A stretch of DNA of 64,000 nt from Cladocopium goreaui. Taxonomy: Eukaryota; Sar; Dinophyceae; Suessiales; Symbiodiniaceae. The position numbers were made by a program, and so were the translations under genes. The notes below the pieces were generated by a model. That model made no database searches. It was not told where the DNA came from and saw nothing but the letters and a program-made list of their open reading frames with translations. Below are positions 1-64,000 of the stretch, one piece after another (positions within the stretch are counted from its first letter, which is position 1; every line of letters begins with the position of its first letter). The stretch spans positions 1 to 64,000 of the forward strand of contig CAMXCT020002691.1 in NCBI GenBank assembly GCA_947184155.2, written 5' to 3'.

Positions 1-140
1 GTTTCTCAAGATGTTTTTTGAAGGAAGTTTCTCAAGATGTTTCTCCAAGCGGAAGTTTCTCAAGATGTTTCTCCAAGGAAGTTTCTCAAGATGTTTCTCC
101 AAGCGGAAGTTTCGCAAAGTTTCTCAAAGGAAGTTTCAAC
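1..140. repeat. degenerate tandem repeat, 25-28 bp unit
   Basis: The motif GTTTCTCAAGATG recurs at about 1, 27, 55 and 80, with degenerate copies up to about 140. Short frames are open through it in all three plus phases, as expected of a repeat, so no protein is called. It resembles the repeat fields that precede genes in the plus block at 58-61 kb. Confidence 0.75.
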
Positions 141-812
141 AACCAATCAGTCGACAAGGCTCGGTCCACTCCTTACCAGAAAGCTTTGGCATCAGCGCCA
201 ACACCAAGTTCAGACCATAGCGGTCAAGCAATAGAAGTTCTGCAAGAAACGCAAGTTCACATTTTTTTGCTTGTCAATGCCTGTCATGTTTGAAGCGTTA
301 TTTTTTAAAATTATATGTATCTCCGATGAAAGTGAAAGTGCTGGCTGAAAAAATCTATTTTGTTCCATCTCTATTTGGGCAAAATGCCACTGCGGTCATG
401 CGGCGACATGCGGCGTGCACCAAACACACCAAACATCACCCCCAAACATCACCCCATTTAGGGGATTGAACTGCACAAACCTTGGTCGCCAGGTGCCCCG
501 ACGGAGGGAGCATTGGCCGCCGCTGCCACTGCCACTGCTTGGCGGGTTGGCACCTATGAGATAATAATAGTAGTATACTACTATCACATATTATATGAAA
601 TCACATATAATATGTGATAAGTAGCCGTGGTCCTTTCCTGAGAAGATCATTTTGGGGTGTCTGACGCTGAGCTGCATTCAGTTCGATTGAGTACTGAGTT
701 TACATTATCTATCTGCAACATGGCCAATAATAGTAAAAATAGGCTTTACATATTCGACTATGTTAACAGCAGGCCAGCTTCACATTTAATATAACTGACA
801 TTATACCTGCAG
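141..812. other. non-coding stretch upstream of the first gene
   Basis: No convincing exon is seen. The stretch holds a double palindrome (568-619, listed separately) and ends in a good acceptor, CCTGCAG at 806-812, just before the first exon. It is most likely an intron or 5' flank of the gene that follows. Confidence 0.5.
568..619. repeat. two abutting perfect palindromes
   Basis: TAGTAGTATACTACTA (568-583) is a perfect 16-bp palindrome. It runs straight into a second inverted repeat with 16-bp arms at 582-597 and 604-619 around a 6-nt loop. Both could form cruciforms or hairpins. They may be the remains of a small foldback element. Confidence 0.8.
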
Positions 813-2083
813 GTGGTGTCGCACTTCATTGCCTGGACTGCAACTAGCTCTGGCTGCGAGCAGATGTTCTCACATCTGAAGCGCAGCCCAGCTGAACTTG
901 CGAGTTCCAAAATAGACACCGACCGAAGACTGGCAGTCGTGATTGGAAGCGATTCCCAATTTGACCACGAAGTGCTCGAGCGCGCTCGAGACATGTATGG
1001 CAAGATGCTGCGTTCTGGGCGCGCCCGGACACAACTGAGAGAAACCCGCGTAGATGCTGGACGCGCTGGCTCGCAAAAAGACGGCTCTCACAAAGGTTGG
1101 ATGAGAAAGCGAAAGCAGGCGGTGGACAAGGCTGCGCAGGAAGAGGAGTTGCGAACACCACAACGACGAAGGCCTCCAGTGGAGCTGCCAGAAAGTTTGG
1201 CAAAAGAAGAGGCGAAGCAAAAGGCCTTGCTTCGAAAGCGTAAAACAGAGGCATTTCTGGAAGGCACTCTGTTAGATTCAGAAATCACGGACGATTTGAA
1301 GGACGAGGCAGAAAAAAGAAAGAAAGTCGACGAACAAAATGACCGGCAACGCTGCAAGGCATATGCGGCTATGACCAAGTCGGTCCATGTGGCTAAGCAT
1401 GGATTGGCTGCGAGAAGTGCATTGCAGAACTTGCCTGTGCCTGCGTTCTTCTTGGAAGGCATCACGGACAAAACACGCTTGGAGAATCAGCTTCGCAAGG
1501 TTGGTGTAACAGCTTTTGTTCAGGCCAGGGGACTTTTGACTGAGAACTGTCATTACAGCCTGTGAGTGCCATTCCTACATGTTCTTCTTTGCAATTTCTA
1601 ACTTATCTCAGATCATTTGTGCAGGACATACGGCAAGCACAGCTTTTGATTGTGCCCTCTGCAGAGAATCTATCACGCACGAACAAATTGATAGCATCTC
1701 TTTTCGGTTGCGTGGTGCTCTCTGCATCGATCCTTCGGGGTCAAGCAGGCGCCAAGTTGTCCTACACTGCTGGACTTCGTCGCAAGGTGCGTGTCTTTGC
1801 AAGTGATGCATTTCAGCAGGAAGCACCTTCCCTGACGGTGGTCCTTCGCAACATTTGCGAACGACCTGACTCCGATTGGCAAGCGGTGTCCTTTCAGGAT
1901 GCGAGACGAAAGGATGGTTGGAAATGGGGCATCGTCTTGCGGGGCGCAACGGAAAACGTGCCCAAGAACAACACAAATTCCAAGAAACTGCTTTGTCTGA
2001 CTGGGAACGGGTTAGTTGCCTGGGCAACGAGGGAGTTTGCCCTTCCTACGGGAAGTGGCTGGGTTCAGAGTCGTGAAGGGTGA
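813..2083 (+). CDS. hAT-dimerisation-like protein, 3' exons
   Basis: Two exons are seen: 813-1561 and 1612-2083. The 50-nt intron has a canonical donor (CCT/GTGAGT) and acceptor (TATCTCAG/A), and the frame is kept across the join (...CHYSL-SFVQDIRQ...). The first exon starts after CCTGCAG, so more exons lie upstream. Early in it, SSGCEQMFS followed by KR and a conserved RRLAVV segment resembles the ER-x-FS core of hAT-transposase C-terminal dimerisation domains. A long basic, charged linker follows. The second exon (LSRTNKLIASLFGCVVLSA...) has no domain I can name; a BRCT-like fold is only a guess. No DDE catalytic residues are visible in this part. The frame ends at TGA 2081-2083. It lies 160 bp upstream of a DNA methyltransferase on the same strand. 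Coding status is fairly sure, the hAT link is weak. Confidence 0.6.
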
Positions 2084-2244
2084 CGCGCAATGGCCGTCCG
2101 ACTGACAAACACGACCCGGGGTGAAAAAATGCGTCAACATCATGAAGCATTCTTATGAAGTTCCTGAAAGTAACATTTTTACTTTGCTGCTTGTGATGCT
2201 TTTTCCCTGTCGCCGTTTGCACGGCTCAAACGTAGGTAGATGAC

Positions 2245-3461
2245 ATGCCGCCAAAAGTTCGAAAGCAATTTCTGAAGCCAGCTGCTTCTCGAGTAAACGC
2301 TGCCCATAGAGGCGCCCCACCGGTTGTGGCAGAGATCAACGCATTGCTTCAAAATTGGAAGCAGAGACTTGGACTCTGGCCCAAACCCAAAGCCGGGCAA
2401 GTTTTTTCTCTAGCTTCCGATTGCTCAGGATATGGAAGCGAATTGCTCGCTTTGCGGTTGTTGGGGCTGCAGAAAAAGCTCAATTGATAATGACTTGTGA
2501 GAGTTGTTCCAAGAAGCGCGCATTGCACGATGTCATGGTCAAAATTTGCGGGTTTGACCCTAGTCGAGAGGATTTCCAAGATATCTTCCGGAGAGATAAC
2601 GCATCGGCACCTCGCGCAGATTTGTACATCGCCGGGTACCCCTGTCCGAGCTTTTCGCGGATGGGGAAGAGGGCAGGTACAAAGGATGTACGGGGTATGG
2701 TAACCCTACAGGGCTTACTGTACATCGCTACCAAGCGTCCACGGACGCTGGTTTTGGAGCAGGTTGCTGCTTTGATGCAAGATAAACAGCATAGAGAGGT
2801 GTGGACCTTTCTTCAAAAGGTTCTGACAGCCCTTGATTACACCTTTGCTTATGACATTGTCAATACAAGACACATGGGAATACCGCAGAGCCGCCCGAGA
2901 CTCTACCTCTTCGCGGTATGCCGCGAATCTGTGACTGGACCCTTGTCAATGCCAACGGCAAGGGAACATCATCCTGACTTGCACACGTTCATTAACAAGA
3001 GTTTAGTTGGCAACGAGAAACTGCAATTGCCAACTTACGAACAGAAGTTGGGCAAGGCCCTTTGGCAGCAAGGATGGATCCTAGACGTTGCTGCTTCCCC
3101 GAGGTACCAGCACGCCGTGCACAACTGCTCCCCCTGCTTGTTCAAAACGCGATGCAAGCAGGGGGGATATTATGTGCCAAAATTGTTGCGCAGACTGACT
3201 TGCCAAGAAATCTGCTCACTCCAAGGTGTGCCAGAGCAGGTTGTCACTGCTTTGCTGGAAGGTGCTAAAAGTCTTCCAAGCCGGACTGTAGAAGAAAGTG
3301 CAGGCGATGGGATGTCCATCAATGTTCTCTTCCTCGTTTTGAGGCGCTGTTTGGACGCAGCCGGTTTGACCTCTCTCGGAAGTCAACGGGATTATTGGCT
3401 CAGGTGTCCAGCCGACAAGCTGTGGCAACTTAGTGATAGCCTTTGGAAGATGCATGCATGA
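2245..3461 (+). CDS. C5-cytosine DNA methyltransferase (frameshifted)
   Basis: Predicted to transfer methyl from S-adenosylmethionine to cytosine C5 in DNA. Motif I is SLASDCSGYGSELLAL. Motif IV has the catalytic Cys in AGYPCPSFSRMG. Motif VI is LEQV, where most family members have ENV. Motif VIII is QSRPR. Then comes a target-recognition-like region, a motif IX-like RRLTCQEICSLQG, and a motif X-like GDGMSINVL. The length, about 400 residues, suits a stand-alone bacterial or retroelement-type enzyme with no accessory domains. Motif I is in one frame (from ATG 2245) and the rest in the -1 frame. They meet at an A5 run near 2473, and one extra A would restore the frame. That base could be a true mutation, a slippage site or a sequence error. 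Related methyltransferases carried by mobile elements are known in dinoflagellates, which fits the transposon-like neighbours. The family call is firm, activity is unknown. Confidence 0.88.
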
Positions 3462-3499
3462 TCTTGATTGCCGTCAACGGTTTATTCCCTTGAAATTCA

Positions 3500-3835
3500 T
3501 GCATCGGCTAACACGCCGCAACGGCTTAAACGTCGCAACGGTTAAACGTCGCAGCTCTTACCCGGGTCTTTCCCGGTCCGGAAAAAAATGCTCCTAGCCC
3601 TGGGGAAGGAGAGTGTGACTTTCGCACTCTCCTTACCCAGGTCTTTCCTGGTGCAACCCTGGGTAAGGAGAGTGTCGTTTGCAGTAACGAGAGTCTCAAC
3701 GTTGCAGGGGGGCTATCCTTAAAGCAACATACGCTATCACTACCCGGGGCTTGCCTGGTATAACCCTGGGTAAGGGGAGTCTGCTTTTCGCACTCTTCTT
3801 ACACGGGTCACGTCGCATGTCCCGTAGCATTTTCA
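3500..3835. repeat. nested hairpin repeat cluster
   Basis: Several units carry two hairpins each. One is short, like CCCGGGTCTTTCCCGG. The other is longer, with GGAAGGAGAGTG facing CACTCTCCTTACC across a loop of about 9 nt. Degenerate units follow at about 3600-3680, 3700-3780 and 3770-3820. The cluster lies just downstream of the methyltransferase stop and could act as a 3'-end or RNA-folding element, but no function is known. Confidence 0.65.
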
Positions 3836-4173
3836 TTGTCCCAGTTGGTCAATTGCAATTCAATTCAATCACCCTTTCTTTCAATGAAAATTAATTCTGA
3901 CACTGATGTGTTTCGATCACATATATCATCACATCATCACACTCCATACATTGAATCACAAATGATTATAATAATATTTAAACTTTATATATGTTTCGTC
4001 GCAGCCGTTTGGGTTCCCGGTGGTTCCTGCGCGCGGCTCTTCGAGGCCGGTTTCGGTTGAAGCCCGGCAGGTGTTAATAACAATTTTGTCCCCCTTTTTT
4101 TGTTCGTCGTTGTCGTTCTCGTCGTCGTGATTTGGCGTGTCACCTTTGGCAGGTGCACAGCTCCTTTGGCATC
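3836..4173. other. gap before the Zn-finger-like gene
   Basis: AT-rich, with no exon seen. Two TTTGGC motifs (near 4146 and 4166) lie just before the ATG at 4174 but match the spliced-leader end too poorly to call. Confidence 0.4.
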
Positions 4174-5205
4174 ATGGCCGTTTCCAAGGAAAGCCGCGAC
4201 AAGGCGCCAGTGACGCCTGAGGGACGTCCTCGAGATCGGTCTCAGAGCGAGGAATCTCGCGATGGACCGGGCCGGGAGGAACGCGCCAGGAAAGATGACG
4301 ACCCAGAGCGGCGCCATCGGGACAACGACGACGACAGACGCCGTGCAGACGACGACGACAAGCCTGAGGGCAGAGAGGCGTCTGAGGATGTCAGGGCTGC
4401 CAAGGATAAATATGGCAGCAACGTCTGTGAGACGTGTAAAAAAGAAGTCCGTGGTGGCAAAGCCGGCATGAGGCTGCACAAAGAGACCAGTAAGTTTCAC
4501 TGGCAATGTGTTTACTGGCAGCGCGGCATGCCGTGGGAGCAAGCCAAAGCACGAGCCGCGCGCGAGTGGGAGAAGGCCATGTCGCCGAGCACGGTCCCCA
4601 ACCGCCCGCGTCGTCGCCGTGATGATGACGACGATGGCGACAAGGGCGACCACAAATCGGCGCCCAAATTGCGAAGCCGCAGCCGCAGCCGCGGAGCTGA
4701 AAAGGGCAAGTCTCGCCGCCGGAGCCGAGACACTGAGAAGGACAAGTCTCGCACCCGGCGCGGCCGCTCTCGCTCCCCTCGCCTCCGGAAGGGAATTACC
4801 GAAGACGAGGAGAACCTGGTGCTGCGGCACGCTGCGCTGATCCAGAAGGAGCGTGCCTACCGCAAGAAAAAAAGGGAAGAAAAGAAAGCAGCTTCGGCTG
4901 CAAAGGCTCCTGCAAAGGCTCCGGCCCAAAAAAAGAAGGATGACGACGAAACGTCCGGGTCGTACGAGTACGTCACCGAGACCGAGGACGATCTGGAGGC
5001 CGGAAAAGCCAAGCAGGCTCAGCAGGCGGCTTCCGACAAAAAAAAGGAGCGCCTCAACGCAGCCAAACCCAAAGTGGCCCCAGGGCCCGTGAAGCCAGCG
5101 TCCACAGCTGCTGGCTCGTCTTCGGACGGGAAAAAGAAGGCATCGGCTTTGGCCAGCCTCTGGGAGGCTCAGGCAGCTGGCCTGCGTCAAATGTTTGACT
5201 TTTGA
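4174..5205 (+). CDS. basic/acidic protein with C2H2-like motif and RS-like tract
   Basis: A single open frame of 343 codons. The start is the first ATG, in a fair context (ATCATGG); the frame is open upstream only to a TTG. The N-terminus is very acidic and basic (DDD/RRR runs). Near residues 85-110, CETC...H...H with C-x2-C-x13-H-x6-H spacing resembles a degenerate C2H2 finger, followed by a W-Q-C-V-Y-W segment. Residues 150-210 are rich in RSRSRSR and RRGRSRSP, like splicing-factor RS tracts. The C-terminal third is lysine/alanine-rich with an acidic patch. It is probably nuclear and nucleic-acid-binding, by composition only. The minus-strand frame across the same region is a shadow of this GC-rich gene. 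Confidence 0.75.
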   Translation: MAVSKESRDKAPVTPEGRPRDRSQSEESRDGPGREERARKDDDPERRHRDNDDDRRRADDDDKPEGREASEDVRAAKDKYGSNVCETCKKEVRGGKAGMRLHKETSKFHWQCVYWQRGMPWEQAKARAAREWEKAMSPSTVPNRPRRRRDDDDDGDKGDHKSAPKLRSRSRSRGAEKGKSRRRSRDTEKDKSRTRRGRSRSPRLRKGITEDEENLVLRHAALIQKERAYRKKKREEKKAASAAKAPAKAPAQKKKDDDETSGSYEYVTETEDDLEAGKAKQAQQAASDKKKERLNAAKPKVAPGPVKPASTAAGSSSDGKKKASALASLWEAQAAGLRQMFDF

Positions 5206-5449
5206 ATTTGCTTGCGACCCTCAGCCGAGGCGAGGGCCTTGGCTGGTTACAGCCATCGCTGGCCACAGTGCCAGCAACACAGCCAAGGCTCTGGCTTTTT
5301 GGCGACGACGAGGTTTTTGTTCCTTGCGTCAGCGACGCTTGACTTGGAACGGCGATGCAAGGTGCCCAGGGCCTGACGAAAAAAGGTGTGCAGCTTGGTG
5401 TGGAAGTGTTGACGTTATGAATCATGCCAGGTCATGCCAATAGTAAACC
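5206..5449. other. 3' flank with a long hairpin
   Basis: GCCTTGGCTG near 5237 faces CAGCCAAGGC near 5290 across about 40 nt that are themselves partly paired (GCTGGCC/CAGTGCCAGC). This follows the stop of the plus-strand gene by about 30 nt and may serve as a 3'-end structure. No exon is seen. Confidence 0.4.
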
Positions 5450-5500
5450 CATCATATTTTAACCCTAGGCCTCCAAAAGGCCTACTGAGGAAGCCTTCAG
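5450..5500 (+). repeat. left imperfect terminal inverted repeat, block 1
   Basis: CATCA-AT-rich-ACCCTAG-x-C-x-TCC-...-CT-x-AGGA-x-G pairs with the reverse complement of about 29378-29417. The match is strongest over ACCCTAG and falls off inward, with at least one gap. A direct 12-bp match, ACCTCCTGAGCA, also occurs at 5539-5550 and 29375-29386. Confidence 0.4.
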
Positions 5501-5716
5501 AATGGAGAAATATGCTCAACAACCATTTGGTCCCAAAAACCTCCTGAGCAGGTCTCCGGGATCCCATGCCAAAATGCCTTTTTTTCCCCCTTCGCAAGCG
5601 GCACATATCTAGTGGGAATCTGCATTCATAGAAGCATGTTGATGATGCTGCGTAAGCCTAAGTTTCATCAAGAGCCCTCAATAAATGCAGAACTTGGGTT
5701 TGGGGTCCAACTTATG

Positions 5717-5923
5717 TTAGGGCATTGAAAGGGAACAAGGAGAAAGTATGCCTTCAATGTTCAGTTTGAGAAACCCCATGTAATATCGTGGCAAAATTGC
5801 CTCCTCAAGCTTTCCTTTGTTGCACATCACCGCTAGGTCACTTATTCTGCCAACAAAATCTTCGCACTGAAAAGCGTGATATGTTCTTGAATTAGTTCCT
5901 GAGCTGTCCAGGATGCCATCCCC
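5717..5923 (-). CDS. block-1 gene, last exon
   Basis: The exon starts after a strong acceptor (GTTTTTTTCAG) and runs to a stop at 5717. It encodes YHAFQCEDFVGRI and LEEAILPRYYMGF. In related dinoflagellate proteins, as I recall them, a segment with 'H-x-F-x-C-E-D-F' closes the protein. It is the most 3' exon of the first of the two paralogous minus-strand genes. Confidence 0.6.
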   Translation of the reverse strand, partial: GDGILDSSGTNSRTYHAFQCEDFVGRISDLAVMCNKGKLEEAILPRYYMGFLKLNIEGILSPCSLSMP

Positions 5924-6354
5924 TGAAAAAAACACTGTGTCACCAATAAAAACAGAACACAACTATCCCATCTTCTAAGCTAATTCCATTTCAGATAAAG
6001 GTATTCCCCAATAAAAACATCCTATTGGATACACTTAAATAAACTTATATGTATATGTAAATATAATCAGCAAAGGCATCCTTTGATTGCTGCATAAAAA
6101 ACATAGACTGTTGGAAGTAAAACACCTCGGGAGCACAAGTCGAAATCTAGTGTGCAAAAATTGCTTGTTGATACGGAGCTTGGAATCTGTCACGGGCTTC
6201 TGCAAGTTGAAGCTCTTGCCACCCCTGATGACTGACAACACCATCTTGGGAAATATATATATATATATTATATATATATATAGCTCAAGAAAACTATCTA
6301 GATTTGCGGGAAACAACAACCTCTTGCTGTAAACTCCACAGGTACATGGTGTTC

Positions 6355-6431
6355 GGGGCGGCCAGGCCAAAGAAGTTCACCGCTCGTCACCGCCGCATGA
6401 GCCAGCTTGCAGTAATTGACCATGGATTCAT
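6355..6431 (-). CDS. block-1 gene exon, RPEHH motif
   Basis: The exon follows GACTAG and reads DESMVNYCKLAHAAV then LLWPGRPEHHV. The counterpart in block 2 (34.3-34.6 kb) reads MAIGAGLPRWHVRPKGHYLEH, with the same W-x-x-RP-x-x-H core. The donor is likely near the GTGGAG at the 3' side. Ends approximate. Confidence 0.5.
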
Positions 6432-6489
6432 CCTAGTCACTGAACAAAGCTAGGAAAAGAAACGCTAGTTTCCACAACAACAACTTGGC

Positions 6490-6565
6490 CACTTTAGAGC
6501 GACAATTGGCATGCATGTTTTCCTCGATATCGTCACGCAACCAATCACTACCACCAAGGAATTAT
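6490..6565 (-). CDS. block-1 gene exon, weak
   Basis: The minus frame reads SDWLRDDIEENMHANCRSKVAKLL. Composition and position between two better exons support coding. Splice sites are not clear. Confidence 0.3.
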
Positions 6566-6715
6566 GATAACAAAATGATACCTGTTCACCTAATGCCTCC
6601 CAAACATTGAACAGGAACACACAGGATCCCCTCAAGAGAAATAAACTCTACATAAACCGATGCAATGTGCATACTAACGAACATATACCCATGGTGTGCT
6701 ATCAAGAATCGCAGC

Positions 6716-6830
6716 ATCTCTTAAAAGATGCAATATCTTCATCAGTCAAGTACCGCCCCGCAGCTTCATGGAGCTGAAACCATTGTGCCAAGAAGTACCT
6801 TGGACATTTTGGTGGGATCGAACGAAGAAA
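6716..6830 (-). CDS. block-1 gene exon
   Basis: The minus frame reads PPKCPRYFLAQWFQLHEAAG then YLTDEDIASFKR. It is amphipathic with even codon use. It fits the slot taken in block 2 by the segment before RLTQSEWVKFEESYL. Splice sites not fixed. Confidence 0.5.
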
Positions 6831-6861
6831 TACTTCAATGTGGGTTGACACCTGAACTTAC

Positions 6862-7016
6862 CAATGCAGGACAATCATAACCATATGCCATATACTTTTT
6901 CTCTATTCGCATCATAGGTGCATGTGACTTGTCATCCATGCTAGATTGGTGTCTTCGGGGTCAGCCTTTGCAAGCTCCACAGTGACTTGAGCTAGCCAAG
7001 CAGTGCACACCCTGGC
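6862..7016 (-). CDS. block-1 gene exon with one-base frameshift
   Basis: The acceptor CATCTCAG and donor GTAAG bound an exon reading ARVCTAWLAQVTVELAKADP...TNLAWM and then, one frame over, DKSHAPMMRIEKKYMAYGYD. One missing G in TGGATGACAAG explains the change. The block-2 counterpart is GARYMLFWLAHVAKDYA. The frame break suggests either decay or a sequence error. Confidence 0.55.
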
Positions 7017-7279
7017 CTGAGATGCCAGTGGTTAGATAAGCGATGGACAGTATGGGAGTATAACGACTTGAAAAAATAGCAGCCAATCAAAACAACACAC
7101 AACATGACTTTAAGTTTACCAAGAAACATTGTGTGCTTTGGCACTCAACTCAGGATAGGGATGCTGGTAAGATTTCAGCCTTTTGGAAGTGAACCGGGGT
7201 TGGCTATGCCTCAGGCACAAGCATTTCAAACACCAACATGTATTATTCAGATTCATAAGGCCCTAAACCAAATAGAAGC

Positions 7280-7530
7280 TCAGAAAATAGCCCATTCGAA
7301 TTCCAGAACAAGACTCGCAAGTTTCAGGCTGCATGTCCATGCTCTGAACTGGTCATACGCTATGGAAAGCCTATCGTTTTCACTCATGCCATCTGCAACA
7401 CCACCCCAAATGTGGCTGTACTTGTTCAGGATTACCCGCATTGTACTTCCACAAGACCACAAGCATACGCCAAGATTTAGCACATGCATAGCGCACCAAG
7501 TCACAAATTCGGGCCGGAATCCATCTAAGG
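7280..7530 (-). CDS. block-1 gene exon, HVLNLG module
   Basis: The minus frame reads LDGFRPEFVTWCAMHVLNLG, then GSTMRVILNKY and an AYDQFRAW segment. The block-2 exon at 34.7-35.1 kb has DQMHLVHLTIAPDVI followed by RLEVLWENYRGW, the same layout. The long plus frame over this stretch is its shadow. The 3' limit is uncertain; the frame stops at 7280. Confidence 0.55.
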
Positions 7531-7843
7531 ACGTAATAGGGCCTTAATGTCCCAAGAAACTTATCTTGAGGAGCCAAATTTTGAAACCAAAACCCCCAGG
7601 AATTGGAATAGTTATGGATTTGATATTATTTGACAACTATTTTGGGGTTCAGCCGGGGACAATACTTTCCCAATCTTAAAATATAACAATTAAACAATAC
7701 ACTGCCCAGTCCCCTAGACGTAAGATGGCTTATTGCTGATTCTCTTAGAAAATGGAACATTTGCTGAATATTAGGCTCACAAAAGCAAGAAACCTAGACA
7801 GATAGATATATATATAATTTATAGGGTATAAGAAATCTCATAC

Positions 7844-8022
7844 CTGTTTACAGCCCAATCACTTTTTGGCCCAGGCTTCAAAGACTCATGGATGAAAGAC
7901 TCCAGCGTATGTCTGAACGATGAGGCTAGCTGAGATGGAGCCTTCATGTAATCATTCTTGCTCGCACGGCAAGCATGGCATATGTCGTTTGAAGCATACC
8001 CAGATTTGAGATTTAGCCATTC
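7844..8022 (-). CDS. block-1 gene exon, CxxC module
   Basis: The acceptor CTGCCCAG and donor AACAG/GTATGAG bound an exon reading SGYASNDICHACRASKNDYM, with C-x2-C, then FRHTLESFIHESLKPGP. Block 2 has KQQCCYYCRALAW followed by YTNFGREAAHRRTL in the same place. A small metal-binding knuckle is possible. Confidence 0.6.
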
Positions 8023-8729
8023 CTGGGCAGGGCATGTTGTGGAATCCCATATCAAAACAGCATCCCAATATTATGGTTAACAAGTTTTGGAGACTGGTTG
8101 TTCCTTAAAACCTCAAATGGCAACTTGCAGGGCTATCCAAACTGAATCAATATATTAATATTTAATTGTATTTATAATATATATATATATATATTTATTT
8201 TTACCAGATTCGCCATACCCTGGAGGAAAACAACAAACGAAGGGATATGTAAAAAACAAATGTTGCGAAGTCATGGCCATGGTACCCTGTGGAACTTCCA
8301 ATCAGCCCTGATTTGTGTTATCATGGCCTGCAGAGTCCCTCGCCCAAGTGGTCCGGGTATATGCACGCCGTCCCGCAGGTACTCCATGCTTTTGGCAACC
8401 TTCAGCACAAGGAGATGCAGGGGATAGTGGGGACCAGGCTAGAGATCAAGCTGAAATTAGACACCTTAAACTTCAAATATGTTGTTTTTTTTGTATTTTC
8501 ATGGCTGATATTTTGGGTTAAGATGATATATGACAACTTTTTTGGCAGGTAACTGGCTCCAAGAAGGCATAGAGGGTAGGAAATCCAGTGGAGAGCACCT
8601 CGCATCAGAAAAAGCGGTGGCTTGCACATAGATATCCAAACAAAAATGTTTTGGGAACCAACCAAAAATAAATAACAGAAAATAAAATAATATATATATA
8701 TATGCCAACCAATAAACTTATCGAGGAGC

Positions 8730-9018
8730 CTCTCTGAGGCAGAATAGCGGCCAGCAACATTCTACACTGAACGTCCGGGGATCCAAGACATGGCCAATAA
8801 CTACAACAATGAGCTTCTCATATTGCTCATTGAATTGGCAATCATCTCCCCAAATATATAGAGGATGCGCCCGTTGCTGATCGATGCACACAGGGATCAT
8901 GTCGTTCCATCTTCTCATGTTGGCCCAGTACACAGGTATTTCGGACTCCACATCGGGAAAGCACTTGTTGCGGGACAACCATGGTACCAGCTCATGCGGC
9001 AATACCATTGGGAATTTC
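8730..9018 (-). CDS. block-1 gene exon, LPHE/WGDD module
   Basis: The acceptor GATTGCAG opens an exon reading MVLPHELVPWLSRN, YWANMRRWNDMI, then HPLYIWGDDCQFNEQYEKL and VLDPRTFSVECCWPLF. In block 2 the same landmarks are split over three exons (MFLPHEIVGTFYR; FWHDEMDTAWYREHP; VLPLRIFGDGAESH). Family: unnamed but, from memory, abundant in dinoflagellate genomes. Function unknown. Confidence 0.65.
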
Positions 9019-9370
9019 CTGCAATCAGAGATTTTGTTTTAAAAGCTGTGGTACATCAGCTACTAAATCATGTTCAACAAGCACTTAAAGCTAGAGGTGA
9101 CCGAAAATTAATCCTTTTGTTTTTTAGTAAAACCCATAAACCCATTGTTGTGGGGTACCTCATGTATTAAACACTGAAATCAAACATAATTCAAAGACCC
9201 GGGGCCTGGATTCAATACCAGAGACACCGTTTTCCTTGTGTACAGGAATGTCAACCATGTGCACTGGAACCTCAGTTTAAAGGAGGGCATTTTAACCAAA
9301 CAAATTATTTGTATTGTAAAACACATTTCTCATCATGATTTGGGGCCCCATGAACATACACATAAAATAC

Positions 9371-9564
9371 GTTTTCCATTTTAACTGTAGAGCAACAGGA
9401 TCGAGATGCCTGCGGGCAAAATCTCTTTGAACATCACGAGCTACATTCCCCTTGTGCTTTCCAGAAGCCAAGGCTGCACAAGGGCCCTTCATTTGATACC
9501 CCTGGTGCTCGAACTCTTTGGCAACAACTTTCATGGTTTCCTGCACCTTTTTAAATGAGGCATC
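9371..9564 (-). CDS. block-1 gene exon, GNVARD module
   Basis: The acceptor ATACTCAG and donor AAAAC/GTATTT bound an exon reading DASFKKVQETMKVVAKEFE, ALASGKHKGNVARDVQRDF and HLDPVALQLKW. Basic, no named domain. Confidence 0.6.
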
Positions 9565-9689
9565 CTGAGTATTGGGTCAAAGATTTTGAGGAAATAGTGT
9601 CCCAAAGCTTATCTACCAGAGGGTAACCAAAAAACACAATACAGTACACTGATTAATTTGAAACAAGATTCCCCCAACCCTGCATCCTT

Positions 9690-9839
9690 CAGCATGTAGC
9701 TATACAGCGGGGATGTCTTTGATGATCCGCAGGAGCTGGCCGCCAAGGATCTGGAAGTGAACTTTTGGCACCGAGATCTCACAGATAAGGAGGCACCTGC
9801 GTGGGCTGCAGAGATGGGCAACAACTTTTTTCATTGGTA
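9690..9839 (+). CDS. possible lone plus-strand exon
   Basis: The plus frame reads SGDVFDDPQELAAKDLEVNF, then HRDLTDKEAPAWAAEMGNNFFHW, after an ATACAG acceptor and before GTAAAA. It looks more protein-like than the minus frame, though its neighbours are all minus. It may be a chance frame. Confidence 0.25.
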
Positions 9840-10030
9840 AAACCACCTACCAGCAGGGTCATACCTCGATAGTAAACATATTGTTATTATATAATTATTA
9901 ATATTATGGTTATGTAACCAAACAAAATGTAACAAATGTTTGACTGTTCCCTGTCCCATCCCTCAGGCACTTGTTTTTTTTCTGATCCCAAGGTCCATCT
10001 CGATATCGTCCATGGATTGGGACTGGCTAC

Positions 10031-10224
10031 AGGTGCAATTTAATCACACCCACGTGTCCAAGGATTCCCGACTTGGCAATCCGACTCTTGTTTGACCTTC
10101 CAAAATTCTTCAGGGTCTCTACCACTGCCCTTCCCCGCATGGAGTCCCAACACTGTCGATGATATTTAGCAGCAGGTGGTTCCACCTTACGTACAATGTG
10201 TGGGCTGGTGTCAATAAACATAAG
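10031..10224 (-). CDS. block-1 gene exon
   Basis: Acceptor ATTTTCAG, donor CACCT/GTAGCC. Reads LMFIDTSPHIVRKVEPPAAK, YHRQCWDSMRGRAVVETL and GHVGVIKLH. No domain recognised. In block 2 this place holds the exon with KCSGPVSLVTRDRKARANM. Confidence 0.55.
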
Positions 10225-10409
10225 CTGAAAATTGTGCAAATTGTCAATAGCATGGGCTGGGAGTCAGGGGGAGCCAACACCTCTAGAGGCGCAGCACTTT
10301 GAATGAGACCCTCCATTCAAAATGATCTACCTGCGCTGCAGCTAATGGAATTTGCTAGAGCTATGGCGACGACACCTGGATCACATTGGTACCAAAAACA
10401 CATCACTAC

Positions 10410-10493
10410 GGGGCAGCTTTTGGGGCAGCTTTCGCTTTCCCCTTCGCTTTCGCGGGCTTGGGAGGATCCTTAGTGCAAAGGGTGTCAATAGCA
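10410..10493 (-). CDS. block-1 gene exon, lysine-rich KAKGKAK
   Basis: Acceptor CATTTCCAG, donor GCCCC/GTAGTG. Reads DPPKPAKAKGKAKAAPKAAP. Block 2 has ALQAKAGVKAKAKGKAKPKA at 39.3 kb in the same relative slot, which supports homology of the two genes. Confidence 0.55.
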
Positions 10494-10560
10494 CTGGAAA
10501 TGACAGACAAAACAAGTCAACCTCATCAGTTGTATCAACAAATGGAAATAATTGAATAAT

Positions 10561-10632
10561 CTATATATATATATGATATGTGTATATATATTTTTTTTAC
10601 ACATGATATATATATATATATATACACATATT
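10561..10632. repeat. (TA)n-rich intron microsatellite
   Basis: Runs of TATATA interrupted by a T-run. It is representative of dozens of such tracts in both minus blocks, for example at 6256, 8170, 11403, 11455, 16158, 16710, 21296, 21779, 25458, 33906, 34074, 40117, 40188, 52247 and 56047. None of this length was seen in the plus blocks. Confidence 0.85.
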
Positions 10633-10748
10633 TAAATACAGGTAACACTACTTGGGGATGGATGTTTTAACAAGTAACCATTTTGAAAAATGCACGAGTC
10701 TTACAACGAATGGATGGCTATCGAGATTCGATAGCAAGCTTAACAGAC

Positions 10749-10957
10749 CTGCACGTGGTGGTAAATGCAGGAAGGAGTTTTTCAACCGAATCTACAGCAT
10801 TCTTGAGCATCGACTTCATGGCCTCATCCTGTTCAATCTCCTCATCTGACTTTTCTACCATGTAGTGGCTCTCAAGCTCTGCCTTTTTCGATGTCATTTC
10901 ACCTGCACGAGCATCCAACTCAGCCAAGTATCCAGTTTTCATGGACTGCGACCTTAG
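10749..10957 (-). CDS. block-1 gene exon, coiled-coil-like
   Basis: Acceptor TGTACAG, donor GCAG/GTCTG. Reads TGYLAELDARAGEMTSKKAE, then a run of E/K with MLKNAVDSVEKLLPAFTTTC. The heptad-like spacing of L, M and V suggests a coiled coil. Block-2 counterparts are the exons at 39.9-40.4 kb (VGSLRDIFAKLNQISKEF; SRSVAEAVSNSGIAH). Confidence 0.6.
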
Positions 10958-11108
10958 CTGTACATAGCAAATGCTCATGATCGAGAAGGGATGTTGGGGA
11001 TTCCTACAACCCAGGACTACATCCACTGAAATATATCAATATATACAAGAAAGAACATATGCAGATTATGGCACAATGAATGCCAAGTAACAGGGGTGAA
11101 TGTTCTAC

Positions 11109-11395
11109 CTTGTTTCGAAGAACTTTCAAATCTGTGAGCTTGTTGGAAAGCATCGAATTTTTTTGGCCACATTGTTTTTTCATCCCCACAGGTTTCTTGG
11201 GTTTCTTGTCTCTGTGCTGATCTCCAGGCTTGCCATTCCCAAGTTCACGGGTGTTGCGAGGATCAGGCGCATCACCACTGGATCCAGTATTGCCGAATAA
11301 GCCAAACTGCTTAGCTCCCTGAAGCATAGATGGCCTTAGCCCACATGGAAACTGATCGGTTTTCAAAACCTTCACCGGGAGGTACCCAACAATTT
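11109..11395 (-). CDS. block-1 gene exon
   Basis: Acceptor GAACAG, donor ACAAG/GTAGAA. Reads IVGYLPVKVLKTDQFPCGLR, GLFGNTGSSGDAPDPRNTRE, then a basic stretch KKPKKPVGMKK. The basic stretch could be a nuclear targeting signal; this is inferred from composition. Confidence 0.6.
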
Positions 11396-11612
11396 CTGTT
11401 CATATATATATATATACATACATGTTTTTAAATAACATATATACATGTATAACTTATATATATATATATATCAATTTGTCATATGTTATATGGGCGTTAA
11501 TTTTAAAAATGTACATATTTCAAACATACACATTCAAATAATGATATCAGTTTGCACATGTTGATCTTTTACCATCGGGTTGGAAGCAAGATTGAATGAC
11601 GAGGCTGGAATC

Positions 11613-11809
11613 AAAACTTGAAGATAAGGAGCCCTAGCTCTAGGGATTGTTCCTCCGAGAAATCACCATTCATGGTCACTCCTGTCTCCCATTGGTTCTT
11701 CTCTTCATTCTCAAAAGATAGCGAATCGAAGACCCTGTACAGGGCATGATCCTGAGTGGGGGCAGGTTGATACTGCCAAATGCATTGTTGCACACAGCAC
11801 CATACCTAT
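11613..11809 (-). CDS. block-1 gene exon
   Basis: Follows an ATTTATAG acceptor. Reads YQPAPTQDHALYRVFDSLSF then NQWETGVTMNGDFSEEQS. Acidic. No domain recognised. Confidence 0.45.
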
Positions 11810-11837
11810 AAATAAAAACATAAACAAGTTTAAACTC

Positions 11838-12120
11838 AAGGTTCCTTCCCTGGGATGTCGGGGTTGTCCATTACATAGTTCGGTTCATGTGGTTTCTTTT
11901 GGGCTTGGAGCTGCTTCTTGTTTTCGATGATCGTTTCTGCTGCAGTTAACCCATATTTCTCTACGAGCCATGTTTTGTCTTTCATGACGTAGCAACCTCT
12001 CTTCTTCTCTTCCTTGGACCTTTTGGCGTTCAAATATGTGGCTGACCGCATCCAGCATTTGCCGCTCGAGATCCAGTCTTCAAAGAGCTGGGCATTCAGA
12101 AGATGATCTTGGTTGAGCTG
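11838..12120 (-). CDS. block-1 gene exon
   Basis: Opens after AAACTAG. Reads LNQDHLLNAQLFEDWISSGK, MRSATYLNAKRSKEEKKRG and MKDKTWLVEKYGLTAAETII. The pattern of a basic K/R stretch followed by an aromatic residue and EKYG is a recurring one in dinoflagellate proteins as I recall them. Function unknown. Confidence 0.6.
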
Positions 12121-12626
12121 CTAGTTTGGGATCTGAAAATGGTTTGATAAAATCCCATATACCATGTATTTTGTCTAATTATTGTACTCTTCCAAAAATT
12201 ATTAATTTAGCTACTTCCAAAATTATATATATATATATCTCCACTGCCAGTGATTTGGCTAGCCCAAGATTTGAGCAGGACTGCGCTGTTTTAACAGCAG
12301 ATCCTTATATATGTGCAGCCAAGATACTGTGACCTTTGTTTTGCGCCGATCTAACCACTTCATCTGGTGCGTGGCCTGGGCTGTGAATGCTACTAGCTTG
12401 AAGTATACAATGGTCAAAGTTGCTTGCAGGGGAAATAATATGTTTATTTAGTTTGTCAATTATATATAGACTTGAACTACCCCATTTGTTATCACATAAT
12501 ATTATTTATTTATTAATTTTTTACAGGTGGCAACCCCGTATCAAACCCAATCAGAAGTATTTCAAATATTCTGAAAACTGCGCTATCATAGTTATATCTA
12601 GTAATATTTTATGATATGCAGTCAAG

Positions 12627-12800
12627 ATACGAAGGCTTCTGTTGAAGGCCACCTTCTCATTGTGTCGCAAACGCGCACAGCGTTGCGACCATGTCTCCAT
12701 CCTCCCATTGGGGCCCTGATACAGATAAGTTCCATCTGGTTGAAGCTCAGCACCATCATCATTGAGGTGATGCTCTGCCTTCGCAACAAGTCACAGATGA
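12627..12800 (-). CDS. block-1 gene exon
   Basis: The minus frame reads AEHHLNDDGAELQPDGTYLY, then WSQRCARLRHNEKVAFNRSL. The plus frame over the same stretch is a shadow. Splice sites approximate. Confidence 0.5.
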
Positions 12801-12990
12801 ATTGGGTAATACTTATATACATAAGAAACCAAAATCACCCTTCACACATAGAAACCAACATATCACATGTTTTTCCCATATTATTTTGGAGATGCTCATA
12901 AATTATTATTGCGCTCTCCCTGTTGGCAATATTCATTGGAATAACTGACTTATCATTGCTCCTGGGTCTGATGTGTGTGTGTGTGTAGGC

Positions 12991-13080
12991 CTGGAGCTGG
13001 GTAGTGTCCTTCCTCTCCATCACCTTGACCGCTGCTCTCACTGCCTCTCTTGGCAGGTCCGACGAGGCCGAAGACAATGC
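12991..13080 (-). CDS. block-1 gene exon with probable GC donor
   Basis: The acceptor TTTTTGCAG and donor CCAG/GCCTAC give exactly 30 codons: LSSASSDLPREAVRAAVKVM, then ERKDTTQLQ. A GC donor is within the normal range for dinoflagellates. Confidence 0.55.
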
Positions 13081-13161
13081 CTGCAAAAAGTAGCTGACAA
13101 GGCGTGGACAGGGTGAGGGGACAAGTTTCGAGATATTATCATCAGTCAATATTTATTTATA

Positions 13162-13392
13162 TATATATAGTATATGGATATGTATCTGTAAATATGAAAA
13201 CCGAGAACAAATCGCAACAGCTAGATAGAACGATTGATAAATAGATTGATATATATATAGATTGATAGGTTGACAGGTTGATAGACTGATAGATAGAAAG
13301 GTAGAAAGGTAAAAAAACATATAGAAAGATAGAGGGATAGAAAGATAGAAAGGTAGAAAGATAGAAAAATAGGTAGATATATTAATCAACAC
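13162..13392. repeat. (GATA/GAAA)n tetranucleotide tract
   Basis: Imperfect GATA and AGAAAGAT repeats in an intron. The minus frame through it (Y/L/S-rich) is an artefact of the repeat. Confidence 0.8.
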
Positions 13393-13411
13393 ATACTTGA
13401 TATATACATAG

Positions 13412-14421
13412 CTAAAGTGGAATCATGCATCCAGCTGTGTTGGAATCGTTTCTCTCCCCCACCTTGGAAACTGAAGCTTCGCACAAAGCAAGCAGAGCTG
13501 ATTTCATGGGACCATCCTCCATGCCATTGATGTGCTTCAATGCTGTCTCTTCCGGGGTTGGCTGGGTCATTTCCACTTGCTTGGGGGCACCACCATCGGG
13601 TTCAGTTTGTTCAACTTTAAGCTCTCCATCTCCCATGGTCTCATCAGCTTTCGTTTTACTTTCTGGGGTCGTTGGCAAGGACCTTTGAGTCTGGGCATCT
13701 TGAGGTTGCGGGCTAGGCGAAGCTTCTTCCCCCAAAATCAAAGTCTTGGAGTTCAGCCAAGGGCCATTGTCCCCAGAAGGGGTGGGGCAATTCGACATCA
13801 ACTGCTCGAGCTCTTCCATCAGTGGATCTTCATCCACATGAACCACATCTGGTTCATGCTGGGCGGCATCGATGATCATATCCATGCGCTTTCGGATCTC
13901 CAAGTTTACCATGCTCACCCGATGTTGAACTTCTTTGGTACTGGATTGGATCACTTCAAGTTTGCCCTCTTTCCAAGTGTTCAAAGATTCTTTTCGGGCT
14001 TCCAACCCTGCTTCATTTTCATTCAGTTTTCCAACCATTTCCCCTAGTTTTTCCGACATCTTGGCATAGGCCGTAAGAACAGATGCTGTTTTCACACCTT
14101 CATCCTTCTGAGTTTCCTTCAGTTCAACACCCAATCTGTCCCTCTCCTCTAGCAAGAGAACCAGCTGCTTGCAATGGGGGGCAATCAGGGGATCGGTCTC
14201 GATAACCCAATCAACCCCAGGACCATGCCACTCGAACATCTTACACATCCACTCCTCAATTCGCGTGTGTAAGACCTCCCTGTCATGCACGTCATGTTCA
14301 CCAGCAAGCTGTCGCATGAACAAGTGACTTTCAAGCCCCATGTCAGGGATGGTGGTCGTGGTCTCGGTTCTGCGAATTGAGGCACCTGCCGGAGTGGCTG
14401 TATAGTGGGGAAGGGAAGAAG
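13412..14421 (-). CDS. block-1 large coiled-coil exon
   Basis: The longest exon of block 1. It opens after CTGCTGCAG and stays open to a stop at 13412. The N-terminal part has TRIEEWMCKMFEWHG and LVLLLEERDRLGVELKETQ. The middle has a long run of E/K heptads (KMSEKLGEMVGKLNENEAGL; KEVQHRVSMVNLEIRKRMDM) typical of a coiled coil. The C-terminal part is S/P/E-rich and probably disordered. The last frame segment may run into an intron, so the stop is not certain to be used. No named domain. Confidence 0.65.
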
Positions 14422-14532
14422 CTGCAGCAGGTGAGAACAATATAAAACAGGTTGAAGCCCACATCTAAGAAATATAAAATGGGCAGATGGTAATTCTTGT
14501 TTGTTGTCTTAGCACCGATTTTTGCACATCAC

Positions 14533-14652
14533 CCAGGTTGCATACCACTGCATGCAATTCGGACCTGGTTCTTTCTCAGCTGGAGGAACAGGAGGACCAT
14601 TGCTTTCGGGATCAGCAACAGTTGGCTCTGTCGGAACATCTTTCGGAGTGTC
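14533..14652 (-). CDS. block-1 exon, proline/glutamate-rich
   Basis: Acceptor ATCCTAG, donor CTGG/GTGATG. Exactly 40 codons reading DTPKDVPTEPTVADPESNGP, then EKEPGPNCMQWYATW. Confidence 0.55.
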
Positions 14653-15259
14653 CTAGGATCCATGGTGGTCAAATAATGAAGTAATATATGTTCAAAACTC
14701 AAGGGGGAATACATGGTGATATATAATGATGATAGTAACGAGAAAAATGTGGGGTCATGAAACAGACTTGGAACAAGAGTGGACCACCCCATACATTGTG
14801 GAACTCCAAAATATATGTGTATATATATATATATTAATTTATATGTGTGACCCATGTGGATTTTTTCCCTGTAAAGCTACCACCATGCAATAATGCAATC
14901 AAATGATCCAGATACAAAGCCGACGAAACAGGTATATAAATAAGCATGGATGCACTCAGCTCTGACCTATTTAAACGTTTGTGCTGGACACCAAATTATA
15001 TTTGGGCCACCCAGAATTCCCCAAAGCCTCCGCAAGTAGGACCCCCCCATGTTTACCAATGTAGGTTGGTTTCCTCATTCCCCATATCAAGATATCCAGA
15101 AGCTTCATCCATTCAAAGTTGGAAAGTTGGAAAGGAGCCCCATCCATTCTCAAATTCCCCGGACCCCACATATTGTTTTAAGGGTAAGGCTATCTATATG
15201 CAATAAAGCGTCATCGGCCTGCTCAATCTCAACTTGCATTGGGTCATCTGGTCGCTGGC

Positions 15260-15500
15260 TCTCTTCTGCAGGTTCTTGCTCTTGGGTGTCTTGAATCTGA
15301 ACCAGACGCTGAGGACTGCTGACTTTGGTCTTCTTGGTTTCGGGGGGCTCTTGACAGGGGTTGCATTTTTCAACGGGGTTGCTGGCTTAGATCTAACCTT
15401 AGATCCTTTCGCTTCATCCCTAGGTGCAGGGCTCATTGGAGTCACATTCTTCCTAGCTTTCTGAGGGGTTGCCACTGCAGCTGGAGTCTTCGCAGCAGCA
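15260..15500 (-). CDS. block-1 exon, lysine/proline-rich
   Basis: The minus frame reads KTPAAVATPQKARKNVTPM, SKVRSKPATPLKNATPVKS, then PPKPRRPKSAV. The TP/SP-K repeats resemble histone-H1-like tails, a similarity of composition only. Ends approximate. Confidence 0.5.
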
Positions 15501-15769
15501 TCCGGAATACCTTAGGTTCATGATCAGGCTAGTGGACATCGTGGCACTGTCAATAGCCAAAAAGCTCAAAAACGCAATTTCCTTTGGTGGGAAACCAAGA
15601 GGAAAACTGAGATCACACGACATTGGTCTTTGCAATGGCTCTGGTTTTGGGGATGACTACATATTATGTTCTGAGATTTCTCCCAAAGTACCATGTATTG
15701 ACCACATTGGTTTCATGTCAGAACCCTACACACACATGTATATCAAGACCAACCAGAAAACCACAACTG

Positions 15770-16200
15770 GGTGATGCTCTCATTTCTAAAATACTACATT
15801 ATATATGACATTATATTTCATTATATGATATTAGATCCATTAGTTTATATTATTCTTTATATAGTATCATGTTCTTTTATATGATACTAAATATATACTT
15901 ATTAAATGAGATTAGATTAAATTAATGAGATTTAAAAGTATATAGTGTTATTAAGTTATGTTTTAAATTGCATGCATATATATGATGAGACATTGTATTA
16001 TATTATTTTATTGTATATCATTATATGATATGATATGGCTTTCTCAAATCCAAACATCATGTGCCCCAAGCTTAACATTTTAAAAGTTTTAAGGTTGCTT
16101 AGGGCATTCCTGGGGATCCCTATATATTATTTGTTGATATATCTATATATTCATCCTATATATATATATATATATATATTATACAAAGTTTTAAAGTGCA
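15770..16200. other. AT-rich intron, no exon seen
   Basis: About 430 bases of nearly pure A/T with TATA and ATTATATGA motifs. It ends in a (TA)n run near 16158. Nothing coding is visible. Confidence 0.6.
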
Positions 16201-16317
16201 TGCAGCCATGATTTGGAGGTTTCCTCTATGTACTCCCCAATAATTGGTTTTAAAAGCATATACCGTCTATTTTGGGGTACCCACATTTTAGGAAACCCTG
16301 GCTTGGTGCCAAGACAC

Positions 16318-16444
16318 CTGTTTTCACCAAGCGTTCCTCAAAAGCCCTCATCTCCTCATCCTCGTCGAAGTGGTCAGCAGACGAATGCGCCTTGCTCCCC
16401 GCAGGAGGCGCAGCAACTTTCATCTTCGGGGGTGCCTTTGCAGC
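16318..16444 (-). CDS. block-1 exon, acidic
   Basis: Acceptor TGCTGAG, donor AACAG/GTGTCT. Reads AAKAPPKMKVAAPPAGSKAH, then DHFDEDEEMRAFEERLVK. Confidence 0.55.
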
Positions 16445-16815
16445 CTCAGCAGGTCACAGGGCCAAGATTGGTGGATCCTGGGTGGAAACTTAAAGGTCTC
16501 ATTCATGGTTTTCTTCCGCAATTTGTGGGGTTTTCCCTGCATGATGATCAAAAGAAAATTATATATATATAAATAAATATATGCCCGACTCATTCATACA
16601 AGTGACAGCTTTTTTTGCAACTGCTGGTCTTTTGGACATGTGCCACCTGCAGCAGCTTTGAGAAAGCCGACTAAACATAATGGCATATGGTTTCCAAGCT
16701 ATCTGGATATATATATATATATGTATATACATATATATATGTATATATATATATATATATATTTATGGATCTATCTAATTCTTTACTTTTTTCCCCACCT
16801 GCCAGGTGAGGGTTG

Positions 16816-17040
16816 TTAGATTTTATCAGAGCTGTTCTCCTCCTCCTCCGCCTCCGCATCCTCCTCCTCCATCTCCTCCGCCTCCTCCTCCTCGCAGTCC
16901 AGATCCCAACCGCGACTTCCAGATCGAATGCCAGAAGATATGTCAGATAGAATGCCAGAAGATATGCCAGATAGAATGCCAGATAGAATGCCAGAAGATA
17001 TGTCAGATAGAATGCCAGAAGATTTGCCAGTAAGAAAATG
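16816..17040. repeat. 24-bp tandem repeat beside a GAG-rich tract
   Basis: A 24-bp unit, GGCATTCTATCTGACATATC plus TTCT on the minus strand, is repeated about four to five times at 16925-17030. Next to it is a (GAG)n-like tract at 16838-16900. The minus frame gives GILSDISS repeats followed by an acidic run; the plus frame gives proline runs and MPEDMSDR repeats. Either could be part of an exon; neither is secure. Confidence 0.6.
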
Positions 17041-17339
17041 TATAAATGTCATGGTGGGGATCACACGAAGTAAAGTAATTTTGTTTATCTATATCATATT
17101 AATATTGCATATTATATATATATATTATGCTTAGGTGTCATATATATATATATGTACAGGTATATGTGTTCAAAGGGAAATCACATAACTTCGGGGACCA
17201 TCAACCTGAATCCAACGTTCCTAACTACTTTGATCTACAATTAAGTATCTGGCTGGTGTTTATACGGTATAGGTACCTAGAATGGGAATGCATAAGATGG
17301 GATGAATCCTCAATATTTGTAACTTGTTATCAAAAGGCA

Positions 17340-17507
17340 TACCAGCAGAGGTTGAAAGTCCTTATAACATATTTGTTTCAAGGGGTTCTTTTCAAGGTCC
17401 AAAAAAAAGCGTACCACCAGCTTATGGATATTTTCAACATCTGCTGGCAATTTGTTGTGAGATGTTTGGGTATATTCCTGTGAGAGGCCTGCTTTGTCTT
17501 TTTTCAA
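17340..17507 (-). CDS. possible block-1 exon
   Basis: The minus frame reads SQEYTQTSHNKLPADVENI, then HKLVVRFFLDLEKNPLKQI. Protein-like, but splice sites are not clear. Confidence 0.35.
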
Positions 17508-17674
17508 CCATCATCCTTCCCTCAACATGGTCCTAGAATCAAAACCGCTAGTGATTAATACCATCAACACTTGGCTAAAGAGTACGCAGCCCATCCCCAA
17601 AACCAACAAAACCATCAAAAACTTACCACAAAGCCCAACCCGGTTTGAAATTTAGTGATTTTTGAAGGCGTCCT

Positions 17675-18045
17675 TTCCCATTCACTCTCCCAGCTTCCCT
17701 TCTCCCCTCGCCCACCCCCACACCACCCCAACCAGGCAGCCCCACAGCCCCCAGGGGGGTGCCCCCAGGCTCACAGCCCCCAGGGGGGTGCCCCTCCAAC
17801 CCAGGCCCCTCCCCACCCTGGGGGGCCTAACGAAATCTAACGAAATCTAACGCCCAAAACTGCCTCAGGAAGCTTTTCTAACGAAATCTAACGCAAATCT
17901 AACGCCCCAGCAGGGGCCAACCCAGGCCCCTCCCCACCCTGGGGGACCTAACGAAATCTAACGAAATCTAACGCCCAAAACTGCCTCAGGAGGCTTTTCT
18001 AACGAAATCTAACGCAAATCTAACGCCCCAGCAGGGGCCAACCCA
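17675..18045. repeat. 121-bp tandem duplication, C-rich with CTAACGAAAT motifs
   Basis: Units at 17796-17916 and 17917-18037 are nearly identical, and a truncated third begins at 18038. Each unit holds CCACCCTGGGG, then CTAACGAAAT and CTAACGC repeats. A separate pair of CAGCCCCCAGGGGGGTGCCC segments lies upstream. It stands out as a C-rich island in AT-rich DNA. Confidence 0.85.
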
Positions 18046-18722
18046 GCCCCTTTTGCTACTTTTCAGGGCCCATCCCGGCCGCCCCCACACCCCGCAGCCT
18101 CGAGGATTGAAAGGGCTCCAAGCCACCAAAAGCCACCAAAAATGGCTATGGGTGCCCACCGACAATGTTGAAGTTGCAGGATATTTTTGTCACAAACGTG
18201 GTTCTCGCACTTGGGGTGTGGCCTATAGATGGAGGAACAAGAGAAAAGAAGTAGGAAGAGCTGAAAAAACATATCAAGCCAAGAAAAGCCTCAAGTATAT
18301 TGGTAGCTGCGCAGACAAGAGAGAGAGGGGGAGAGAGAGATAGGCCACACCGAAAAAAAACAACTCGTGACATTCAACCACAGGTGTTTTGTTGCACCCA
18401 CACGATGATGTTCATTCCAACATGCCCGGCGTAACAAACATCTGATCTCATTTTCCTGGCTGGCTACAGGTCATGGTAAAACATCAATTCACAGCAGCCC
18501 CGAATTAAGGCAGCCAATTATTGGCAAACAGCCGGGCTATGTTCCATGGGGCCCATATGTGTAGGTTGCAACCAAAACAGGAGCAGCATTCAAACCCTGG
18601 TTGAATGGAATTATACCTTGGGAACTAAAACGAGTGACTTAACACATTCATCGAATTTGTTAACTAATATGTTCAGGTCCACTGAAAAGAAATTACTATA
18701 GATTGAAGGGCCCTGCAGCTAC

Positions 18723-18935
18723 ATCCATTCGGATCTCGCTCTTTCAAAACAAGCCCGTGATGGCTCAATTTGCAAGGGAATTATCGGGTCAGGAACAAAC
18801 TCACCCTGCTCCACAGCGTGTTTGACCAAAGTGAGGATTGGCTCCAAATTGGCCCTGCTCCAATCCACTTCCTGGGTCGGTGATTGTTGGTGCCTTTTGG
18901 ATAGAGGGTGCCATAACATTGGTTTTGGCTGCTCC
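18723..18935 (-). CDS. block-1 exon
   Basis: The minus frame reads DWSRANLEPILTLVKHAVEQ, then PIIPLQIEPSRACFERARSE. Protein-like, no domain recognised. Confidence 0.4.
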
Positions 18936-19274
18936 TAGGTCGGAATCTGCCAACCCACAAAACATGCTACATAAATACATATAATTACAATGTGGGGCCC
19001 CCTAGCTAGCTAAGTTGATTTATAACTCCATTGGCTATGGTTTATAATTTTAAATGCTACTTATAACTTATACCTATAGTTAATGGTGTTTTTAAACAAT
19101 TTTATAACTGGAGGGCCCACATTGTAGATCCTGCAAGTCTTGAATCCAGGTAATTAATATTTGACTTGAACATCCAAAATACATTTGTAGTAGTATTGAT
19201 AGCTTTGCATCCAACCCATCCCAACTCCATCCAACCCTATCCAACCATATACAGCTTTAGACCGTACTTTGTGA

Positions 19275-19370
19275 CTCCGGCCAAGGCTCGTGGAAGCCAG
19301 CAGAAATCAATGCTGTGAGATCTGGAAGGGGCGCATCACTCTCCTTCGAGGCGGTATGGTTCAGGGAGGG
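19275..19370 (-). CDS. block-1 exon, small
   Basis: The minus frame reads LNHTASKESDAPLPDLTALI, then SAGFHEPWPESQ, before CACAAA/GTACGG. Confidence 0.4.
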
Positions 19371-19421
19371 GATGCAATGTGGCCAATTCAATAGGTTGCA
19401 AAGGTTAAAAAAACGTTGGGG

Positions 19422-19637
19422 TTACTTGCGCACTACAGCTACGGTGCTGTGGATGAGTGCATGGTGGTGATTATGGGCAGGATAACATGCTACGATGTAC
19501 AGTGGCTTCCCGAGTTTGACGGGAACGATGCGCACTAAGTGTTTCTCTTCGAAGGTAAGCGCTTTGCAATCATGCTCTACACCGTGAAAGATTAATTCTT
19601 GCAAAAGACGGCCGACTTGAGGCAAGGCGCCATCCAA
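19422..19637 (-). CDS. uncertain frame, both strands open
   Basis: The minus frame has GRLLQELIFHGVEHDCKAL and IVPVKLGKPLYIVACYPAH. The plus strand nearby (19599-19735) is also open, with AILEPKSRGYDAELRIST and a run of leucines. I cannot decide which, if either, is used. Confidence 0.25.
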   Translation of the reverse strand: MDGALPQVGRLLQELIFHGVEHDCKALTFEEKHLVRIVPVKLGKPLYIVACYPAHNHHHALIHSTVAVVRK

Positions 19638-19735
19638 GACACATTAAGATCAGCAATCCTCGAGCCGAAGAGCCGAGGGTACGATGCAGAACTGCGCATA
19701 TCCACCTTGTTGCCACTCCTCGGCGCAGAGCAGAG

Positions 19736-20065
19736 ATGGATGGATGGATGGATGGATGGATGGATGGATGGATGGATAGTGATATATATCTATAATAGAT
19801 AGGTAGGCAAATAGATAGATCGATAGATAGATAGATAGATGGCTAGGTGGATGGATAGATAGAGAGATAGGTAAACTGACTGGTTGATTTTGATAGATTG
19901 ATAGATTGATAGGTTGATCATGTGATATGACATATTGATAGATATGTTGATAGGTTGGTAGGTTGGTAGATTTCTATATATAGGTGGCTAGATAGCTAGA
20001 TAGCTAGAAGCTAGATGATAGCTAGACAGCTAGATAAGCAAATAGCTATAGATAAATAGATATAT
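19736..20065. repeat. (GATG)n and (GATA)n tract
   Basis: A clean GATG run at 19738-19778 decays into GATA, GATT and GCTA variants. Confidence 0.85.
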
Positions 20066-20250
20066 GTTTTGTTCAATATACAGCTAATGTGTATGTCTTA
20101 TTCAGTGGGCGATCTCTCAATTTAACCCAGGGAAAAAACAATGATTATAGACCGATATAAATAGAACAACCTGTCTCAGGATAGCCTCACAACTCCAAGG
20201 CGGAATTCCTTCTGAGGTGGCATTGTTGCTTCATAATTTTTCTGAGCCCC

Positions 20251-20400
20251 CTACACAGTCTTTTTGCCTTGCTTAGAGATGGCAACCTTGACCATGGACT
20301 TGTTGAGTATCTCCTTCCGACATTTGATGACCTCACGTAGTTCCCTCGTCATGGGCTCCGAGAGCAGGTGCATATAAGGCCTAGGCAAAATGCTAGCTGT
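20251..20400 (-). CDS. PC/IENP-family gene, 3' exon
   Basis: The minus frame reads ILPRPYMHLLSEPMTRELRE, then VIKCRKEILNKSMVKVAISK. It follows the two exons at 20.46-21.22 kb. The block-2 counterpart (46.8-46.9 kb) ends in AGRKRVVRYSDMGDHPVK. Confidence 0.45.
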   Translation of the reverse strand, partial: TASILPRPYMHLLSEPMTRELREVIKCRKEILNKSMVKVAISKQGKKTV

Positions 20401-20461
20401 ATATATATATATATGACCGAGCGTTTGGGCTTCCAAAAACTGCATGTGTAGTATGTGATAC

Positions 20462-20642
20462 CCTGAGCTAGGCGCAGATTGCCATACCCAAGTTCACGTT
20501 TCAATGACCAACCACCAAAAGCTCCCATCCACCTCAGCGCTTTGTAAAGCCAAAGATCTTGATACAGGAGCCACTGGACAACTGCAACTGCATATGGAAT
20601 GGTTTTCTTCTCGAAAATTATGCTTTTCCCCATGTGTTTAAA
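20462..20642 (-). CDS. PC/IENP-family gene, middle exon
   Basis: Acceptor TATACCAG, donor CAGG/GTATCA. Reads KKTIPYAVAVVQWLLYQDLW, then WMGAFGGWSLKRELGYGNL. The W-M-G-x-F-G motif followed by a basic residue and 'YGN' is, as I recall, the usual second landmark of this family. Confidence 0.6.
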
Positions 20643-20722
20643 CTGGTATAATTTCGAGATGAACACCAATCAATATTACGCATAGATTTTGATTTGTGCT
20701 TTGAAACAATTATGGCCCAGAC

Positions 20723-21220
20723 CATCCAGTCCGGGATGAGCCAAGGAGGTGCTTCAGGGACAACAGGAACTCCAGAACTGGAAGATAGCCACACTTGCTA
20801 TTTCCCGGGTTTTCTATCAACCAAAGTACTTGCCTTGCCAAAGCTAGGCAAATAAGTAATCCAGTCCTGTAGGCCAGCTCATTTCCTTGAACCACGAACC
20901 CAACAGTTTCATCCCCAAAAGGGCGTTCTTCTCCCCGTTTGTGTAAGCTTGAGGACATAAAGGTATGGGAATTACATGGGAGCCCGACCCAAAGTAGACC
21001 ACGGCGTCGTACCCGAAGACACGTTTTGACAGAATTGAGGAAGCCATAGGTAGATTGCAAGTTCTCTATCACATTCTCCCGCAGATAATCAAAGCCTTGC
21101 CTTGCCCAGGTTAAATACATATTTTGGATCTGGCGGAAGGGAATTGATAAGAACACAGTTGCCATTCCAGAATTCAAGCTCCAGTTATTAGTTCTGTCAT
21201 TGCTAATATTTGAACATGAA
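20723..21220 (-). CDS. PC/IENP-family gene, main exon
   Basis: Opens after CTAATTGCAG, donor GGATG/GTCTGG. Landmarks in order: GLLWVGLPCNSHTFMSS, then HKRGEERPFGDE, then LALARQVLWLIENPGNSK. This family is widespread in dinoflagellates as I recall it, and unnamed. The order of a PC-x-S motif and an IE(N/Q)P motif recalls motifs IV and VI of C5-cytosine methyltransferases, but no SAM-binding motif I is seen here. Block 2 carries a diverged copy at 47.5-48.0 kb (VFYIIEQPQSSLLF). Confidence 0.6.
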
Positions 21221-22189
21221 TGCTGCAATTAGGTCAGTGAATAAAGCCTGGGGGTCACCAAAATTATCCTCACATTGAAATCTAATTTGATGTGATATAT
21301 ATATATATATGTATATTTATAGTATTGGGTAATCTTTCAAAATAAGGGTGCCCTAAGTCTTTACTAATTAAACATGTGTCTGGAGTTCCCTTGAATTTCG
21401 AACCATTGGTTATAAATATGATTAGTTTGGATGAGGTGTTGGGGTCCCAAAAATTCATGATCCATTTTGTTGAAGAATTTTCTCATAGCTTCTGGGAATT
21501 GTTGGGTTCTTGCCTTATTGGCTGGCATCTTTAAAACTATATTATGTATTGCTGATGGCAAGATAAGTCAGATTCAAGGATTAGGCCATAGCTTTTGAAA
21601 AATCCCTCACCAGTCCCCAGTCCCCCACCACAAGCCCAGTTCAGCTTTGCAAACGTGATCAGGCAAAGCTTTGAAACAAGCTGCGACGAATGTCCTTGAC
21701 GACCTGAGAGTCAGCGCTGGGGCTCCAAATGCAAGTGTCAAGTTGGATGTATTGGGGTGGGATTAACCAGCATTTGTATACATATATATATATATATACA
21801 CTATAACATGTTTAACTAGATTTTCTATATTATTATTATTTACATCTAGATCTAAATAGAAACACACACACATATATATATAAATAGATTTGTAAATTTC
21901 CACTTAGGTTGGTTCACCAAAAAAGGCCCCCACAAGTCTCCCAAAAACAGTGTTTTCCCTGCATTTTATGAAAGACTTTGGGACTTGTGGGGGCCTTTTT
22001 TGGGGGTTAGAAAAATAGGTAGTTTTAATTTTCCCCACAAAAAGCTGCTGAAAAAACACGTTTCCTTTGCAGAGGCCCTCTTTGGGGTGTGAAGCAAACA
22101 GGAAACTTGTAATATAATAGAAACCCATTTCCAAATTTTCACTGAAGGTAGGGGTGATAGGAACTTCTTGTTATATAGTAACTTTCAGC

Positions 22190-22480
22190 CAAGATACGAA
22201 AGGAAGTCACAATAGTTGCAACTCCACAGAAGATTTCTGCACATACCAAATCCTGGAGCTGCAGGGCATGTTCTTGCTGGTCTGGAGGCAAAATGCAACA
22301 TAACACGATTTACACCGTATATATTTGACTGGCACTGCGCACTTTTGAGCATTTGAGATTCCAAGTAAATAAAAGCACGAACTTCATAAACAACCTCAAG
22401 GGAGCCCCAGCCCCATAGCTGAGTCCTGTTCCAGGTACGCTGGGCCCGAAGATCCAATCCAATCACATAAGTGAACCCTG
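22190..22480 (-). CDS. possible block-1 exon
   Basis: The minus frame reads PGFTYVIGLDLRAQRTWNRT, then LEVVYEVRAFIYLESQML. The open frame is long for this AT-rich DNA. Splice sites unclear. Confidence 0.35.
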
Positions 22481-22689
22481 GGCTGTGCAATTGCAGGTGC
22501 CGCTATGATATGCCTTTTTCATATTAAGCGCATGTGTCCACAAAGGGTCTACGCATGGATGATATATGCATGTGTTTTCTTATATGTGTCTGGTGGTCGG
22601 GAATATCGCGCAAAGTTTAAATTTAAATTTCAGGGGCTGATCAAAAAATGAAGACCCAGAGACTCCCACCCCCCACTAGTGGCAACCAA

Positions 22690-22860
22690 ATTACAGGACT
22701 GGTGGCACACCAAGTGCCAAGAGCGCCAGGGTTTGCATCCGGGACAGCCGCAAACTGCGAATAGGAAGCTGCGGCATGGTCCGCCCTGGAATAAAATTCC
22801 CTGCTACCTTGAGCTTTCTGAAAATTCCTGAAGACCATCGAATTCTGAGAAGCCACTGCA
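22690..22860 (-). CDS. block-1 exon
   Basis: The minus frame reads SMVFRNFQKAQGSREFYSRA, then SYSQFAAVPDANPGALGTW. Protein-like. Confidence 0.4.
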
Positions 22861-23044
22861 ACACGTTTTCTATATCAACTGCCTGGCAGTCAGCAGTACT
22901 TGGACCTAAGCAATGCTTATTAGGTGTACAAATGATCCCAAGCTTATTCTCCCATTAATTGAAGGTTCCCGGGCCGTCCCTTATATGTAAAATTATGTAT
23001 GTATAAATATGTAACTACATGTATGTATATATAAGGTTCATCAT

Positions 23045-23230
23045 TCATTGCGGTTCCCTGACCCACACTGTCCCAGCAAGAAGGGGGCCAATGGCACCTT
23101 GGCAGGGTACACCTCCGTCATCCGGCTGAGGTTGATGCACTTTGCGACCTGCGTTGGGCAGGAGGACAGGTTGCGGAGAAAGGTGTTTTGTTCAGGGCAG
23201 GACGGAGATGGACCAGCGATAAAACATGAT
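23045..23230 (-). CDS. block-1 exon
   Basis: The minus frame reads FLRNLSSCPTQVAKCINLSR, then MTEVYPAKVPLAPFLLGQCG. Confidence 0.4.
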
Positions 23231-23484
23231 AAAACCTTAGTCTGACTAATATAAGGACTTAAGATGTTTTTTTGTCTATTAAGGGTCTGAGATTTTCATA
23301 GAGGATTGGATACTCTTCAATTTTTTCTTGTGAAAAAAATGCCAACTGATAGATCCTCACCCAGTCAGACTATTTCAATTGCAAGTGTTCATGTAGGTTC
23401 TCATCCACTAATTATTTTAGAAGTGTGGCATCCCAACTTTAATGTAGAAACATCAGCCTACCAAAAATATTGTTTTCCATTCAA

Positions 23485-23560
23485 GGGCGCGTCACCTTTT
23501 CAACAGCTTTTGCGAGCAGCTCAATGCAGACACGCTTCCCTCTGGCATGCTAGATTGCAA
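23485..23560 (-). CDS. block-1 exon, small
   Basis: The minus frame reads SSMPEGSVSALSCSQKLLKR and ends at a GTGACG donor. Confidence 0.35.
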
Positions 23561-24169
23561 TGATCCACGGAACTAGCCATATGTCAGTCCACCCTGTGGT
23601 CAAAAATATGTTCTTTTCTTTTAAATTTCCTATCCCAATGTAAGGTAAATAATATGAACAGATTAATAACATGGTCAAAAAGCTACAACCACCGGGATCA
23701 AACCAACTAGGCCCCGTGTTGAGATCCTACGTATTGAAATTACAAAGGCATGTTGCAAACTGGCCCTGTGTTTCTATGAAACACCAGGTTCCCAAAAGCA
23801 CCCTACTCATCAATGCCACGTGTAGCGATCAGCAGCGATTCGTGATCAGGCTTCTGACTCCTGCACGCAGAATGCTTGGCTGAAGGACCGTAGGAACACC
23901 AGCATGGTTCGGGGTCAGCTTTGTGGGTGGTCATATCTAATATATTGATATTAAACAACTGTGCATAGTCACAGCAGCAGCCAAGACCAGTTAATTTATC
24001 ATATTACACTATGATTATTAATAATACATGGGGTGTCTAACATAGCATAATCCAATAATTGTAACATATGCAGGTGGCCTTTGCCACTAATAATTAAGTC
24101 CTGAAAAGGCAAAAAATTGATTTTTGTTGGTTGTCGTTTATGCAGTTTTGTTCAAATCACATGGTGCTG

Positions 24170-24250
24170 GCAGCACCGCCCTTTCCCCCTCTCCTGATTC
24201 AGCGGCCATCCAGCGATTTCCATGGACAGAAGCCACCTTGTACACAGGTG
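24170..24250 (-). CDS. block-1 exon, small
   Basis: The minus frame reads VYKVASVHGNRWMAAESGEG, then ERAVLPAP. Confidence 0.4.
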
Positions 24251-24489
24251 CGAGCATACAGGTATAATAATATTAGTGTAATATATTAATATATATATAT
24301 GTACTATATTGTATACTTATAGCATGAGATGTCACACATGTATCTGACAATTGAACATGTTAATTAAAAATTGAACAAACTGTGAAATATTAATGTATAA
24401 TATATATATAAATAGGTGTTATGTATAATATAAATATATATATACTGAGATATGTCACATGACCATTCCACCACACATCCTCGTACAAT

Positions 24490-24829
24490 GTACAGCCAAG
24501 TAACGAGCTTTGAATATCATCTCCCCAGGGCACTGTGCAGCCACTTTTGCGATCCACCTGACTTTAAGCTGAGCAGGGGCAAGTGATGATTTTTCTCTAT
24601 TCCATTGAAAATATACTCCGGAAGCCTTCAAGTTTGCATTGTCCAATTTTTCATATGTTGCAGCCGAAATGACTTGCAGACCCCTTTGCACAGCCAACTT
24701 TGGCCATGGGGTACCAATGGCACGGTTGCAGTAGAAGCTCCGTGAGTATAAGACCACACCGATGCTAGCAACCTTGGAATCAACATCTTTGGGCCAGCTT
24801 GGATCCACATTGATTGTGTAAGACCTTAG
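24490..24829 (-). CDS. block-1 exon, unnamed conserved-looking domain
   Basis: Opens after GCCCCTAAG. Reads SYTINVDPSWPKDVDSKVA, VVLYSRSFYCNRAIGTPWPK, LAVQRGLQVISAATYEKLDN and LAPAQLKVRWIAKVAAQ. The even composition of about 100 residues suggests a folded domain. I do not recognise it. Confidence 0.55.
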
Positions 24830-24959
24830 GGGCCAGAAACAAACACAGTAAGAAGGGTAGCGGGTAGTCCCAAATTAGAATTGGGCACGTTTAATTGTGA
24901 ACGGTGCAAAATTTGACAGTCATGTGTTGACAACATTTGATCAAACCCAATGTGTGACA

Positions 24960-25395
24960 AGAAACTTCCTTTTGAAATTTTTCTCTGGGGCCTCAAACCC
25001 AATCACGAAACCATTGTCGCCAGCCTTCATGGCGGAAACAAGTTCCTCCAAAGCTGCCCTTGCTCGGTCCATGCGAGCGTCTGACGCCTGATTCTGAACC
25101 TTGAGAGCCATGGGTGAAGGTTTCCAATCCCTTCTTGGCTTCTTTGCTTTGACTGGGGTAACAACCTTGGCCTTCCTCTTGGCTGGCTTTGTTTCAACTT
25201 CGGTAGTCCCCTTCCTTGGCCTCCCACGAGGCCTCTTTTCAACCTTGTCTCCCTCGGATCCCTTGGTAACCCTTCCCTTCCTTGCCGAAGACTTTTCCTT
25301 GGTGGCATTGTCCATGGCTTTTGCCTGGAGCTTCTCTTGCTTCTTGTTGAATTTCTCGGCAACTTTTCCAGTTTTTTCCTCCCATTTTGGGGGAT
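24960..25395 (-). CDS. block-1 exon with AT-hook
   Basis: The minus frame reads EEKTGKVAEKFNKKQEKLQA, then KRPRGRPRKG, a canonical AT-hook core (R-G-R-P), then AKRKAKVVTPVKAKKPRRDW and ARMDRARAALEELVSAMKAG. It would bind the minor groove of AT-rich DNA, of which this block has plenty. In block 2 a KGKGK-rich exon at 49.7-50.0 kb holds a similar place. Confidence 0.6.
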
Positions 25396-25529
25396 AAAAG
25401 GGTGTGTGTGTTTCTACGTGCTGTCAGCCACATTTCAAACAATGGTGTGTATTTATATACATATATATATATATATATAGATTTGTGGAACAATGTTCGC
25501 ATGTCCCTTGTACTCCCGCCATGCAATCA

Positions 25530-25715
25530 GAACACACTGTCCTGCTCCTTCGCTCTCCGAAGGGCACCTTGGGCAACCGCAAGTGAGCCATCTTCAGGAA
25601 GATCCCCAGGCCTGGGATCTGTCTTGGGCAAAAGAAAGTCTGGGAGTTGTACAGGATCAGGGACCAAAGGCCCACGAGATTCTTTGGCGGCCTTTGCATC
25701 CTTAGCTACGTATGT
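25530..25715 (-). CDS. block-1 exon
   Basis: The minus frame reads KAAKESRGPLVPDPVQLPDF, then LPKTDPRPGDLPEDGSLAVA. Proline/aspartate-rich. Confidence 0.45.
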
Positions 25716-25777
25716 TGTTCATGGACTTTGAAACACAATTGAAGTTGCACAAATTGTGGGATGCGAAAGAAACAACT

Positions 25778-25870
25778 CCAACATTGCCTGCCAAAAGTCA
25801 GCCGGTGGCGCAGGACTATCAAGACCCAGCTGGGAAGCCAAGGACCCGGGTGAGTCTTTGGATGACTTTG
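25778..25870 (-). CDS. block-1 exon, small
   Basis: The minus frame reads KSSKDSPGSLASQLGLDSPA, then PPADFWQAM. Similar in style to the neighbouring upstream and downstream exons (serine/proline-rich with K-x-S). Confidence 0.4.
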
Positions 25871-25964
25871 CCACCTGAGCTATGAATTTGAGTACCGTAA
25901 CACGAATAGGGAAAAGGCATGTGAAGTGAGAAACATTCTCCAGTTTTAACTTTTTATTATTATA

Positions 25965-26095
25965 GACAAGTGAGCCTCAACAGCTTCGTCAAGATCATCG
26001 CGAAATTCCAGCACCCTCTTCACAGAGATGTTCTCGACCCGGGGTGAATTGAGAAGTTTCTTTTCAGCACTACCGACCTGCATGGTGCAAGCCAC
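25965..26095 (-). CDS. block-1 exon
   Basis: The minus frame reads VGSAEKKLLNSPRVENISVK, then RVLEFRDDLDEAVEAHLS. Confidence 0.45.
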
Positions 26096-26282
26096 AAATC
26101 ATGTTGGTAAACACATAATAACAACCCATTTTTGGGAATGACTTATAACACCTATTCAATATGGTGATTTGGGGGATTGTTTATGTGTAAATAAAAGTTA
26201 TAATTACATTTTGTTGCCCACATTATTTTAATATGTATATATATATATATTGAACTGGTATGTGGGAACATGTGTAACCACA

Positions 26283-26375
26283 AACCCACCTCCTCCAGCT
26301 GCTGATCTGCATCGATCAAGTCATCACATGCTTCCTCTAGCTGTTGGGCCTCCAAATGCACACAGCTGGCACAGC
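26283..26375 (-). CDS. block-1 exon, coiled-coil-like
   Basis: The minus frame reads VHLEAQQLEEACDDLIDADQ, then QLEEV. Acidic heptads. Confidence 0.4.
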
Positions 26376-27429
26376 CCTACAAGTCAAGCACTGGTCATTA
26401 AGGCCATATAAAATACCATTTCTCATCCCATGTGTAGGTCAATGTACGGCTCCCCCGGGCTATCGAAAATTGATCGATGATATTCTACTCGAATTCAAGA
26501 CAGCCCTATTTTAATTGAATGGATAAGTAAACCATAGTAAACCCATCAAAACATATATTTTCAATGGCGCAGGTTGGCTCCAGCTGACCTCTGATCCAAG
26601 GGATGATGCACTCTTCGATTTCTTGACCAAAGAATTTCCCTTGGTTGAAACATGTTGAAACTGATCCGGAAAGGCTTGAAACTTGGGGTTTCAACAGCCC
26701 ATGCATGGCCAAGACACATGTTTCAGATGAAGTTTCAAGATCATGTTCTTGAGGACCCTGATCTTTGGTTCCCTGGCAATTGTACCCGGTTGACTGATCC
26801 AGTTTGGGGGCGATTTGAAAGTTTGTATGGGAACTCTTTCGTCCTAATAATATTATAAACATATCATTTTTTGGGATCTGACATATATCGATGAACCAAG
26901 CCTTGAATGTGGCGTGGCCCGAGTGATGCTCATGAGGTGTGTGCCCATGCAGCGAAGTCTCAGTGCTTGTCCTTTGGCCCAGTCCTGAATAGGAAGGGTG
27001 TTGGATAAAAGGGCATGATTGTATTGTGCAAAAAAATGCTACCCAATAAAAATATGGGCAAGGGTCTCTGATTAATCCTCGGCCACCACGGACATTGTAA
27101 ACCCCAGCATGCATGTTGAAGGTGACGCTCAATAGGATCATGGCAGCCTGGCACTACATGGAAATAAGGGATCATTGGAGGTTTCTTACATAAGTGGTCC
27201 CTAAATCACAGATGTCAATAATATATATATATCATAATATTTCATGTTTGGTGATTTGGGGTAACTCCATTTTTGAAAACTTCCACGTTGCGAGTCTGGC
27301 ACCCAGAATGGATTCCCCCCTATAATAACACAACTTTGTGGGCTACCCCATGGCTGAAATTCAAATGCTTTGCGTTGCAAACTGATTCAATTCGGGTTTA
27401 AGCTGCTGGCAATGACCACCACCCCAAGA

Positions 27430-27573
27430 AGCCTCATGGTGAAGCAGGTGAGGGAGCGGTGTTGTATGCCCCACCACCCACAAGTAGGTCTTCAACAAGT
27501 CGAAGTTGTTAATCAAGTCCTGCTCTTGGACCACTTCCTTGTCCCGCTCTGACCAGAAGACAATCGGACGTTC
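27430..27573 (-). CDS. block-1 exon
   Basis: Opens after TGCATTAG. Reads ERPIVFWSERDKEVVQEQDL, then INNFDLLKTYLWVVGHTTPL. The 3' end is not fixed. Confidence 0.45.
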
Positions 27574-27832
27574 CTAATGCAAATGCAGCTGCATGGTATG
27601 GGGGCACCCATGCACATCATGCAGGTATGTTGATACCAGCACAGCCATGGGATTTGGAAGGGAATCAGAATCTACCATGCGTATATATATATTACATGTT
27701 GATGTACAAGGACCTATGCCCCCTAGATAGCATATGATAGCATTCTAATTGAGTGATAAGCTGAATATACCGAGAGTTGTTGTAATATACCTCTAAAACA
27801 AATAACAAACTATAGGGCAATTCCAGGGATAC

Positions 27833-28019
27833 CTGAAGATTTCTGCACTTGCCTTGGATCACTTTTTTTTGCCATGCAATATCACAAGGGTCATCGCCAG
27901 CCATGATGTCATCCATGTTGGTCTCGGCATGGTTTCGAAGCGCATCAAAAAGCTCTTGCGCATGTTCCTTAGATCTAAATTGTGGAGATGTTGCATTCAA
28001 ATCCCTGGTGCCATCTATC
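27833..28019 (-). CDS. block-1 exon
   Basis: Acceptor GACTTCAG, donor CTTCAG/GTATCC. Reads IDGTRDLNATSPQFRSKEHA, QELFDALRNHAETNMDDIMA and CDIAWQKKVIQGKCRNLQ. Confidence 0.55.
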
Positions 28020-28127
28020 CTGAAGTCATGTATTATTATCATCATTATATGATTAATAAATTATTATTATGATTATTTATATAATCACGGACGTATACTT
28101 AGAATAAAACAAAATCCAAAATTTGAA

Positions 28128-28128
28128 A

Positions 28129-28164
<36 letters not shown>

Positions 28165-28423
28165 GAGAGAGAGAGAGAAGGGACGTGGCGTGGCAACACA
28201 CGCACCCCTGCCGTGGGACACCACCCCAGGCAAGGACGTGGTTACCAGCGCACGCACCCCCGAAAGGACAGAGATGAGAGAGAAAGAGAGAGAGGGAAAG
28301 AGAGAGAGAGAAAGAGAGGAAGAGAGAGAGAGAGAGAAGGGACGTGGCGTGGACACACGCACCCCTGCCGTGGGACACCACCCCAGGCAAGGACGTGGTT
28401 ACCAGCGCACGCACCCCCGAAAG

Positions 28424-28509
<86 letters not shown>

Positions 28510-28510
28510 A
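28128..28510. repeat. (GA)n tract with a duplicated unique insert
   Basis: GAGA runs surround two near-identical copies of a segment of about 90 bp (28180-28272 and 28339-28428) that carries GGACGTGGCGTGG and CCAGGCAAGGACGTGG. Frames through it are long on both strands because the repeat is even-numbered; none is called. Confidence 0.85.
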
Positions 28511-28628
28511 TATGAATCGCAAGAAACCTATCAAAACAACACCCATCACAAATCAAACAACATCACAAAGTGTAAGTCGGCAACTATAATATTTTCGTAT
28601 ATAGGTGAAGCAGCCAAGTCTCAGAAAC

Positions 28629-28784
28629 CTTGAACCTAAGTGGGTGATAGTACACCTTCATCCCATTCTTCACCTCCATCCTCATCATGCGGGCACCTGC
28701 CTCACGGGCATCCCTCACATCTTTTGCCACATTGGCCATGGCTTTTCCCGGCCAAGGTGCAACTGCTGGGCCACAAAAGTAGCG
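28629..28784 (-). CDS. block-1 exon
   Basis: The acceptor GCATTGCAG and donor TCAAG/GTTTCT give exactly 52 codons reading RYFCGPAVAPWPGKAMANVA, then AKDVRDAREAGARMMRMEVK. Good exon by structure. Confidence 0.55.
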
Positions 28785-28986
28785 CTGCAATGCGAGCAAA
28801 AGGGTGCAAAGGGATCACAGTTCTTCTGGTTAAAGAAAAATATTACCAGACAAAATGTGTATCTAAGTTCCAGCATACACCCCCCAAAAAAGCAATTGCT
28901 TGGGCCCCAGTGTTGGATCCAAGAAGGGATGGGAATTGGAATCTCACCAGCTTTTTTTGGATGGGCAGTGTCAAGATTGTTGCAAC

Positions 28987-29119
28987 CCAGATAAAGCTTA
29001 TACAGCTGAGTAAAGGGAATGCGTTTTTTGACACTGCCCAAGTACCCAAGTGCAGATCGAAGGCGGGGTGGCACCTCTGAGGGAAGCGGAGCGAAGAAGA
29101 CCCATGGGCCACGACGACA
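28987..29119 (-). CDS. block-1 exon
   Basis: Acceptor TGGGGTCAG, donor CTGG/GTTGCA. Reads RRGPWVFFAPLPSEVPPRLR, then SALGYLGSVKKRIPFTQLYK. Confidence 0.5.
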
Positions 29120-29208
29120 CTGACCCCAAATCAAGTGTGAAGTTGTTTCCAAAATGAAAAATATGCAAGTCAAACTGGCAAACTCATATCCTTTTGATTG
29201 GTTTTCAC

Positions 29209-29310
29209 CCAATATGGTTGCTCCAGGGCTGTGATTTAAGTAGCTGTGGGAGCCTATCCTCAAGTACCCATCTATGGCCTGAGCCAACAACTTGGTGAGC
29301 AGGCTTTTGG
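29209..29310 (-). CDS. block-1 exon, most upstream seen
   Basis: The minus frame reads LLTKLLAQAIDGYLRIGSHS, then YLNHSPGATILG, before TTGG/GTGAAA. In block 2 the most upstream exon (55.2-55.6 kb) begins DGAALLAKGAYIADALY, a loosely similar start. Confidence 0.4.
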
Positions 29311-29377
29311 AACCAACAACCTTCTCAGCAGGTTTTCAGGGTTAAAGACCTTGTGAGCAAGTCAATGCCCAAACACC

Positions 29378-29417
29378 TCCTGAGCAAGCAGTCGGAAGAC
29401 TAGGGTAAATTTTGATG
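29378..29417 (-). repeat. right imperfect terminal inverted repeat, block 1
   Basis: The reverse strand reads CATCAAAATTTACCCTAG and on to TCTTCC and GCTCAGGAGG, pairing imperfectly with 5450-5490. A cluster of CT-x-CTGAGCAGG-like motifs (29295-29395) lies just inside. Confidence 0.4.
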
Positions 29418-29508
29418 TTTAAATTTTGAAATCACAGTGGGATTCATGCATTTTTGGGTAAAATTATGTGTCTGCATCTTCCGCAAAAATAGTTTAAATA
29501 GTATTATT

Positions 29509-29533
29509 ATAGGTTTTGGCTCAGGCTCGAAGT
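29509..29533 (+). other. spliced-leader-like relic upstream of ATG
   Basis: ATAGGTTTTGGCTCAGG ends in a near match to the 3' end of the dinoflagellate spliced leader (CATTTTGGCTCAAG). It lies about 30 nt before the ATG at 29556. Genes re-inserted from trans-spliced mRNA keep such relics. The same ATAGGTTTTGGCT occurs at 57138. Confidence 0.45.
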
Positions 29534-29555
29534 CACTATTTGTTTCTTCGGAAAC

Positions 29556-32500
29556 ATGGCTCCCAAAAATGTTTCGAGCTGGCGTCTCAACAAAGCTGAG
29601 ACGGCAGAGCTGGAACAACGAGTTGCTGCCGGGGAAGATGAATCCAAAGTTAAGAGAGAACTGCAAGAAAAGAAGGCGCAAGCAAATGAAGACCGCAAGG
29701 CTGCGGCCCAAGCGGTCTCGCAAAAATGTCAGCTGCAGGCACAAGCCTTAGTCAAGGCGAAAGCAGGGCCAAAGGCAGCCGCCAAGGCGGCAGCAGCTGC
29801 TCAGTCCAACCCCCCGGGCAATGGCACTGACGAGCTGAACGACGCTGCCAACAAGTCCTATTATTGTCAAGTGCAAAGCGATATTCAGGCGATATTGGCA
29901 GAGTTTGGAGGTGAAGCGTTCCGGCAGGAATTGCCCCTGCCCATCACGGGCGCAAAGGACTCCGGGGTCCAAGACCCATTCTGCAGGACGAAGGCGTTGC
30001 AAGCGTTGGACGCAAACGCTTGTTATCGTTGTTCAATCAGCATATGGTGGGTCAGCGCCTTGCAATCGCCTACTCCTGGAGTCCCCATGAGTAGGCGACG
30101 GGTTGAGGACCTCTCCGAGTTCACCTTTGGGGCGACTGGAGAAGCAAAATTTCATAGTGACAAGATGTTGGAAATTGCCGTTTCGAGGTCTGACCTGGAC
30201 ACGGACAAACCAAATGGATTGCAGCTCGTCTCTCCGGAGGAAACCCTCCATGCCACCTTTTGCGGCTGCGCTCGTGCCATTCAGACGCGTGGCTTCTCCA
30301 TCCTTGTTTTTATTGTATTTTGACCCCCATCAATTAATATAATAATATGACAATTTTAAATCATACTGGATGCCATGTGCCATGTTATATTATGTCATGC
30401 ATCTGAGGACGAAAGGTGACCTTTCAGAAGAAGATTGGAAAGAGAAGAAAGCACGCTGGCGGGCTGTGCTCTTGTCAGTGCCGTGCACATTTTCGATCAT
30501 TGCAGCACAAGATATCTGGAAGATATCTTACAACAAGAGGCAAGCTGTGCTCCAGGAGCATGAAAGCCTTTCGCGCACTGCCATGCAGGTGTCGATGGAG
30601 GTTGCACAAAAATGAAAGCCATTATGGAAGCCCAACAACCAGGCAAAGGGAAGTTCTCGGCGCAGCTCTTGGCACAGGAGTTGTTGAAAGCAGGTTTGCA
30701 ACCCGTTGTGGGTGGCAGCAAGCAAGACGAAGAGGAGGCAGATGGCGGCAGCCTGACACCTACCTTTATTACCCAAGCGCTGAACGTCCACAAGTCTGTG
30801 ATGAGCCAGCCCAGATGCGTGGAATTGCTCATGGACCTGGAGCATCGCTTCGGGACCCGAAGTTGTTTCACAAGCTTTCGAAGCTTAACGTCCTTGCGCA
30901 GAAACCTGCTTCAGCCAAATCTCGGATTTGGGTGTTGGAAAGTCTGCATGACTGGTTGTCTTACGGGATGATCAAAGTCGGTGACGTCAGCAAAGCAGTG
31001 TTGCAAGGTGACAGAACACATTGTGGTTTTGTCTCACTCTTTGAAGCGAAGCAAAAGGCTACCCGACTAATTCTTATAATATGAGCTCACATATTCAATG
31101 ATTTCAGTGTTTTATTGTCATGTCCTTCCCCATGATCATGGTCACTGAGGTTCTCAACTACTTGCACGAAGACCTTCTTCCCAAAGCGGGTGTTCTGGAG
31201 TCAGACAGATCCTTGCTGAAGGAAGCCTCAGCGGACCACGCCGCTTTCCGGTCACACAGTGGAGATGGTGGTGAAGTGACTTGGCAGGCGCGCCTGCAAA
31301 AGAGCGGCATTCTGATCTTCGAACTTCTGGAGGCCGGTGACCCTGTTGTTCAGTTCATTTGACACGACAAATTTAAATTCAAATTTAAAACTTCCTGGCC
31401 TGAGCAATCATAAATTAGTTTAAACATTGTCACCGCATCGACAATACATGCATGGCAGGACCTGGTCTATGGACGCAAATTTGACCATGGTATCCGCCAA
31501 GCTGCAAAGCTGGGCGGTACACCTGAGCAAGTTTTTGAACAGGAGCCAGTCAAAGAGGCATGGCAGGCTATCGTTCGGGAAATCGCTAAGGAGTTGGAAG
31601 AGCGCAACGCTTTGCAACGGAAAGCGGAAGAGGAGCCGGAACAGGAGGAAGAAGAGCTGGCGACAGTCCGGAAAGCACCAACCAGCTTTCCTTTGCACAG
31701 CGCCAGCTACTGGCGCGCAGTGGCAAACCAGACAGTGAGGACGTACATCACACTGGTGCCCGAGCCCAAAACGCAGGAAGGCGTTGTGACTGCCATTGAA
31801 CAGTCTTCCTTGAAGTCCATTGCTGGCACTCAAGGTTCAGACTCCGTGCTGGTATTCTTAGACATGGACTCGTTAGGTGAGTCGCAAGGACCTGGTGCGC
31901 GCAAGCTATTGCGCCGGAAGTTCACGGCGGACCTCCCACTTCTGCGAAAACTCATTCAAGGGGCGATGCTCGCTCGTGGAAGTCAGAAACGTGAAAATTC
32001 GGAAGCGACTCGGGTCGTTGAAGGCGACTTAGTCATGATTCATGACGGACTGGGGCACCCAGGAGGGGTGAAGGAGGCGAAGAACATGTTTCGCCTCTCA
32101 AGTGCGAAAAAGGAAGCCGATCTTGACTCCGAAGTGAGAGAAGTTTTGATTGTTTTCGATGACGAAAGCATCAGACAGAGAAAGCAAAGAGTCAAAGGCT
32201 CCTATACATCCCACACCACTCTGCTGGTGGCCAGCGCCGCGCCTTTGGCGCAAAGCGTGCCTGAGAGGGCTTACGAGCACCATCCGGGGCACACTACATC
32301 AAATATCGTCCACGGTGTCAAGGCTCTGGCGCCGGCTGACATGTGGTTTGCAAGCAGGACTGACAATTGCAAATTAAACCCTATATGCTATAAACTCTAA
32401 ACCCGCGCGCTCGCGCGCGCGTTAAGCCCTAAACCCGCGCGCTCGCGCGCTCGTTAAGCCCTAAACCCGCGCGCTCGCGCGCTCGTTAAACCCTAAACCC

Positions 32501-33405
32501 GCGCGCTCGCGCGCTCGTTAGACCCTAAACCCGCGCGTTCGCGCGCTCGTTAAACCCTAAGCCCGCACGCTCGCGCGCTCGTTAAACCCTAAACCCGCGC
32601 GCTCGCGTCGTTAAATCCGAAACCCGCGCGCTCGCGCGCTCGTTAAACCCTAAACCCGCGCGCTCGCGAAAAACCCTGCGCCTTCCTGCGCTCGCCAAAC
32701 CCTAAATCCGGGCTCTCGGCGCGCTCGTCGTTTTAAACTGTTATAATTGTGCTTGGAAGGACCGACAAGATCGCCCTGCTCACTCCGGACCGGTGTGTCG
32801 ACATCACAGCTGAGGCTGCAGCAAAGGCAGGGGATGCCACCTCGGTTCCTGAGAGCATATTCAGTGCTGCGCTGCTTCCTGTCGAATTCTTTCGGGACGT
32901 GTTACGCGGACACGCGGCAAAGGGCATGTTTCTCGGCCATTGATATAATAGTTTTTTTGTTTCCAGGTCTGTAGTTTAACTTTCTTTCCGAGCATGACAA
33001 GCCACTGTCAGGCTTGACTTGTCAGCGAGCCAGGGGTGCGCAGCTCAATCATGTCTTCTTGAAAGGCTGCCTTACGTAGGCTTTGTGCTGTCCGAACACC
33101 ACGCCAAGCGCTTGGAAGTGCAACTGACGCAGTTCATTGTCGATGAAATGCAGCGTGAGGGGTCGTCACACTATCGACCAGAAGCAGCCCAAGCAACTTC
33201 GGCAGGCAATGAGAGCGCTGAGAAACATGCCTCAGGGGGCAACGTGCAGCCAAAGAAAAAGAACAAGAAACAAGAGGATGGGCAAGAGGAAACACAGCCC
33301 AAGAAGAAACCGAAGAAGACCAAGAAGGATGAGGAAGAAGAAGCCGGAGGAGAAGAAAATGAGGGAGAAGAAACCGGAGAGAACAAATCTCCGCTGCCTT
33401 GGTAG
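29556..33405 (+). CDS. multi-exon plus-strand gene, function unknown
   Basis: Start ATG 29556 (AACATGGC). Exons: 29556-30283; 30408-about 31007; about 31107-31338; 31459-32357; 32760-about 32924; about 33033-33405. Intron 30284-30407 joins in frame only with a GA donor (CA/GACGCG...TGAG/GACG), giving AIQ-TKGDLSEED. Intron 32358-32759 also has a GA donor. The N-terminal part is an A/K/E-rich coiled-coil-like region (residues 1-90). The middle is mixed alpha/beta-like (RIWVLESLHDWLSYGMIKVG; VLVFLDMDSLGESQGPGARK). The C-terminus is a lysine/glutamate-rich tail. No domain is recognised. Two single-base frame breaks occur inside exon 2, at A5 (30608-30612) and at GGGACCC (about 30855). Each needs one added base in a homopolymer. 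Coding is well supported by continuous joined frames; the exact third intron is not resolved. Confidence 0.7.
32358..32759 (+). other. GA-AG intron bounded by a 10-bp direct repeat
   Basis: The exon reads ...TTTGCAAGCAG / GACTGACA, and the next exon starts ...TTGGAAG / GACCGACAAG. Joined codons give F-A-S-R-T-D-K-I in frame. AGGAC(T/C)GACA flanks both ends as a one-mismatch 10-bp direct repeat, like a target-site duplication. Most of the intron is the telomere-like minisatellite. Confidence 0.65.
32390..32725. repeat. telomere-like 32-bp minisatellite
   Basis: About ten copies of a 32-bp unit made of CCCTAAACCC followed by GCGCGCTCGCGCGCTCGTT. CCCTAAA is the plant- and dinoflagellate-type telomere heptamer. 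The GC half alternates purine and pyrimidine and is close to palindromic. Later copies are degraded. Confidence 0.9.
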
Positions 33406-33517
33406 GTTACTCCGAGCCTTGGTGAGATCCGGGCGCAGCTGTGTGGCTTCTGACTCTTAGCCAGTTGCAGACAAATAAATCAATCACAGTAGTTCTCATT
33501 TCGGCATTTGGCCTGAC

Positions 33518-33543
33518 TACCAAGAAGGATTGTTCAGCAACAT
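33518..33543 (+). repeat. left terminal inverted repeat, block 2
   Basis: TACCAAGAAGGAT-x3-TCAGCA-x-CAT. It pairs with the reverse complement of 56377-56402, 21/26 identical. Confidence 0.55.
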
Positions 33544-33660
33544 TATGTTGCCGGTGCCATGTATGAAGCCGGTGTCATGTATGTTGCCGGTGCCATTTTG
33601 CTTCCCCACCCCCCCTGTGACACCAGCATCATATATGTTGCCGGTGCCATGCTGGTTGTT
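33544..33660. repeat. left subterminal ATGTTGCCGGTGCCA cluster
   Basis: Motif copies near 33545, 33580 (both exact) and 33635, plus a variant near 33565. The copy at 33621-33649 is an imperfect palindrome (CACC...GGTG), identical to 56297-56325. Weak frames are open through it on both strands. Confidence 0.8.
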
Positions 33661-33784
33661 GGCAGTGTTGCTGGACAGCTGATCGCCCATGACACACATG
33701 CACCAAACTTGCAAGCAGAGCTGTTTTATGAACAGGTCATGCAGAAAATGCTGCATGTGGTAGAATTAAAGCCTCAATCGGAGA

Positions 33785-34110
33785 CCAATGATCCATGAGT
33801 GGGTTCGCTCTGCCATCCATCATTTTCTATCATTGAAACTTCCGCCACCGCCTTGTGCGGGACTAGATAGTGGTTATAAATATATAATCTCTGTGTGTGT
33901 GGGATATATATATATATATACATACTACATGTTATAGATATATATATATATATAATCTCTGTGTGTGTGGGAAATTGCGTCAAACCACAGATCAGCCGAG
34001 TCATAAACAGCAATTGCCAATCCCTGCGCCCAATAAAAATCTTCAACCCAAAAGACTTTCGAGGGAAACGGGGATATATATATATATATATATTCCTTTA
34101 AAATTGTTCA
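33785..34110 (-). other. region expected to hold the last exon of the block-2 gene
   Basis: The last clear exon ends in a good donor (ATCAG/GTGAAA at 34241), so a further exon should lie here. Candidates are 34000-34090 (minus frame KVFWVEDFYWAQGLAIAVYD, with an E-D-F like the block-1 last exon) and 33781-33860 (VPHKAVAEVSMIENDGWQSE to a stop). I cannot choose. Confidence 0.3.
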
Positions 34111-34240
34111 CCCATAAATATCGAAGTTGATGTTAACCAAGATTTCAAAGGGGTTTAAACAAATGGATCTGTTTAATCCTGGAGAACCATCCCATACCAT
34201 ACCCTTTAAACAATTCAGTTCTCGGATTTGTCTTTTTCAC

Positions 34241-34638
34241 CTGATCATTCCAGACCATCGAAGAGTAGCTGAAAGCGCATATCTGTACAACACATGTTTT
34301 GAAACATGCCTTGGGTGGGCTGCTAATGCCATTTTTTTTGTACGTCGGATCATGTCCTCATCTAAAAAATTGGACATGTATCGCAGGTTTTTCCTTTGGA
34401 AATCGTAGACCGCATGCTCCAAATAGTGGCCTTTTGGCCTAACATGCCATCTTGGCAGTCCAGCACCAATGGCCATGTCTACCAAATGGTTATGACTCGC
34501 TCGGTAACAGAGGTAGCTTTCTTCAAACTTGACCCATTCAGATTGAGTCAACCTCCTCGAACCTTCCAAACTGATGGTCTCCATTTCAGCAAGCCCACAT
34601 GCAGCACCAGCTCGGTACCTGGGTCCATGCAAGCCAGG
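34241..34638 (-). CDS. block-2 gene exon, RPKGH module
   Basis: Acceptor GGGATAG, donor ATCAG/GTGAAA. Reads GLHGPRYRAGAACGLAEMET, RRLTQSEWVKFEESYLCYRA, MAIGAGLPRWHVRPKGHYLE and a C-terminal MIRRTKKMALAAHPRHVSKH then VLYRYALSATLRW. It is preceded by a 46-nt intron that keeps the frame. The block-1 counterpart is split over several exons at 6.3-6.8 kb. Family unnamed; function unknown. One of the best exons in the window. Confidence 0.7.
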
Positions 34639-34684
34639 CTATCCCGGAAAATGATAATCTGGTTGATGGGGTAAAATGTGAAAC

Positions 34685-35097
34685 CTTTGCAAGCCAGTCA
34701 GTATCAAACCCACAAAAAAAACGTATAGGGTTCATGCTATTTGAAAGGTGCATGTCGGCATCCGTCCCATGGCTCATAGCGTAGTCTTTTGCAACATGTG
34801 CAAGCCAGAACAACATGTAGCGAGCACCAGTAGCATTGAGTCGTTTTTGAGACACTTCAACATAACCAGGAGCATCTGGGGTTAGTACTCCCACACTGAA
34901 AAGCTTCCTTTGGGCCCTGTCACTGATCTGGTTTTCCTCACACCAACCACGGTAATTCTCCCAAAGCACTTCCAGGCGTCGGTCCCTGGTGTTCCCAGAA
35001 ACATAGTCTTCGTTGTCAGTCCAATCCAGCAAGCACGAAATGATCACATCAGGTGCTATCGTAAGGTGCACCAAGTGCATTTGGTCCGGGAGTATTC
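34685..35097 (-). CDS. block-2 gene exon, HLVHL module
   Basis: Acceptor CGGCCCAG, donor GCAAAG/GTTTCA. Reads LPDQMHLVHLTIAPDVIISC, RLEVLWENYRGWCEENQISD, VSQKRLNATGARYMLFWLAH and a C-terminal NPIRFFCGFDTDWLAK. It matches the block-1 exons at 7.3-7.5 and 6.9-7.0 kb (CAMHVLNLG...; ARVCTAWLAQ) in layout. Confidence 0.7.
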
Positions 35098-35562
35098 CTG
35101 GGCCGTAGTGGAAAATGGTTTGCCTGCAGGCCTATATATTTTTGGTGTCCCGACCCAAGCTAACTTATCAGAATCTTTGTGTATAATAGAACGTTGCATC
35201 ATGCAAATACCAAATCAAAAGTGTAAATTTCGATTCAAAAATGCTATGTTTGGAAGAGCGTCTCCATGGGGTCCATCCGGGTATTCTGCATATGGGTGAC
35301 GGAGTGCTGATGTCCATCCATTCTTCTCTGGACACCAACCTAGAATTGCTTCATAAGAACAACATAAAAACAGAAAAGGCAGTTTGAAGATTCAGGCCGC
35401 CATATATGTTTGTTTTTTGGAGGACAATCCACATGTAAATTTATGAGAAAACCATATCAGAAACTTGTAAGAATTCTTACTGTATACTAGCCGGGAGCTC
35501 AACTTCTAATCAAATCTAGTTTTTCAGAAAGTTTATTAGTGATGAATTTGCAGACCATGTAG

Positions 35563-35690
35563 CGTTCTTCGATGGGCGGCTTCCCTCCCAAAATTTGTGT
35601 AGAGATATTCAGCACATTCTGGATTGTCACTCTCGTAGATCCAAGCCAGGGCCCGGCAATAATAGCAGCATTGCTGTTTGGAGTAGAAAC
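35563..35690 (-). CDS. block-2 gene exon, CCYYC module
   Basis: The minus frame after ATTTCCAAG reads FYSKQQCCYYCRALAWIYES, then CAEYLYTNFGREAAHRRTLH. Same slot as the block-1 exon with ICHACRASKNDYM. Confidence 0.6.
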
Positions 35691-35899
35691 CTTGGAAATC
35701 TGGCGGTGCGATTAATCTGTTTCTTATACATCTCATATATATATATACCTTGTTGTAACATCTACTCCTTGTGCAATGGCTCAAGAAAACAAGTGCTTAA
35801 TTGTGCGCTCTTTCGGGCTGGTACTCCTGTAAAACAGGTTAAAAAACAACTATATGACTTGGAAAAAATGGCTGGTACTTCCAGTTGAGGAACGGAAAG

Positions 35900-36061
35900 G
35901 TGTCATCATTGCCCTGATGTAGTCTTGATCGCCCTGGATCCCTTCCAAACAGCCAACAAAATCACCTGCGATCCGTGTGCCCCCCAGCTTCCAACGCTCC
36001 TTGCAGTAGGTAGCCGAAAATGGCACTCCCCATGGGTCATGAGTGGGAAAAATTCCAGTAC
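35900..36061 (-). CDS. block-2 gene exon, GCLEGIQGD module
   Basis: Opens after GGCTTCCCAG. Reads GIFPTHDPWGVPFSATYCKE, then AGDFVGCLEGIQGDQDYIRA. The 'G-C-x-E/D-G-x-Q-x-D' motif is, as I recall, a landmark of this dinoflagellate family. Confidence 0.6.
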
Positions 36062-36449
36062 CTGGGAAGCCACAAGGATCTGGAAAGTTTCTTGTGTCAA
36101 GGGTCCAGTAATAGTAAATTCCGCATAGGATGTATGGCAAATATATCTATAGAGTTCGAACTACGGGAAAATACATATGTAAAAAAAATCTTTGATGCCC
36201 AGAATAATAAAAGAAAAATCATATGTGGATAACAATAATTTCAATTTAAACTGGTGGTTGCAGCCCCCTCCAAAAAAAGAGTTGTAATGTATTTCCAAAA
36301 AAGTTGCCCAACGCTTCGAAACTCCAAGCAATGGTCTCCAGTATCTTGACTCTTGAATTTTCGTTGCAATAGGTCGCACTCATGCAAGACAACCTCATCA
36401 ATTGGTCAAAAAAAATGTTTCAGTGTAAAGAATCAAAAAAACCATTGAA

Positions 36450-36556
36450 GTGGTGTGCAGCTAGCACCCGAAGCCATGCAGCATGATCCGGGAATTCATC
36501 GTTGATGAGGAGGCCGCCAAGGGTAGAACCAAGCTGATCATCTCGAACTTCTGTTT
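36450..36556 (-). CDS. block-2 gene exon
   Basis: The minus frame reads VRDDQLGSTLGGLLINDEFP, then DHAAWLRVLAAHHFNG. Confidence 0.45.
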
Positions 36557-36799
36557 TCCTCAACGGTTGGATGTGTGTTTTGATTGAAACAGGAGATCAG
36601 ATTTTCGAGTTGGGTTTGACTCGGTAAAACCAGAACTGAGATAAATTTCCTTGGGTATATGTATGCTGGTATCCCGGATAATGCACGGATAATGCAAACA
36701 ACAATTATAATCATATGTTTTCAAATGTTTTTTGGGCAATCTTTTTGTGATATCCGGATGCGTTCCCTCAATTTACATTTGAGAGTTCCCTTTTATTCC

Positions 36800-36880
36800 A
36801 AGTATCTATGGCTTTCCGCACCATCCCCAAATATCCGAAGAGGAAGTACTTTGGCAGGATCGTTCGCCTCGTAATATTGC
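36800..36880 (-). CDS. block-2 gene exon, FGDG module
   Basis: The minus frame reads EANDPAKVLPLRIFGDGAES. It corresponds to HPLYIWGDDCQ in the block-1 exon at 8.7-9.0 kb. Confidence 0.45.
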
Positions 36881-36894
36881 CATATGGATAGACG

Positions 36895-37045
36895 ATATAA
36901 TTGATAGACAGACCCGCATGCATATAATAAACAAAGATAGATTGATTGGGTGATAGATTGGTAGATCGATAGGTCGATCGACCGATAGATCGATAGATAG
37001 ATCAGATAGATAGACCGATAGAATAGATAAGTATATTTGCGACTA
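36895..37045. repeat. (GATA)n-like tract
   Basis: Imperfect GATA/GATC repeats in an intron. Confidence 0.75.
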
Positions 37046-37244
37046 TATATATACATATGTAGGTCATGTAGGTCGATACATATACTGAAAATACATATAT
37101 CGAAAAGATATGGAGAAACAAAATGATGATTTAAATAGAGCCGATGGATATAAATATAAAATAAATATAAATAACATATATATATGTATAGCGATTTTTC
37201 TAAATTGTGTACAGGTTTGTTGTACTGTTATACCCCTCCCTTGC

Positions 37245-37376
37245 CTGAAGAATCGGGTGCTCGCGATACCAGGCAGTATCCATCTCATCGTGCCAGAATT
37301 TCGTCAATTCCTCAAACGGGGAATTGGGGGCTTGGAAAGAAATTTTGGGATTGGACATTGGTTGACTATTTGCAGG
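37245..37376 (-). CDS. block-2 gene exon with probable GC donor
   Basis: Acceptor GGATTGCAG, donor CTTCAG/GCAAGG. Reads SPFEELTKFWHDEMDTAWYR, then EHPILQ. GC-AG introns commonly start GCAAG, as here. Confidence 0.55.
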
Positions 37377-37499
37377 TCTGCAATCCTCTGGGGAAACCAC
37401 CAAAAGTAAATCAATATATCAGGATCGAATCCCCATAGGATGGGAAAAAACATTATATAAAAGATAGGATGGAACCAAAAGAAAACATATGAGATATGA

Positions 37500-37684
37500 T
37501 GACATCTTATCGAGCTGAGGTTCCCCAGGTTGACCGGTCAAACGGACCATCAAATCTACAGGGGCATATCGATAAAATGTTCCCACAATCTCGTGCGGTA
37601 AGAACATGCTGTGACTCCCTGTGCTCTCTCGGGGGCCCCAAGCATCATCGCAATATATTGGCACTGGAAACCTGAGCACAGCAT
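37500..37684 (-). CDS. block-2 gene exon, LPHE module
   Basis: Opens after TTTTTTCAG. Reads VLRFPVPIYCDDAWGPREST, then GSHSMFLPHEIVGTFYRYAP and VDLMVRLTGQPGEPQLDK. It corresponds to MVLPHELVPWLSRN in block 1. Confidence 0.6.
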
Positions 37685-38734
37685 CTGAAAAAAAATGCCG
37701 ATTTATTGTTTTCCAGTTTTGAATTTTAAATCAATAGGCATGTTCGGTTTAGACCTTATGCCAACAAGAGTCTGAAATGGCAATGGAAGGGCTTTTCCTC
37801 AGAGCATTTGGCAGCCAACATTGTTTGGACAACAAAGTAATAATGGATTTTGAAATCAATTAACAGCCATCGATCTATTTTTCTGTCTGGAATTGACTGA
37901 AACTGGTTTGTCTTGAAAGAACATTTAACCACCTCTATTTTAAAGACCAGGGATTGCCACCCAGCCGCGCCAAGGCTGGGAATGAGTCCACCGCTCAAGA
38001 ATCTGCCCGGACCCCCAAGAGTGCCCACGGGCCCGGCATCGGAGGGATTCGACCAGGGCGAGCACCGGTTCCCTGGGGCAAGGTAAAGGTCAGAAGTGAA
38101 AAGGTCAGAAGTGAACACAATAGAGGAACCATCCAATCAGAATTGAACATATCAATCAATAAAGTATACATGGGAATTTTCAAAAAGCTTTGCGACAATT
38201 TTGGGTGATCCATCCACTTAAGTCGGGCGGCGGTATCAAAGGGTGAGGAAGCTTCTCCAATCGGCCTTGCTGCGGGCAACATCTAAGGGATAAAATTTTC
38301 GATCTCGATTCATTTCAGATTCTTTCAAACCCCTCATAAAATTCCATATCGCAGTTTCAACCACAAGAATTTTTCATTTAGAACATGGGTGATCTGAACT
38401 GAAAAAACAAATGAGGGCTGGGCATAGAAGGGATTGGATCCGTTGCAGCTGGACCTGGCAGGGGGCTGGCTGCCGAATGTTTTAGTGGTCAATGTGGTGA
38501 ATCATGAATGCCCGATTTTAGAAACGATACATACATTAATGACTTTTATGTATATATATATATATTCATTTATTTATATTTATTTATTTACATATGATAT
38601 GTGTGCATAAAAATATATACTTGGGTTTGTCTGAATATGAACACCCCCTAACACTATGTATCATTTTTGGACATACAATTCTTTGTTCCATTTTCAGGCC
38701 AACCAGTATATATATATACAAAGAACAACATGGT

Positions 38735-38850
38735 AAGTGACCCGGCCTCTCCATCTCCCAACATTTCAAAGAATTCAGCCACCAAACCATGAATGGCTTG
38801 CTGCAAATCATTGGGATCATCTCTCCCGGAATTGGAAAAACTAGGCATTT
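38735..38850 (-). CDS. block-2 gene exon
   Basis: The minus frame reads FSNSGRDDPNDLQQAIHGLV, then AEFFEMLGDGEAGSL. Confidence 0.5.
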
Positions 38851-38896
38851 CAATTGAATTCTTCAGGAAATGGCAGCAGTGTTCAAAAATGAAAAA

Positions 38897-39118
38897 TCAA
38901 TGATTGATGTGGATTTGTGACCGAAATTCAAAATAACTATCCTTTGGAACATCTCGACATGAACAGAAGCTCTGTTGCTCGAATGATGGGTCGAGACAGC
39001 GCACTTTTAGACACATGTTTGCACGGGCCTTTCGATCTCTGGTGACTAAGCTGACAGGTCCGCTACATTTTCCCCAGTAGGGTGCCCTGTCCCAATAACC
39101 ATGTTGGTATTCCAACAA
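38897..39118 (-). CDS. block-2 gene exon, cysteine-containing
   Basis: The minus frame reads YQHGYWDRAPYWGKCSGPVS, LVTRDRKARANMCLKVRCLD, then SFCSCRDVPKDSYFEFRSQI. Several Cys residues could bind a metal; not sure. Confidence 0.55.
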   Translation of the reverse strand: MLEYQHGYWDRAPYWGKCSGPVSLVTRDRKARANMCLKVRCLDPSFEQQSFCSCRDVPKDSYFEFRSQIHINH

Positions 39119-39152
39119 ATCATTTCACATTTCAAAAAAGGCTTCTAGAGAC

Positions 39153-39353
39153 CTTCATCGCCGCTATTCAGCTCCTCACCATCTAACTCCTCATCGTTCT
39201 CACCTTCTAAGTCATCATCAGCTGGCCATTCATCAGGCACATCCTCGTTCCCCCAAGTAGGAGCCACGGCCGCTTTGGGCTTGGCCTTCCCCTTGGCTTT
39301 GGCCTTCACACCCGCCTTTGCCTGCAAGGCCTTTTCGGCCTTTCGCTTCTCTG
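39153..39353 (-). CDS. block-2 gene exon, KAKGKAK then acidic
   Basis: Acceptor TATCGCAG, donor TGAAG/GTCTCT. A lysine-rich start (AGVKAKAKGKAKPKAAVA) is followed by an acidic run (EWPADDDLEGENDEELDGEE). It corresponds to the KAKGKAKAAPKAA exon of block 1. Confidence 0.6.
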
Positions 39354-39604
39354 CTGCGATACCTCAAATGGGCTGATGGCCGGGTCTTGCAGTGATCAAA
39401 CTGGGGTTGGAAGGATATGCCATATTAATACCGTTTCTGAGACATGTTTTTCTCCGTTTTTCTTGAACGCTTTCAACCCTAAAAAATCCAACTTGTAAGT
39501 ATATGGTTCATAATTGAGTAGCAGTGACTTTAATCTTAACTCATCCATTGCATGGGGTTGAGAGGGTTTTGACCAGGACACAGCTTACAAATGATTATTG
39601 TAGG

Positions 39605-39705
39605 GGGATTCAGCAAACTTGGTATGTTGAGAACCAGACGGCGATCATGGCTTTCCTTGATCCCTTCAGCTTCTTTGACTTGTTTTGCCGCCGTCTGCGT
39701 TGAGC
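39605..39705 (-). CDS. block-2 gene exon
   Basis: The minus frame after CTCAACGCAG reads TAAKQVKEAEGIKESHDRRL, then VLNIPSLL. A further short exon, LKAFKKNGEKHVSET before GTATTA, may lie at 39437-39490. Confidence 0.4.
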
Positions 39706-39854
39706 GGATACAATCCCAACTGCTCGAACTCTGATACATTCTGATACCACCATTATGAACTCTTCAAAATATAGATCTCTAGATATGCATTTGCTTGGGG
39801 TTATTGACCCACCACTGGAGCTAGAATTGAATGGGATATAGATTGGTAAAACCA

Positions 39855-40000
39855 AGATGTGTCAAAGCTATACGGGCCTCAAGAAAATCATCATGCTTGT
39901 CCAACGCAGCTTCGCACACTTCAAAGGACACCATTCTGAAGACATCATCAGATATCCTCAGTATGTGAGCACAGGTTTCTTCAAGCATAAGATCTAAAAA
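39855..40000 (-). CDS. block-2 gene exon
   Basis: The minus frame reads LEETCAHILRISDDVFRMVS, then FEVCEAALDKHDDFLEARIA. Helical by composition. Confidence 0.5.
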
Positions 40001-40024
40001 CCAATGTGGTCAAAAAATAACCAA

Positions 40025-40115
40025 CTTTGGGGCCCGAACTCTTTGCTGATCTGGTTCAGCTTGGCGAAGATATCCCGCAGGCTCCCAACTGTAGCCTCCA
40101 ATTGGAGTATGTCAA
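40025..40115 (-). CDS. block-2 gene exon, small helical
   Basis: The minus frame reads LQLEATVGSLRDIFAKLNQI, then SKEFGPQSW. Confidence 0.45.
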
Positions 40116-40280
40116 TGTATTATATATATATATACATGTTTATATATATATATATGTATGTATATATGTTTATATATATATATACATATATATATATCAT
40201 GCATATCATATTGATATATATATATATCATACCGAATGTATATATATATAAACATATATGGATGGTGTACACATGAAAAA
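40116..40280. repeat. (TA)n cluster
   Basis: Four (TA)n or (GTATA)n runs in one intron. Frames rich in I and Y on both strands are artefacts. Confidence 0.85.
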
Positions 40281-40289
40281 ATATATGCA

Positions 40290-40395
40290 TGAGGTCCAGC
40301 GCCTCCTGATGCGCAATCCCGCTGTTCGAGACAGCTTCAGCCACCGATCTAGCTTTCGTAGCCAGTTTTCCAACCCTCAGCCAAGGAATTCAACA
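40290..40395 (-). CDS. block-2 gene exon
   Basis: The minus frame reads LNSLAEGWKTGYESRSVAEA, then VSNSGIAHQEALDLM. Confidence 0.45.
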
Positions 40396-40489
40396 CCCAT
40401 TTGATTTCAATACAAGAGCAGGTATAGTCCAAAAGTAATGTATAGGAATTTCGACTTGTAGAATGATACACTGATTGTTAAGACATGAT

Positions 40490-40582
40490 AGCACTTAAGG
40501 ATTTCCATACTTCTTTTTGAGGGTGTGGCTTCTCCAGCTTTTCGCTGAAGTTCTTCTTTCGGATCTCTTCTGGGGATTTCAC
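40490..40582 (-). CDS. block-2 gene exon
   Basis: Opens after TTGGCAG. Reads VKSPEEIRKKNFSEKLEKPH, then PQKEVWKSLSAIM. Confidence 0.5.
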
Positions 40583-40857
40583 CTGCCAAGGAATGCAAAT
40601 CGTCATTGGGCCAATTTGGACGAAGGACTGGTCCATGGGTGGTTTAGGGGAAAATTGCATGACCAAAAAATACTTCAATTCAGATTTGTATGATGATCCT
40701 TTAAAAACGAAAAATCCAAAACCATATATAGTATAAAGTTTGTAATTATATATATATATATACCCATATATTATAGTTCACAAAACCCCTATTCACAAAC
40801 CCCAAAAGGATACAGGTTGGGCACCATGCAAACAGCTTTCTTCTCAGGTGGGCCTTG

Positions 40858-41471
40858 CGTTTCTTCTCGGGAGGTTCTCCGCTCTTGGTCTTCCCTTTGC
40901 CTTTTCCTTTCCCAACCACAGTCGGTTCTGGGGCCCCCTTGCCCTTGCCAAAGTCCGAAGCGAACCCAGTTATGCCATCAACACAAGCCTGGACTGCGGC
41001 CTTGTTGGCCGGGACATTCCCCTTCCCTGACAAACGATTCCCAACACGCTGTAAGTTCTTCGTGGTGTCGGTGGTCTGCCGGTAAATCCAGTAAAGCCTC
41101 ATTTCCGGGTTCGAGGGATCTTGGGGGTGCTCACGTCCAGACTGTTTTCCAACAACTTGGTTTTCTAGGAAGGCCTTTTCCTCAGGTGAGGTGAACTGCT
41201 TGCGTAGGGTCGAAAGAGGCAATTCGGCCCACTGACTGCTGTCCTCATGTTCGGCTTGGTTGACGTACTCTGCTTCTATCTGGATACTTCCGAGGCACTG
41301 GGGGTCCAACATAAATGCCTGGAGGAATTTGAATTTCGATTGTTGGTCATGACATGCCTGCCATTTCTGGATCAGGCCAGGCCTTAATCCAGGTTGAGCA
41401 AGTCGCCTTCGAAAAGCTTCCCGCTGACGTTTGCGTTCGTCTGCAGGTAGGTCCTCAATGCTGGTCATGGC
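40858..41471 (-). CDS. block-2 gene exon, ERKRQREAFRR domain
   Basis: Opens after GCTTGCCAG; the donor may be GC (CGCAAG/GCCCAC). It reads LPADERKRQREAFRRRLAQP, IQKWQACHDQQSKFKFLQAF, IEAEYVNQAEHEDSSQWAEL, PLSTLRKQFTSPEEKAFLEN, and a C-terminal VGKGKGKGKTKSGEPPEKKR. This arrangement (ERxxQRxxFRR, K-F-x-F-L-x-x-F-M-L-D, ELPLxxLRKxF, then HPQD) is one I associate with many dinoflagellate gene models; the family has no known function. The upstream exons at 41656-41710 and 41790-41898 are likely the 5' end. Confidence 0.65.
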
Positions 41472-41655
41472 CTGGCAAGCAAAAACACGCGATATGAAAA
41501 CTATGGGTCAAACTATGCTACACTTTTCGATGATGCCGCTAAAACAAATAATCATTCCCGTCCAGAAAGTTTTTCTATTCTTCAAGTGTATGTTTATTTT
41601 GGAAGTTTGTTTTTGCAAAAATGGATTGGCAAAAATACTTGGTTGGTCCACCTTG

Positions 41656-41710
41656 ATTCGCTCGGCATCCTCCGCAGTCAGTGTCTTGACCTTAGCAGTC
41701 CCAAACATCA
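41656..41710 (-). CDS. block-2 gene exon, small
   Basis: The minus frame reads TAKVKTLTAEDAERIK and ends at ATCAAG/GTGGAC. Confidence 0.45.
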
Positions 41711-41789
41711 TCTATACAGTTTTTTTTGTGGTCACATAATGTTCCACATGTAAATATACTGTATATGTATACATATATATATATGCTAG

Positions 41790-41898
41790 CTGAGACCCCA
41801 GCCCTCCGGGTTTTCCCATCCCCAAGACGTTCCATGTCCACATCACCAGAACCATCGCTCATGACACTGGTGCTTCGGCGCACGAGGGCCGGCCTCAT
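41790..41898 (-). CDS. block-2 gene, possible first exon with start codon
   Basis: ATG 41898-41896 opens MRPALVRRSTSVMSDGSGDV, then DMERLGDGKTRRAGVS. If this is a true start, the gene runs 41898 to about 34 kb on the minus strand. It could also be an internal exon after a GCAG upstream. Confidence 0.45.
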
Positions 41899-42225
41899 GA
41901 TCGATGCAGGTTGTTTTAAGATGATTGTTTGTTAACAAAAAACGACTTGAAAAACAGAAGTGGTTGTAAAATGAGTTGGGCACACACACACACACTATAT
42001 ATATATTGCATGCCAGTATAATGAGTATGTGCTATCATTAAAAAAAGCACTGGGTAAACTTGGAAGAAACAACTTTGAGAATCCAACCGTTCACCCGCTT
42101 CAGCACCTGCATGCAGGAGATCTCAAATATTATCGGTCGCAAAAGTCTCATGGATGTCCCAACAAAAATGAAGCATTGTGTAAAGAGGGTTTCAGAAATC
42201 TAACTTTGAAAAGATGAAATTAAAT

Positions 42226-42806
42226 CCCCAGCCTTCCAAAGCCAGTTTCCGTTTGCAGTCTGGTGTGAGTCCAGTCGTCGAGTCCGAAGCAACTGAAGGG
42301 CTGGGTGTAGACGGGGTCCCACTTTCCCTGGACGGCGGAGACTCAGTACTGGCAAGTGACAGTGTAGAAGAAGCATCCTTTCTCTCAAACTTCTTCCAAT
42401 ACTCCTTGTAGGCCTCTGGGTTTTTGGGGGGTGGAAACTCCGAGGCTGTGGTCTCTTCTTTCACCGGGGCTGCTGGGGCTGGTGCAGGAATCGATTTCTT
42501 GGTTTCCGAAATTTCCCATTTCTTCAGCCACATGTCGAACTTGAGAACATCCTCCATAGGCTTAGCTCCAAAAGCATGATTCCCCATGGAAGCCCAAAGG
42601 TCTCTCTCGAAGATTGGGAAATATGTGTGGGCACGTGCGGTTTCAACTGCGTTCTCCAAAAGATGGTAAGGTGCCCTGCTAAGCCAATGTTTGACTTTCC
42701 TCTCATGGTCGTCCATAAGTTTGGTGGCTGATACGTCCTTGTCCTCTTCCATCAAAACACCATTGCCACTGGCAAGAGTTGGCGGCAGCTTGTCCTGCGG
42801 AGAAGG
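42226..42806 (-). CDS. block-2 exon, SPP-rich tail
   Basis: Opens after AAATATCAG. Reads DDHERKVKHWLSRAPYHLLE, NAVETARAHTYFPIFERDLW, then an A/P-rich linker, a short EAYKEYWKKFERK segment and an S/T/P-rich tail. The acidic/basic composition suggests a partly disordered protein. The repeated 'FERDL' and 'KFERK' elements have no domain I know. Confidence 0.6.
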
Positions 42807-42904
42807 CTGATATTTCACACACACATATATATATATATTTGTAAAGATATATGGGTTTTTAGATGATAAATATTTTTGCATATCCAATATATACAATTAA
42901 ACAC

Positions 42905-43029
42905 ACACATATATATTTGTATGTATGTATGTATGTATGTATGCATGCATGTATGTATGTATGTATGTATGTATGTACGTACGTACGTATGTATGCATGT
43001 TTGTATGTTGTATGTCTGTCTGTCAGTCA

Positions 43030-43071
<42 letters not shown>

Positions 43072-43100
43072 ATGTATGTATGTATGTATGTATGTATATG
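42905..43100. repeat. (GTAT)n and (GTCT)n tetranucleotide tract
   Basis: GTAT, GTAC and GTCT runs in series. The three open plus frames rich in Y, V and C are artefacts of a 4-bp repeat. Confidence 0.95.
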
Positions 43101-43220
43101 TGTGCTTATATATATATAGAAATATAATATGTAATCATGAACTATAGTGAGGTATGGTTATACCTTGTGAAACAATTGGGAATTGGTACATATATGCGAT
43201 ATGGTACTCGGTCCCCCAGA

Positions 43221-44615
43221 TCACAACTGTATACAGTCCTTTGAGTCGTCAGGATTGGGGGGGGTGTGGTCCCATGTCTCTGTGGCAGATCCCTTGCTCC
43301 CAGAACTTGTTGGGCCATCATCACCCACATTGGTCTTACCCTTGCCCGTCTCGTCGGTGGAGCCCTTGTAACCCTTGGTCACATCAGTCTTGCCCTTGGC
43401 ATAGTCCATGTTGTTCTTGCCCTTGGCATACTCAGTCTTGCCCTTGGAGAAATCACCCGACTTGGAACTGTAGCCCTTATAACCCTTGCTGTGATAGCCC
43501 ATCTTGTCCTGGTTGGCCTCGGTGTCGGCAGATCCACTGGACTTACCGGAACATTTTCCAACATTCCCACATTTGCTCTTACCCTTTCCCATCTCGTCGG
43601 TGGAGCCCTTGTAACCCTTGGTCACGTCGGTCTTGCCCTTGGCATAGTCCGGGTTGTTCTTGCCCTTGGCATACTCAGTCTTGCCCTTGGAGAAATCCCC
43701 CGACTTGGAATGGTAGCCCTTGGTGATATGGTTGCCCTTGGTCTCAGTGTCGTCATTCCCAGAATTCTGGTCCACATGACCCTTTTCCTTCCCAATTGAC
43801 TCATCGCAACTGCTTCCAACATCCCCACATTTTGTCTTTCCCTTTCCCATCTCTTCGGTGGAGCCCTTGTTGTAACCCTTGGTCACGTCGGTCTTGCCCT
43901 TGACAAAGTCCGTGTTGTTCTTGCCCTTGGCATACTCAGTTTTGCCGTAGCCCTTGGTGTTGTAGCCACTTGCGTGGTCACCCATGGTCTCAGTGTTGTC
44001 ATTCCCAGAAGTCTGGTCCACATGACCCTTTCCCTCATTTCCGCAACTGTTTCCAACCACCCCACATTTGGCCTTACCTTTTCCCATCTCTTCGGTGGAG
44101 CCCTTGTTGTAACCCTTGGTCACGTCGGCCTTGCCCTTGACATAGTCCGTGTTGTTCTTGCCCTTGGCATACTCAGTCTTGCCCTTGGAAAAATCCCCCG
44201 ACTTGGAACTATGATAACCCTTGGCATGATCACCTTTGGTCCCAGTCTTTTCATCAGCAGGTCCAGTTGACTTACCGGAACTTTTCCCAACATCGACACC
44301 ACTCGACTTGCCCTTCATGTCACCATGGCCTTTGTAACCCTTGGTTGGGTCGGTCTTGCCCTTGGTATAGCCACTGGAAATGTCAGGCTTGCCCTTGGCA
44401 CCCTTGTAGCTAACATCCACTATGCTATCATGATTGGGATCGGAGGATTTGCCGATGTGGGACGACTTGCTGGCACCCTTGGGTTTACCACCAAAGGGGT
44501 CACTTGTGTGGGTCTTGCCTCCCCCCTCAACGGTCACAGCTTTGCCTTTCATGAAGTCTGATTTCGACTTCCCCTTGGAAAGGTCACCTTTTGCTAGAGC
44601 GTAGCTGCTGGCCAT
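43221..44615 (-). CDS. tandem-repeat KGK protein
   Basis: About 460 codons open on the minus strand. The likely start is ATG near 44615 (GGCATGGCC), and the stop is at 43221. After a short N-terminus (MASSYALAKGDLSKGKSKSD), it holds about five imperfect repeats of roughly 60-75 residues. Each carries GDFSKGKTEYAKGKNN, then a KGK(T/A)DVTKGY core, then GKGK(T/A)KCG. Short KGK steps recur every 8-11 residues. The whole is basic, glycine-rich and probably unfolded, with one Cys per repeat. Regular lysines suggest binding to nucleic acid or polyanions. Repeat copies differ at synonymous sites, so the frame seems maintained. The antisense frames are shadows. Confidence 0.65.
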   Translation of the reverse strand: MASSYALAKGDLSKGKSKSDFMKGKAVTVEGGGKTHTSDPFGGKPKGASKSSHIGKSSDPNHDSIVDVSYKGAKGKPDISSGYTKGKTDPTKGYKGHGDMKGKSSGVDVGKSSGKSTGPADEKTGTKGDHAKGYHSSKSGDFSKGKTEYAKGKNNTDYVKGKADVTKGYNKGSTEEMGKGKAKCGVVGNSCGNEGKGHVDQTSGNDNTETMGDHASGYNTKGYGKTEYAKGKNNTDFVKGKTDVTKGYNKGSTEEMGKGKTKCGDVGSSCDESIGKEKGHVDQNSGNDDTETKGNHITKGYHSKSGDFSKGKTEYAKGKNNPDYAKGKTDVTKGYKGSTDEMGKGKSKCGNVGKCSGKSSGSADTEANQDKMGYHSKGYKGYSSKSGDFSKGKTEYAKGKNNMDYAKGKTDVTKGYKGSTDETGKGKTNVGDDGPTSSGSKGSATETWDHTPPNPDDSKDCIQL

Positions 44616-44689
44616 GCCCAACAGGTGAAAGGTCCTTTTAGCCTACATACAAATCACTTGATCAAAAATGTTGCAAAAGCTAGTGGGTG

Positions 44690-45055
44690 GCTATTGTGAA
44701 TCTGTAGAATGCTGTTGACACGAAATGCCACGAAATGATACGACATCTAGTGAAACAACATGTCCCTGGTACGTAAGAAGGTTCAAGTAGCCCACTTCAG
44801 GAATGGCAAATTTGGGGCACATGGCTGACACGTTTTGACACGTTTTCATGTCCCATATGATGCCGTTGACACGAAATGACACGAAATGACACGGTCCCCC
44901 GGGGTCCCAAAAAAAAGGTTCCTATAGCCCACTTCGGGAATGGCAAATTTGGGGCACGGGCTGACACGTTTTGACACGTTTTCATGTCCCATATGATGCC
45001 GTTGACACGAAATGACACGAAATGACACGGTCCCCCGGGTCCCCCCCAAAAATGT
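44690..45055. repeat. 136-bp repeats with inverted 10-mer units
   Basis: Two good copies and one poor copy of a unit with ATGTCCCATATGATGCCGTT, then three ACACGAAATG steps, then CCCCCGGG. The 10-mer is the reverse complement of that in the array that follows, so the two face each other. Confidence 0.85.
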
Positions 45056-45070
45056 TTTTTTGTTTGTTTC

Positions 45071-45665
45071 ATGTCATTCCGTGTCATTCCGTGTCATTCC
45101 GTGTCATGTCGTGTCATTCCATGTCACTCCGTGTCACTCCGTGTCATTCCATGTCATTCCGTGTCATTCCGTGTCATGTCGTGTCATTCCATGTCACTCC
45201 GTGTCACTCCGTGTCATTCCGTGTCATTTCGTGTCATTCTGTGTTATTCCGTGTCATTCCGTGTCATTCCGTGTCATTCCGTGTCATTCCGTGTCATTCC
45301 GTGTCATTCCGTGTCATTTCGTGTCATTCCGTGTCATTCCGTGTCATTCCGTGTCATTTCGTGTCATTCCGTGTCATTCCGTGTCATTCCGTGTCATTTC
45401 GTGTCATTTCGTGTCATTTCGTGTCATTCCGTGTCATTCCGTGTCATTCCGTGTCATTCCGTGTCATTCCGTGTCATTCCGTGTCATTCCGTGTCATTCC
45501 GTGTCATTTCGTGTCATTCCGTGTCATTCCGTGTCATTTCGTGTCATTTCGTGTCATTCCGTGTCATTCCGTGTCATTTCGTGTCATTCGGTGTCATTCG
45601 GTGTCATTCCGTGTCATTTCGTGTCATTTCGTGTCATTTCGTGTCATTCCGTGTCACTTATAGTC
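45071..45665. repeat. 10-bp array, GTGTCATTCC
   Basis: About 59 copies of GTGTCATTCC with variants (CATTTC, CATGTC, CACTCC). Three long plus frames (H/V/S/C/R-rich) span it because 10-mers rotate the frame; none is a gene. Confidence 0.98.
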
Positions 45666-46496
45666 ACTTCGTGGCAATTCGTGGCATTTCGTGTGCTACA
45701 TGATCATTCTGGCTCATATGGTTTGTATATGACAAGCCTGCGAATTTAAAACAAATCAATGAGCACGTGGTTTTATCCCCATGTAAGTCAGTGCAGTTGA
45801 CCTGCATCGATCAGATCTCCGGGCCTAACATGACATCACCTTAGCAACAAGTCTTATGTGATTTATCTTTAAAAGGCTTTGAGAATCCCAGCAACGATAT
45901 GTTCTCAGTGATGCCAAGCCCAGAAGGTAAATTAAGGTTCGCTAAAAATGGTTTAAATGATGCTTTCCAGCCCGCTGTCACTGGAATCATCGCCCACATC
46001 TTGAAAGCGCATTCCCTGGTCAGGAATTGGCTGTTGATCTTCCCTCTTCACCGACTGCATGTGCTCAGCAAGAACCTCACCCACCTTGGCTGCATGGGGG
46101 CAGGTATAGATCTCGAAAGGGTGTAATATGATATTCTATATATAAATATATTATAAATTATTATATAATATTTTCAATATATATACAATACATGTATGCG
46201 AATATATTCCTAAATAAATAAATGCACAAAGATATAGACAGATATCTTTAGTATTTTTGTGATTACTCTGATGTCCGATTGGCATATGAGCCAGAAGTAA
46301 ATCAAGATGATGATGGCTGTAAAAGGTTTCCTTATATAAACCGAAAAAGTAATCCAGAACACGAGGCTTATAATATATGGGTTGGTTTTGGGCTCCCCTC
46401 TAAAACTTCAAGAAATCCACTATATATATTGGATGGGGGTTTCAAAAATAATCATTTTTTGAAGCACAAGTTCAAGGCAAAATTCCTTACCCATCA

Positions 46497-46575
46497 TCTT
46501 AAACCAAGCGACGCGGATACCCAGGTTTCCCGGGTATTGTTGGGTGGACCGGAGGTGCTTCCCACCAATCTTGGG
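46497..46575 (-). CDS. PC/IEQP-family gene (block 2), 3' exon
   Basis: The minus frame reads PKIGGKHLRSTQQYPGNLGI, then RVAWF. The 'L-R/K-S-T-Q-x-Y-P' motif is, as I recall, the usual end of the family whose main exon lies at 47.5-48.0 kb. Confidence 0.55.
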
Positions 46576-46804
46576 GATCTGTAGGGTACAATTGTTAAAG
46601 CTGAAATTGAAAGACAGTAATTACAAACATCAGATGAATAGACTGTGCGACACTTTGTCGTGAATGGACTGACAGCCCCGACATAGATATATTTGTAAAC
46701 CAAAATAAATCCACTATAAATCTGGGTGTATCCAACCTTTTAAGCAATGATATATACGAAGTTTTCAGATTTAGTTGTAACCCCATTTGCTAACAATTTA
46801 CTTG

Positions 46805-46930
46805 ACAGGGTGATCCCCCATGTCTGAGTATCTTACAACCCGTTTCCGTCCAGCACGATCCAAGTAAGTACGCGCAATGTTCAGCTTCAAGAAGGAGCGA
46901 ATGCGTCGGAGTTGTTGCCTGTATGCCGGG
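46805..46930 (-). CDS. PC/IEQP-family gene (block 2), middle exon
   Basis: The minus frame reads LHPAYRQQLRRIRSFLKLNI, then ARTYLDRAGRKRVVRYSDMG. Basic. It corresponds to the block-1 exon at 20.25-20.40 kb. Confidence 0.5.
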
Positions 46931-47510
46931 TGTAAACCCCATGGGCGCAAAAAAACAAATGAGCGGAAGTGAAGGTTTTTCCTGTTTCTTGGAAGTGTTT
47001 GACATGAAACTTCAATTTGGAACAAAACCATATCATTTTTGTACAAAAATGTGGGAGCACCACTGCACCCATGCAATCACCTCCTGAACCTGAATGGCGT
47101 GATATCCACAAGGTTTTCCAAGAAAGGTGCAGTTCCATAAAGAATCACCTCAGATTTGGGCTGGTGAATAATATGTATCAACCAGACCTGGGAGTATATA
47201 TAAGGATATATATATAATATATAGGAAAGGGATTGTAGATTACAACTTTAACTGATTGGCTATTTGGTGGGTTTGGCCACTTGAAAGATAACATAATGTG
47301 GGTATATAATAAAAACCAAATCTGTAGAAAACATGGATATTTGTCATCAGTGCTGATGGGTTGCTGGCTTCAATGTAGGTGCAAAATACCCTCCAAGGGA
47401 GCATTGGCCCATACGTGCTCCATGACGTAGCAGGAGCTTCTTAGTTGGGCAGTCCAAATATAGGGCAGTTAGTGAGGGTGAAATTATTTTCATGGAAACC
47501 TATATATGCT

Positions 47511-48000
47511 TCACCCAAAGTTCCGGTTTATCAAAGGGTTACCAAAATCTTGTGAACAGGGTTCCACCAAAAGAATATCCAAAAAGATGCAAGGATCTTT
47601 CAGAGGCTTGTATTGAAATAACAGGCTGCTCTGGGGCTGCTCAATAATGTAGAATACCTTTTTGCGGAAGCACAGCTCCAACCTAGCAATTTGAGAGATG
47701 CCTATGACTGCATTGCCTTTGGATACAACTGTGACTTTGCAGGCGTTTCTTTGGCAGCATTTTAAACCCTGATTAAGAGACTGACATCTAACAAAGCCTG
47801 CGGGCAAGACGGTTGCCGATCTGTGTGCAGCGTTTTTCGCTCCACCCCTGTGGCCGTAGATACGACCGCATGGATGAACCCATACTCCTAAGTTTCGCAT
47901 ATATGGTTGTACAACGAAAACTCTTTGAATGCAAAGCAATCTGAATAAACCAAGTGTCATCCATACCCAGCTGCTGCATGGAATGGCGAACCATGCGCAT
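47511..48000 (-). CDS. PC/IEQP-family gene (block 2), main exons
   Basis: Two overlapping minus frames, 47788-48000 (MVRHSMQQLGMDDTWFIQIA) and 47511-47960, share this stretch. The second ends with GISQIARLELCFRKKVFYII, then EQPQSSLLFQYKPLKD. The IEQP element matches LIENPGNSK of block 1 at 20.8 kb. The PC element is not visible in frame, so this copy may be broken or split by an intron I did not place. Confidence 0.45.
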
Positions 48001-48595
48001 CCACTTTGTTTCAGGTGGCGAATCTCAGCCAGTTACATGGGGCACCAATCAATGGAAGTTTAAACATTGTCCAGTGCATCTTTGGTATTTTTAGTATCCA
48101 CTGCCACCAGAGTAACATAATTCAGGCACAATAAGAAACCAAAGCTGGACAGGAGGTTCATCTTCCGACTGTAGTCAACCTTGGGTGAAGTTTGCACTAG
48201 CCAGGGCCACCCAAACTAACAAGTTTTCCCATGGTTAAAAAGTTTATGACCATGTGCATATGATGACCTTATGTCTTTAAACACGGTTGCAGTCATGGTA
48301 CATCAAAAGCTCGGCTCTTCAGGCCTGCAAGTTGAACTCCACTGTGAAGAATATGTTGTCCTGCTAGCTGGGCAAAATAGGCACCATTTAGGAGAACACA
48401 TAAACCCCAAACAATTTTTTAGCTAAGCATCACAGACTTTCTACGGGGCAATTTTTGATGAACTATTGATAAGCTATACTCATATCAAAGCAACCCCCAA
48501 AGCCCGATCAAACCTGCACAGATCTCGCAGAAGTCAGTGATCTGCGAAGGGTCGCCAACTTCACCCAAACCTTAGTCAAGGTGGGTATATATAAC

Positions 48596-48770
48596 TAATC
48601 TGTCTATCTATCTATCTATCTATCCATCTATCTTTCCATCTATCTTTCCATCTATCTATCTATCTATCTATCTATCTAGCCGTCTATCTATTTGTCTATC
48701 TATCTGTCTATCTGTCTATATATATATATGTATACCTACTTATCCGTCTATCTACTTATCTACATTCGGG
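48596..48770. repeat. (CTAT)n tract
   Basis: CTAT/CTGT runs, opposite in sense to the GATA tract at 36.9 kb. Confidence 0.85.
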
Positions 48771-48784
48771 TAACCATTTTTGTT

Positions 48785-49240
48785 TGTAGTGGTAAAGACA
48801 ATTTGTAGCCATTATTTTTTGGATCCTGTATTTTAATTTGCCAAGGGGCTCTTCACGAGAATGGTAAGAATCACCGCGAGCTTGGAGTATTGCATTTTGG
48901 GTTCCACGTGCTGGGGGAACTTTGATCCAGATCTGAGGAATGTGGTGAACACCAACATCAAGTTCACTTATGCGCTGGACATCAACATCAAGTTCACTTA
49001 TGTTATGGACATCAACATCAAGTTCACTTATGCTGTGGACATCATCAAACTGGAGAGCAGGACTGCCGGATTCTCCAAACAAACATAGGAGGGTCACTCC
49101 ATTCTGATGAGATTCGGTTTTGTTTTCCATGTGCATTCGCAACACGAGATACCATGTTGTGATCGGATCAGCCTTGCTGATCCTCACCCCCGACACAATT
49201 GGCCGCACAGGCCCCACAAACACAATTTGTATGCGTGTGG
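48785..49240 (-). CDS. block-2 exon with three ISELDV repeats
   Basis: The minus frame reads ISKADPITTWYLVLRMHMEN, then three 9-residue repeats of the type V-x-x-ISELDVD (48.95-49.04 kb), then PARGTQNAILQARGDSYHSR. The repeat is a 27-bp tandem at DNA level, and the frame stays open through it. Confidence 0.5.
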
Positions 49241-49719
49241 ATTCACACACACACACCTTGGAACGAAAGATGTTGAAAAATCTATTGCAGCCTAGGTGAA
49301 CCTCCTGCGTTTTTGTTCTGTTGGGGTCATGGATTCCACGATCGCACGGCGTTCGTCACTGATACGCCACCTAGCCGGGAAAAATATTGATCAGAAAAAA
49401 TCTTGAACAGGGCCAAACCCAACCTTTTTATGAGCTGTGTGAACTTCAGAAACTGTGAGGGCACCTGTCCTCCCTTTGCCTGGCCGTCAAGCCCTCTCCG
49501 GAATCCAACCTAGGCCACCAAGTGTTGCGTACTGTTCAAGGAATTGTATATCTGAAAACATAGGGGCCCTATACATCATAAAATATCGGCCAATGAGCAT
49601 TTGGAGAAACATAATTTGTACGATAGGTTGGACCAAACAGATGATGCGGCATTTTCATGGGTCAACAACAACTTGCATGTCTATTTGTTTCCACATGGAG
49701 TAAAGAACGAAAGATATAC

Positions 49720-50040
49720 CATCTTCTTTTAACTGGCCTAGAAACAAGGTCTGCAAGTACGCCGCTTTGGCCATAGCATAAGGTGTTTTCGCCTTCGTGG
49801 CAGCCTTCCCTTTTCCACGGCCCTTGCCTTTGGTGCTCTTGGTACCCTTGGCACCCTTGCCCCGACCTTTGGATCCTTTTCCTTTACCTTTAGATCCCTC
49901 GGCTTTGGCTGGAGCGCGAGATTCCTTGCGCGCAGCCACCAGGAGACGCTGGCTGTGTGGAGTAATGGGCTTCTGCTTCCCAAAGACGCGCGTGAGGACC
50001 ACTGGAGGGATTGAAGAAACTGGTGCTTTCACCTCCAAAT
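49720..50040 (-). CDS. block-2 exon, KGKGK-rich
   Basis: Opens after TAATTTGGAG, donor AAGATG/GTATAT. Reads VKAPVSSIPPVVLTRVFGKQ, then a run of KGKGKGSKGRGKGAKG, then AKTPYAMAKAAYLQTLFLGQ. The basic middle would bind nucleic acid or polyanions by charge. Confidence 0.6.
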
Positions 50041-50289
50041 TAAATTCTGCCTTGGTTCATACAAGTACTTTTTGATTTGAAACCCAGTTAAATCACACGA
50101 CATGAGGTGAATTGAATTTTCAGTTGAAATTGCAATCAAGTGGCTGGGCGGGCAGTAGATCGTTCTTTCGATGTGTCCTATGTTTACACTATACATATAT
50201 ATATATATATGTGTGTGTGTACAAAGAAACCGGTGGTTATGACAATCTTAAGTTCAATTCCTGGGTGCGAAAGCCTTTTGGGATATTGG

Positions 50290-50468
50290 GAAATATGTTG
50301 GGGCAGTCCTTCTTAACGGCAGTTGCTCCATAGGCATGCAGCTTCCTTGATACCAGCTGTACTGACACTGATATTTTTCCCACAAAAAACTTTCGGTGCT
50401 GAGGCAGAATGAGTTGAGTCCCCGACTCTTTGTTTTCCGCGTTCTTCCAAGACGAAGAGTCCTGCACA
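50290..50468 (-). CDS. block-2 exon
   Basis: Opens after CTTGTGCAG. One frame reads DSSSWKNAENKESGTQLILP, then QHRKFFVGKISVSVQLVSRK. A second minus frame is also open, so the choice is not firm. Confidence 0.4.
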
Positions 50469-50769
50469 AGTGGCAAACTAGTCTGCCTATAGTATGACAG
50501 CCATGTAGTATCCACCAGCTTTAAATCTTGGGACCGGCAGATATACAGTATATACAGTATTGAAACATATATCTAGGGGAAGAAACGAACATGGTCCTTA
50601 TCTTCTGGTTCCGCATCAGGTCCGGGAACACCATCTGAGCTACCTTAGTAGCATTACTGTAGTATTTAGTGTTTTTTGGATGCTATTTCACGGAAAATGA
50701 CACAAACAATTTTATGCAATGACTTTATTACCGGTTTTCAGAATTTCATTTCTGTCAGGGTACCAGCTG

Positions 50770-50850
50770 TGGGATCCAGGACGTGCAAATCCTCTGCACA
50801 TCCACCAGGCCCAGCAACCGATGACTTGGTGCCACCTGAGTTACTAGCTG
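50770..50850 (-). CDS. block-2 micro-exon
   Basis: The minus frame reads SNSGGTKSSVAGPGGCAEDL, then HVLDPTAG, before GCTG/GTACCC. Confidence 0.4.
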
Positions 50851-50914
50851 ATCGAAAAATTACAGGGACCAACAAATTCAATTAACTTTTTACCAGATGG
50901 ACATGAATCTAACT

Positions 50915-51008
50915 ATCTCAATCAAGGAACTGGCCGGTTCATTGGGGGCATGCTCAGCATCGGTCCCATGCAGGGGAAACACATGAGGCTCACTCCAGTC
51001 ATAGCCAC
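50915..51008 (-). CDS. W-rich micro-exon 1 (most 3')
   Basis: Acceptor CTCTAG. Reads GYDWSEPHVFPLHGTDAEHA, then PNEPASSL. Member of an array of similar micro-exons at 50.9-52.2 kb, each opening with AG/G and carrying W with D, E and P. Confidence 0.55.
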
Positions 51009-51057
51009 CTAGAGAACAGGTCAGATGGTTTCTGGACAAGGTAGGTTTAAGTACTTT

Positions 51058-51139
51058 TTAATCAAGGGGCTCCAATCGCCATCATTGGCTTCTTCTGGGT
51101 AGATGGCCACAGCGTATTCGTTCGACTGATCAGGGTCAC
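51058..51139 (-). CDS. W-rich micro-exon 2
   Basis: Acceptor AACTTAG. Reads DPDQSNEYAVAIYPEEANDG, then DWSPL. Confidence 0.55.
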
Positions 51140-51192
51140 CTAAGTTTGAACTGTGAATGTAAAACTGTTTTGGTTTGAATTTTATCACATAC

Positions 51193-51275
51193 ATTCAAGG
51201 TGCTTGGCCAATATCCCATGTCGTAATCCGCATTTTGCCCCGAGGGCAAGCCAGGCAAACTCCAATCAAAGCCAC
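51193..51275 (-). CDS. W-rich micro-exon 3
   Basis: Acceptor GGCCCAG, donor TTGAAT/GTATGT. Reads GFDWSLPGLPSGQNADYDMG, then YWPSTLN. Its first bases (GTGGCTTTGATTGGAG) closely match micro-exon 1 (GTGGCTATGACTGGAG). Confidence 0.6.
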
Positions 51276-51339
51276 CTGGGCCCAATGGTGCAACCAAACC
51301 AACTCTTGTTTTCTTTCCTGTTTACAAAAAAACAATCAC

Positions 51340-51416
51340 GGGGCTTGTAGAATATCCCGGTTTAATGTCGGGTTCACCATTGAAACGCATATCGGGTTGT
51401 CTCCATTCCATGTAAT
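51340..51416 (-). CDS. W-rich micro-exon 4
   Basis: Acceptor TCTCAG, donor GCCCC/GTGATT. Reads YMEWRQPDMRFNGEPDIKPG. Confidence 0.55.
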
Positions 51417-51548
51417 CTGAGAACGGAAGCACCATTTTATGGCACAAATTTAAAAAAGGCTTTGAACATATCCAGCTTGGGCATCTTTTCCCCAAAATTC
51501 ATCCAAAAAAAAACCCAGATTCCAAGAGCAGCAAATATCAAAGTAAAC

Positions 51549-51625
51549 CCTGGTTTCCCAGCCTCCCCAGTTTCCAGCAGTCTGAGTCTCGGCGATAGGT
51601 GCACTTGGCTTCATCTCGCTGTCAC
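51549..51625 (-). CDS. W-rich micro-exon 5
   Basis: Acceptor GGCCCAG, donor CAGG/GTTTAC. Reads DSEMKPSAPIAETQTAGNWG, then GWET. Confidence 0.55.
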
Positions 51626-51677
51626 CTGGGCCAAGGACCCATGGGGGACCCTTCATGGGAAAGTAGGAAGTATTTAC

Positions 51678-51742
51678 AGTTAAGGGGCTTTGCCAATAGG
51701 TGGTCTGGTCCAGATTCTCGGGCTGGTCCCAAGTGTTGCTGC
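51678..51742 (-). CDS. W-rich micro-exon 6
   Basis: Acceptor TTCTTAG, donor TAACT/GTAAAT. Reads SNTWDQPENLDQTTYWQSPL. Confidence 0.55.
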
Positions 51743-51821
51743 CTAAGAAGTGGATGTATACAATGTTTACAACATAGTGGGGGATGCGCAAGCAGAGAAA
51801 TAATATATTTATATTCATTCG

Positions 51822-51881
51822 AGGTTCTTGGCCAATGTTCCTCGCTGGTGGTCACATGGTGCAAGGGCTCGTTCCAATCGC
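51822..51881 (-). CDS. W-rich micro-exon 7
   Basis: Acceptor CATGCAG. Reads DWNEPLHHVTTSEEHWPRTS. Confidence 0.55.
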
Positions 51882-51944
51882 CTGCATGGCACATAAATTA
51901 TATATAAGATATATATGTTTCAAAAGACATGGAAGTTCTAACTA

Positions 51945-52015
51945 TCCAGCTATAGGGTCAGTGCCTGGATATCCATGGTTCGTGTCCCAGGGATCGCCTT
52001 GCTTCCACCAATCTT
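51945..52015 (-). CDS. W-rich micro-exon 8
   Basis: The minus frame reads DWWKQGDPWDTNHGYPGTDP. Confidence 0.45.
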
Positions 52016-52164
52016 GCTCACCTCAGCTGATGCAGGAAACCCCGAAGTTCTATTCCTTCAACACCAATTGTCCCAAATATAAAGGTTGATGTTCTATGAA
52101 AGAATGATGGTACTTCCTATCAAGGGAATTGGATTTGGATGTACATGTTGGAGGTTCTTAATAT

Positions 52165-52235
52165 GAATCAAAGGGGCCTGACCACTCTTCAGAGTCAGCC
52201 ACCATGGCCACATCAGACTCCCGACTCTCACCTTG
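52165..52235 (-). CDS. W-rich micro-exon 9
   Basis: The minus frame reads GESRESDVAMVADSEEWSGP. Confidence 0.45.
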
Positions 52236-52432
52236 ATTGGACAATTGGGTATATATATATATATATATATGTATATGATTTTTTGGTTGCCAAATGGTAC
52301 CACACCTTCAACACAAATGCAAACCATTCAGGAATGTTCAATATTGTTGTTGATTATCAAGGGGTTTGGGAAACATTGTCCAACAATGAAAAATATGATT
52401 TGCATGGTATCAACACAAGTGTTCATTCTTTC

Positions 52433-53547
52433 ATTCAAGGAACAAACTGCCTGGTCCATGATGGCTTCCAGTTCGTCGGAGAAATCCTCTTGTTCATGTC
52501 CTTCCAAGTCCTCTCTAAAGTCCCACCCATAGTTGTCGCCCCAAGCATCACCTGTCCCCGCAAAGTCACCCCACGCAGAATCACCAGCGTAGGGCTCGCC
52601 TGTGTGGGTTTCAACATGGTCCTTCAGGTCATGGCTCTGGAGGTCATGGTCCCACATAGGGTCCTTCAGGTCGTGGTCCCCCTCCATCAGGTCATGGTCC
52701 CCCATAGGGTCCTTCAGGTCATGGTCCCCCTCCTTCAGGTCATGGTCCCCCATAGGGTCTTTCAGGTCATGGTCCCCCATAGGTTCATCACCTTCGGTTT
52801 CCGACTCTAATTCCTCAAAGTCATAAATTGCACGGCGAACTTCAAGGGGGAATTGGTTTCTGGCAGGGGTGAATTTGAGCTCATTCTGGCCAACGAAGTC
52901 GATCAAGAAACCCCCTCCAAGAACAGAGCAATTCCACCAATCGGGGTTTGAAACCATCACCTGTTCCAAATCCTTCTGCCATGTTTTGGAAAAGGACACA
53001 GTTCCCACCACTTCTGTTTGGCAAAAACCATGAGTGTTGTCTATGACAGCTCTAGTGGTCTCTGGGCCATTGGGGTAAAGCTCGGAGTCACCAAGTTGGT
53101 TGTCCGGAGGCATTGGAGTTTCACCAAGGTAGGTAACAGACTCATCGGCTTCCCAAGACCCTTGGCCAGTTTCCACCAACCACATGGCGAAATCTTGCAT
53201 GTCAGCCAATGGGTCCCCCTCAGCGTCACCCCAAACATAATCCTCAACTTGATCCAAACCATAGTAACTCTTGTGGAGCCATTTGATAAACGAAGAGAAA
53301 TCTGGATGGTTTCGGGCCCTTTCAACTTCGTCAAGACAACATGGTTGGCCTTCACCGTCCATTCCCAAGGTTTCATCCCTGGATAAATTCCAGTAATCCA
53401 ACTTCGGGGTCTCGTCATCATCAAGAGTAGTCGGGGCAGGGCTTGCAAAGGTAGTTTGATTCCAAGTATGCCAGCATGAACCAGGAGATGCTGTGGTAGA
53501 GGCTTCCCATTCCTTTTCTGTTTTTGGATCCGACCACCAAAAAAATC
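52433..53547 (-). CDS. block-2 large acidic exon with GDHDLKDPM repeats
   Basis: The minus frame is open for about 370 codons, opening after TTCAACAAG. It starts with a W/S/T-rich part (DPKTEKEWEASTTASPGSCW), then a mixed part (SSFIKWLHKSYYGLDQVEDY; NPDWWNCSVLGGGFLIDF). Then come five or six imperfect copies of GDHDLKDPM or GDHDLKE at about 52625-52785, then a D/E/W-rich end (WGDFAGTGDAWGDNYGWDF). Strongly acidic. The 3' limit is uncertain. It lies in the same row as the W-rich micro-exons and is probably part of the same protein. Plus-strand frames here are shadows. Confidence 0.65.
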
Positions 53548-53696
53548 ATCTTGTTGAAAGCATACTTTATTAAGTTGACCAATGGTGACCAGAAACTTCT
53601 TTATGATTGGTGATTTTAGAAATATATATATATAAATCATGTGTGTAATTTTCATATATCAATAACAAACACATATAGATTCTGTTTTCTGAAAAG

Positions 53697-53810
53697 GTTC
53701 GGCGGAGTCTGACTTCACCCAATCACCAGGGCCCTCGTTCTTCGCAGGACTTGGAGCTGGAATATCCCTGTCTCTCGCAGCCTGGAACGACGATTGTTCG
53801 GGGGGAACTG
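53697..53810 (-). CDS. block-2 exon
   Basis: The minus frame reads PEQSSFQAARDRDIPAPSPA, then KNEGPGDWVKSDSAE. Again W with D. Confidence 0.45.
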
Positions 53811-54009
53811 GCCAGGGGTTGAGCAGAAAAACAATTCGAAATTACAATCTATATATATATATAAATATATATATACAATTATATACACACATTTAGTCGC
53901 AACCAAATGATAACCAAATGTGAATGTTAGTTCACCAGAAATTACCCCACATGTCTATATGATTTGAAATAGGATTGAGATTTTCATATCTTTTTTGGGT
54001 GTTGCCATG

Positions 54010-54095
54010 TGCAATGATTGCCTAAAAGCCCATTGAATTCACATGCCTCATCCCAGACACCATCATCAACAGGCTTCGCAGTGTTCCAGTAGTTG
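54010..54095 (-). CDS. W-rich micro-exon
   Basis: The minus frame reads NYWNTAKPVDDGVWDEACEF. Confidence 0.45.
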
Positions 54096-54389
54096 CCCCT
54101 TAGATCACACTGGAAATCCCGGGCGCCTATTTCCAGAGTGAAGTTCCCCCACTACAAATTGACTGGGCCGAAAACGGTTTATAACCCAAGAATGATGAAC
54201 AAAACACTGCACGGGCTGTGCAAAATTTTGTTAATACATATGCATCAGGACATAGAAATGATCATCATCTATATATGTATGTTGTTTATTTGACCAACTT
54301 TTTTTTCAGTTCAGGGGAAACCACAAATGAGGTCAAAGTTGCAGGACTTTGCTCTTAAAATGGCGCACCAACCAAACAGTTGTTATCTT

Positions 54390-54485
54390 TGCCCACCAAA
54401 CCCAGACACTCGCCAGCGTACGGTCCCGGAGCATCATCCAAGGCTTCGGGGTTTTCATAGGGCCTGCGCACGGCCAAATCTGAAG
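54390..54485 (-). CDS. block-2 exon
   Basis: Opens after GTCCTTCAG. Reads DLAVRRPYENPEALDDAPGP, then YAGECLGLVG. Confidence 0.45.
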
Positions 54486-54759
54486 GACGGAACCTGTGGG
54501 TTGATCGTTATATTATATACTTGATGCACTTATATTTTGAAGTATATATACATATATTTATTCATATAATGTGTTACATCTATGTAGGGATAAATATTAT
54601 ATGTATGCATGCCTGAATGTAATTTCTATAGTGTGCAAATAAATGGTAAGGATACACTTGTAAAATGTCAGTCCACCAAGATATTTGGTGCATGCCGGGG
54701 ATTCCAAAAAATAATTGTGAAAACACATTGACAGTGACAAAAGACATTTTAGAGACAAC

Positions 54760-54818
54760 ATGTGCCACCCTCGCCTCCATTCGGACTCATCATAGACATC
54801 ATAGGGCAAGCCATCCTG
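54760..54818 (-). CDS. W-rich micro-exon
   Basis: Opens after TGCTTGCAG. Reads DGLPYDVYDESEWRRGWHML. Confidence 0.5.
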
Positions 54819-55179
54819 CAAGCACATTGAAAAGCTGGAACCACTCGATCCAATCGAGGTTAAGAAAACAATTTGTGTTTTTGGTAGGGAAGCACTATCT
54901 TCATGGATGGCCGAAGGATTTCAACATTTAAAACAAGGGGCAGCTGCAGTCAAAAAATAATATGGGGTCTAAAGCTTCAAAGGTTGGTCAGCAACTACCT
55001 CTGTGGGACTGCAATGGACAATATCGTCATGCCGGAATTCATGGAACAAAGGGCCTTCGGCTACGAAGGGTTTTGGTGCCCATGATGGGGGTGAGCTCCT
55101 GTATTGGGGAGAAGCTGAACAGGAAATGCGAAAAAAATCAAACGGATTCACGCAAATGGATTTCAAAAGCCAAATCCGA

Positions 55180-55638
55180 AAAAACTCACAGAGCTGGAAC
55201 GACAGCCCGGCCTCAACGGGCAGAGTGTCCTCCCAATCCATGAGCTTTGACTGGTGGTAAGCCCAGAAGCGCAGGCTGGCTCCACTATTTTTTCGGGCCC
55301 TCTGAGCCAATTTCATCACCATTTTAGCTTGTGACTCCACCCAAAGATTTTGGGGTAAACCCACAAACGGCACCACCACGTCAGGTTTCTTCAACAGTAA
55401 CTGAACCCCTTTTCGGCATGCAGCCAAAGTAAAAATTTTTTTGCCACCACCAACATCAGCTGCCCACTGAAAAGCTTTTCGGGCTGCACTATGTTTCAAA
55501 GAGGTTCCGGGGCTAACGGACGCAGTTCTCCTCATACGTACCCCTTCATCTGGGAGAAAACAATGCCTATAGAGGGCATCCGCAATGTAGGCACCCTTTG
55601 CTAGCAAGGCCGCCCCATCTATTTCCATGGCTTATACC
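55180..55638 (-). CDS. block-2 most upstream exon
   Basis: ATG 55628 opens MEIDGAALLAKGAYIADALY, then RHCFLPDEGVRMRRTASVSP, GGGKKIFTLAACRKGVQLLL, KPDVVVPFVGLPQNLWVESQ and FWAYHQSKLMDWEDTLPVEA. The donor is probably GCTCT/GTGAGT near 55189. It may be the true first exon, or may follow a pyrimidine-rich acceptor (GTATAAG). No domain recognised, but the sequence looks like a folded domain. Confidence 0.55.
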
Positions 55639-55929
55639 CCCGGAAAAAAAAACCTCCATCGAGCCAGTACAGCGCGCAGGACTGAGAGATCCCGATTGAT
55701 TGATCGATGACTTGCTGGTGGAAAAAATGGCCAGAACTGGCTAGTGCAACTGTTGACACTGGTGTTTTCCAACTAACAGTTTTGGGATTTGTACCCAACC
55801 GATCAGTATATAGGGCTTCTATATGGGTTACTTTTGGGGTTAATATGGAACATATCAAGTATGGGGGATTACCGGAAAATGAGGTGTACCAATAAAGTTT
55901 CCCATTTAGAAGCCATCGGTGTTCCATGT

Positions 55930-56254
55930 TTAAACAGACCCGTATAATGCATCAATAAAAACAGAATCCTGTGTTACGTATAATGAAGCCATAACACCCC
56001 AAATGCTAGCACACATAAGTTCAACAGGAACATACATAACACATACAACTATATATATATATATATGTGTGTATATATATATGTGTATATATATATATAT
56101 ATATATACCTATAATATATATATATGTGTGTGTGTATGAGTGCTTTTCCAAAGCTCAAACAAGCCTGGCAATTCTTGCGAGGCCATGTTTGCAAAGCTGG
56201 CATGATGAGCAGGTCATATCATATACCATGCCTGAGAAGCATGCTGTCAGCAGC
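55930..56254. other. (TA)n and (GT)n flank inside the right end of block 2
   Basis: Mostly (TA)n/(TGTG)n at 56047-56140. No exon is seen. GA(A/G)CAGGTCAT occurs here (near 56208) and at the left end (near 33729). Confidence 0.5.
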
Positions 56255-56376
56255 ATCATAATGTTGCCGGTGCCAGTTGTTAAGCTGGGTCAGTGGCACC
56301 AGCATCATATATGTTGCCGGTGCCAGTTGGGTGTGGGTGGGTGGATGCATACTATCATATGATGCCGGTGCCTCCT
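56255..56376. repeat. right subterminal ATGTTGCCGGTGCCA cluster
   Basis: Motif copies near 56263 and 56310, plus a variant near 56360. 56297-56325 is identical to 33621-33649. Confidence 0.8.
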
Positions 56377-56402
56377 ATGATGCTGATTGATCCTTCCTGG
56401 TA
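56377..56402 (-). repeat. right terminal inverted repeat, block 2
   Basis: The minus strand reads TACCAGGAAGGATCAATCAG, then CATCAT, against TACCAAGAAGGATTGTTCAG, then CAACAT at the left end. Confidence 0.55.
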
Positions 56403-57137
56403 AGCCTCACAGACGGGCGCTGGCATCTCAGCTTTTTTAAACTTTGCTGAGAAGCAAAGGTGGCAACAGGACACATATAATTTAATTATATTTATATATA
56501 ATATATATTATATAATAATATATATATAATATGTATAATATGCTATGTTTCTTGTTTACCGCCGGTTTTCAAATAGCTTTGATTTGATCGTTGTTTCCTT
56601 CAAAAGAATGCACCTTTGCTTTCAGAGCTTGTGCGATGACACCACTGCGGCCTGTGACAAGCCAGCAAGCGCGAAAAAAACATTGGGCACTGGAGGAGGA
56701 CATGCAAGTTAGAGTGTTTGTCACTTCGGGGTTGAAGACCATCATACTGTAATAATTTAAATTTCCAATTTAGGGGCGACCATCAGTAATTCATGACCCA
56801 GTAACTTCCAAACACACCATGACCATGATCTACATTCGATGATCAGTAAGATTAAGTTTACATCGGCTGAACTTTTAAATAGCAAAAAAAAAGAAGAGGG
56901 AGGAAGAGCAACCAAGCAACAATTAAACAGCAGCAAGTCAGGTTTTTTAGGGTTTTGAGTGGTTTTTAGAAGGACTTGTGTATATGATTGCAACATGTGC
57001 TGCAAAATTGTGGATCCACGGATATACAGGGAAGGCCAGATGTCGGAGATGCGCGAGCCAACATGCTGCAGGAACGAAACAGACATTGGACCAGAATTTA
57101 GGATTTCAAGTGACATCCCGCGGTCAAGTGGGTTTCG
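56403..57137. other. flank between block 2 and the third plus block
   Basis: A (TA)-rich stretch at 56480-56540, then unique sequence. No convincing exon is seen up to the spliced-leader-like motif at 57138. Confidence 0.4.
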
Positions 57138-57355
57138 ATAGGTTTTGGCTAGATGTCTTGGCCGCGGTCATCCGCGGCCACAGTGTGTGCCCATATATTG
57201 AGCCCAAATGCCTTTTCCGTCGACATCCGTGGCCAAGATCACGCTCACAAGAGCGGCTTGTGCGCTCCGCGGTCAGGGCCCGCGGTCAAGCGAAAACCCT
57301 ACTTGACAGACCGCGGTCCACCGCGGTCCACCGCGGTCCAGCCGCGGCCAAGCGA
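57115..57355. repeat. CCGCGG-rich cluster
   Basis: Nine or more CCGCGG palindromes in about 240 bp, often as CCGCGGTC(C)A, including three in direct series near 57310-57335. Confidence 0.8.
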
Positions 57356-57590
57356 AATCCATGCCTTTTGCCTCCACTCCTCTTGGAACGTCGTGCGTTC
57401 AGGGCCGCTCTTGCCGCCACCGTCGCAACATCCGTTGCACCAAGGCGGCAGCGTCCTGCTTCTCCAAGGCTACCATTTCTTCTTGAACCAAAATCTTCAC
57501 AAAACATGTGTTTTTCTCTTGCTTTTTCCATTTTTCACATCTTCTGCTACTTTTTGCACAAAAAACCTAACTTCCCTAAGTTCTTCGTAA
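57138..57590 (+). CDS. possible small ORF after a spliced-leader-like relic
   Basis: ATAGGTTTTGGCTAG runs directly into ATG 57153, which opens 145 codons (MSWPRSSAATVCAHILSPNA...). The protein is P/S/R-rich with no domain. The CCGCGG repeats inflate open frames on both strands, so coding is doubtful. The relic-ATG junction is the main support. Confidence 0.3.
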
Positions 57591-57751
57591 GTTCTTTGTA
57601 ACTTTTAACCCTTGTGCATCTAAGTTCCGTAACTATGTTATAAGTAAGCATTTTTCTCAAGAAGTTACGATGAACTTATGGATGTTATAACCTAAGTTAC
57701 GAAGGCTATAACATATGTTACGATGAACTTGTAAGTTGTCTAAGTTCAAGG

Positions 57752-57926
57752 CTCCTCCAAAGTGGTGATAGGTTGAACAAGAGACTCCGGGGTTCTGTGT
57801 TTGCAAATTTTCCCGATGAACAGCTCTCTCTGGCTTGGCCTATGCAATGTGAGGCCGCTGTAGAAAGTTTACATGCTGCGATGGAAGCGGACAGTGCTGC
57901 CTCGTCGGCCGCTCCACGCACGCCTG
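57752..57926 (+). CDS. exon of the third plus block
   Basis: The frame after TTCAAG reads RLNKRLRGSVFANFPDEQLS, then LAWPMQCEAAVESLHAAMEA, and ends at CTGTTG/GTAGAC. Probably a 5' exon of the gene that continues at 60.98 kb. Confidence 0.45.
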
Positions 57927-57959
57927 TTGGTAGACCTATGTTTCTGTCAATGTTTTAGA

Positions 57960-58380
57960 TTCACCAGACATGCAATCATTGCAGCCAATGTTGGAGATAC
58001 GAAGACTGTACGCTTAAAGTTATAAGACTTTACAGACTTAGCCTAGATATACAGAAGTTAAAGGATTTATGTTGGAAGTTAGCATGACTTATCAAAAAAT
58101 AAAAGGAAGTTATGTTAACTTTAATAACTTATTTGTAAGTTTTGTCTTAACTTTTCGTAACTTCTGCTAACTTTTTATAACTTCTGCTAACTTTTTTTAA
58201 CTTTTCATAACTTTTTGTAACTTTTTTGTATATTTTTATACTTTTGAAAGTCTTTGCCTTGGTTTCCGACCACGTGGATTTTATAACTGTCTTGTTTCTG
58301 AAAGAACTTTCAGATATGATATCCTTTTTTTGAATCGACGAAGTGATGTGAAAGCGTTTCAGTTATGTATGTTTCAGGAA
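57960..58380. other. AACTTTTT-rich stretch
   Basis: Repeats of TAACTTTT, CTTTTTGTAACT and similar, without coding content. A second such field lies at 60640-60960. Confidence 0.6.
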
Positions 58381-58734
58381 TCATGACACCTGAGGCGATA
58401 TGTTTGTTTTTTGTGATATCTCTGTCTGTATTTTTGGATCTGGAAACAAGTTTAGTTGCAACTGTTCCCGTTCGGGATCCGTCATTTTGTTAAAACGATC
58501 CCGTTCGGGACTTGGTTGTTTCAACCTCTCCCTTTCGGGATCTAGTCCGTTCCAACGTTCCCTTTCGGGATTTGGTTTCTTCAACCCATCCCTTTCGGGA
58601 TCTGTTTTTTTCAAACTGTCCCTTTCGGGATTTGGTTGCTTCAACCCATCCCTTTCGGGATCTGTTTTTGTCAAACTTTCCGTTTCGGGATTTGGTTTCT
58701 TCAACTCATCCCTTTCGGGATCTGTGTGTTTCAA
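58381..58734 (-). CDS. possible 10-residue-repeat protein
   Basis: The minus frame is open for 117 codons over a 30-bp tandem repeat. It gives copies of PERDSLKKTD or PERDGLKQPN, charged and soluble-looking. The plus frame gives PFRDLVSSTH repeats. A 30-bp repeat keeps any frame open, so this may be chance. Confidence 0.25.
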   Translation of the reverse strand: MKHTDPERDELKKPNPETESLTKTDPERDGLKQPNPERDSLKKTDPERDGLKKPNPERERWNGLDPERERLKQPSPERDRFNKMTDPEREQLQLNLFPDPKIQTEISQKTNISPQVS

Positions 58735-58765
58735 ACTGTCTCTTCCGGGATCTTATGCAGATTTT
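58465..58765. repeat. 30-bp tandem repeat, CCCTTTCGGGAT
   Basis: About ten units with TTCGGGA at 58471, 58504, 58534, 58564, 58594 and so on, a 30-bp step. Alternate units differ slightly, giving a 60-bp higher order. Confidence 0.95.
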
Positions 58766-58789
58766 TTTCTTCGTGTATATTTGTTTTGT

Positions 58790-59170
58790 ATGAACTATAG
58801 CGATTTTTGTCTCCAGTGTAACTATTTTTATCTGAACTATAGCCATTTTTTATCTGAACTATAGCCATTTTTTAATCTGAACTATAGCTATGTTTATCTG
58901 AACTATAGCTATTTTTGTCTGAACTCTAGCTATTTTTGTCTGAACTATAGCTAGTTTTGTCTGAACTATAGCCATTTTTTTCTGAAAGACCAATATTTTT
59001 GTCTGAACTATAGCCATTTTTTTTCTGAACTATAGCCTTTTTTTTTTAACTATAGCTATTTTTGTTTGAACTATAGCCATTTTTTTTTCTGAACTATAGC
59101 CATTTTTATCTGAACTATAGCTATTTTTGTCTGAACTATAGCTATTTTTCTTTGAACTATAGCTAGAACT
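58790..59170. repeat. 21-22-bp repeat, CTGAACTATAGC
   Basis: About 17 copies of CTGAACTATAGC followed by a T-rich half. It runs into the 11-bp array. Confidence 0.95.
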
Positions 59171-59645
59171 ATTGAACTATCTGAACTATAGAACTATAGC
59201 GGAACTATAGCGGAACTATAGCGGAACTATAGTGGAACTATAGCGGAACTATAGCGGAACTATAGCGGAACTATAGCGGAACTATAGCGGAACTATAGCG
59301 GAACTATAGCGGAACTATAGCGGAACTATAGCGGAACTATAGCGGAACTATAGCGGAACTATAGTGGAACTATAGCGGAACTATAGCGGAACTATAGCGG
59401 AACTATAAACTATAGCGGAACTATAGCGGAACTATAGCGGAACTATAGGAACTATAGCGGAACTATAGCGGAACTATAGCGGAACTATAGTGGAACTATA
59501 GCGGAACTATAGCGGAACTATAGCGGAACTATAGCGGAACTATAGCGGAACTATAGCGGAACTATAGCGGAACTATAGCGGAACTATAGCGGAACTATGG
59601 CGGAACTATAGCTGAACTATAGCTGAACTATAGCTGAACTATTTT
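59171..59645. repeat. 11-bp array, GGAACTATAGC
   Basis: About 40 near-perfect copies of GGAACTATAGC, each with the palindrome CTATAG. Confidence 0.98.
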
Positions 59646-59805
59646 CAGGGAATATCTGTTCAGAATGGATCCTTTTCAGGAACTGTCTTTTCAGACTAAA
59701 TCCTATTCAGGAACTGTCTTTTCAGACTTGATCCTTTTCAGGAACTGTCTTTTCAGACTCGATCCTTTCCAGGAACCGTCTTTTCAGAATTGACCCTACA
59801 CCTCC
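59646..59805. repeat. 31-bp repeat, TTTTCAGGAACTGTC
   Basis: GGAACTGT occurs at 59679, 59710 and 59741, with a variant at 59772, a 31-bp step. Confidence 0.9.
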
Positions 59806-59842
59806 GGCACGCATTCCTTTTCCTGTCCGCGCTGATTGCCAT

Positions 59843-60133
59843 CTACTTCTGCTTCTTGCTCGGAGCAGACGCTTCAGAAGACTTACCGGTCACCCTTTTT
59901 CGGTCTGGCTTCTTGATGGCCTCTTCTACCTTCTCGGTCTTTGTCTCCGTCATCTTCTCTTCCGTCGCCTGCTCCTTCTCGCGGGCCGCATGCTCGCCAT
60001 CTCCAGCCTCTGCGGGCGGCTGATCCACCGTCTCCTCTCCGGGAGCCTCGAGGCTCTCCGGCAAAGATTTGGCTAGCTCCAAAAGTGGCGACGCTGCCGC
60101 AGCAAGGGCCAACATGTAGCTGTCCGTAGACAT
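59843..60133 (-). CDS. small A/E/K-rich protein
   Basis: The minus frame from ATG 60133 gives 96 codons: MSTDSYMLALAAAASPLLEL, an acidic/proline middle, EKEQATEEKMTETKTEKVEE and a basic tail (KKPDRKRVTGKSSEASAPSK). GC-rich third positions and a non-repetitive sequence between two repeat fields support coding. The frame is open further upstream. It could be a histone-tail-like or nucleolar protein by composition; no domain. Confidence 0.5.
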   Translation of the reverse strand: MSTDSYMLALAAAASPLLELAKSLPESLEAPGEETVDQPPAEAGDGEHAAREKEQATEEKMTETKTEKVEEAIKKPDRKRVTGKSSEASAPSKKQK

Positions 60134-60294
60134 CGTATTTAATCGAACGGACGCGCTGGTGCTTTTACTTTGGGAGGCAATGCAGCTAACACAAACACAC
60201 ACTGTTTGCATATTGATAGAAAAAACCAGACCTTCTCTGCAAGAAATATCTTCCAAGACCAGGTCCTTTACAAGCATTAGATATTACAAGTTCA

Positions 60295-60485
60295 AACATT
60301 CGATCCTTTACAGGAAATGTCTTTACAGACCACATCCTTCACAGGAACAGTCTTTGCAAACCATGTCCTTTACAGGAAAAAATTCTTCAAACATAATCCT
60401 TTACAGGAACCATTTTTTCAAACCATGTCCGTTCCAGGACCTCATTTTTTTCACACCGATTCCTTTACAGGACCTGTCTTCACAA
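60295..60485. repeat. 31-bp repeat, TCCTTTACAGGA
   Basis: TCCTT occurs at about 60304, 60335, 60366 and 60397, with degenerate copies after. Same step as at 59.65 kb with a different sequence, separated by the small minus-strand gene. Confidence 0.85.
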
Positions 60486-60979
60486 AAAAATTGCCTGCGA
60501 ACAACATCGTTTCCACAAACAGAAAGATTGTTTCACCCTGTATAAATGTTGACAAGCTTTGTCACAAACTTAATGAAACTCTCGAAAAATGTAAAATAAA
60601 TAAACATTTTCATTGCCCTCTTGTAAACATATTTTTAACTTTTTGTACCTTTATACTAACTTTTTGTAACTTTTTATAACTTTTTATAACTTTTGTTAAC
60701 TTTCAGATAACTTATGATAACTTTTCCTACATACTTATGTTAAGTCTGTTAACATAGTTATAAAAAGAAAACAGGCAGTTAAGATACTTACGATAAGTTC
60801 ATTAACCATTTATATTTTACCTAAACATTTACAACTTCTCGTAGCCGGCTAGCTAAACTTACAAATTACTTATCAAATGTTATGACACTTTACATACTTG
60901 CAAGCAGGTTATAGACATGTTATAGAAGGTTTATATACATGTTGTAACTCGTCTAAATCTGTAAACTCATATAACTTCC

Positions 60980-61083
60980 AGCGTACAGTCTTCATAGAGT
61001 CTTCACCAGAACCTCTTCCTAAAAGAGCCAGACATTCTGAAAGCACCAGTGATTCCAAGGACTGGGATTGGCATTTCATCAAA
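60980..61083 (+). CDS. exon of the third plus block
   Basis: The frame after ACTTCCAG reads RTVFIESSPEPLPKRARHSE, then STSDSKDWDWHFIKK. It has a small basic nuclear-signal-like KRAR. Confidence 0.5.
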
Positions 61084-61146
61084 AAGTTAAATATCATGTG
61101 ATTGTAAGTGCAACGTGTCTAGTGCTTCGACGTGATCTTTCCAGGA

Positions 61147-61759
61147 GTCTATTTTCACTCGTGCAACGATTCTGGAAAATTGGTGGTCTCGGCAGACTGC
61201 TCCTAGCAGCTCGTCGACATCGGCCGCTGCTTCTGATGAGCCGGAGAAGCTAAGTGAAGAGGATGAACTGGAAACATTTTCGCCTGTGCGTGGCGATGAG
61301 AGCCCACACCATTTGCGAGCCAAGGAAGCCTATTTGAAACGGTTGGATGAGCCGCCTGGCACCGGAGTGTCTCCTGTTACTGATACTTCGGCTGATGCCT
61401 CATCATCAACGGCTCCTTTCGATGTTCGGCAATTTCTGGACGATGAAGACAAAGAAATTCAGGAGATCATTGCTGGAAGTGTTCCACTCTTCAGTGAGAA
61501 GCAACGCCGATTCAAGTTTGGCGGGTGCCCGTGCCATCTTTCTCTGTCGCTGCAGCCTCATGTTTCCAAGAGCGGACCTCAACGCGGAGAGTTGCTTCTC
61601 AGGTGCAGCAATTTCTGGAAGAGAGGAGCAGACGACAAGCCAATGTGCTGGTTTCAATATCCATTTCCAAAGAAATTGTGGTCCCATTTGTCACGCACAA
61701 TTCAAGAGCAATATGTAGATTTGAAAAATTCTTTGCAGCGCAACGCTGTCAAACGGTGA
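61147..61759 (+). CDS. GRF-like zinc-finger exon
   Basis: Opens after TCTTTCCAG; the frame ends at TGA 61759, with GTGACT as a possible donor at the same place. It reads ESIFTRATILENWWSRQTAP, an S/E-rich linker and PFDVRQFLDDEDKEIQEIIA. A cysteine module follows: CPCHLSLSLQPHV, a G-rich turn, ELLLRCSNFW, then KPMCWFQYPF. C-x-C, then single Cys residues next to aromatic residues, resembles GRF-type zinc fingers, which bind single-stranded nucleic acid. It lies upstream of the zinc knuckle and transposase on the same strand and may be part of the same element. Confidence 0.55.
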
Positions 61760-62074
61760 CTGCCCAAGCCTGGCGAGCCTGAGAAAAAAGCTTGGCCATG
61801 CGTGCGTGCTTGCAGATGCCTGCGTTGAGTGCTTACCAGCAAATGATGTCTGAAAAGCAAGTGAATTTGTCGTGCAAACATGTTCACACTTACACCATAT
61901 TTGTCACTGTGCACGTATTTAAGTTTATTCCATATGTGAAAATATAAAACATGCTCATGTATGAAGATGTCTTGCACATATACTTTTTGATGTCAGAAGA
62001 CTGCTGTTTCAAGTGTGTGCGAACTGTTGGCTTTTTTTCTGACAGGGATCAGTGCAGCTTGTCTGACTCTTGAC
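61760..62074. other. intron or spacer
   Basis: AT-rich, no exon seen. A pyrimidine-rich acceptor, TTTTTTTCTGACAG, ends near 62045. Confidence 0.4.
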
Positions 62075-63816
62075 TCTTTTCCACGTAATCTCCGATATTT
62101 TTCTCTGCAACCTGCAATCTGTCGACAAGGCGGAACTTCTGAAGAGAAAGGTGAATGCTCATGGCGCAGTCTTGGTTCAAGCTAACCAAGACCGTAGTCT
62201 GTTGCAATGAAGAAGTCTGCGGCGTCAAAGCCAAAGACTAAGACCCTCAAAAGAGGAACCAAATCCAATCATTTGTGTGCCTACTGCAAAGGCAGAGGGC
62301 ACTACAGAACATCGTGTCCTGTTCTGGCGGCTGGCTTGCTCAAAGCTGCTGCGAAACATTCCCGAGTGGAAGATTTGGAGAAAGTTGTTCACAGTGGCAA
62401 ACCTTTGCGCCTGAATGTACCGCACAGGCCGCAACGTACTCTGAAGAGGGCACGTGGAAAGAGAGGTTTTGTGATTTCTAAAAAAAAGGCTCCAAAAGAA
62501 AAACCGAAGGGACCAAGTTTCGCAAGCAAAGAAATCGAGACAGGGAGAAGAAGCGAAAACCAAAGTCTGTCAAGCAGCAACAGCCAAGCTACAAGTTGAA
62601 AGAGATCAAAGCAGCGTTGACATTTCTGAAAAAGACTCGCTGGGTTAGAACTCAAACTCATTGCGGTTGCGGCGATCGCTTGGTGCAAGTTCCGTGGAAG
62701 TTGGGCGCGGCTCGTGGAGCTGGCCGCGCTTACTTGAGATGCGCAGGTTGTCGTAGCTGGTATGACTGTCTGGCCTTCAGTGCATTGCCGGTCCTCAAGA
62801 TGCCACTTCCTCTTGTGGTCAAGGTGATGAAACGCTACTTCCACGGTGCGTACGCAGAAAGTCTAGAGTCGTGCGCATCTGCCCTTGGACTCAGTGGTTC
62901 AGCGAGTTCTTCTTGTGTCAGTCGCCTGTTTGGAGCTCTACGCATTGCTGAGAACCGCTGCATGGACCATCGGCAAGGCAGCAGAACTTTGGCAGGCACG
63001 CTGTCGCTTCAAAAAGGGTTGCACGAAATGTTTGCAATGTCTTTTTACCTGCAGTGCCTGCATATTGTAATCCAGGTGATGATAAATCCCGGATGGAAAA
63101 ATTAGAAGTTGCTTCACAGGAATTTCGGACATGAAACATTGACCGACCGACCAGGAGATTTAGAAATGGATGGAACCAGGCTGCGCAAGTGGCGTCTGCC
63201 TGGAACTGGCAATAACTGCTATTTTCCAACTCTTCGGCGTCTACAAACGCGGAAACAACAGGCAAGGGTTGGGAAACTAAAACATGTGGACCTGGTTTTT
63301 GAAATTGTGGCTTGCACGATTGATAGGGGTTGCACGGTTGATAGTGTTCCCATCACTTCTCTGTCTCCAGTCAGGTTGTGCAATCTCCACCCACTGCCTC
63401 TCTGTACTTCGAAATCCTACGGAAAGCCACCCCCTGAGAGCAAGAAAAGAATCTTGGCTACAAATGCCATGAGCCAAGTAGATGCTGTCGACCAGCGAGG
63501 CCGAAAGAGCCTCTTGATCGCTGATGGCGCACGTTGTTACGCCCCATTGGGGCGCATGTACAAGATGATGGTGCGCCAGTGCAATCATAGCAAAGGAATT
63601 TTCAGCATCAACCGCAGAATCCGCGGACGAGGTTGGGTGAAGATTGACAGCTGTTGCACCATTCTGAAAGCTGGTGTGCCAGATAAGATAGCTTCAAAGT
63701 GTGGATCCAAACAAAATCCCTTGCTGTGGAAGTACATCCGCAGCGCACAATGGCGCTGGGAGATGAACTCTGCAGACCTGCTGGCCAAAACGGGCCTCTA
63801 CCTGGCAAAGCTGTGA
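62075..63816 (+). CDS. zinc-knuckle plus IS1595/ISXO2-like DDE transposase (frames broken)
   Basis: Three frames follow each other. (1) About 62080-62210 reads LQSVDKAELLKRKVNAHGAV, then LVQANQDRSLLQ, and meets the next frame at ATGA. (2) 62207-62599 holds a CCHC knuckle, CAYCKGRGHYRTSC (C-x2-C-x4-H-x4-C). (3) From the A8 run at 62480-62487, the -1 frame runs to 63816. It carries a zinc ribbon (HCGCGD...RCAGC), a helix-rich part, then EMDGTRLRKW, LIADGARCYAPL and VKIDSCC, candidate acidic residues of a DDE core, and LLWKYIRSAQWRW. This order fits the IS1595/ISXO2/Merlin superfamily. One in-frame TAG (63103-63105) lies between ribbon and core. The superfamily call is moderate; the copy is probably inactive, or is expressed by frameshift. 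No terminal inverted repeat was found in the window. Confidence 0.6.
62480..62487 (+). promoter_or_regulatory. A8 run at a -1 frame switch
   Basis: The zinc-knuckle frame reads AAA AAA AAG here, and the transposase frame is one base back. A-AAA-AAG is a known -1 slippery heptamer and is used by bacterial insertion sequences. A missing A (A9 to A8) would give the same picture. Confidence 0.35.
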
Positions 63817-64000
63817 ACTGAAGAAAGGAAAACGAACTCGGAACGTTTTTGACCACAAAATGCTGGAAGGGTTGACGAAAGCATCTTGCGATGAACTTTT
63901 TTTTAGCCATTATTTTGATCCCAGAAAGTGCGTTTGGCTAGCACAAGAACGACAATTTTCAGAAATCATGGGACGGTGAAAGATCCGTCGGGATGTTTAT
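63817..64000. other. 3' flank of the transposase gene
   Basis: No exon or repeat is seen up to the end of the window. Confidence 0.4.

What the first reader, a model, noticed from the sequence alone, without database searches (positions are those of the whole stretch)
33518..56402. A 22.9-kb intron-rich block bounded by terminal inverted repeats and matching subterminal motif clusters
Seen: the two ends match as inverted repeats (TACCA-x-GAAGGAT-x3-TCAGCA-x-CAT, 21/26). Just inside both are clusters of ATGTTGCCGGTGCCA, including a 29-base identity (33621-33649 and 56297-56325). The flanking 8-mers GGCCTGAC and AGCCTCAC agree at 6 of 8. Everything inside is on one strand and differs in composition from both flanks. 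Established: TIRs, subterminal motif arrays and an 8-bp target duplication are the layout of hAT-like DNA transposons. Inference: a giant cargo-bearing, intron-bearing mobile element, or a remnant moved by transposase in trans.
Basis: partly seen in the sequence, partly recalled or inferred. Interest (0 to 1): 0.88.

Follow-up and report, generated by a model that had tools for sequence, protein, structure and literature searches.

The report
Giant multi-gene DNA transposon in dinoflagellate
A 22.9-kb block in what looks like a dinoflagellate genome is a real, recently moved jumping element that carries its own likely transposase gene and a disguised relative of DNA-methylating enzymes, both split by introns.

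Summary
The block is a mobile element. A second copy, C2112, matches it end to end (36 mismatches) and stops exactly at the terminal repeats. Ten copies of 21.2-24.1 kb were located in the 1.17-Gb assembly; nine were read throughout. Element proper: 33520-56400, termini CCA..TGG. The target duplication is 2 bp, not 8: 8 of 10 copies have equal flanking dinucleotides, and two insertions have uninterrupted empty sites. This removes hAT. Forty modelled minus-strand exons in at least five coding blocks recur in the same order in the diverged copies (33-37 of 40), with few replacement changes. One gene has the D, D, C(2)C, H(3)H, E layout of the CACTA-to-Transib (CMCT) transposases, but no Pfam model hits it and the structure prediction of a relative failed. 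Another, invisible to Pfam, has relatives predicted to have the C5-cytosine-methyltransferase fold. Fixed subterminal motifs and a central TGACACG array recur in all nine copies read. Best reading: an autonomous CMCT-like cut-and-paste element, a new variant of a known kind. That the one protein transposes and the other methylates is inferred, not shown.

The parts
33520..56400 (-). Whole element, 22,881 bp; recognised exons on the minus strand
   Evidence: End-to-end alignment with C2112 stopping at the TIRs; collinear exons in the diverged copies
33518..33519 (.). TA, left copy of the 2-bp target duplication
   Evidence: 2-bp length shown by the empty site of C2112
56401..56402 (.). TA, right copy of the 2-bp target duplication
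33520..33543 (+). Left terminal inverted repeat CCAAGAAGGAT...
   Evidence: 21/26 match including TA; CCA start in all ten copies
56377..56400 (-). Right terminal inverted repeat
33550..33648 (+). Left subterminal array GCCGGTGCC at element offsets 30, 48, 66 (and 120)
   Evidence: Offsets 30, 48 and 66 in 9 of 9 copies read, at most 1 mismatch
56266..56372 (+). Right subterminal array of GCCGGTGCC-like sites, with a fixed site 37 bp from the end; one site (56295) is inverted
   Evidence: -37 in 9 of 9 copies read (two rows print -36 because their end was set 1 bp short, corrected) and in the tenth
34237..38848 (-). Gene E: transposase-like gene, 15 modelled exons; D1 FGDGAES, D2 GDQDY, C(2)C, DxMH, H(3)H, E in LDED; start set by eye
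   Evidence: homologues
39145..42788 (-). Gene(s) D: conserved coding block, 9 modelled exons, stop after NSGDEGL; start and splitting uncertain; no known domain
43221..44615 (-). Gene C: repetitive Lys/Gly-rich reading frame
   Evidence: no Pfam match
44788..45656 (-). Central array: TGACACGnnn decamers (45072-45656), then two 136-bp units with the reverse motif (44788-45043)
45953..50050 (-). Gene B: C5-cytosine-methyltransferase-like gene, 13 modelled exons; motifs PC (IV) and EQP (VI)
   Evidence: fold of a relative
52331..53545 (-). Coding block A2 (may be part of gene A)
55212..55628 (-). Gene A, first exon, 139 codons, no known domain

Best explanation
A low-copy, recently active, probably autonomous giant cut-and-paste DNA transposon. 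Shown: precise insertion of a 21-24 kb unit with inverted termini CCA..TGG and a 2-bp target duplication at many sites, two of them with empty sites. [quoted passage not shown] an element-encoded protein reads the phased GCCGGTGCC sites next to the ends, as accessory proteins do in En/Spm (recalled). Gene B is inferred to be a DNA cytosine methyltransferase acting on element or host DNA, perhaps on the CpG-bearing central TGACACG array, as self-regulation. Introns kept in the copies fit movement as DNA, not through an RNA copy.
Against: No Pfam model hits the gene E proteins tested at E <= 10 beyond weak, unrelated matches (P0001-P0003 and P0006) nor the window exons at E <= 0.1; the AlphaFold model of relative P0002 failed (pLDDT 46), so the DDE fold is unproven. 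Termini are CCA..TGG, not the CA..TG usual for the clade. C84 and C5693 have unequal flanks (TA/AA, AA/TA). Close pairs show no constraint: changes there are few and mostly replacing (B window-C2112 4 against 0, A C6109-C6126 4 against 1, E C84-C861 3 against 1). Codon tests used preselected conserved blocks, which lowers dN. Gene models lack transcripts: E has one frame break and one weak exon, two B exons run into a stop at their edge, one D exon lacks an AG acceptor. Foldseek TM-scores for the gene B relative are modest, 0.29-0.41 by query length in the 50 rows shown.
Confidence: 0.85

Rival explanations
1. A hAT-like element with 8-bp target duplication.
For: Inverted termini and subterminal motif arrays; the flanking 8-mers of the window agree at 6 of 8.
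Against: C2112 has no 8-bp match; 8 of 10 copies have equal dinucleotides; two empty sites carry the dinucleotide once.
Confidence: 0.01
2. Segmental duplication of a host gene cluster, with chance inverted ends.
For: The exons look like ordinary intron-rich dinoflagellate genes.
Against: Alignment stops at the termini in unrelated flanks; target duplications; empty sites; fixed subterminal motif positions.
Confidence: 0.01
3. A mobile element moved in trans by another element; gene E is a domesticated or accessory protein, not the transposase.
For: Gene E has no profile hit and no usable structure model; copies of gene E outside the element were never counted, as that search did not complete.
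Against: CMCT motif layout in 9 of 9 copies read and constraint among diverged copies. Of 16 genome-wide matches to the left subterminal pattern ten are ends of 21-24 kb elements, so no crowd of short derivatives with such ends was seen.
Confidence: 0.1
4. An endogenised virus or Polinton-like element.
For: Length 21-24 kb with inverted termini.
Against: 2-bp target duplication; no viral hallmark in the nine larger element frames scanned with Pfam (only a subthreshold MFD_D3 match at E 0.086); 40 modelled exons; no confirmed gene B relative in viral contigs.
Confidence: 0.02

Closest known systems
CMCT clade of DNA transposons (EnSpm/CACTA, Mirage, Chapaev, Transib, Plavaka, ESTA, Lanisha; PMC12730594, passages seen)
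   Same: C(2)C and H(3)H between second D and last E, by motif; 2-bp duplication within the 2-5 bp given for the clade
   Different: Termini CCA..TGG instead of the usual CA..TG; no profile hit; 21-24 kb, at least five coding blocks, 40 modelled exons
Animal CACTA-type 'TRC' elements such as SmTRC1 (PMC1636069, passages seen)
   Same: 2-bp duplications, C-rich first bases, core of their motif I and a relaxed form (DxMHxxxL) of their box A
   Different: 4.5 kb (S. mansoni) and 9.2 kb (A. aegypti); CCC termini; Transposase_21 domain detectable there, not here
Enlarged EnSpm elements of the red alga Chondrus crispus, 16-20 kb with 4-5 ORFs (cited in PMC6431247, passage seen; primary work not seen)
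   Same: Giant multi-gene cut-and-paste elements of an alga
   Different: Sequences not compared; the passage names no methyltransferase
DNMT-bearing retrotransposons SymbioLINE-Dnmt and SymbioDIRS-Dnmt3 (PMC5890265, passages seen)
   Same: Mobile elements of Symbiodinium that carry a cytosine methyltransferase
   Different: Retrotransposons with an enzyme counted by PF00145; here a TIR DNA element with a family that Pfam misses
Fungal DNA transposons encoding TET/JBP dioxygenases (PMC12730594, passages seen)
   Same: DNA transposons carrying a cytosine-modification enzyme
   Different: An oxidase acting on 5mC there, a predicted methyltransferase here

Membership tests
hAT superfamily | 8-bp target duplication (5-7 bp in some lineages, PMC12730594) | tested here: not met
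   2 bp in 8 of 10 copies and in two empty sites
CMCT clade | C(2)C and H(3-4)H motifs between second D and last E | tested here: met
   Pattern in 9 of 9 copies read; residues assigned by motif only, patterns written from these sequences
CMCT clade | 2-5 bp target duplication | tested here: met
   2 bp in 8 of 10 copies
CMCT clade | Termini 5'-CA..TG-3' (stated for most cases, not all) | tested here: not met
   CCA..TGG in ten of ten copies
CMCT clade | Transposase homology or RNase H-like fold | tested here: inconclusive
   No related Pfam match, best PDB sequence match E 1.5, model too poor
CACTA/EnSpm proper | CACTA core at the termini | tested here: not met
   Termini CCA(A/G)..
CACTA/EnSpm proper | Transposase_21 domain | tested here: inconclusive
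   No Pfam match to it in the pieces scanned; HMMER filters drop weak matches
[quoted passage not shown]
   GCCGGTGCC sites near both ends, mostly direct, some inverted
C5-cytosine methyltransferases (gene B) | C5-methyltransferase fold | tested here: met
C5-cytosine methyltransferases (gene B) | Catalytic PC (motif IV) and Glu of motif VI | tested here: met
   Invariant in 9 of 9 database relatives; PC in 9 of 9 element copies, IEQP found by pattern in 7 of 9, not in C936 and C2575
C5-cytosine methyltransferases (gene B) | Match to Pfam DNA_methylase PF00145 | tested here: not met
   Joined exons at E <= 10; P0011 and P0014 at E <= 0.01; no precomputed domain on 9 of 9 relatives
C5-cytosine methyltransferases (gene B) | Methylates cytosine in DNA | not testable with these tools
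   Needs a biochemical test
Polinton/Maverick | Protein-primed PolB, integrase, packaging ATPase and protease genes | tested here: inconclusive
   No match in nine larger element frames; not every exon was scanned

The most novel reading that the evidence does not exclude
A previously unrecognised lineage of giant, intron-rich DNA transposons of dinoflagellates that carries its own cytosine methyltransferase, of a family missed by standard profiles, and a central CpG-bearing array (TGACACG, about one site per 11-13 bp in five of nine copies, sparser in four) on which that enzyme or another element protein acts: a self-methylating cut-and-paste element.
Probability: 0.4. Interest if true: 0.88.

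Novelty: new variant of a known kind. Interest (0 to 1): 0.76.

Why it matters
It shows that a 23-kb block of ordinary-looking, intron-rich genes can be one recently mobile unit. If gene B is active, it adds a DNA transposon to the mobile carriers of a cytosine methyltransferase, which in Symbiodinium were described as retrotransposons (PMC5890265, passages seen), and points to a methyltransferase family that counts based on PF00145 would miss. The near-identical young copies make excision, insertion and methylation directly testable.

Tried and rejected
8-bp duplication and hAT: rejected by copies and empty sites. Structure of the transposase: the model of P0002 with exon fragments failed and was not searched. 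PDB search with its profile: three unrelated matches, best E 1.5. A second homologue search with genes D and E joined found nothing among 7,996 candidates scored, so fused gene models were not seen. Viral contigs for gene B: three pattern matches, none confirmed. Counting gene E across the genome: not completed.

C84 (TA/AA) and C5693 (AA/TA): C5693 and C861 share 2.5 kb of right flank at 98.7%, so these near-identical 21-kb copies were probably swapped by recombination or by the assembler; not resolved. Partial left-end matches at C4334 and C436 (42 bp) were not followed. Of 16 matches, nine are the known copies, one is the new copy C6197 and six look like GC-rich repeats (by eye); the reversed control gave 48, so the pattern alone is not specific. 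In some searches the right ends of C84, C861 or C5693 were set 1-2 bp off; one search corrects them.

Papers: passages only of PMC5890265, PMC1636069, PMC6431247, PMC12730594, PMC8978399; others only as listings. In eight searches of one open-access library I saw no listing, by title and start of abstract, of a giant CACTA-like element in dinoflagellates: 11 of 11 papers listed; 5 of 5; 20 of 30; 15 of 1,125; 15 of 32; 15 of 235; 12 of 614; 8 of 48. This does not show that none is in print.
Full report
What was checked. The ends match as described: 21 of 26 as inverted repeats, five exact ATGTTGCCGGTGCCA copies all close to the ends, and a 29-base identity. Such an inverted match alone is found for 14 of 1,101 random 26-mers kept from 1,500 drawn, so copies elsewhere were needed.

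Copies. The window lies in a 1,165,616,438-base assembly. A search with the left 211 bases gave 13 matches: nine places with a left end, the window included, and four matches of 42-46 bases around the shared 29-base unit. One place, C2112, aligns with the window from 33518 to 56402 and stops exactly there; about 3 kb of window flank on each side finds nothing in about 2 kb of C2112 flank. A global alignment of the two counts 36 mismatches and 225 gap columns; local alignments count more mismatches because they overlap in the tandem arrays. The right-end search found the same two right ends, the C2112 match ending at 56402, and two left-end cross matches. The other seven copies were read in full: 21,221 to 24,126 bp. 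A pattern of the left subterminal sites located a tenth, C6197:59392-82390, of which only the ends were read.

Target duplication. With ends at CCA..TGG the flanking dinucleotides are equal in 8 of 10: window TA, C2112 TA, C861 TA, C6109 TG, C6126 TT, C936 GA, C2575 CA, C6197 AA. C84 (TA/AA) and C5693 (AA/TA) differ; C5693 and C861 share their right flank. C2112 and C936 sit in the same satellite, which holds uninterrupted units: 81 of 82 for C2112 with TA once, best 77 of 82 for C936 with GA once.

Inside. Conserved frames were sought on the minus strand in four diverged copies and joined by a model that allowed only AG acceptors and GT, GC or GA donors and favoured AGG, so the splice pattern is partly built in. 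The model has 40 exons in six groups (A, A2, B, C, D, E) and flaws: in E one frame break and one weak exon, in B two exons that run into a stop at their edge, in D one exon without AG. Both strands were then compared: in the seven diverged copies 33 to 37 of 40 exons match in place, all successive pairs are in order, the minus strand is better for 33-36 and the plus strand for 0 or 1; C2112 is too similar to tell strands apart.

Selection. In preselected blocks, window against diverged copies: gene A dN/dS 0.10-0.17, B 0.11 (the one pair with computable dS), A2 0.15-0.21; for D and E synonymous sites are saturated (E, window vs C6109: 242 of 1,286 nonsynonymous against 286 of 349 synonymous sites changed). 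The window and C2112 are identical in the A, A2 and E blocks and differ by 4 replacing changes in B and 1 in D, none silent. Close pairs show no constraint, with few changes: A C6109-C6126 4 replacing to 1 silent, E C84-C861 3 to 1, E C84-C5693 3 to 2. Stops: one codon in D in pairs with C84, none in the other pairs.

Gene E. Six database proteins are homologous, one labelled symbB (Breviolum minutum, recalled) and one named Cladocopium goreaui. With the GC/GA donors this makes the host a dinoflagellate, probably Symbiodiniaceae; an inference, no call names it. The order D1 (FGDGAES), D2 (GDQDY/F), C(2)C (CCYYC), DxMH, H(3)H and E (LDED) stands in 9 of 9 copies read. PMC12730594 gives C(2)C and H(3-4)H between second D and last E for the CMCT clade, with 2-5 bp duplications. 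PMC1636069 gives a hydrophobic-xx-DG motif and a DxMHxxxLG motif for CACTA-type elements: the first core is in P0002, P0003 and five of five copies typed, but P0006 misses it; the second, relaxed, is in five of six database proteins and five of five copies typed, and in its strict form only in P0006. In 53,176 background residues the cores occur once and twice. No profile or structure confirms the fold.

Non-coding signals. GCCGGTGCC (at most one mismatch) stands at offsets 30, 48 and 66 from the left end and 37 from the right end in all nine copies read, and at -37 in the tenth. Between genes B and C each of the nine has an array of TGACACG or its reverse: 62 to 94 sites in five copies (window, C2112, C6109, C6126, C936), 19 to 26 in four (C84, C861, C5693, C2575), against 2 in the 41,115 bases of the window outside the element. 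Its role is unknown; binding by an element protein or methylation is a guess.

Judgement. The mobile element is shown. That it is autonomous and CMCT-like is likely but rests on motifs and constraint. That gene B methylates DNA is plausible from fold and motifs only.

Noticed in passing
window 2310-3458 (+): Intronless reading frame with a standard C5-methyltransferase domain, PF00145 at E 2e-25, outside the element.
   Followed up: partly
window 20713-21228 (-): Reading frame with LPCNSHTF and IENPGNS, by eye like gene B, outside the element; no Pfam match.
   Followed up: no
G000 C2112 and C936 flanks: Two insertions lie in the same satellite array with a unit of roughly 400 bp.
   Followed up: partly
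G000 C84, C861, C5693: Near-identical copies with mixed flanks: C861 and C5693 share the right flank; recombination or assembly swap.
   Followed up: partly
G000 C4334:660301-660342 and C436:61246-61287: Short 89% matches around the 29-base subterminal unit, perhaps ends of further elements.
   Followed up: no
window 795-1562 (+): Reading frame that by eye resembles a hAT dimerisation region; no Pfam match.
   Followed up: partly
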